From a virus, in IMG/VR virus record IMGVR_UViG_3300043539_000123, positions 1 to 24,845 of that record: a stretch of DNA of 24,845 nt; one strand, given 5' to 3'. Numbering within the stretch: the stretch's first letter is position 1; the number at the start of each line of letters is the position of its first letter. Below the pieces are notes generated by a model that did no database searches, was not told the origin of the DNA, and was given only the letters and a program-made list of their open reading frames with translations. This document shows, in pieces, positions 1 to 24,845 of this stretch. A program made the translations under genes and the position numbers.

Positions 1-839
1 ACACTCTTTCTCAACACATCACCCCCATCATTGGTGAATACTATCCTGTGCGTTCCTCCAGGAATAAAGCCATAGACTGCATTCATCCAAAGGTCCTGAG
101 ATAGTGTAGAGTAAAAGTTGGTAGCAGGAATGGAGGTAAGGAACTTGTCAGTGTTACTGCTCAAGTCATAGTTAGTCTCATCCCATGCAGGCCATTGAGT
201 CCATGGCAGTGCACCATTGAATACAAAGTTATTCAGATCATCAATGATATTGTATGTGGTAGTCTTTCTCCCATCTGCATAGGTGATGGCCACATCCTTG
301 TTTGCGTTGGTGATGGAGCTCCAAAGAAAGTTAATCACAATGTATGTACTAGTAGCAACAAGCACAGTGTACAGTCCATCGAAGTTAGCATTCACTGCAC
401 CTACTCCTGTTTGAGTTAAGACTATCTGATCACCCACCACAAATGAGTTAGTGCCATTCAGCTGTACTTTACCTGCATAGGGTGAGGTAACATACTGAGT
501 CATGGCTGAGGTGAATGAGGTCGTAGTTAGATACTCCTCACCTACCTTAAGGTCATACTTGTAGTGGCTATTCGTTGCGTTATACACTGTGGTGTTGGTA
601 GGGAATAGGTCATAGCTTACATAGGCTTGAAGTAGCTTAGTTAAATCTATCTCACCATACCCTGTAGAGTAAACAGGTAGCACCCTGTACTCTGCTATCT
701 GAGTGGCAGTGCCTGACTCATACACCTCAAAGATATACTTAAACCCTGCTAGGTTTTTGTTGGTGCTATCATAGATATACTTGACAGGGTTGTATGCTGG
801 AGTGAGCCGCTGAGGTGCAGCCTTTAATGTCATTGCCAT
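1..839 (-). CDS. Tail-type structural protein, C-terminal part cut by window edge
   Basis: An open frame runs from ATG at 839 off the left edge, giving 279 codons without a stop. The product begins MAMTLKAAPQRLTPAYNP and is rich in Thr, Asn, Tyr and Val with no charged helical stretches, which suggests a beta-rich virion protein. It follows the large terminase and has its own late-type promoter motif ending one base before the ATG. A second in-frame ATG lies two codons downstream and could be the true start. I do not recognise the family. By position it is probably one of the tail genes that would continue into the missing part of the genome. Confidence 0.75.
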   Translation of the reverse strand, partial: MAMTLKAAPQRLTPAYNPVKYIYDSTNKNLAGFKYIFEVYESGTATQIAEYRVLPVYSTGYGEIDLTKLLQAYVSYDLFPTNTTVYNATNSHYKYDLKVGEEYLTTTSFTSAMTQYVTSPYAGKVQLNGTNSFVVGDQIVLTQTGVGAVNANFDGLYTVLVATSTYIVINFLWSSITNANKDVAITYADGRKTTTYNIIDDLNNFVFNGALPWTQWPAWDETNYDLSSNTDKFLTSIPATNFYSTLSQDLWMNAVYGFIPGGTHRIVFTNDGGDVLRKS

Positions 840-840
840 A

Positions 841-869
841 CCTATATTATTCTAGGCAGGTAAAGTGTT
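841..869 (-). promoter_or_regulatory. Late promoter motif, copy A
   Basis: On the minus strand AACA (869-866) is followed by 17 bases and AATATAGG (848-841), one base before the ATG at 839. The same two blocks at the same spacing precede four other genes. It lies in the 31-base gap after the terminase stop. The promoter role is inferred from the conserved spacing. Confidence 0.6.
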
Positions 870-870
870 T

Positions 871-2022
871 CTAAAACGCATAGTAGCTATCATCCGTATA
901 GTACTCCTGCCGGATGTGAGTAGTGGCATACCTGATTGCATCCATGGCATCATCCCACATCTTGACCGGCTCATCAGTGATCATGTCTCCTACTTTTTTC
1001 CACTTGTAATTCTCATACTCTTTCTTGATTGCCTTATCATCCTGGCATAGGACCCCGAATGTCTTGATATTGTCAATGCCTTTCTTGACTACCTTGTTTG
1101 CGTTCTGCACGTCATATCCTGCATTGTTTAACTCGGCAATAATCTCAGGCCTTGCATAGTCTGCTACAATGGTTACAGTCTTCTCCACGTTGAAGCTTTG
1201 CATCTTATCTATGAGCATTGGTGTAGTCAGGTAGCTTTCATATATCACAGGCTCAATGTAGATGTCATTGTCGCACCAATATACACGCATGAGTGCTGTG
1301 GGGTGATTGTAACCAAAGTCCAATCCGTATACATAGTTGACAAACCTAGCAGGCCTATGAGGTATGAATGACCAATTGCTGTAGATGTTACTCTTGCTGA
1401 TTGCTTTCTCACCTAGGGCATAGATTTGGTATAGTGCCTCATCCGTTCTCTTAAGGTCCTCTATCTGAGCTCTAATGCTTTGAGGTAGGAATGGGTTATC
1501 TTTGTACGTTGACTTGATGAGTATGCTTTCCTCCTGAGGTAGCTCATACAGCCATGAGCTTGACTCACTTGGGTTGTAGTCAAAGATTAGCTTGCTTTCA
1601 GTTCTCATATTGAGCTGAGTGAAATCATCGAAGTACAGCTCATTGGCTTCGTTACACCATGCTATGTCTCTTTTCCTACCCCTTATCTTTTGCTCATCAT
1701 CCACACTAAAGAACTCCACTATGCTACCATTAGGGAACGTGTAGATGTGCTCACTCTTGTTGTGGTCTTCTACTGAGTAGATGTTCAGCTCTTTCAATAT
1801 CTCAATGAAGTCCCTGAGCACTGTTGCCCTCAAAGCAGGGAATGTCTTTCTAATGATAGATACTACCTTGTTGTTGTTCTGCAGGCAGTAGATGATAACT
1901 AACTGACATAGGCTGTAGGTCTTAGATGAACGGGAGCCTCCCTCATTAATCATAAACCTTATGCCCTGGTCATTGAGTGCCTCGTAGTTTTTCTCAAAGA
2001 TTACTGTGCTCTTTATCTCCAT
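871..2022 (-). CDS. terL: Terminase large subunit (packaging ATPase-nuclease)
   Basis: This 383-residue protein is the motor that pumps phage DNA into the prohead and cuts it. The N-terminal ATPase has a Walker A-like loop GGSRSSKT at residues 28-35 and a Walker B-like DIAWCNEAN at 119-127. The C-terminal RNase H-like nuclease shows YGLDFGYNHP near residue 232, VADYARPE near 285 and DDAMDAIRYA near 355, which supply the metal-binding acidic residues. The length is slightly short for a TerL but typical of the phage Terminase_3/PBSX group. Its start overlaps the preceding 55-residue gene, and the small terminase lies just upstream, as is usual. Confidence 0.95.
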   Translation of the reverse strand: MEIKSTVIFEKNYEALNDQGIRFMINEGGSRSSKTYSLCQLVIIYCLQNNNKVVSIIRKTFPALRATVLRDFIEILKELNIYSVEDHNKSEHIYTFPNGSIVEFFSVDDEQKIRGRKRDIAWCNEANELYFDDFTQLNMRTESKLIFDYNPSESSSWLYELPQEESILIKSTYKDNPFLPQSIRAQIEDLKRTDEALYQIYALGEKAISKSNIYSNWSFIPHRPARFVNYVYGLDFGYNHPTALMRVYWCDNDIYIEPVIYESYLTTPMLIDKMQSFNVEKTVTIVADYARPEIIAELNNAGYDVQNANKVVKKGIDNIKTFGVLCQDDKAIKKEYENYKWKKVGDMITDEPVKMWDDAMDAIRYATTHIRQEYYTDDSYYAF

Positions 2023-2161
2023 TGGCTATCTGAAATGCATTCATTAGCATGGCCATCTGCCTGCCATCGGTAGCTACTGCCCTCCTGTCTATCCTAACCT
2101 GTACTCCTTTCATCCTGTAGATGTAGTCCTCTACCACTGCACACATGAACTCAATCTGCAT
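1994..2161 (-). CDS. Small conserved-looking protein between the terminase genes
   Basis: A 55-residue frame starts with ATG at 2161 and stops with TGA at 1994-1996. It overlaps the end of the small terminase by 11 bases and the start of the large terminase by 29 bases, so it fills what would otherwise be a 128-base gap between them. The sequence (MQIEFMCAVVEDYIYRMKG..., ending KEHSNL) has normal amino acid composition and a likely helical N-terminus. No family is recognised. Tight overlap on both sides suggests translational coupling with the packaging genes. Confidence 0.65.
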   Translation of the reverse strand: MQIEFMCAVVEDYIYRMKGVQVRIDRRAVATDGRQMAMLMNAFQIANGDKEHSNL

Positions 2162-2573
2162 CCGGTCTCACAATGGTTACCTTGATGCTGTCTATCTTTT
2201 CTCCCTTGGTGGTGGTGTCTACACGTTCGGTTAGGTTGTTCAGACGTTGGGTGATGGATGCATTGTACTGCCCGGTCATGCCACCCTCTATCTGGTCCAT
2301 ACGGATTGCCTCCTCTATACGCGAGCAGATTGTGGCATATTCAGAATATCTATCTCCCTTGTTACAAAAATAATCATTCACTGTTTGCCCTTTCTCAGCA
2401 GCAAAAGTCCTGAAACCCACTTGAGTAAGTGGTCTCTCTAATGGTACTGCTGTAGCTTGACCTGTCTTAGTAGATAGTGAATAGCTATATCTAGGGTTTT
2501 CTTTACACCATCTCTTGTAGGCCTCAAATAGATCCCACATTGCTTCAGGTGTTTCTATGTGTTTTGGTCTCAT
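2151..2573 (-). CDS. terS: Terminase small subunit
   Basis: This 140-residue protein should recognise phage DNA and load the packaging motor. It resembles small terminases of Bacteroidota phages: an N-terminal segment TPEAMWDLFEAYKRWCKENP, a central ERPLTQVGFRTFA helix-turn-helix-like region, the stretch YATICSRIEEAIRMDQIEGGM near residues 79-99, and YNASITQRLNNLTE before a charged C-terminus. It lies just upstream of the large terminase and overlaps the preceding gene by four bases (ATGA). The call rests on family-like motifs and position. Confidence 0.8.
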   Translation of the reverse strand: MRPKHIETPEAMWDLFEAYKRWCKENPRYSYSLSTKTGQATAVPLERPLTQVGFRTFAAEKGQTVNDYFCNKGDRYSEYATICSRIEEAIRMDQIEGGMTGQYNASITQRLNNLTERVDTTTKGEKIDSIKVTIVRPDAD

Positions 2574-2902
2574 TTATCTATCTCTTTAAGTTTTCTACTA
2601 GCCCATTCAATGCCCTCATCACCTCCCCAGGCTAACCACATCAATCTACCACATCCATCTCCTAGTTCTTTCTGTGAGTTCTGCCTATGACGTTCAAAGC
2701 CTGCCATGCGGGCAATGGTATCTCTAGTGATATTCTCCCCATTAGCTAGCTGATTAGCACGAGCCTTACCAACTGCTGTACCACAATCACCCCATCCATT
2801 CTCTTCAGCCCACCTGATTGCTATCTTAGCATTCTCAGTAGCTTGTTTTGGATAGTCATTGTAGGAGTCTACAAACTCAAGGTATTTACTCAGTGGGTGC
2901 AT
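2570..2902 (-). CDS. Conserved phage protein with WxxWGGxxGxxWA motif
   Basis: This 110-residue protein has three recognisable blocks. They are a Gly/Ala/Arg-rich CGTAVGKARANQLANG at about residues 40-55, RDTIARMAGFERH at about 60-72, and CGRLMWLAWGGDEGIEWA at about 84-101. The same pattern (vGxARAxxL, RMxxFxRH, WGGxxGxxWA) occurs in many phage proteins near packaging or portal genes, but its function is not known to me. It is coupled by ATGA to the small terminase downstream and overlaps the 67-residue gene upstream, within the late packaging operon. Confidence 0.8.
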   Translation of the reverse strand: MHPLSKYLEFVDSYNDYPKQATENAKIAIRWAEENGWGDCGTAVGKARANQLANGENITRDTIARMAGFERHRQNSQKELGDGCGRLMWLAWGGDEGIEWASRKLKEIDK

Positions 2903-3089
2903 CAGGCTCCACTCCTTTGAATTTCTTACTTTTAGGCTCTACCTCTTCAAAGATATGGCCTATACCTTTCTCAGTCCAGAACTCAGCTTCATTAGCTGTC
3001 TCTTCAGCAATGGTGAAAGATACCTCTCTCCCATTTAGATATACGGTAATATACTTACCGATAAATTCACTCTTTACTTTCTTTGTCAT
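2886..3089 (-). CDS. Small hypothetical protein of the packaging operon
   Basis: A 67-residue protein, MTKKVKSEFIGKYITVYLNG at its start, with alternating hydrophobic residues in the first half (beta-like) and a Lys/Glu-rich tail ending GVEPDAPTE. It overlaps the genes on both sides (17 bases downstream, 23 bases upstream). Similar small proteins with an N-terminal strand-rich part and a charged tail are common in structural operons, and a head-associated role is only a guess. No catalytic motif is visible. Confidence 0.65.
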   Translation of the reverse strand: MTKKVKSEFIGKYITVYLNGREVSFTIAEETANEAEFWTEKGIGHIFEEVEPKSKKFKGVEPDAPTE

Positions 3090-3243
3090 ATTCGTATTGT
3101 TCTATAAATAACCATGCGTAATAAAGTACTACCCATATCCCAAAAGCTTTCATTGCCATTGAAGTGTTTTCTCTGACTAGAAAGAACGCACCTGTTAATG
3201 CAGTGAATGTAGCTAGTATGCTAATTATTTGAGATAGTCTCAT
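3067..3243 (-). CDS. Small membrane protein, first gene of the late packaging operon
   Basis: A 58-residue frame from ATG at 3243 to TGA at 3067-3069. It begins MRLSQIISILATFTALTGAF and contains two hydrophobic segments, about residues 5-22 and 31-47, followed by an acidic/basic tail EQYEYDKESKE, so a two-pass membrane protein is likely. The late promoter motif copy B ends one base before its ATG. It overlaps the sigma-like gene upstream by 23 bases and the next gene by 23 bases. The function is unknown; an accessory lysis or membrane role is possible but untested. Confidence 0.7.
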   Translation of the reverse strand: MRLSQIISILATFTALTGAFFLVRENTSMAMKAFGIWVVLYYAWLFIEQYEYDKESKE

Positions 3244-3766
3244 ACCTATATTGTAGATTGCGTAAATTTTGTTTAATTTCAGTTATCAGGTAGTGAGCTG
3301 AGGTAACCGGTATACCAAAGTACTTAGCCATGCCTCTAGCTGTGGTATATCCTTTATCAATGTATGCCTCAAACACTATCCTGTGCACGTTATCACTTAT
3401 TTGTGATCTGTATATCTCAATCATCCCTTTGTGAGTGCTGTATATCTTATCCTCAAGTATCTTATCTCGTAGGTCCTGCTCATCATCTACCTGCTCACTT
3501 GGCTTATATTCCATTGAAGTTATCCTATCATCCCTATGGCTCAGTGATGTGTTCCATAGTATCTGATATTTGATGGTATTGAGCAGGTAACTTTTCACCT
3601 GGTCTTCAGTATCTGCATCCTCATTAATGGTTAGCACATGCAGGTAACTGTTGTTTATGACCGTATCTGCCTCAATCTTACTCCCTAGCTTAGTTAGAAA
3701 GTACAGCGTGTAAGCCCTTACCTCATGGTAATGGTTATTGATGTACCTGTCTAAGAGCTTTTTCAT
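3221..3766 (-). CDS. Sigma-factor-like protein, candidate late transcription regulator
   Basis: The product (181 residues from the chosen ATG at 3766) looks like a small ECF-type sigma factor. Residues 31-47 (IEADTVINNSYLHVLTI) resemble the region 2 helix 'aEDlvQevFlrll'. Residues 57-78 resemble the following region 2.3/2.4 helix. Residues 141-168 (ARGMAKYFGIPVTSAHYLI and on) form a region 4-type helix-turn-helix. Upstream in-frame ATGs exist (up to 3841), but this start leaves a modest 32-base overlap with the previous gene and begins at the folded part. It is the last gene of the recombination operon, and a late promoter motif lies in its own 3' end. Family assignment is by pattern only. 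Confidence 0.65.
   Translation of the reverse strand: MKKLLDRYINNHYHEVRAYTLYFLTKLGSKIEADTVINNSYLHVLTINEDADTEDQVKSYLLNTIKYQILWNTSLSHRDDRITSMEYKPSEQVDDEQDLRDKILEDKIYSTHKGMIEIYRSQISDNVHRIVFEAYIDKGYTTARGMAKYFGIPVTSAHYLITEIKQNLRNLQYRYETISNN
3245..3273 (-). promoter_or_regulatory. Late promoter motif, copy B
   Basis: On the minus strand AACA (3273-3270), 17 bases, then AATATAGG (3252-3245), one base before the ATG at 3243. The motif lies inside the 3' end of the sigma-like gene, so if active it would start the packaging transcript independently of the upstream operon. Confidence 0.6.
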
Positions 3767-3953
3767 ACCATACCATAAAATCTTTGTACCATACCTTTCG
3801 CCTGACCGATGCACAAAAGCATTCTCTAGGTTGTGGACCATCGTACTTCATCCTAATCTTGTACAGCTGAACACAGGAGTGCTTAGAGTACTTAATAGCA
3901 TCCGCAGTAGCATCTATCTTATCTACTGTATCTATGTCAACTTGTTCAAACAT
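3735..3953 (-). CDS. Small basic protein with three cysteines, function unknown
   Basis: A 72-residue product beginning MFEQVDIDTVDKIDATADAI. The C-terminal half is basic and aromatic (RMKYDGPQPRECFCASVRRK), with Cys at about residues 27, 45 and 47. The spacing does not match a standard zinc finger, though metal binding is possible. A longer frame extends to 4040, but the chosen ATG gives only a 22-base overlap with the membrane-protein gene upstream and starts at the acidic, folded-looking part. It overlaps the sigma-like gene downstream, so a functional link with transcription control is possible from context only. Confidence 0.6.
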   Translation of the reverse strand: MFEQVDIDTVDKIDATADAIKYSKHSCVQLYKIRMKYDGPQPRECFCASVRRKVWYKDFMVWYEKALRQVHQ

Positions 3954-4180
3954 AATTCTAAAATGTAGGCACCCAGTGCTGCTTGACATGCTAGGATAAA
4001 ATCTTGATGCCATGCCAATGTAAGCCAAAAGGCCACACACTTACTACAGCTCAATGCATCTAGTAAAATGATGGCCCATGTGTCTGGTCTTAAGGACAGG
4101 TATATCCTTGTAATAGTTGCTTGCAGTGGCTCAAAATTGCACCACCACCAAGCTATAGGTATGATAAGTAAGAGTTCCAT
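3932..4180 (-). CDS. Small membrane protein with CSKCxxFW motif
   Basis: An 82-residue hydrophobic protein starting MELLLIIPIAWWW, with a membrane segment at about residues 1-14 and two more at about 35-45 and 50-76. The motif CSKCVAFWLTL at about residues 45-55 recalls a CxxC-x-FW pattern seen in small phage membrane proteins of the DUF1360 kind, although the assignment is tentative. A TATATTTG box (4186-4193, minus strand) lies five bases before the ATG, but no -33 partner is present, so I do not call a promoter. It overlaps its neighbours by 28 and 22 bases. Confidence 0.65.
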   Translation of the reverse strand: MELLLIIPIAWWWCNFEPLQATITRIYLSLRPDTWAIILLDALSCSKCVAFWLTLAWHQDFILACQAALGAYILELCLNKLT

Positions 4181-4389
4181 TTAGACAAATATACTCTAAA
4201 AAAGCTATCGTATATCTCAGTGGTCACATTCCTACCCTGCATGAAGCGGTATAGCTTGGCATAGTTTACCCCCATATCCTCAGATAGATGGGTTAGCTTA
4301 TATCTCTTGGATAGCTTGCCACGTATCTCTCTACGCATCCAATCGGATAGCTGTTGGTCCTCAGAAAGGTAGATCGTCAGTGCTCTCAT
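4153..4389 (-). CDS. Small helix-turn-helix protein
   Basis: The 78-residue product begins MRALTIYLSEDQQLSDW and has a Cro/CI-like helix-turn-helix at about residues 33-60 (LTHLSEDMGVNYAKLYRFMQG), where 'G-V-N-Y-x-x-L-x-R-F' matches the usual turn and recognition helix. The C-terminal part (EIYDSFFRVYLSKW) is probably a further helix or dimerisation segment. The frame extends upstream to an ATG at 4428, but the start at 4389 gives a 29-base overlap with the SSB gene, similar to neighbouring overlaps. It is a plausible DNA-binding regulator; its target is unknown. Confidence 0.65.
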   Translation of the reverse strand: MRALTIYLSEDQQLSDWMRREIRGKLSKRYKLTHLSEDMGVNYAKLYRFMQGRNVTTEIYDSFFRVYLSKWNSYLSYL

Positions 4390-4717
4390 CTGTAGTATCA
4401 AAAGTTTTACGCAATTTATCAACAGCACTGTTTTCTATCTTGGAACTCAGGCTCATGGTCCAAGCTTCAATAGAGTTAAAGTACTTGATTGTACCATCCT
4501 GTGCCTCCCATTTACGACCTCTTAGGTTATACTGCACCTCTACTACCTCACCTGTTTTAAGGTTGTTTGCTAGATCGCATTTGTCCTGGGTTAATTGGAA
4601 CGTTACATACTGCGGATACTCATCCTGTGACTTCAGGGTTACTTCTCTTTTCTTGAATTTGTCAGATACTGACGTTGTTGGGGTAATAAATACCACCTCT
4701 CCTTTGAATTTACTCAT
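4361..4717 (-). CDS. ssb: Single-stranded DNA-binding protein, DUF3127 type
   Basis: A 118-residue protein with the features of the DUF3127 family, an OB-fold group common in Bacteroidota and their phages. The N-terminus MSKFKGEVVFITPTTSVSD, the strand FKKREVTLKSQDEYPQYVTF and the block GEVVEVQYNLRGRKWEAQDG match the family pattern. It ends in an acidic tail with DDLPF, very like the C-terminal tip (DDDIPF) of bacterial SSB proteins that docks repair and replication enzymes. It lies in the same operon as the recombinase and exonuclease, which fits a role in coating single-stranded DNA. Confidence 0.8.
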   Translation of the reverse strand: MSKFKGEVVFITPTTSVSDKFKKREVTLKSQDEYPQYVTFQLTQDKCDLANNLKTGEVVEVQYNLRGRKWEAQDGTIKYFNSIEAWTMSLSSKIENSAVDKLRKTFDTTDESTDDLPF

Positions 4718-4805
4718 GGTTGTTTATGTATTTGATATAGTTTATTGTGCTAATCCACCCCCACACTATTGCAGGGGCTAATAAAATTGATGCTAATATA
4801 ATCAT
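4710..4805 (-). CDS. 31-residue single-pass membrane miniprotein
   Basis: A frame of 31 codons from ATG at 4805 to TAA at 4710-4712. The product begins MIILASILLAPAIVWGWIST, one continuous hydrophobic segment, and ends with a polar tail YIKYINNHE. It is tied to both neighbours: its ATG overlaps the stop of the upstream 82-residue gene as ATGA, and its stop overlaps the SSB start as ATGAGTAA. It fills the only gap in a fully overlapping operon, which is the main argument that it is real. Function unknown. Confidence 0.6.
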   Translation of the reverse strand: MIILASILLAPAIVWGWISTINYIKYINNHE

Positions 4806-5050
4806 TGTATTAAAGTTATTACTATTACTGTTCCTGTTACATACCCTGCACTCATAGCTACTGCATTGAATATCCTCTCACTCCAGTTAGTAGCCTCAAT
4901 CATGTAAGCTAAAAATGGGAGCCCAAGGAATGGACCAATGGCTGCAAAGAATATCATACCAGGTGCATTGCCCTCAGACACAAATCTAATGTAAAATGTA
5001 GAGCATATCTCTATGACTAGAGCTGATAAGAAAATAATAGGGTATCTCAT
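4802..5050 (-). CDS. Small three-pass membrane protein
   Basis: An 82-residue protein with three predicted membrane segments: about residues 4-22 (PIIFLSALVIEICSTFYI), 31-49 (MIFFAAIGPFLGLPFLAYM) and 62-80 (AVAMSAGYVTGTVIVITLI). No family recognised. Its start overlaps the preceding gene by ATGA and its stop overlaps the 31-residue gene by ATGA. The presence of four small membrane proteins in the phage (with those at 3067, 3932 and 4710) hints at some effect on the host envelope, but this is inference. Confidence 0.7.
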   Translation of the reverse strand: MRYPIIFLSALVIEICSTFYIRFVSEGNAPGMIFFAAIGPFLGLPFLAYMIEATNWSERIFNAVAMSAGYVTGTVIVITLIQ

Positions 5051-5268
5051 TTGTCTAGGTTTACTTCGTTATCATTTAAGCTACTGATTAGGAAGTCCTG
5101 TATCTTCTCCACTATCTCATATTGTGCATCCGGTAGGTCTCCATATTTCAACATACTACGTAGCTCTGCTTTGAGCTCCCATAGTACATTTAGCATATCC
5201 TGGCCTTTGATGGCGCAGTAGTGTTCTGCCTGGTCATCAGGCAGGTTAAATTCTAGTGTTGCTTTCAT
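5047..5268 (-). CDS. Small conserved phage protein of MKATLEFNLPDD type
   Basis: A 73-residue acidic protein starting MKATLEFNLPDDQAEHYCAI, followed by a helical part with WELKAELRSMLKYGD. This opening (a strand ending in L-P-D/E-D) followed by an amphipathic helix is widespread in early phage operons, but no function is known to me. ATGA overlaps join it to the zinc-ribbon gene upstream and the membrane gene downstream, so the set is probably translated in a coupled fashion. Confidence 0.7.
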   Translation of the reverse strand: MKATLEFNLPDDQAEHYCAIKGQDMLNVLWELKAELRSMLKYGDLPDAQYEIVEKIQDFLISSLNDNEVNLDK

Positions 5269-5468
5269 ATTGCTCTATAGTATTGACCAGTTCTAAAATC
5301 ATATTGGAACCAGTTATTTTTGAACTTTTTAATGTATGTTTCTTCATTGATCTGCATGATATTACCACCACAGTCTAAGCATTTTGTATTGCTCTTAGGG
5401 CAATAATGATACACAGCTTCACATCCAGGGACAGGACATACTTTGATTACTTCAAGTGTTGTTTTCAT
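5265..5468 (-). CDS. Small zinc-ribbon protein
   Basis: A 67-residue product with four or five cysteines in zinc-ribbon order: CPVPGC at residues 11-16, then CPKSNTKCLDCGG at about 23-35. The two CxxxxC/CxxC-like knuckles suggest one bound zinc. The C-terminal half is basic and aromatic (KKFKNNWFQYDFRTGQYY). The likely role is nucleic-acid or protein binding, but no enzyme domain is visible. It overlaps its neighbours by ATGA on both sides within the recombination operon. Confidence 0.7.
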   Translation of the reverse strand: MKTTLEVIKVCPVPGCEAVYHYCPKSNTKCLDCGGNIMQINEETYIKKFKNNWFQYDFRTGQYYRAI

Positions 5469-5671
5469 ATTATTTCGTTATTACATTCTTTTAATAGTTC
5501 TACTACCTTATCAAAGCCAAGTATCTCAGTTACTTTCCCTATAAGCAATAGGTGCTTTAATCTTTGTTTGGACTCCATTGCTCTGGCTTGTTCAATATCT
5601 CCCTTTGTGAACTTACCACGTTTATTAAAAAGTTGTTGTTCCAACCACTCTACTGCTGTTTGTTCTTTCAT
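5465..5671 (-). CDS. Small hypothetical protein (EQTAVEWL type)
   Basis: A 68-residue helical protein beginning MKEQTAVEWLEQQL. This N-terminal pattern, followed by a helix rich in Glu, Lys and Met (DIEQARAMESKQRLKH), recurs in small proteins of Bacteroidota phages and prophages and has no known function. It starts three bases after the upstream gene stops and overlaps the zinc-ribbon gene by ATGA. Confidence 0.7.
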   Translation of the reverse strand: MKEQTAVEWLEQQLFNKRGKFTKGDIEQARAMESKQRLKHLLLIGKVTEILGFDKVVELLKECNNEII

Positions 5672-5674
5672 AGG

Positions 5675-5872
5675 TTAAAATAAACGTTCTTTAATCACCG
5701 GTAACTCAGGACCATAAATCTGCTCAGTGAGCTCATCAGCGTATTGCCTTGCAGCATTAGCTACATACTCGCATGGGTTTTTAATCAGCTCATCCCGGTA
5801 GTGTCCTGATGCAGCCAGTAGGCCTTGCATGGCAGCTATCACTGCTGCCTCAAAAAATTCTTCTCTAGTCAT
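5675..5872 (-). CDS. Small hypothetical protein
   Basis: A 65-residue product starting MTREEFFEAAVIAAMQGLLA and ending LPVIKERLF. It is predicted helical, with a central motif AASGHYRDELIKNPCEYVANAA. Comparable small proteins (first helix, then 'xxANAAxxYADxL') are common in phage early operons, function unknown. One base separates it from the exonuclease upstream and two bases from the 68-residue gene downstream. Confidence 0.65.
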   Translation of the reverse strand: MTREEFFEAAVIAAMQGLLAASGHYRDELIKNPCEYVANAARQYADELTEQIYGPELPVIKERLF

Positions 5873-5873
5873 G

Positions 5874-6497
5874 TTATTTATTGTTTAATTGGGTTAGTAC
5901 TTCGTTGTAGAACTCAGTGGCTAGGATAAGCCTCTCAGCCATTTGTATCTCAATTTCCTTATCTCTTTCAAAGGTGATGGATGTAATTCTCTTCTCAGGT
6001 GCAATGTGCTCCACATAGTGCAGTGCTCCATTCTCATACTCACCTAATAGCTCAGGTGCAGTGGATACCATGACATAGCACAGCTCAAATGATGGCATGT
6101 CATACAGCCACATGTAGGCACGTCCTTGCCATTCATAGTCAGATAGATCCTTGAGCTCGTAGTTAGTAGCAGGGAACGTATCCAATGACCACGAGGTCTT
6201 AATATCTATGATGGATGTATCAGTGATGATATCACAGCATCCGGATAACCACTCATTCTCTGCCCTCTCCTCATTCTTTTTGTAGTCCTCTAATCTTACC
6301 AGGTTAAGTAGGTTAATACTGTCCTGCTCCTGTGCTAGTCCTTTGGTGATGTACTTGCTGTTCAGCTCACTCCTGTACTCAAAGAAATCCTCTTTGGCTT
6401 TTTGGATGATATAGCTCTTAGCTGTTTGGCTCAATGCCTCCCCCTTAGTACGGGAGGAGGTCATTAGTTTACCTAGTGATGATGCTCTAAATTTCAT
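5874..6497 (-). CDS. YqaJ-like PD-(D/E)XK exonuclease of the recombination module
   Basis: This 207-residue protein carries the core of a lambda-exonuclease/YqaJ-type nuclease. Gly53 and Glu57 lie in the stretch KGLAQEQD, Asp89 in SGCCDII, and Asp98-Ile-Lys100 in SIIDIKTSW, which together match the G...E, D and (D/E)xK catalytic pattern. Such enzymes resect double-stranded DNA ends so that a partner recombinase can anneal the exposed strand. The partner is the ERF-type protein directly upstream, joined by an ATGA overlap. The N-terminal ASSLGKLMTSSR resembles the YqaJ family opening. Confidence 0.8.
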   Translation of the reverse strand: MKFRASSLGKLMTSSRTKGEALSQTAKSYIIQKAKEDFFEYRSELNSKYITKGLAQEQDSINLLNLVRLEDYKKNEERAENEWLSGCCDIITDTSIIDIKTSWSLDTFPATNYELKDLSDYEWQGRAYMWLYDMPSFELCYVMVSTAPELLGEYENGALHYVEHIAPEKRITSITFERDKEIEIQMAERLILATEFYNEVLTQLNNK

Positions 6498-7042
6498 AGC
6501 TGTGCCTCCTGTTCTTTAGTTAGGTTGTACATCTCTTTTATCTGCTCAGATGTGAACTTACCTGCTTTCACAGCACGAAGTGCCTTATCCCATCTCTCCC
6601 CATCTAACGTAGGCTTTGCCTTAGGTGCTCTAGATGCAGTCTCACCATCATCATCCACTGCCTGCAGGGATAGTAAACTCACTAGCGTATATCTACGGAA
6701 GTAAGTGATTGCTCCACCTAGTTTTTGTGCATCGGTGATCATAGGTAAGGGCATGAAGCTCTCCAGAAAATCCTCACTTTCAATGTCAATAATGATAGTG
6801 TACACCTTATCATCCTTAATGGGCTGTACTAATAACAATCCACAGTCTAATAGGATAGGCTCTACCGTATCAATGATGCTGTTAATATCTGCATAGTTAC
6901 GCTTGAGGTGTGGGTTGGTCGCATTCTTAATGACCTTACCCATTGACTGCTTAGCTAGATGCAGTTTTTGGTAGATGTTGAGGGTAACCGCCTCAGGTGC
7001 TGTTTTAGGCTCTGCAGCTTGAGTTGTTTTTCTTGTTGTCAT
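6494..7042 (-). CDS. erf: ERF-type single-strand annealing recombinase
   Basis: The product (182 residues from ATG at 7042) shows the ERF family signature. KRNYADINSIIDTVEPILLD and GLLLVQP correspond to the conserved first half, and KLGGAITYFRRYTLVSLLSL plus VDDDGE correspond to the 'GSAITYARRYaLls...DDDG' block. ERF proteins anneal complementary single strands, aided here by the YqaJ exonuclease and the SSB. A longer frame starts at 7075, but that ATG overlaps the promoter box (TATATTTG at 7072-7065), so it would precede the predicted transcript start. I therefore prefer 7042, preceded by an A-rich leader. Confidence 0.85.
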   Translation of the reverse strand: MTTRKTTQAAEPKTAPEAVTLNIYQKLHLAKQSMGKVIKNATNPHLKRNYADINSIIDTVEPILLDCGLLLVQPIKDDKVYTIIIDIESEDFLESFMPLPMITDAQKLGGAITYFRRYTLVSLLSLQAVDDDGETASRAPKAKPTLDGERWDKALRAVKAGKFTSEQIKEMYNLTKEQEAQL

Positions 7043-7064
7043 AATTTTAAGTATTAAATTTCTA

Positions 7065-7098
7065 CAAATATACAAATTAATTGCACTTATTTACAAAA
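7065..7098 (-). promoter_or_regulatory. Host-type promoter of the recombination operon
   Basis: On the minus strand TTTTG (7098-7094), a 21-base spacer and TATATTTG (7072-7065) match the primary sigma promoter of Bacteroidota (TTG, about 17-23 bases, TAnnTTTG). The predicted start is near 7061, leaving a leader of about 19 bases before the ERF start at 7042. It lies at the 3' end of the upstream nuclease gene. Confidence 0.75.
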
Positions 7099-7538
7099 TC
7101 ATGAAAAAAATCTACAAAATCATCAAAATTTCTAGCGATGTAGTAGGTACCTCCTGCCTTTTCAATGTTCTCCTGGTATCTTTTTTGTGCTTCAGACTGC
7201 CTATCCTTACCAATCTTGACCTCAATCTTAACTGAGCGGCCCTTTATGGTAGCAGATATATCGGCACTCCCTGCTGTAGATGTTCCTTTGGTCCAGGTTA
7301 CACCAATGACCTTGCCTGCTGTGGTCTTTTTTTCTCTTGCTGTACCCATTGTGTTAATGCGTTCAGCTTGGTATCCTTGGTAGTTAATAAAATCGCAGAT
7401 TGCCTTGGTCAATCCGTTTGCTGTTGAGTCTTTGTACATAGTCTTAGGTATATAGTCTTGGGGGTAATTAGGGTGAGTTATGGCATAGCGTTGCAGCTTC
7501 AGCTCATGGAGCATTGCCTTATATTCTTTTTTCATCAA
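7077..7538 (-). CDS. VRR-NUC-like PD-(D/E)XK nuclease
   Basis: A 153-residue protein whose C-terminal half matches a VRR-NUC/Holliday-resolvase-type fold: GSADISATIKG with Asp93, KIEVKIGKDRQS with Glu106 and Lys108, then Gln118 (EAQKRYQ), and AGGTYYIARNFDDF at the end. These residues form the D...ExK...Q active site. In phages such enzymes probably act on branched or flapped replication intermediates. It is joined by ATGA to the primase-helicase upstream. The N-terminal 60 residues are not diagnostic. Confidence 0.8.
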   Translation of the reverse strand: MMKKEYKAMLHELKLQRYAITHPNYPQDYIPKTMYKDSTANGLTKAICDFINYQGYQAERINTMGTAREKKTTAGKVIGVTWTKGTSTAGSADISATIKGRSVKIEVKIGKDRQSEAQKRYQENIEKAGGTYYIARNFDDFVDFFHDFVNKCN

Positions 7539-9850
7539 TCTTGTTTAGTTAATTCAAAGTACCTGCCATGCTGGTCTCTATTTTTGGTGAATTTATAGCC
7601 TTTATAGCTTGCATAGGCTTGCACCCATTTAAGGTACTTCCTGCTGTCAAGGTCTTTGAAGCCATTAGTATCTGCTTGGAATGCCTCAAACGATGCTTTG
7701 TTGTAGTGACGTACATCCAATGAGATATTCCCATCATGTACAAAGTCATAGAACTCTTTACAAGTGTTTTGAATGAAACGCTTAGCATCTGCATTGATGG
7801 ATACACTTCTCACCAATCCATTCTGGAGGTACATCTGCAGGTTAGATAGCATGTAGTTATCAAAATGAGCCCATTCGTCCTTATTCCATTCATCAAATAA
7901 TAGCTTACCATACTCATCCTGTGGGTTACGTTGGCTATTGAAGTACTGAAAGAACTCTATCTCATGCCTCCTACGATCATGTGAGGTACCTGCCCCACTG
8001 ATAACATAGTTGGTAGTGATAACTATCTTAGGTGAACGTTCAAATGGGATGTAGATCTCATCCTTATTCTTTCGGTTGACAGGTATGCCCTCAGTGATAA
8101 GTGAGAACAGCTGTTCAAAGTCAAAGTGTTTCTTAACATCATCAAATGCAAGGACCTGAGTATCTATGTTTACCCGTTGGTACACAAAATCATTCTTACT
8201 TGGGTTGTATGCCTTACCATCTATCTTAATAATCTTGCGGATATTGCCGATGGCTGTCAACATCAAGCTCTTACCACTACCTCCATTAGGGTTATCATCA
8301 ATCTCCTGGTCATTAAAGATTATTGCCTTTTGGTCCGTCTTATCTTTGAACGTATGGATGAGGTAGCCAAGTGTTGACTCCATTGCTTTGATGCGTTGCT
8401 CATCCTGGGCTGATACCTTATGTACAAAATCTTGGAAGTTATTATCGTGTATCGCGATTTGGGTATAATTTCTTTTGATTATCTGCTCCCTCCAAATGTA
8501 CCCATCTATATCAATGTAGCTCATGAGCTCCACTTTGTCCTTGGATACCTTGGCCACTCCGTTAAGAAATGGGATGTAAGATGAGTAGCGATCATCCTGC
8601 AGGATACGCATGTCAATGGACTCTAGCATGTTTAGATGGCTGTCAGTGAACAGCTGAGCACTCTTAGCACAGTGATTGTACACGTCAAGTTCACCCTTAG
8701 CTAGGCAATACTTCAGTACAAAGTCCTTGATTAACTCCACTGAGCTCTCAGATACCTTATTCTCTTCAATGTACACATAGGTAGGCTTGTTGCTCCGTTC
8801 CGGATAGTACTTAGCAAAGCCATTTTTTTGCAGAAACTTAGCATAGTCATGCGGCACGATAGTAATTTTCTTGCCATCTGCTTGCCAGAACACATCATCT
8901 GAGTTCTGCACCTCCTCTTTTACTGACTCAATGATTGAGCTACTAACTCCTAGCTGTTTTTGGATGTCCTCATCCTTAAGGCCCTCCTTTAATTTTAGCT
9001 TGACCTTGTTAACGGTGTATGTATCCTCAAAGTACTTAGTGTTAAAATTGCTTGATTTATAGGCATTGATAACAGTATAGTTTATTTCACTCGCTGTAAA
9101 GTCCTCCTGTGCATATTGCAGGAGGTAATTCTTAGCAGCATACTGATCTACCCCATACTCAGCCATACAGCAGGCCACCTTAAAGGTCCAATTATTCCTT
9201 CCCTGTTCAAACACCCCATGGTTAAATTTCATGATTAACTCAATGATACGGTCCTCATTAGCAATGGGGAGCACTGCTATCTTTTCTGCCTTGTGGTATC
9301 CCTTATCCTCGGTGATACCTTGAAACACCTCACAGAACTCATTGAGGTAGGCATCAGGGTCATAGCTTTCAAAGCATACCCTGCTCACATTGCTGTTAGC
9401 TACATCAAAATAATCACTATTGATATATTCCTTGTATGCCTCAAACCTCCTCTTATGTTCAAACTTGTTGCTTTCAGGTGTACGGATAACCACCTTAAGT
9501 CCATTGCCACTAGGTGAAGTGAACATCATGTACACATACGGACATTCCTTGAGCCTGTTCCGTTCAGCTTTCAATGTCTTAGCATCCGGATATTTATCAA
9601 AGTCTAGGACACAAAGCCCTGAGTGTTGGATGAGTCCATCATCCTTGCGTTCAGAAAATGTGCCATTAAACATGATGGCCATGAGTTGCATCTTGCTTTC
9701 ACTGTCTCCAGCACGTAGCTTTTTTATTTTGTTAATCAGCTCGGGGTTACCTTGCTTAATTCTGTTGTACACTTCTATTGCCTCAAGTGTGAAAGGTGTT
9801 TCTTTGGAGTTAAACAAGCTCCTGAAAACTGATATTTTTGGGTTGTACAT
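7535..9850 (-). CDS. Primase-helicase fusion (BT4734/VirE-type primase plus SF3-like helicase)
   Basis: This 771-residue protein probably primes and unwinds phage DNA. The N-terminal 180 residues (ISVFRSLFNSKETPF...) match the BT4734/VirE N-terminal primase-like domain, with VLDFDKYPD at 81-89 and SPSGNGLKVVIR at 112-123 as the likely active-site motifs. A middle region (EQGRNNWTFKVACCMAEYGV) resembles a primase C-terminal linker. The helicase shows a Walker A NPNGGSGKS ending near residue 528, Walker B VLAFDD near 566-571 and a sensor-like KIVITTN near 608-614. No zinc-binding domain is visible. A host-type promoter ends four bases before its ATG. Confidence 0.9.
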   Translation of the reverse strand: MYNPKISVFRSLFNSKETPFTLEAIEVYNRIKQGNPELINKIKKLRAGDSESKMQLMAIMFNGTFSERKDDGLIQHSGLCVLDFDKYPDAKTLKAERNRLKECPYVYMMFTSPSGNGLKVVIRTPESNKFEHKRRFEAYKEYINSDYFDVANSNVSRVCFESYDPDAYLNEFCEVFQGITEDKGYHKAEKIAVLPIANEDRIIELIMKFNHGVFEQGRNNWTFKVACCMAEYGVDQYAAKNYLLQYAQEDFTASEINYTVINAYKSSNFNTKYFEDTYTVNKVKLKLKEGLKDEDIQKQLGVSSSIIESVKEEVQNSDDVFWQADGKKITIVPHDYAKFLQKNGFAKYYPERSNKPTYVYIEENKVSESSVELIKDFVLKYCLAKGELDVYNHCAKSAQLFTDSHLNMLESIDMRILQDDRYSSYIPFLNGVAKVSKDKVELMSYIDIDGYIWREQIIKRNYTQIAIHDNNFQDFVHKVSAQDEQRIKAMESTLGYLIHTFKDKTDQKAIIFNDQEIDDNPNGGSGKSLMLTAIGNIRKIIKIDGKAYNPSKNDFVYQRVNIDTQVLAFDDVKKHFDFEQLFSLITEGIPVNRKNKDEIYIPFERSPKIVITTNYVISGAGTSHDRRRHEIEFFQYFNSQRNPQDEYGKLLFDEWNKDEWAHFDNYMLSNLQMYLQNGLVRSVSINADAKRFIQNTCKEFYDFVHDGNISLDVRHYNKASFEAFQADTNGFKDLDSRKYLKWVQAYASYKGYKFTKNRDQHGRYFELTKQD

Positions 9851-9854
9851 GTTA

Positions 9855-9885
9855 CAAATATAAATTAATGACGATAAAAAGACAA
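9855..9885 (-). promoter_or_regulatory. Host-type promoter of the primase-helicase gene
   Basis: TTG (9885-9883), 20 bases, then TATATTTG (9862-9855) on the minus strand match the Bacteroidota consensus. Only four bases separate the box from the ATG at 9850, so the transcript may be leaderless. One ATGACGAT repeat (9868-9875) lies in the spacer, so a protein binding there could block or modulate this promoter. Confidence 0.7.
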
Positions 9886-9972
9886 TTTATGACGATAAAA
9901 TAAAATCATCGTCATGGATATAAACCAATGCAGGCTTATGTTTCAGTGATTTCATGACGATATGACGATAAA
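9868..9972. repeat. Cluster of five TTATCGTCAT-like sites, candidate origin iterons
   Basis: The core ATGACGAT occurs at 9868-9875, 9889-9896, 9954-9961 and 9962-9969 on the plus strand (the last two in direct tandem) and inverted at 9908-9915. Read on the other strand the sites are TTATCGTCAT (three exact, two with one mismatch), matching seven of nine positions of the DnaA box TTATCCACA. Two further diverged copies, ATGACCGT and ATGACGGT, lie in tandem on the minus strand at 10053-10038. The block is noncoding and sits between a DnaA-like gene and the primase-helicase, which suggests a replication origin and/or autoregulatory operators. Confidence 0.65.
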
Positions 9973-10053
9973 TTTTCCAAAGTACAAACTTTTTTAGTGG
10001 TGTATTTTTTAAGGACCCTATATAAGAGAACTGTCACACCGTCATACGGTCAT

Positions 10054-10082
10054 AAAAAAGAGGGAGCCTAAGCCCCCCCTCT
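10054..10082 (-). terminator. Intrinsic terminator after the DnaA-like gene
   Basis: On the minus strand AGAGGG (10082-10077) pairs with CCCTCT (10064-10059), extended by a G-T and a G-C pair, around a G-rich loop, followed by six T (10059-10054). It lies about 20 bases after the stop of the gene ending at 10101 and would end the early operon before the repeat region. Confidence 0.75.
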
Positions 10083-10100
10083 AGTATTAACCCTTAAAAA

Positions 10101-10553
10101 TTATGATAGCTCAAATGTAGTACTAATCTCATTCTTAGTCATTCTCTCTTGAAAACTTTTTAATAATTTAGTAGGGAAGTTACCTGTGATTGTTACCCTA
10201 GTTTCCTCGTCATCTATTGGCATAACATCGACATCAAAGATATTAATATCTGACCTCTTGGGTCTGATAAGTTCTGGAATGGGGTATATCATCTTGAGGT
10301 AGTTTTGGTCTTTTCTATGGTACCAATACTTGTGCTCTTGGATGCCATGCACCACCGTACTATGATCACGATTAAAATACTGACCAATCATGGTGGTAGT
10401 CATGTGCCTGTTTTCATACATGTAGTTGTACAGGTAGTATCTCTTGCTTACTATCTCCTGCTTTCTGCTAGGTGTGTTCAGCTGATATGCCCTAATGATA
10501 TCCACTATATCCTGGTTAATTACTTTGCTCAGTTCAAATAATTCCTCACTCAT
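10101..10553 (-). CDS. DnaA domain IV-like DNA-binding protein
   Basis: A 150-residue protein whose residues 30-80 resemble the DNA-binding domain IV of bacterial DnaA. RKQEIVSKRYYLYNYMYENR corresponds to the 'R..ReiVlaRqiamyl.re' helix, MTTTMIGQYF to the next helix, and NRDHSTVVHG (61-70) to the DnaA signature GRDHTTVLHA. There is no ATPase domain. The rest (VDVMPIDDEETRVTITGNFP and on) is unassigned. It overlaps the 62-residue gene upstream by ATGA and is followed by a terminator and then by DnaA-box-like repeats, so it is a likely initiator or repressor acting at those sites. Confidence 0.75.
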   Translation of the reverse strand: MSEELFELSKVINQDIVDIIRAYQLNTPSRKQEIVSKRYYLYNYMYENRHMTTTMIGQYFNRDHSTVVHGIQEHKYWYHRKDQNYLKMIYPIPELIRPKRSDINIFDVDVMPIDDEETRVTITGNFPTKLLKSFQERMTKNEISTTFELS

Positions 10554-10738
10554 ATCTCTTGAATTTTATAGCCCCATTGCAGATACTGCTCTAAGGTCTC
10601 AGGTTGTTCATTCTGTTTGTATTGGAAGTTGAGCTGCCATAAAAAGCCTTTCTCATCCATCCCCATGTAGCACCATGTGCCACCCTCTGGCTCTACTGTG
10701 TCTTCAAGCCAAATTCTAAAGTACCTTGTGTATTTCAT
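10550..10738 (-). CDS. Small hypothetical protein
   Basis: A 62-residue product beginning MKYTRYFRIWLEDTVEPEGG, rich in aromatic residues (five Trp or more in total, including GTWCYMGMDEKGFLWQLNF). It is likely a small beta-rich fold. No family recognised. It is coupled to its neighbours by a one-base overlap (TAATG) on the upstream side and by ATGA on the downstream side. Confidence 0.65.
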   Translation of the reverse strand: MKYTRYFRIWLEDTVEPEGGTWCYMGMDEKGFLWQLNFQYKQNEQPETLEQYLQWGYKIQEI

Positions 10739-10983
10739 TAGTCTAATCTTTTAGGGTCATTAACTCCTTTGAACAGGTTGCTTGTAGTAGCTATCATGCC
10801 GGTAGCTTTCATAAAGTCAACCTCAGCCTTAGCACTGTTTATCACTGAGTTAGACAGGTTAGAAATTGCCTGAGCCTTTTCTACTTCAGTAGATAGTTGT
10901 TCAGGTGTTAGCTCATCATCATTTAATCTCTCTAGAGCTGCGAAGAGGTGATCACGTAGATCATTCATGCCGTTTCTTGCCAT
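10738..10983 (-). CDS. Conserved phage protein of NDLRDHLFAALERL type
   Basis: An 81-residue helical protein beginning MARNGMNDLRDHLFAALERL, followed by an acidic linker, then KAQAISNLSNSVINSAKAEV. This pattern is familiar from many phages, where such proteins sit next to HNH endonuclease genes; the function is not established. Here it overlaps the HNH gene by 23 bases, the same association. The two helices could form a coiled-coil dimer. Confidence 0.75.
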   Translation of the reverse strand: MARNGMNDLRDHLFAALERLNDDELTPEQLSTEVEKAQAISNLSNSVINSAKAEVDFMKATGMIATTSNLFKGVNDPKRLD

Positions 10984-11575
10984 TGTTTATTGTTTTATTA
11001 AGTTTACTTTTTAATTTCATGACCTCCTGTAAGTCCTTTGGGAACCGTTGGATTGTATTTTTGGTCATGTTTGTGTTCATTGGGATGCACTCCAGGTTGC
11101 TCAGCTCTAAGTTCATAGTGTTGCCATCAATAAACCTAACTATGTGCTTAGGAGGGATGGGTCCATTAGCCTGCTCCCATGTCAACCGGTGAGTTAATAC
11201 CCATACACTATCTGATATCTTAGTGTAGTGATACTTTCTACCACTGCTATCAGTTCGGATGCTAGTTGCATTTGCCTCCCTAGTATTGAATGGCTTGTTG
11301 CCTTTCTTAAACATCGTAGCAGCTGCATTAGTTAGCAGTAAATTAGGACATTTGATACCTTTATTGAATGGTACATGACCTTTAGGATACCTGGTGTACT
11401 TACCTGCGTTTAATATCAGGGATCTATTTATTGCTTTCTTTGTCTTAGGGTCTTTTTTTAGTCCTCTTTTGTACGTTCTATTGTACACTTGGGATGCAGT
11501 CAATCCTAGATACTCACCTAGCACTTTTGCAGGGATGTATGGGTATAGTATTTCTAGTATCTTATCTTGTCGCAT
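10961..11575 (-). CDS. HNH-family endonuclease, homing type
   Basis: A 204-residue protein with an HNH_3-like core at residues 128-165: THRLTWEQANGPIPPKH and IVRFIDGNTMN followed by LSNLECIP. His129, His144, Asp150-Gly-Asn152 and Asn160 fit the scaffold, although the usual second His just before the I-D-G-N motif is replaced by Arg-Phe. An N-terminal helix-turn-helix (residues 15-38, AKVLGEYLGLTASQVYNRTY) and a middle region with F-N-K-G / F-K-K-G repeats may bind DNA. Such genes may be mobile, but here it overlaps its neighbours tightly and may serve the phage. Confidence 0.8.
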   Translation of the reverse strand: MRQDKILEILYPYIPAKVLGEYLGLTASQVYNRTYKRGLKKDPKTKKAINRSLILNAGKYTRYPKGHVPFNKGIKCPNLLLTNAAATMFKKGNKPFNTREANATSIRTDSSGRKYHYTKISDSVWVLTHRLTWEQANGPIPPKHIVRFIDGNTMNLELSNLECIPMNTNMTKNTIQRFPKDLQEVMKLKSKLNKTINNGKKRHE

Positions 11576-11727
11576 ACCTTTTCAATTACAAAGTGTCCGT
11601 AAATATGAGTTCCTGCTGCCCTGAACTGTTGGAGTTTCCAATGGCAGAGTGCTTTGGTAGGGAATTCATAGCTCTCTGCGAGCCTTTTTTCATAGTAATA
11701 TAGTAATCTGTACATGAGTTCTTGCAT
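11554..11727 (-). CDS. 57-residue basic protein upstream of the HNH gene
   Basis: A frame from ATG at 11727 to TAG at 11554-11556, overlapping the HNH gene start by 22 bases. The product (MQELMYRLLYYYEKRLAESY at its start, VCDKIRY at its end) is aromatic, basic and helical, with normal composition. The leader AATACTTAAAATG closely matches the ERF leader AATACTTAAAATTATG, which supports this start. It competes with another frame (11586-11831, 81 codons) that I consider less convincing. No family recognised. Confidence 0.6.
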   Translation of the reverse strand: MQELMYRLLYYYEKRLAESYEFPTKALCHWKLQQFRAAGTHIYGHFVIEKVCDKIRY

Positions 11728-11823
11728 TTTAAGTATTCTAAATATAGGGAGGTATTAAAGGAGCCCCCCTTATCTCCTGCGAATGACTGACGGGTCCACC
11801 ATCTAGCCATCTCTGAGATATCT

Positions 11824-12114
11824 CTATGCATCATACCTCCACTCATCCTCATCAAAGTCATCATCCAACTCCTGCATATCTCTTACAAGGTTGGTATCCT
11901 GGATGCACCAAATAATCTCCTCATTAAGTTGGTCAAGTTCGGTATCAGTTAGGATGTAGTCAAGCTCTACCTCACCAATTATTTGAGTAGCTACCACATT
12001 GCTAAGCTCCACCTCATAGCTTTCATCGGTTATGTTAGTTATTTTATACTCACAGTTACCATGCACATCATCAAAGTCAAAGTAAGCTACTTCAATTCCT
12101 ATTGTTACTTGCAT
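11824..12114 (-). CDS. Acidic small protein of unknown function
   Basis: A 96-residue very acidic protein. The first half is strand-rich (MQVTIGIEVAYFDFDD, CEYKITNITDESYEVELSN), the second half is Asp/Glu-rich and ends DDDFDEDEWRYDA. Such a charge distribution is seen in phage inhibitors that mimic DNA, but there is no direct evidence for that here. It overlaps the 32-residue gene upstream by 10 bases. After it there is a 96-base stretch with no clear gene in the favoured reading. Confidence 0.7.
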   Translation of the reverse strand: MQVTIGIEVAYFDFDDVHGNCEYKITNITDESYEVELSNVVATQIIGEVELDYILTDTELDQLNEEIIWCIQDTNLVRDMQELDDDFDEDEWRYDA

Positions 12115-12203
12115 ATCATAAAGATTAAAACGTTATACATAATTACCATAGTACCCACGACTATAGCCATACCTCCTACTGCTTTGAATAGTTCTCTTTT
12201 CAT
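12105..12203 (-). CDS. 32-residue single-pass membrane miniprotein
   Basis: A frame from ATG at 12203 to TAA at 12105-12107. The product begins MKRELFKAVGGMAIVVGTMV and continues hydrophobic to its end (FMICK), so a single membrane segment with a basic N-terminus is expected. It is joined to the 55-residue gene upstream by ATGA and overlaps the 96-residue gene by 10 bases. Function unknown. Confidence 0.6.
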   Translation of the reverse strand: MKRELFKAVGGMAIVVGTMVIMYNVLIFMICK

Positions 12204-12367
12204 CTGTTAGCGTTTAGAATTGTTAAAAAATCTTCTGTGTTATCTAATGCTTCTTTGGTCATTTCCTCAGTAGCTTCAACAAGCAGCTGCTCTAGGAATA
12301 AAGCAAGTACCTCTGCGTTGTTTTCGTGTTTCTTGATAAAGTCAAGGGCTCTGTTAAACTGTTCCAT
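12200..12367 (-). CDS. 55-residue acidic helical protein, first gene of the early operon
   Basis: A frame from ATG at 12367 to TGA at 12200-12202. The product begins MEQFNRALDFIKKHENNAEV and continues as an amphipathic Glu-rich helix (LFLEQLLVEATEEMTK) with a short polar tail. It follows the predicted early promoter with a leader of about 24 bases, so it would be among the first phage proteins made. No family recognised; proteins in this position often target host functions, which is inference. Confidence 0.65.
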   Translation of the reverse strand: MEQFNRALDFIKKHENNAEVLALFLEQLLVEATEEMTKEALDNTEDFLTILNANR

Positions 12368-12394
12368 ATATCATTTTTAAGTGTTAATACCTGA

Positions 12395-12425
12395 CAAAGA
12401 TATAAAAGGTTTCATATATGCAAAA
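12395..12425 (-). promoter_or_regulatory. Host-type promoter of the early operon
   Basis: TTTTG (12425-12421), 18 bases, then TATCTTTG (12402-12395) on the minus strand match the Bacteroidota consensus TTG-N-TAnnTTTG. The start is predicted near 12391, about 24 bases before the first gene. The -33 element sits inside a near-perfect dyad, suggesting repression. Confidence 0.7.
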
Positions 12426-12436
12426 CATTTTGCATA
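12417..12436. promoter_or_regulatory. Dyad operator over the early promoter
   Basis: The plus strand reads TATGCAAAA at 12417-12425, a two-base centre CA, and TTTTGCATA at 12428-12436: two perfect 9-base inverted arms. The left arm covers the -33 element of the early promoter. This is the geometry of a repressor operator for a dimeric helix-turn-helix protein. The binding protein is not identified. Confidence 0.55.
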
Positions 12437-12549
12437 ATTTTCCACAAATTTAGAATGAGTCTAAATAAGGAATATCACATAATGTTGGTGAAAATCACTT
12501 AATTTCGCCTATAAGCGTAAATAATCTCCGCAAAAATACGTCTATAAAC

Positions 12550-13323
12550 TCACGATATTTGTTTACGCGTGTAGAGATATTGCTGATACTTAGTGAATAC
12601 CAGGTGATTTATTTTGTAGTGCTTTTTACAGTCCTTGCATAGTATCCAATGGTGTACAGTGCCTGCAGCTGTGACTACTTTCTTATTGTATTTAACATTT
12701 ATTCCTGCACATTCAGGGCATTCATATTTTTCCCCTCCATGCTGTACTGCATAGTTATGGTTAGCAATGGCATAGCTGTTGAGTTTCTCAAATACTGCCT
12801 CAAGTACCTCCACATCCATCTTACAATAGGCCACCATCTTATCCAGTGCATCCTGATCTTTGCGAAATACTATATCTTTCCACAGGTCAAGCCCTCCTGT
12901 TTCCATCTTAGCACCTACCTTGAGTAGCTTAGCTATGTAGTCAAGCTTGTTGCTATTAAAATTAAAGTACTTTTTAGCCCATTTAAGCGTGTCTATGGTC
13001 TTGGGTGATGGCATAAACTGAATGCCATGAAATAAAGCTCTTGTGCGTATCCATTTGAGGTCAAATCTATCCCCATTGTGAGCTACAATCTCATCTGCTT
13101 TCTCCAATACTTTGACAAAGGCCTCAATCATTTTCTTATCACTTTGACTTTTGGACCATGTTAGGCTGTGAATTTCATCCTCACCCTCCCATTTATAGCA
13201 GATGCAGATGATTGCACGCTCATGAATGATATCACCCGGGTTAATGGTTAGGTTGTATCCTGTCCTCCAGAACACACCGACATTGAAAGAGGTCTCAATG
13301 TCATAAAATAAACGTTTTCTCAT
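12550..13323 (-). CDS. DEDDy 3'-5' exonuclease with C-terminal zinc ribbon
   Basis: A 257-residue protein of the RNase H-like exonuclease fold, close to the YprB/PolB proofreading-like group. Motif I is FYDIETS (Asp8, Glu10), motif II is AHNGDRFDLKW (Asp88, with Asn83), an intermediate Asp111 lies in KTIDTLKW, and motif III is YCKMD (Tyr166, Asp170), so the catalytic set is complete. After residue 200 come two CxxC knuckles (Cys202/205 and Cys229/232) forming a zinc ribbon that may bind DNA. It is coupled by ATGA to the spanin gene, an unusual place for a DNA enzyme. Confidence 0.85.
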   Translation of the reverse strand: MRKRLFYDIETSFNVGVFWRTGYNLTINPGDIIHERAIICICYKWEGEDEIHSLTWSKSQSDKKMIEAFVKVLEKADEIVAHNGDRFDLKWIRTRALFHGIQFMPSPKTIDTLKWAKKYFNFNSNKLDYIAKLLKVGAKMETGGLDLWKDIVFRKDQDALDKMVAYCKMDVEVLEAVFEKLNSYAIANHNYAVQHGGEKYECPECAGINVKYNKKVVTAAGTVHHWILCKDCKKHYKINHLVFTKYQQYLYTRKQIS

Positions 13324-13742
13324 CTATTTAATTTACTGAGGATAGCGTTCCACGCTAGTCTAAGTATGTATGGTATAGCAAGCCCTAACCAAAAAGGCCA
13401 CCATGCTATTTTATACTTAGGTACCTCATGTTTTTTTGTGATTGTATTGCCTCGTATCTTTTCAATTTTGGTCTTATACCTGTACTCAATACGAGTCTGC
13501 CATCTAGTCTTAGGTATGTAGATATTGTTGAATTTAATAACCGTATCCTTAGTGGTGTAGAACTTCTCCCATACAATAGTGTCATTCTTAATAACAGGGA
13601 ATGAGTCAACAGTGGAGATGCGGATGGTATCACTATCCTGGACTAACTGCAGTCCATTCTTTAATGCTTTCTTATAGTGCCATTGAGCACGCTTAGGAGC
13701 TGAGCATGATAGCAGGATGAGTATAGGTATTAAATATCTCAT
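13320..13742 (-). CDS. One-piece spanin (u-spanin) candidate
   Basis: A 140-residue protein with a very short lipoprotein signal (MRYLIPILILLSC, lipobox LLSC with Cys13) and a C-terminal hydrophobic segment at about residues 113-133 (WWPFWLGLAIPYILRLAW) followed by a basic tail. The middle is strand-rich. An outer-membrane lipid anchor plus an inner-membrane segment is the definition of a unimolecular spanin, which joins or fuses the two membranes in the last step of lysis. It directly follows the amidase (ATGA overlap), in the expected lysis-cassette position. It also implies a Gram-negative host. Confidence 0.7.
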   Translation of the reverse strand: MRYLIPILILLSCSAPKRAQWHYKKALKNGLQLVQDSDTIRISTVDSFPVIKNDTIVWEKFYTTKDTVIKFNNIYIPKTRWQTRIEYRYKTKIEKIRGNTITKKHEVPKYKIAWWPFWLGLAIPYILRLAWNAILSKLNR

Positions 13743-14386
13743 AGGCTTTGTAACATCTTAATCATTCTAGGGCATGGGTAAATATCTGCCTTATCTTTTC
13801 TCACACTGTTATGCGTGTAGATCCCTGCAGTTCCTTTGAATGCCTCTTTGTCTATGCTGAATATCTCGGACCGGTATGCCTTGGGAATGTCATAGGTCTC
13901 ACAAAGGTACTCCACCAACTGCCGAGTGCTTTCAATCTGTTCATCCGTATATTTGTACCAATACTTATTACCCTTGTAGGGTGTTTCTAATGTGGTTACC
14001 ATTGATGGGTCCACCACTCCCTTGACATAATTGTAGTACTTACCATCCTTTAGCTTCAATGGGCCCCAATTACACACCTCTATACCTACGGATAGCTTGT
14101 TTAAGTTTTGGTACTTGAGTCCATGAGCTGAGAAATCTTGGCTATCTATCCCCAAGTGATAAGCCCAATGCTTAGAGCTGAAGCACTGTACTATGCTACC
14201 TCTTTCACCTATTACAAATGCAGTAGCAATCCTATCTCCGTTGCTATTCCACCAACGTGATACAGCTACAGGGTTACCATTGCCTGCAGTATGGTGTAGA
14301 TATATTTGTTTTTTCTCAGACTCTTCGTGGAAGTACTGACTGTTAGATAGGCGTTCCTGAAATATCTTGCTTGTGTCTAATTTCAT
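13739..14386 (-). CDS. Endolysin: N-acetylmuramoyl-L-alanine amidase (Amidase_2 family)
   Basis: A 215-residue enzyme that cuts the bond between muramic acid and the peptide in peptidoglycan. IYLHHTAGN at residues 28-36 supplies the first zinc ligand, and THNSVRKDKADIYPCP at 191-206 supplies His192, the Lys199-x-Asp201 catalytic pair and Cys205 as further ligands, as in the T7-lysozyme type. FVIGERGSIVQCF and KHWAYHLG are the usual family strands. There is no signal peptide, so it needs the holin encoded just upstream, which it overlaps by 44 bases. Confidence 0.9.
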   Translation of the reverse strand: MKLDTSKIFQERLSNSQYFHEESEKKQIYLHHTAGNGNPVAVSRWWNSNGDRIATAFVIGERGSIVQCFSSKHWAYHLGIDSQDFSAHGLKYQNLNKLSVGIEVCNWGPLKLKDGKYYNYVKGVVDPSMVTTLETPYKGNKYWYKYTDEQIESTRQLVEYLCETYDIPKAYRSEIFSIDKEAFKGTAGIYTHNSVRKDKADIYPCPRMIKMLQSL

Positions 14387-14834
14387 CTAGGTCCTTTTTA
14401 ATATCCTTAGCTCTTGAAAATAAGTTTTTCATTGCCTGCCATAAATCAAGCCCTTTCACTGCTTTGTAATTCTCATTGATACTCATCACCTCAATAGATA
14501 CCAGGATGAGTGCAAGTATCTTTGTGAGCAATAAATCTACCGAGAAAAATTGTAAGATGATATTATTTAATATAAATTTATCAATCATATAAAACAAGAT
14601 AACCGTTACCTCATAGAGTAGCATCTTGCTAATGATTGCAGATAGACCTCTGCTAGTTATCTTAACCTTGTTTTTAATTGACTTCCATACCCCTGTGATA
14701 GTATCAAGTAAGATCACAAAGCCTACTAGAAACAACAGCCCTGAGATAGGCATTAAGAATGCAGCAATGGTAGCAGTTAGCTTGACCCAATTTGCTTGCA
14801 TTGTAGCTAGTAGTATCGCGAGCTGTGACTTCAT
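14343..14834 (-). CDS. Holin
   Basis: A 163-residue membrane protein with three or four hydrophobic segments: about residues 17-46 (with GLLFLVGFVILLDTITGVW), 69-85 and 95-115. The block FVILLDTITGVWKSIK followed by a basic, Ser-rich loop (KVKITSRGLS) is characteristic of the phage_holin_4/toxin-secretion holin family. The C-terminus is basic and helical (FSRAKDIKKDLDEIRHK). It is followed directly by the amidase and spanin, giving the order holin, endolysin, spanin. Its first base pair overlaps the connector gene stop. Confidence 0.8.
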   Translation of the reverse strand: MKSQLAILLATMQANWVKLTATIAAFLMPISGLLFLVGFVILLDTITGVWKSIKNKVKITSRGLSAIISKMLLYEVTVILFYMIDKFILNNIILQFFSVDLLLTKILALILVSIEVMSINENYKAVKGLDLWQAMKNLFSRAKDIKKDLDEIRHKQDISGTPI

Positions 14835-15400
14835 TACAAGATTAGGATGCTGTTATTGTACCCATTCTCAAGGAAGTTACCACACATACCTGTGCAGGTA
14901 TCCTGCCATTGAGTGATGCAGCTGCAGTTTTGGAACATTGGTCTGAGGTCAGTATCCTGGTTAGCTGTGGATATGAATATAGGGAACAGGTTACGGTTAG
15001 CAAGTAGCCATCTGATTAGACGTTGTTCAAAGAAACTAGCCTTTTGTGCATAGTGTTCCATCCCAAATGCTACCTCACTTCTGGATACACTTGCAGAATA
15101 ATCTCCGTTTTGAGTCTGAAGTCCTTTGTTTTTTAACTGATAAGTCAACCCAAATACAGCATCCTCAGCTGACCTCCATGCGATAACCGGCTGAATGAAC
15201 TCTACTAGGTCAATCTCATCAGGTGTAAGTGTCTGATTGTTGTATGCTGTTAGCATGTGATTGTAGAACGTAGTGCCCAGGATAGGCTGCACTCTTAATG
15301 CCGCTTGTGTCGCAATGTATGGAGTTACGTCAGTAACATCCACATTAGCTGTGATGGGTGTGTTTGTCTTTAGGTAGGTTTCAGTGATAAAATACAGCAT
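14834..15400 (-). CDS. Head-tail connector-like protein
   Basis: A 188-residue protein immediately after the portal (one-base overlap). The start MLYFITETYLKTNTPITANV, the helical centre with IQPVIAWRSAEDAVFGLTYQLKNKG and the C-terminal Asn/Cys-rich segment (PMFQNCSC, CTGMCGNF) fit the connector/adaptor-type proteins found in this position in Bacteroidota phages. Such proteins close the portal ring and receive the tail. The call rests on position and general pattern, not on catalytic motifs. Confidence 0.6.
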   Translation of the reverse strand: MLYFITETYLKTNTPITANVDVTDVTPYIATQAALRVQPILGTTFYNHMLTAYNNQTLTPDEIDLVEFIQPVIAWRSAEDAVFGLTYQLKNKGLQTQNGDYSASVSRSEVAFGMEHYAQKASFFEQRLIRWLLANRNLFPIFISTANQDTDLRPMFQNCSCITQWQDTCTGMCGNFLENGYNNSILIL

Positions 15401-16695
15401 TATACAATAGGTTGAGTAGGTTCATCAATAGGAGGTAAAGATGCTAGAGCTCTAATCTCATTGGTAGTCATTTTTTCAAGTACTTTGCTTAGTAGTGCAT
15501 CACTCAAATTGTTCAATGCATCCTTAACTTGAGCAGTTTTCTCATCTACCTCAATAATAGTATCACCAATGATTTGATAGTTATTGATTGTGAAATCAGC
15601 AGGGATGCGAGCAATGGTTAGTATCTCATTAAAGATAGTAGTTACCTGTTGACGTAACTCCATGACTACATTCTTTTCAAAGATAACATAGGCCTGCTTG
15701 ATATCACTACCATTACCTAAGCTACCAGTGGTACGGATACCCATTAGGATAGGGTCAATGGTGTGGCTAAAACAAATCTGTTCAGTGTTCAATGCAGATG
15801 CCTCATGAAATAGCTTATCATTGCCATTAGTAGGTAGGCTTTCAATCTTTGGTAGTTGGTCCGCACTATTGGCAAAGAATGCAACTGCCTTACCGGCATT
15901 GGCTGCACCTTTAAGACGGTCAATAGTTTCCTTGATCATGTGCTTTTCCTCCTCAGACTGTGGCCTCTTTGGGAACATCATAGCAAAGCTAGGGAACACA
16001 CTATTTTGGATGTTACTTTTTGCGAAGTAACTTAACTCGCCACTCAAAAATGCAAAATTAAGTGCCGAACTATATGTCGGCAAACTATAGTGGTCCTGAC
16101 CAACTGACTTAACTTCGTAGCAATAGAGCTGACATTCATCCTTACAGGTGATGTGGTAAGGCTTAATTTCTTTGATGTCGATGTTAGTGCTCCAGTCATC
16201 ACATAAATAGTACATATCTCCAAACCTAGATACCCTTACTTTGTCAGGTGATACATTCTCTATCTTGATTAGTTTCTTTTTTTCACCAAAATATAGCTTG
16301 AAGTACACACGATTGTGGATGATTAACTGCTTTGTAACAGCCTTAACAGTGTGCTTGAGGTTAGCTTTCTTTTCAAAGGTAAACATCTCAAGTTTTTCCT
16401 GAGGTGTGAGCTTATCGGTTGTAAGGTTAAAGCCTCCACCAATTACAGCGTTGGTCTTATAGTCTACAATGGCACCATGTAGTGGTGAGCTGTAGTACAT
16501 TTGATTGAGCATTTGTGGATACAGGTTATCTGTTCCAAATCTCACCCACATGTTAGTAGAATATCTACCGTTTACATAGGGCAGTGTCAAGTTACCTCTC
16601 CCTACCGGTAGGAATGGGGTGCTAAATGATTGATAGCCCTCTACCATTTCAGGACCTTTTGGTTTAATGTTAAATAGTCTTTCGTACCAAGCCAT
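15400..16695 (-). CDS. Portal protein
   Basis: This 431-residue protein forms the ring through which DNA enters and leaves the capsid. Typical portal features are YSSPLHGAIVDYKTNAVIGGG near residues 68-88, the wing strands GDMYYLCDDW near 160, and the C-terminal half with ASALNTEQICFSHTIDPILMG and TTGSLGNGSDIKQAYVIFEK, a helix-rich stem and crown. The length fits the phage portal/PBSX family. It lies between the small structural gene at 16698 and the connector, but after the capsid gene, the reverse of the usual order. Confidence 0.85.
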   Translation of the reverse strand: MAWYERLFNIKPKGPEMVEGYQSFSTPFLPVGRGNLTLPYVNGRYSTNMWVRFGTDNLYPQMLNQMYYSSPLHGAIVDYKTNAVIGGGFNLTTDKLTPQEKLEMFTFEKKANLKHTVKAVTKQLIIHNRVYFKLYFGEKKKLIKIENVSPDKVRVSRFGDMYYLCDDWSTNIDIKEIKPYHITCKDECQLYCYEVKSVGQDHYSLPTYSSALNFAFLSGELSYFAKSNIQNSVFPSFAMMFPKRPQSEEEKHMIKETIDRLKGAANAGKAVAFFANSADQLPKIESLPTNGNDKLFHEASALNTEQICFSHTIDPILMGIRTTGSLGNGSDIKQAYVIFEKNVVMELRQQVTTIFNEILTIARIPADFTINNYQIIGDTIIEVDEKTAQVKDALNNLSDALLSKVLEKMTTNEIRALASLPPIDEPTQPIV

Positions 16696-16697
16696 AG

Positions 16698-17048
16698 TTA
16701 ATCGTATATTGAAGTTCCTGCAGGACCACTTACAACCATTCTCCCCTCCTCAATGACTACACCTGTAGTCTGTGCTATTGTAAGAGGCAAAACGAATGGT
16801 GTTGAGCTCTCATATACCTGGTAAGTGAACTGACCTTTTAAGAGTGTAATGTCTGTTGGCTCATCAAGAGTAAACAGGTTGTATCTTTCTGGCCATGCAC
16901 TCGTATCAGCAGATGTGAAGAGCTGTGGTGTGCTAGTAGTATTCATTTCATTGGTGAATACAAATAAATAGTGTGGTGTAGTAACCGTAGTTACCTCACT
17001 AAGAGTCAACACGAACTGATTAATAACACCTTGATCTAAGTAAATCAC
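16698..17048 (-). CDS. Small structural protein, GTG start
   Basis: A 116-residue strand-rich protein (MIYLDQGVINQFVLTLSEVT, later HYLFVFTNEM, FTYQVYES and a C-terminal GRMVVSGPAGTSIYD). Proteins with this N-terminus and the 'ERYNLFTL' motif near residue 54 are frequent among structural genes of Bacteroidota phages. I do not know their exact role; head decoration or tail adaptor are possible. The start is GTG at 17048, one base after late promoter motif copy C, which supports the choice over any internal start. Confidence 0.7.
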   Translation of the reverse strand: MIYLDQGVINQFVLTLSEVTTVTTPHYLFVFTNEMNTTSTPQLFTSADTSAWPERYNLFTLDEPTDITLLKGQFTYQVYESSTPFVLPLTIAQTTGVVIEEGRMVVSGPAGTSIYD

Positions 17049-17049
17049 A

Positions 17050-17078
17050 CCTATATTAAATTAGCTTTGTCAAATGTT
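17050..17078 (-). promoter_or_regulatory. Late promoter motif, copy C
   Basis: AACA (17078-17075), 17 bases, then AATATAGG (17057-17050) on the minus strand, one base before a GTG start. It lies just after a terminator, so the portal-connector-lysis unit can be transcribed independently of the tail-tube gene. Confidence 0.6.
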
Positions 17079-17081
17079 CAT

Positions 17082-17111
17082 AAAAAAAGCCCTACCATTA
17101 CAGCAGGGCTT
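17082..17111 (-). terminator. Intrinsic terminator after the tail-tube gene
   Basis: On the minus strand AAGCCCT (17111-17105) pairs with AGGGCTT (17093-17087) around an 11-base loop, followed by a run of seven T (17088-17082). It lies about 23 bases beyond the stop of the gene at 17134 and just before the next late promoter motif. Confidence 0.8.
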
Positions 17112-17133
17112 AAATATAGAGAGGTAGAATTGC

Positions 17134-17685
17134 TTATTGTACTCCGATTGCTTGAAGTGCAAGATCAGTCATATCAATGTTGTAAGCTAAGTAAGGGTTC
17201 TCAGCTACCAAAGTAACTGTATATTTTGAACCATCAGCTCTAGCTGTACCTGAGCCCTCACCTGTAGCAGATAACTGCAAGTATGGGAAGTACCAATATA
17301 AGCCATTAGCATCTAAGATGATAGCTGTTAAGTATTGCTGTCCTGTTCCTAGGATTTTAATAGCACGAGACTTATCAGCATCTCTTCTGTGGAATACTAA
17401 GTTAACTGTCTGAGTTACAAAAGAGCTACCATTAACTAAGTCAATAGTGCTATCCTCTGTATAGTTGGATGTGTTTCGGCGTACCTCAAATGGTTGGAAT
17501 AAATCACCACCTGGTTGTAAGGTGATACCTGTAATTTGCCAGGCATTCGCACCAGTTACTATAGATGGGTCAGCAGGAGTGATAGAAGCTATCTCATCCT
17601 GTGTATTAATCCAAACACCATAGATACCACCAATGTTGTTAAGACATGGTTTTACGATAGTCTCTAAAGATTGACATGTAGCCAT
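17134..17685 (-). CDS. Major tail tube protein candidate
   Basis: A 183-residue protein that should stack into the tail tube. The second half has the pattern of siphovirus tail-tube proteins in Bacteroidota phages: LVFHRRDADKSRAIKIL, then YLTAIILDANGLYWYFPYLQ and GEGSGTARADGSKYTVTLVA, ending with a helix (MTDLALQAIGVQ). The G-x-A-R-A-D-G-S-x-Y-x-V-T-L signature is typical. It has a terminator on each side, so it appears to be a single-gene transcript unit or to be read from the capsid unit, and is probably highly expressed. Confidence 0.7.
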   Translation of the reverse strand: MATCQSLETIVKPCLNNIGGIYGVWINTQDEIASITPADPSIVTGANAWQITGITLQPGGDLFQPFEVRRNTSNYTEDSTIDLVNGSSFVTQTVNLVFHRRDADKSRAIKILGTGQQYLTAIILDANGLYWYFPYLQLSATGEGSGTARADGSKYTVTLVAENPYLAYNIDMTDLALQAIGVQ

Positions 17686-17699
17686 TGTGTAAAAGTATT

Positions 17700-17724
17700 A
17701 AAGAGCCCCCTTGGTAGAGGGCTC
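17700..17724 (-). terminator. Terminator-like hairpin after the major capsid gene
   Basis: On the minus strand GAGCCC (17724-17719) pairs with GGGCTC (17708-17703) around a 10-base loop, followed by only three T before AAT. It lies between the capsid gene stop and the tail-tube start; the short T-run suggests partial termination. Confidence 0.55.
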
Positions 17725-17735
17725 ATGATTAAAAA

Positions 17736-18680
17736 TTATGCGTAGTAAACGATGTCAGTTGGGTTAACAAAGCTGAAACCAACTTTCATGTTAGCACGAG
17801 TACGGATAACCGGCTCAGCAACAGTGTCAGATAAGTTAACTGCACGTAGGTCAGATGGGTCTCCCTCACCATCAAAAGCAAAGATTAAATTGTCTTTCAA
17901 TGTGATAACAAATTTATTGTTAGACATTCCTGGACAAAGTACAATCTTGATACCTAAGTAAGTCAAAGACAAATCTTGAGTGATGAACGCTTGAGTGTTA
18001 CCTGAAGCTACTCCTAAACGGTAGATGTTTACTAATTGAGTAGGCATGTAGATACGTAGGTCAGCTGTACGTGATGCAATAGCTGCAGGAACTAAAGCAA
18101 AAGCAGCCTCTAATTTAGCACCTAATCCACCAACTCCTGAGAATGTAGTGATAGTACCACCACCACCATTGATAACATCACCTGCTAATTCTGAAGCAGC
18201 TAATTGTTTCTCATAACCATCACACAAAGCAAGCTGTGGGTTAGGAGATAATACATCACCTTGCCAACGTAGAGCTTCAATTTGTCCGTTAACAGCATTA
18301 GCCATTTCAGACCAGTAGAAGTTAAAGAAATTAGCTACAGAGAAATCACCATTAGATCCTGCTGACATTTGTAAAGATACGAATGACTGCTCTAAATCAA
18401 ACTGACAAACCTGAGCCATTGCAGAAAGAGCACATACGTCTACTTCATGTGAGCTTAAGTCATCTGAGTTAAGGTTAGGGAAGTTACATGGAGATGTAGC
18501 TAACAATCCTGAACCAAAAGTAACTGTACCAATTTTAGTCTTATACTTGATACCTGGTAGAGTACGGAAGTTATCAGCAATCTCAGTGCTTCCTAAATAT
18601 GCTTGAGCATAGAATGCCTCAGCGTTTGGTGCCAATAAAGCACTCGGGTCGATGTTCAAATCAAATCTTAATTTACGCAT
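17736..18680 (-). CDS. Major capsid protein, HK97-like fold likely
   Basis: A 314-residue protein at the position of the shell subunit, directly after the protease/scaffold gene. It begins MRKLRFDLNIDPSALLAPNA and includes ALSAMAQVCQFDLEQSFVSL, a segment FYWSEMANAVNGQIEALRWQ, the acidic Asp/Gly region GDVINGGGGTI, and NVYR-like strands (QLVNIYRLGVASGNTQAF), ending with MKVGFSFVNPTDIVYYA. The leader reads AACAACAACAAATAACAACAAAATG, an A-rich sequence suited to strong translation without a Shine-Dalgarno site. A hairpin follows the gene. Fold assignment is by context. Confidence 0.8.
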   Translation of the reverse strand: MRKLRFDLNIDPSALLAPNAEAFYAQAYLGSTEIADNFRTLPGIKYKTKIGTVTFGSGLLATSPCNFPNLNSDDLSSHEVDVCALSAMAQVCQFDLEQSFVSLQMSAGSNGDFSVANFFNFYWSEMANAVNGQIEALRWQGDVLSPNPQLALCDGYEKQLAASELAGDVINGGGGTITTFSGVGGLGAKLEAAFALVPAAIASRTADLRIYMPTQLVNIYRLGVASGNTQAFITQDLSLTYLGIKIVLCPGMSNNKFVITLKDNLIFAFDGEGDPSDLRAVNLSDTVAEPVIRTRANMKVGFSFVNPTDIVYYA

Positions 18681-18687
18681 TTTGTTG

Positions 18688-19671
18688 TTATTTGTTGTTG
18701 TTAAATTTTACGAAGTTACTTAGTTTTTGATGTGCACTTAAAGTCACAGCCTCAGCCATCTCCTCATCCTCTACCTCTACAGATAGAACTTCCTCTAATT
18801 GATTTTTGATTTCAGCAATCATGGCAAGCAAAGCATTTAATTGCTCATCCATTACAGGCTTAACAATAGCAAGGATAGCCTCTGCATCTACTGCAGGATC
18901 TATTGCCATTGTTTGCTCTTCTGCAGGAACTTCTGCTGTTACTTCCTCTTCAACTACAGTGTCCTCAAGGGCTATCTCTTCAGATACCTCTTCTTTTTCT
19001 ACATCTTTTACTTCAACTACTTTACCATCCTTGATGATATAGATTTTTTCGTTGATGATGTGCTCGCCATCTGGCAACATTAACTCATTCATTTGTGTTT
19101 TATTTTGGGATTGTTTTTGCTCGTTTAATTTCATGCCTAAGTATCCCTCAATAGAGAAACCTATCTGCTCCTGTGCTACAAGCTCAGCATAGTACTCTTT
19201 GTCAGTTACCTGGGCAGTAACCATTAGCGTACCCTCAGGCACTTCAATGCCAAATGATGAGTAAGCCTTATCCTTTTTTGGGTTGTCTACTATCCATGCC
19301 TCAAGTACATAGGCAGGAACGGTTTGAGATTGGTCATGCTCCAGGTTAAATAGGTCTCGGTTGACCATCTGCTGCATGAATTTTCCATGAATTTTCTCAA
19401 TCTCTTCCTTAGTAAACTTGACATTGTACTCCTCATCTGTATCCTCATCAAAGCGGTATATCTCCATAGGTATCAAAGCAGGTGCAGTTACTCTATATTT
19501 GAGCTCATCTGTAAAGAATAAAGCCTTAGCTTGAGAATTGAATGCCATCCCTTTGACCTTAATGGCAGGATTGGATGTGAATGCTATCTGTTCAATGCCT
19601 AAGTCCTGTCCGTTTTCAGCGTATTCAGGGTCAATAGTTATTTTGTAAGTAGGGATATCTTTTTTAGCCAT
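18688..19671 (-). CDS. Prohead protease (XkdF-like) fused to a scaffold domain
   Basis: A 327-residue protein. The N-terminal 180 residues match XkdF-type prohead serine proteases: VTAPALIPMEIYR at 61-73, IEKIHGKFMQ at 91-100, FNLEHDQS with catalytic His112, VLEAWIV at 122-128, and GFSIEGYL with the nucleophile Ser173. The C-terminal part is strongly acidic (Glu/Val-rich, 220-260) and then coiled-coil-like (about 270-300), as expected for an internal scaffold removed after assembly. The gene precedes the capsid gene with a 7-base gap and starts three bases after late promoter motif copy D. Confidence 0.85.
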   Translation of the reverse strand: MAKKDIPTYKITIDPEYAENGQDLGIEQIAFTSNPAIKVKGMAFNSQAKALFFTDELKYRVTAPALIPMEIYRFDEDTDEEYNVKFTKEEIEKIHGKFMQQMVNRDLFNLEHDQSQTVPAYVLEAWIVDNPKKDKAYSSFGIEVPEGTLMVTAQVTDKEYYAELVAQEQIGFSIEGYLGMKLNEQKQSQNKTQMNELMLPDGEHIINEKIYIIKDGKVVEVKDVEKEEVSEEIALEDTVVEEEVTAEVPAEEQTMAIDPAVDAEAILAIVKPVMDEQLNALLAMIAEIKNQLEEVLSVEVEDEEMAEAVTLSAHQKLSNFVKFNNNK

Positions 19672-19674
19672 CTA

Positions 19675-19702
19675 CCTATATTAAAAAAAACGTATATTTG
19701 TT
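19675..19702 (-). promoter_or_regulatory. Late promoter motif, copy D
   Basis: AACA (19702-19699), 16 bases (including an 8-base T run on this strand), then AATATAGG (19682-19675), three bases before the ATG at 19671. It is the only copy with a 16-base spacer and overlaps the -7 box of a promoter on the other strand. Confidence 0.55.
19693..19700 (+). promoter_or_regulatory. Host-type -7 box for the plus-strand genes
   Basis: TATATTTG on the plus strand matches TAnnTTTG exactly and lies 15 bases before the ATG at 19716. No clear TTG is present at the -33 position, so activity may be weak or need help. It overlaps the AACA block of the divergent late motif D. Confidence 0.45.
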
Positions 19703-19715
19703 CAAAAAATTAACT

Positions 19716-20264
19716 ATGATAACTATCTTAAACAGGGAAATTCCCAACCAACTTGAAGAGCTGACTATTGAGCAGTTCGAAGTCATTACTGATATTAATA
19801 ACAATCAGGAACTGGACCCCATTGATAAGCACCTCCAGGTGTTTGCTTACCTTGGCATCCCTGAGTCTGAGTTTTGGGACTATGATGTGGCTGACTTTGT
19901 AGGGATGGTAAAAGAATTTAACTCAGCAGAACGCAAAGAGTACCCGGTAGTAGAAGAGCTAGAGATTGAGGGCTACATCTACAAAGCACAAATGAAGTTA
20001 ACTGTACGTGATACTAAGATGATTGAGAAAGTAGCACTAAGAAAAGAGAAAGGATATATCTCTGAGATGTTGGCTATCATGTTCAAACGTGAGGACCTTA
20101 CACCCACTGAGCACTACACCGATGCACATATCAAGCAGAAAGCAAAGCTAATTCGTAAATTGAATGCTGCTATCTCCATTCCATACATGATGTTTATTGC
20201 ACAAAAAATAGGACAACAAGCTAATGATCAAGCTACCCAAGCAGTGGAGCCAAGTAACGCTTGA
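19716..20264 (+). CDS. Tail assembly chaperone-like protein 1
   Basis: A 182-residue acidic helical protein (start chosen at 19716, after the TATATTTG box; an in-frame ATG at 19698 would lie on the box itself). It begins MITILNREIPNQLEELTIEQ and contains YISEMLAIMFKREDLTPTEHY. It shares a domain plan with the next gene: an opening LTIEQF/LTLEQF block, a D-V-(A/D)-(D/E) turn and an AIMFKR/AILYRQ segment. Position near capsid, tube and tape measure, plus the overlapping pair arrangement, suggests the gpG/gpGT-type tail chaperones of siphoviruses. The call is contextual; the opposite strand is unusual. Confidence 0.5.
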   Translation: MITILNREIPNQLEELTIEQFEVITDINNNQELDPIDKHLQVFAYLGIPESEFWDYDVADFVGMVKEFNSAERKEYPVVEELEIEGYIYKAQMKLTVRDTKMIEKVALRKEKGYISEMLAIMFKREDLTPTEHYTDAHIKQKAKLIRKLNAAISIPYMMFIAQKIGQQANDQATQAVEPSNA

Positions 20265-20964
20265 GCAGTTCATTGAGTTTAGTCAGATAGATAGAGAACA
20301 GGGAGCCTACCACTACAACAGTGAGGCTCTTTCTATTTTATCGGATGAGCCTATTGATGTCATTGAGGACCTAGATGTGGATGAGTTAGCAGAACTTGTT
20401 AACGAGTCAAGATGGTGTACCTCTGAGCCATCCAAAAGATACAAGCATGAGCTGTTAGGGATGAAGTTCAAGCCATTCAGCAAGCTAACCCTATACGAGT
20501 ACATTGACCTTGATTATTTCTTTAGTAATAACTACATCACAAATCTTGATAAGGTATGTGCTATCCTGTACCGGCAAACTAAACTCAATGAATGGGGTGA
20601 TGAAATCATGGAGCCCTATGACTTTGACTGCAACATTAGAGCTGAGAAATTTCATGACCTACCCATCACAGATGTGTATGGTATTATTAATGAGTTCCTA
20701 AAGTTCAGGGATAACTTTCTTAAGACCTATGAAAACTTATTCACCGGTGATCTAGATACTCCACTCACCGATGAAGAGAAAGCTAACATGGACCCTGAAG
20801 AGATTAAAGAAATTGAGAAAGAGCAGACTCAAGTTAAGTGGTCATGGGAACAAACCATCTACGGGTTGACTAATGGGGATATAACAAAGAGTGATAAGAT
20901 AGGTGTCCTACCACTCGTTTATGTTTTCAATATCCTTTCAATGAAGAAAGAGTTAGACATCTAG
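20224..20964 (+). CDS. Tail assembly chaperone-like protein 2
   Basis: A 246-residue acidic protein beginning MIKLPKQWSQVTLEQFIEFS, with KLTLYEYIDLDYFFSNNYITN in one part of a middle region and VCAILYRQTKLNEWGDE after it; the C-terminal third is helical (KANMDPEEIKEIEKEQTQVK). It begins 41 bases inside gene 1, in the +1 frame, at TAATG, so reinitiation or frameshifting could link the two products. It is apparently a diverged paralogue of gene 1. It ends 12 bases inside the convergent gene at 20953. The tail-chaperone role is an inference. Confidence 0.5.
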   Translation: MIKLPKQWSQVTLEQFIEFSQIDREQGAYHYNSEALSILSDEPIDVIEDLDVDELAELVNESRWCTSEPSKRYKHELLGMKFKPFSKLTLYEYIDLDYFFSNNYITNLDKVCAILYRQTKLNEWGDEIMEPYDFDCNIRAEKFHDLPITDVYGIINEFLKFRDNFLKTYENLFTGDLDTPLTDEEKANMDPEEIKEIEKEQTQVKWSWEQTIYGLTNGDITKSDKIGVLPLVYVFNILSMKKELDI

Positions 20965-21405
20965 AGGGAACCCAGGGGTAAAGCCTGGAGGCGGGTCAAC
21001 TGCCTCAAATGTGTAGACAATTTTCTGCTGTTTCTCAAGCACCTCAACAGCCTCTACCAATGGATACTTTTTAGTTAACCATTCAGTGTACTGTCTATAA
21101 ATTTCTGCTGTGATACCTGCAGCATTTAACTCATCCGTAAATTGTGCTACATAATCACGAGGGGTGATCACTCCACCATTCCAAAGAAACGCACCATTGT
21201 TCAGGAATATAAAGTAGTACATTGCTACTATTTGTATCTCTAACTTTTGGAAGCCTGTTATCTTGGCATTGATACGGATACTTTCTACGAGTGTACCCTC
21301 ACCATCCACAACATCATTCCTGATTATTCTTTTTAGGATTGTAGCCATTCTCCTACGTGTAGGATATAGCACATTGAACTCCCCTGTGTTTGCGTATCTA
21401 GCCAT
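20953..21405 (-). CDS. Phage structural-region protein, function unknown
   Basis: A 150-residue protein starting MARYANTGEFNVLYPTRRRM, with a helical first half (ATILKRIIRND, KLEIQIVAMYYFIFLNNGA) and a second half with AGITAEIYRQYTEWLTKKYP, ending in a Pro-rich tail DPPPGFTPGFPLDV. The N-terminal Arg-rich segment followed by a helical domain is like some head-tail joining proteins, but I cannot assign a family. It overlaps the upstream 50-residue gene by 8 bases and its 3' end overlaps the convergent plus-strand gene by 12 bases. Confidence 0.65.
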   Translation of the reverse strand: MARYANTGEFNVLYPTRRRMATILKRIIRNDVVDGEGTLVESIRINAKITGFQKLEIQIVAMYYFIFLNNGAFLWNGGVITPRDYVAQFTDELNAAGITAEIYRQYTEWLTKKYPLVEAVEVLEKQQKIVYTFEAVDPPPGFTPGFPLDV

Positions 21406-21550
21406 TTGTTAATGCTTTATATATATCCATTGTATCATCCACTAGAATGACACCCTTATCAGTTTCAACATGCAGCTGAGTATCACTAATCACCTCAATA
21501 GGTCCTATGATTGTGTACTCTATTTCGTTGTATGTAAATGTATTAATCAT
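21398..21550 (-). CDS. 50-residue small structural-region protein
   Basis: A frame from ATG at 21550 to TAG at 21398-21400. The product begins MINTFTYNEIEYTIIGPIEV, continues with alternating residues (TQLHVETDKGVILVDD), suggesting a small beta-barrel, and ends MDIYKALTNG. It overlaps the stop of the fibre-like gene (ATGATTAA) and the next start by 8 bases, filling an otherwise empty 137-base gap. No family recognised. Confidence 0.65.
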   Translation of the reverse strand: MINTFTYNEIEYTIIGPIEVISDTQLHVETDKGVILVDDTMDIYKALTNG

Positions 21551-22319
21551 ATGCTTGTGTTATTACTCTTCTCCAATTTGCTACATCGGTTGCAGATGTT
21601 GAATGCTGCACAGCAAATAATAAGTAATTATCTACAGCAGGATTAAACCCTATTAAACTTATTGCGGATGATGTGTAATCATTAGCAGCTGATACTCCAG
21701 TGTTATATACATTTAAGTTTGTGCCATCAAAAAATATGTTCCGTTCAAATCTTTGAAATCTTACTGTTGTTGCCATTGAACCGGCTGAGCCAAGAAACGT
21801 TGCACCCGTTATAGTGTTTGAAGTATTTACATAAAATCTAAAAACAGTAGAACCAGCACCACTTGTTACTGTCCTTTCAATAAAGCCTTTAATGTATATA
21901 GTGTTATTTGTAGATATAGTACCTGCAGGAATAAAAATAGATGCACTTTGTAAGTTAACTAATCCACTTACATTGGTACCATTAACACTTTGAATAGTCC
22001 TTGGGTTAGTAGTAACATTACCACTACCTACCAATGAGCTGCCATTAACAGTCTTGATGTTAGTGCCACTTACTAGCGTAGCTTGCTTACCATTCAATGC
22101 AGTCTGTAAATCTGTTTGACTAGATAGCGTTCCTGTGATACCTCCCCAGGTTGCACTACCACCCGATGCTGCTGCAATTATCTGAGCACCTGTAATGGCT
22201 GTATTGACAGGCAAGCCACCCACAATAGAAGTACATTCTAGCAAGTCAGTTGGCTGTAAATTTCCTGTGTGAGGTGTGAGGTTAGGCCTCCAATCTCCCC
22301 ACCAATTAGATGAACTCAT
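21543..22319 (-). CDS. Tail fibre-like or host-recognition protein
   Basis: A 258-residue protein of low charge, rich in Gly, Ser, Thr and Asn. After a short N-terminal segment (MSSSNWWGDWRPNLTPHTG) comes the linker LNGKQATLVSGTNIKTVNG and SSLVGSGNVTTN, a pattern typical of trimeric phage fibres and tail needle proteins. The C-terminal 130 residues are strand-rich and end with WRRVITQAYD, likely a receptor-binding or trimer head. The start follows late promoter motif copy E by one base. Position near the tape measure supports a virion role. Confidence 0.65.
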   Translation of the reverse strand: MSSSNWWGDWRPNLTPHTGNLQPTDLLECTSIVGGLPVNTAITGAQIIAAASGGSATWGGITGTLSSQTDLQTALNGKQATLVSGTNIKTVNGSSLVGSGNVTTNPRTIQSVNGTNVSGLVNLQSASIFIPAGTISTNNTIYIKGFIERTVTSGAGSTVFRFYVNTSNTITGATFLGSAGSMATTVRFQRFERNIFFDGTNLNVYNTGVSAANDYTSSAISLIGFNPAVDNYLLFAVQHSTSATDVANWRRVITQAYD

Positions 22320-22320
22320 A

Positions 22321-22349
22321 CCTATATTACTTTAAGCCTCCGAAATGTT
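22321..22349 (-). promoter_or_regulatory. Late promoter motif, copy E
   Basis: AACA (22349-22346), 17 bases, then AATATAGG (22328-22321) on the minus strand, one base before the ATG at 22319. The AACA block touches the stop codon of the upstream gene; the rest lies in the 29-base intergenic gap. Confidence 0.6.
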
Positions 22350-22786
22350 TATTGTAAAGGTACTGCACAGTTGGTCCAATCATTAACCGTTAAGGTTATA
22401 TTCATGACATAGCCTGCAGCATAGTCAAGTAGATCATTGTTCAATGCCTGAAAGTTAGGTAAGCCTACCACATCAAAGCTATAGTCATTGCTGTAGGTGA
22501 AGTAAACATACAGGTCATTCAATATCTGCTGTGTATCACTAAGGATTGTGATGATGTTAGCCCTATCTTTTTGGATGATGTCAAAGCAGTAGATGTCAAA
22601 GTTAAACTCTGAGGTGTTATCTGCAGGGTTAACACTGACCGGCACAATAAATACAATAGGATACTTCTCATCTTGAGTAGCAAAGTTAAATAGCTGTTCC
22701 TTGAAATCACTACCTACTTTCTTTACTTGTAGATGGCTATTGTAGAACTGCTCAATGTGGTCGATGATTGCTTGTAGTGAGTTCAT
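22349..22786 (-). CDS. Tail-completion-like protein
   Basis: A 145-residue protein beginning MNSLQAIIDHIEQFYNSHLQ, with strands YPIVFIVPVSV and FNFDIYCFDIIQKDRANIIT, a helix SDTQQILNDLYVYF and a C-terminal strand VMNITLTVNDWTNCAVPL. The 'i.vvPv.v...(s/e)..y.f.i...D' and 'LSDTxQIL.Dl' pattern is seen in tail terminator-like proteins of Bacteroidota phages. It shares one base with the tape measure stop upstream. The assignment is by pattern and position. Confidence 0.6.
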   Translation of the reverse strand: MNSLQAIIDHIEQFYNSHLQVKKVGSDFKEQLFNFATQDEKYPIVFIVPVSVNPADNTSEFNFDIYCFDIIQKDRANIITILSDTQQILNDLYVYFTYSNDYSFDVVGLPNFQALNNDLLDYAAGYVMNITLTVNDWTNCAVPLQ

Positions 22787-24845
22787 TAGAGTTCAGCGTT
22801 TTTATTAATCTTAGTTATCTTATTCTGTACGTTTGTTATTTGTGTCTCAGATACTACAGCTGTAACAGTCATAGAGCTGTTAGATGTACCACCTCCTGCA
22901 CTCATCACATTGCCTGTGTTAGCTGAGCCAAAGAGCTGAGCACCTTGAGGTACTTGCTGTGCTACATTAGCACCACCACCCTCAGCACCACCACCGCCTC
23001 CACCTCCTGAAGTTGGAGTACCACCTGATGTAAGTATCTGCTTAGCCTTGGCTACGTTGGTAGCAATCTGGATGATACCTGTAGCAAACTGAGCAATACC
23101 TGCAGCACCTGCTGTTACTCCATTCAATGGGTTAGATTGTGATGCAGCAACCAATGAAGAGATAGCCTTGGCTGTATCAATACCTATCTGTATCAATGCG
23201 TTTGCCTTGTTGAACTTCTCAAGTTTCTTTTGGTCCTTGATGAAGGCAGCACCTACAGTATTAATACCATTAGCAATATCGGATGCTAACTGTAGCCTTG
23301 CATCTCTTTCTTTTTTATCGCTTTCAATCCTAGCTAGAGATGCATCATTTGCTATTTTTTCTTGATCATCTTGGTACTTTTTAAGCAAAGCTGCCTTAAG
23401 TATCTCATTGTCCTCAGCTAGTTTTAACTCTGCATCATACTTTTCTTTAAGGGCCTGAAGTTTCTTTTTGTCCTCATCGAGATCTGCATCTGTTATTGTT
23501 TTTAATAACGCTTCCTGTTGTTTTATTTTAGCATCTGCTCTCTTCTGATTTTCTGCCTCCTCCTGTTTATTGTATAATTCGGTTAACGTTTTCTTTTGCT
23601 CCTCAGTTAGTGTAGCATCTGCTAAGGTCTGAGCTCGTAGCTTGTCATACTTAGCCTTAGTCATAGCTAGCTCTTTAGCTGTTCCCTCCTCCATCATCTG
23701 TAGCTGTAGATCAGCAATGATGTCATTACCTTTCTTAAGGTTATCCTGCTCAATCTTAGTCTTATCTGTTGCTAGCTTATCAAGTTCCTGCTGCTGTTGC
23801 GTTCTGTACATCTCATTAAACTTAGCTTTCTCCTCTGCTGTTTTATTGGCATCCGTTTTCAGGTCATTCATTAACCTTGCATACTTCTCATTTACTATTG
23901 CTACCTCTCTTGCATTAGCATCTTTAATCTGTGATAGTTCAAAGTCTCTTAATGTCCTAGCGTTATCCAATCTATTCTTAGCTGCTTGCTTAGCTTTCTC
24001 TCTAGCTTTCTCTGCTGCTGCTGCTGCCTCATCTCCTGCTTTCTTATCTGCCTCTTTTTGGTCTTGTATCTCTTGAGCCTTGATACGTTTACGTTCATTA
24101 ACTCCTGATTGGATGATTTTACTCTCAGCCTCAATCTGCTTTCTTAACTCTGCACGTTTCTTAGTAGCCTCTTCACCCTCCTGGTGTCTCATTGCCTCAA
24201 GTGCTTTCTTAGCTGCAGTCTTTCGCTTAATAGCCTCTTTCTCCAGTGCTCTTGATTTGTCTAGCTCAAGCTGAGTGGTATCCTTACCGGCTATCTTAGC
24301 CATAGCAATCTCCTGGTCATAGCTCTCACCTATTTTCTCACTACGTTTCTTTGAACTCTCTGATACTTTCTCATTAGCCTTAGCCATCTTTTCAGCGTTC
24401 TCATCTGCTGCATAGCTTGTTAAACCTAGCCAATCACCTAAATCTTTTAATCCCTGAATTAATGCATTGATAGGTATCATCAAAAAGTCAAGTACTTTCT
24501 GTAGCACTCCTATCTTGTGCAGGAATATCACAATGGCTGCCACAATAGCAATGATAACAGCTATTAATAAAAAGATAGGGTTAGCTAGAATGGTAGCACC
24601 TAATGAAACGAATGCACTACCAACAGTCATGATAACGGATGTGAGTGATTTGAATGCACCACCAATATCTTTAGGGTTAAGATTGCCTAGGGTTTTCTTA
24701 AATACATTAGCTTTTTCGGATGCACCCTCGAAGTCTAGGCTCATGAGGTCATTCTTAATAGAGCCAAAGCTATTAGATACTGCTTCAAACTTTGACCCAG
24801 TAGCAAATACATTGACCTGCTCATTAGCATCCTTGAGTTGGTCCT
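22786..24845 (-). CDS. Tape measure protein, N-terminus beyond the window
   Basis: The frame is open from the right edge: 33 codons upstream of the first Met in the window (24744) read without a stop (DQLKDANEQVNVFATGSKFE and on), so the true start is outside. The visible 686 residues contain a hydrophobic segment (LANPIFLLIAVIIAIVAAIV), then about 350 residues of heptad-type, Lys/Glu/Ala-rich coiled coil, a second hydrophobic stretch, and a Gly-rich C-terminal part (GGTPTSGGGGGGGAEGGG). This is the layout of a tape measure protein, which sets tail length and exits during DNA injection. Confidence 0.9.
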   Translation of the reverse strand, partial: DQLKDANEQVNVFATGSKFEAVSNSFGSIKNDLMSLDFEGASEKANVFKKTLGNLNPKDIGGAFKSLTSVIMTVGSAFVSLGATILANPIFLLIAVIIAIVAAIVIFLHKIGVLQKVLDFLMIPINALIQGLKDLGDWLGLTSYAADENAEKMAKANEKVSESSKKRSEKIGESYDQEIAMAKIAGKDTTQLELDKSRALEKEAIKRKTAAKKALEAMRHQEGEEATKKRAELRKQIEAESKIIQSGVNERKRIKAQEIQDQKEADKKAGDEAAAAAEKAREKAKQAAKNRLDNARTLRDFELSQIKDANAREVAIVNEKYARLMNDLKTDANKTAEEKAKFNEMYRTQQQQELDKLATDKTKIEQDNLKKGNDIIADLQLQMMEEGTAKELAMTKAKYDKLRAQTLADATLTEEQKKTLTELYNKQEEAENQKRADAKIKQQEALLKTITDADLDEDKKKLQALKEKYDAELKLAEDNEILKAALLKKYQDDQEKIANDASLARIESDKKERDARLQLASDIANGINTVGAAFIKDQKKLEKFNKANALIQIGIDTAKAISSLVAASQSNPLNGVTAGAAGIAQFATGIIQIATNVAKAKQILTSGGTPTSGGGGGGGAEGGGANVAQQVPQGAQLFGSANTGNVMSAGGGTSNSSMTVTAVVSETQITNVQNKITKINKNAEL

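Follow-up and report, generated by a model that had tools for sequence, protein, structure and literature searches.

The window analysed here, a 24,845-nt stretch of viral DNA (IMG/VR record IMGVR_UViG_3300043539_000123, positions 1-24,845), carries five copies of a two-block element, AACA-N16/17-AATATAGGT, each close before a gene start. We propose that the five sites are late promoters read by a phage-encoded sigma factor, the predicted product of the gene at 3221-3766, with the host core RNA polymerase. Sequence and predicted structure give this reading a probability of roughly three in four; from them we infer the sigma identity of the gene product, its reading of the sites, and the position of the RNA start. 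An earlier, sequence-only reading had taken the element for a phage-specific late promoter, which is supported by the kept spacing, the joint change of the second block, a hairpin before copy 3, and host-type promoters before early genes. In the proposed mechanism, TTTG/TAnnTTTG promoters would first be used by the host primary sigma factor to express the early genes. The sigma gene occupies the downstream end of this early block, immediately ahead of a late promoter; its two-domain (ECF-like) product would join the host core RNA polymerase. Region 4 would read (A)AACA as the -35 element, and region 2 would read the YAATATAGG region as the -10 element. The terminase, capsid, portal, and tail genes would thereby be turned on, with transcription probably starting on the A of the abutting ATG or on a neighbouring base.

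Copies of the element and the genes behind them

The predicted promoters lie on the minus strand at 841-869, 3245-3273, 17050-17078, 19675-19702, and 22321-22349 (copies 1 to 5), as reported previously, and no copy was found on the plus strand of the window. The blocks are 17 bases apart in four copies and 16 in the copy at 19675-19702. The second block ends one base before the start codon in four copies (ATG, ATG, GTG, and ATG) and three bases before it in one, and the base following it is T in all five. In copy 1, AACA (866-869) is followed by N17, AATATAGG (841-848), T (840), and ATG (837-839). The sequence-only reading had proposed a comparison with shuffled sequence; dinucleotide shuffles gave a mean of 0.04 copies against the five present, and none of 100 shuffles reached five. 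The second block alone, with one mismatch allowed, occurred 29 times in the window against 34.6 expected and is not enriched; hence, the signal resides in the pair of blocks at fixed spacing. A further window site, at 7545, falls where the primase gene meets its neighbour downstream in the list of genes, and its AATATA lacks a following GG.

Copy 1 precedes a gene at 3-839 (279 or more amino acids, cut by the window end) that directly follows the terminase large subunit. Copy 2 lies within the 3' end of the sigma candidate and precedes a 58-aa gene (3067-3243), behind which come the terminase small and large subunits. Copy 3 precedes a 116-aa gene with a GTG start (16698-17048), followed by the portal gene. 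The XkdF-like protease gene (18688-19671) and then a virion protein gene follow copy 4, and copy 5 precedes the gene of a tail-like protein (21543-22319). A structural, packaging, or membrane gene had been claimed behind every copy. This holds broadly, but 'structural' does not stand for the 279-aa, 58-aa, and 116-aa genes, which themselves had zero PHROGs matches. The claim that no replication gene follows a copy holds, neither the primase/helicase gene nor the exonuclease gene being preceded by one. A conserved element repeated before late, and not replication, genes is the arrangement of late promoters of the phiEco32/7-11 kind, the class 'late' being judged here from gene content. A terminator-like hairpin with a T tail (17087-17111, minus strand) ends 8 bases before copy 3; between 16500 and 22800, seven terminator-like sites were found against 3.3 expected.

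The Bacteroidota primary-sigma promoter is described as TTTG at -33 with TAnnTTTG at -7 (PMC6847099, PMC9723704). On the motif's strand, no TTTG/TAnnTTTG pair overlaps a motif copy, in agreement with the earlier statement that the motif differs from the host consensus. Such pairs precede two early genes instead, so that the late element is unlike the consensus that serves early genes. These predicted host-type promoters, both on the minus strand, are TTTG-N18-TATCTTTG at 12395-12424, 27 nt before an ATG and in the same arrangement in the relative L302, and TTTG-N21-TATATTTG at 7065-7097, 22 nt before an ATG. Two further pairs in the window fall inside genes. In copy 4, AACAAATATA is the complement of a plus-strand host-type -7 box, TATATTTG (19693-19700), which overlaps this copy and would serve the divergent plus-strand genes (ATG at about 19716).

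Because of the promoter type and the relatives, this uncultured phage group probably infects Bacteroidota. Among terminase relatives, the highest scores belong to phages of Parabacteroides, Flavobacterium, and Bacteroides; the full terminase list of 1223 records also includes many Vibrio and Streptococcus phages. Primase relatives comprise 13 records, and the nine that are named are Flavobacterium, Polaribacter, Bacteroides, and Maribacter phages. A scan of genome contigs yielded one phage-like contig, in an environmental MAG whose other matches gave no help on the host.

Conservation and joint change of the second block

The exact motif is present in 70 of 80 terminase-related IMG/VR loci, and AACA lies 16 or 17 bases upstream of 176 of the 200 AATATAGGT occurrences in 81 sequences. 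A shifted-word control for AACA was discarded since it overlaps AACAA. After the terminase, the two-block element was found in 220 of 222 loci with enough sequence, the other two being cut by contig ends; these loci overlap, and one of the scans behind the count held 141 distinct stretches. Fifteen loci first scored as having no element at this position mostly carry variant second blocks. Related stretches numbered 210 in one search and 363 in another, with several promoters each. The scan of relatives suggested by the sequence-only reading thus found the pair recurring at fixed spacing across diverged phages, the fixity of AACA having been examined after the terminase, as elsewhere the searches themselves required AACA.

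The spacing between the blocks is constant across diverged relatives, whereas the distance to the start codon varies: ATG follows AATATA after 3, 4, 9-10, 12, 14, or up to 19 bases, and AACA stays 16-17 bases away. The pair is therefore not a translation signal, and the earlier preference for a promoter is upheld. AATATAGG does abut the start codon, in the position of a ribosome-binding site, and contains AGG; a translation-initiation signal is nevertheless very improbable given the varying ATG distance and the lack of the motif at the 31 other gene starts of the window. Bacteroidota are described as having no Shine-Dalgarno sequences and as favouring A at -3 (PMC6847099). The motif has G at -3, but this is a weak point against a translation signal, A being found at -3 in just 11 of the 31 other window starts.

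TATAGG resembles the start region of T7 promoters, and the sites could be promoters for a phage single-subunit (T7-like) RNA polymerase, with a start at GG that would give a 3-base leader. T7-type contacts would not account for a conserved block 24-27 bases upstream, and relatives replace GG by TA, AG, AA, or GT. No single-subunit polymerase was found in 10 records, in a search run without a positive control and with the window record incomplete, and the 20 window proteins scanned gave zero polymerase matches. We regard such promoters as hardly credible.

In diverged records, AACA and the spacing are retained, and AATATATA, GCAATATAA, GCAACATA, AATATTGG, or ACAATATAAG replaces AATATAGG. The form is mostly alike in all copies of one record. 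Across seven genomes, second-block similarity was 0.94 between sites of one genome versus 0.72 between genomes, and none of 10000 permutations was as high. This test left out window site 7545 and AACA-N17-AAYATAGAT in the gene after the sigma gene, which occurs in some lineages in a conserved coding stretch. With the two omitted sites that precede a start codon restored, the result held (0.91 versus 0.72; 0 of 10000); both tests excluded sites without a downstream start codon. With one genome per form, the values were 0.95 and 0.71 (0 of 10000). Since the second blocks of a genome mostly change jointly, a trans-acting reader is called for. An alternative -10 reading, TANNAY at a position further upstream, was abandoned, as it is not conserved in other lineages. 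The variant-block scan also returned chance-like matches in genome G022.

The sigma-like gene and the proposed start of late transcripts

The gene at 3221-3766 (minus strand; 181 aa; reading frame open to 3841), whose 3' end overlaps copy 2, was missed in the earlier reading and is a good candidate for the recognition factor of the five sites. It was found in 73 of 81 terminase loci; in the remaining eight the sequence stops before or inside it. Each of the 10 records examined has one copy, and no multisubunit RNA polymerase was found in these records. Among the sigma-like proteins, the recognition segment of region 4 hardly varies, which parallels AACA, and region 2 (IKYQ, IKKQ, or IKRQ) differs along with the second block. 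Exceptions are the GG variant, which recurs in the IKRQ lineage, and IKKQ, which occurs with several second-block forms. The second-block variants track phylogeny as well as the sigma.

AlphaFold models of these proteins show two helical domains (pTM of about 0.4, with a poorly predicted linker). They align collinearly with sigma factors, residues 1-85 with region 2 and residues 103-181 with region 4; on predicted structure, the protein thus has the ECF composition of regions 2 and 4 only, in order, in about 180 aa. In a Foldseek search against the PDB, 30 of the 34 best rows carry a title that mentions a sigma factor or a sigma complex, and 48 of the 50 rows listed in the structure comparison are sigma factors or chains of transcription complexes. 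In a viral library, the best match was an uncharacterised phage protein of 45% identity, and the second was named sigma-70 region 2 (E 2e-4). The model matched sigmaE region 4 on -35 DNA (Z 7.5, 2.8 Å over 69 residues) and sigmaE in an initiation complex (Z 7.6, 156 residues, 11.2 Å, the domains being set differently), Z values that are middling for helical proteins.

By sequence, the 181-aa protein resembles sigma families weakly. In NCBIfam, the window protein had five matches, every one to a sigma factor (best E 8.8e-4), far below the cut-off. Pfam gave zero matches for it even at E 10, Sigma70_r2 was not found in it, and no match exceeded the curated cut-off of the Sigma70_r2 or NCBIfam models. 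Matches of similar weakness link other family members to unrelated models: Pfam DUF7437 and Omp28 at 0.0013, POTRA_2 in 19 of 30, and ribosomal S25e in 8 of 30. An hhalign comparison with 30 ECF proteins was collinear over 164 columns, but with E 0.028 and a probability of 0.9%. Profile comparison with the phage 7-11 sigma showed no relation, and neither it nor the comparisons with 1 or 30 ECF proteins from other genomes had enough strength to rely on. No family could be assigned to the candidate from Pfam, PHROGs, or PDB by sequence; NCBIfam alone gave sigma matches, weak though mostly consistent. At E 0.1, tblastn against phage records had no match, and no cultured relative was found.

This weak sequence evidence leaves room for late promoters read by a host alternative sigma, or by a host polymerase that some other phage regulator has altered; the 181-aa protein would then be an unrelated helical DNA-binding protein. 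Seven ECF sigma factors are reported in F. psychrophilum (PMC9723704), and the window has other possible DNA-binding genes, one encoding a DnaA_C-type domain protein (10101-10553) and one with a weak HTH match (4153-4428). Against this, the second block varies by phage lineage together with the 181-aa gene, the gene is present in 10 of 10 tested records, and in predicted structure its two domains correspond, in this order, to sigma regions 2 and 4. We consider this alternative quite improbable.

With the start codon abutting the element, mRNA leaders would be very short or missing altogether, a point overlooked in the sequence-only reading. Homologous proteins share their Met-Ala start, both where the ATG abuts the block and where it is 14 bases away; the abutting ATG is therefore real. 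It shifts by 0-3 bases, yet is kept. Judged from these sequences, most late mRNAs are probably leaderless, with the first RNA base at the A of this ATG or beside it. In phage 7-11, published transcription starts lie 6-9 bp past the element (PMC8948821), a distance that would place the start here no earlier than the A of ATG and no later than the beginning of codon 2; for leaderless mRNAs, the nearest allowed position is required. By the same analogy, the promoters could be sigma-dependent with the RNA start inside the gene and the abutting ATG unused from these transcripts; the shared Met-Ala start at both distances and the retention of a shifting ATG make this unlikely. Tentatively, and at somewhat less than even odds, the phage sigma may fix the RNA start at the A of AUG, so that the promoter switch would also be a translation-initiation switch in hosts whose mRNAs are mostly leadered; the sigma and the -10 elements would have drifted together through at least five forms, with the -35 element fixed.

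Comparison with known systems

In the literature searched, mainly open-access articles, no report of this motif or sigma-like gene was found. The authors of the 7-11 study predicted further undescribed phage sigma-promoter pairs among related phages (PMC8948821, Discussion), and the present gene and sites make a strong candidate pair of this kind, from an unrelated group of environmental phages that is widespread. The many related stretches form a natural data set for joint change of sigma region 2 and the -10 element, and the motif points to transcription units and to the true start codons of genomes that lack annotation. Phage transcripts are described as often leaderless, so leaderlessness by itself would not be new (PMC5312081); the AUG overlap makes leaderless late translation in Bacteroidota phages directly testable.

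In bacterial ECF sigma promoters, the -35 element contains an AAC core and lies about 17 bases from the -10 element. ECF sigma factors are likewise two-domain, with the -35 element and spacing alike, whereas the protein here falls below every family cut-off and its -10 element is AATATA-like. The Bacteroidota primary-sigma promoter is also two-part and occurs before two early genes here, but the late motif matches neither of its boxes, and both kinds overlap on opposite strands at the protease copy. The middle/late promoters of phiEco32 gp36, tAATGTAtA, likewise pair a phage sigma (a predicted one in the present case) with dedicated later promoters; as described in PMC8948821, they consist of a single element without a -35, whereas two elements are present here. 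The closest precedent is Salmonella phage 7-11, in which sigma SaPh711_gp47 was experimentally shown to use late promoters GTAAtg-(16)-aCTA (PMC8948821). Common to both are a small phage sigma with a region-4-like part and a host sigma for early genes (each predicted here), and bipartite late promoters with fixed spacing, repeated ahead of late genes. The 6-(16)-4 layout is also shared when the motif is given as AAACAw-(16)-AATA. Unlike 7-11, the present group has other element sequences, no detectable protein similarity, probably a Bacteroidota host, genomes of about 29 kb, a start codon at or next to the promoter, and many relatives with lineage-specific -10 elements.

The two-block motif and the phage group that carries it

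The 24,845-base virus record belongs to a tailed phage, and its minus strand carries the recognised virion and replication genes. AACA, 16 or 17 bases, and AATATAGG were found on the minus strand at 841-869, 3245-3273, 17050-17078, 19675-19702, and 22321-22349, in exact agreement with the sequence-only reading; the shuffle expectation for the pair is 0.04 versus the five found. The base after AATATAGG is T at all five sites. The second block alone, with one mismatch allowed, was not enriched in the window. The interpretation of the motif as a promoter stands.

A terminase-guided search was used to examine relatives. The exact pair was present in 70 of the 80 loci taken (the best 80 of 210), and among 81 sequences AACA lay 16 or 17 bases upstream of 176 of 200 AATATAGGT occurrences. 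Alignment of 115 distinct 17-spacer copies gave the extended consensus AAACAWW ... YAATATAGGTA, in which the first W is C at a frequency of 0.16. An IMG/VR scan for AACA-N16/17-AATATAGGTATG returned at least 119 stretches. Of the 80 listed, 71 also hold a protein related to one from the window, and in seven of the other nine no long ORF follows the motif. The motif thus comes close to being diagnostic of these phages.

The top-scoring terminase relatives (~33% identity) are from phages of Parabacteroides, Flavobacterium, and Bacteroides, and the named records among the primase relatives are Bacteroidota phages. Given these relatives and the Bacteroidota-type promoters before two early genes, the host is probably a member of Bacteroidota. 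One contig of the group (L307) is filed within an environmental MAG of ~0.8 Mb, perhaps by a binning error. Three other minus-strand products were noted: a protein containing a C-terminal DNA-binding domain of DnaA (10101-10553), possibly for origin binding; an HNH endonuclease-type protein of the early region (10961-11575); and a DUF3127 protein (4361-4717; E 1.4e-24) that also matches SSB faintly and may be a single-strand binding protein.

Joint change of the second block and the sigma candidate

In the 10 of 80 terminase loci without the exact motif, variants sit at the same places. Of 222 post-terminase stretches, 220 contained AACA followed after 16 or 17 bases by a second block in one of ten forms. 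Eighteen records (G-numbers) were searched whole with a pattern that required AACA and a nearby ATG, and the copies within one record were mostly of a single form. Every copy in G015-G017 had GCAACATA as its second block. The form was GCAATATAA in G002 and G021-G024 (G021 and G022 each with one additional coding-stretch site, and G022 with a reverse-strand match), AATATAT in G025, G026, and three of the four copies of G027, and ACAATATAAG in G028-G029; in G004 and G020 it was AATATAG, followed by differing bases. Two forms with two copies each were present in G005, and mixed forms in G018 and G019. Seven records covered by a further scan likewise had mostly one form each.

A permutation test compared ten positions in seven genomes, two with the AATATAGG form and one for each other form. 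Second-block agreement was 0.94 between different sites of one genome versus 0.72 between genomes, and none of 10,000 permutations was as high. The same outcome (0/10,000) was obtained after two left-out sites were restored (0.91 versus 0.72) and with one genome per form (0.95 versus 0.71). For sites unrelated by duplication, joint change is expected if one trans-acting reader binds all of them.

The candidate reader is a 181-aa sigma-like protein encoded at 3221-3766 on the minus strand; its ORF is open to 3841, and its 3' end lies on the motif copy at 3245-3273. Of 81 terminase loci, 73 contain the gene and eight end too early, L024 within the gene and the rest ahead of it; the gene occurred once per record in ten of ten records. 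Two AlphaFold models (pLDDT 78 and 80, pTM ~0.4) have two helical domains with a loose linker between them. In a Foldseek search of the PDB (best E-value 2e-3), 30 of the first 34 rows have a sigma factor or a sigma-factor complex in the title, the remaining four being chains of transcription complexes; the second match in a viral library is named sigma-70 region 2. VIA-align Z values, which are middling for helical proteins, were 7.5 against sigmaE region 4 on -35 DNA (2.8 A, 69 residues), 6.3 against sigmaE region 2 on the -10 strand (3.5 A, 77 residues), and 7.6 against sigmaE in the initiation complex (11.2 A, 156 residues). Sigma factors or transcription-complex chains made up 48 of 50 structure-comparison rows, and the domain order agrees. 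The sequence case is weak: all five NCBIfam matches of the window protein are sigma models (best E 8.8e-4), other family members match unrelated models about as weakly, an hhalign match was collinear and insignificant, and a Pfam search with the window protein gave no match.

Like AACA, the recognition segment of region 4 hardly changes across lineages. For the region-2 segment, AATATAG lineages have IKYQ, AATATATA lineages IKKQ or IKMQ, and GCAATATA/GCAACATA lineages IKRQ. Exceptions are the occurrence of IKKQ with AATATTGG and with ACAATATAAG, and R, K, or H at that place in a few AATATAGG loci. Part of this pairing could be explained by phylogeny alone. In IKKQ/IKRQ lineages, AACA-N17-AATATAGAT occurs within the gene after the sigma candidate (L064 1458, L065 8819, L296 1712), in the conserved coding stretch VVDNIDV; these sites may reflect chance, coding, or a shifted promoter.

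Candidate host-type promoters in the early and late regions

Four TTTG-N17/21-TAnnTTTG pairs occur in the window versus 0.74 expected, a number reached in 2 of 100 shuffles. Early genes are preceded by two of them, the pair at 12395-12424 (27 bases before an ATG; the arrangement recurs in a relative) and the pair at 7065-7097 (22 bases). The other two are inside genes; over eight records, 4 of 12 such pairs stand before an ORF. The early block ends with the sigma candidate gene. Immediately before the motif copy at 17050-17078 is a terminator-like hairpin, which suggests that transcription begins afresh there.

The copy at 19675-19702, before the protease gene, has a 16-base spacer in every record examined. 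On the opposite strand, its AACAAATATA reads as a host -7 box, TAnnTTTG, for the divergent plus-strand genes. The box was found in six of eight distinct 16-spacer sites of the terminase-related loci, all six being protease copies; the two without it are located elsewhere. It was found in none of 146 distinct 17-spacer copies. Its two free positions differ between lineages, and TA and TTTG are kept. This overlap may explain the 16-base spacing; a 16-base spacer without it occurred in 7 of 220 post-terminase copies. Two overlapping opposite-strand genes occupy 19698-20964 (plus strand) within the late region, with starts near 19716 and 20224; a host-type -7 box precedes the first, and neither had a PHROGs match.

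RNA start and known systems

Among 219 overlapping loci, the distance from AATATA to the ATG after the terminase was 3 bases in 142, 4 in 12, 9-10 in 14, 14 in 43, and other values in 8. The same Met-Ala opens homologous proteins in the short- and long-distance forms; hence, the abutting ATG is the true start. In Salmonella phage 7-11, RNA starts 6-9 bp after the aCTA block, according to PMC8948821. Applied here, that layout places the start between the A of ATG and just inside codon 2. Because the A fits both this range and the need of translation for a start at or before it, the late mRNAs would, if the motif is a promoter, be leaderless, at somewhat better than even odds. In F. johnsoniae, 87% of predicted leaders exceed 10 nt, and leaderless mRNAs account for 5.5% in F. 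psychrophilum (PMC9723704). Since mRNAs of these species are mostly leadered, leaderless late mRNAs, if real, would differ from those of the host. Minus-strand host-type -7 boxes TATATTTG at 9855-9862 and 4186-4193 are separated from an ATG by just 4-5 bases, so late genes may not be the only ones with very short leaders.

Phages 7-11 and phiEco32 are already-known examples of this kind. As far as our literature search shows, the following are new: the phylum to which the host probably belongs, a previously unrecognised family of sigma-like proteins, promoters that drift jointly within a genome, their overlap with the AUG, and the overlap of one copy, back to back, with a host promoter.
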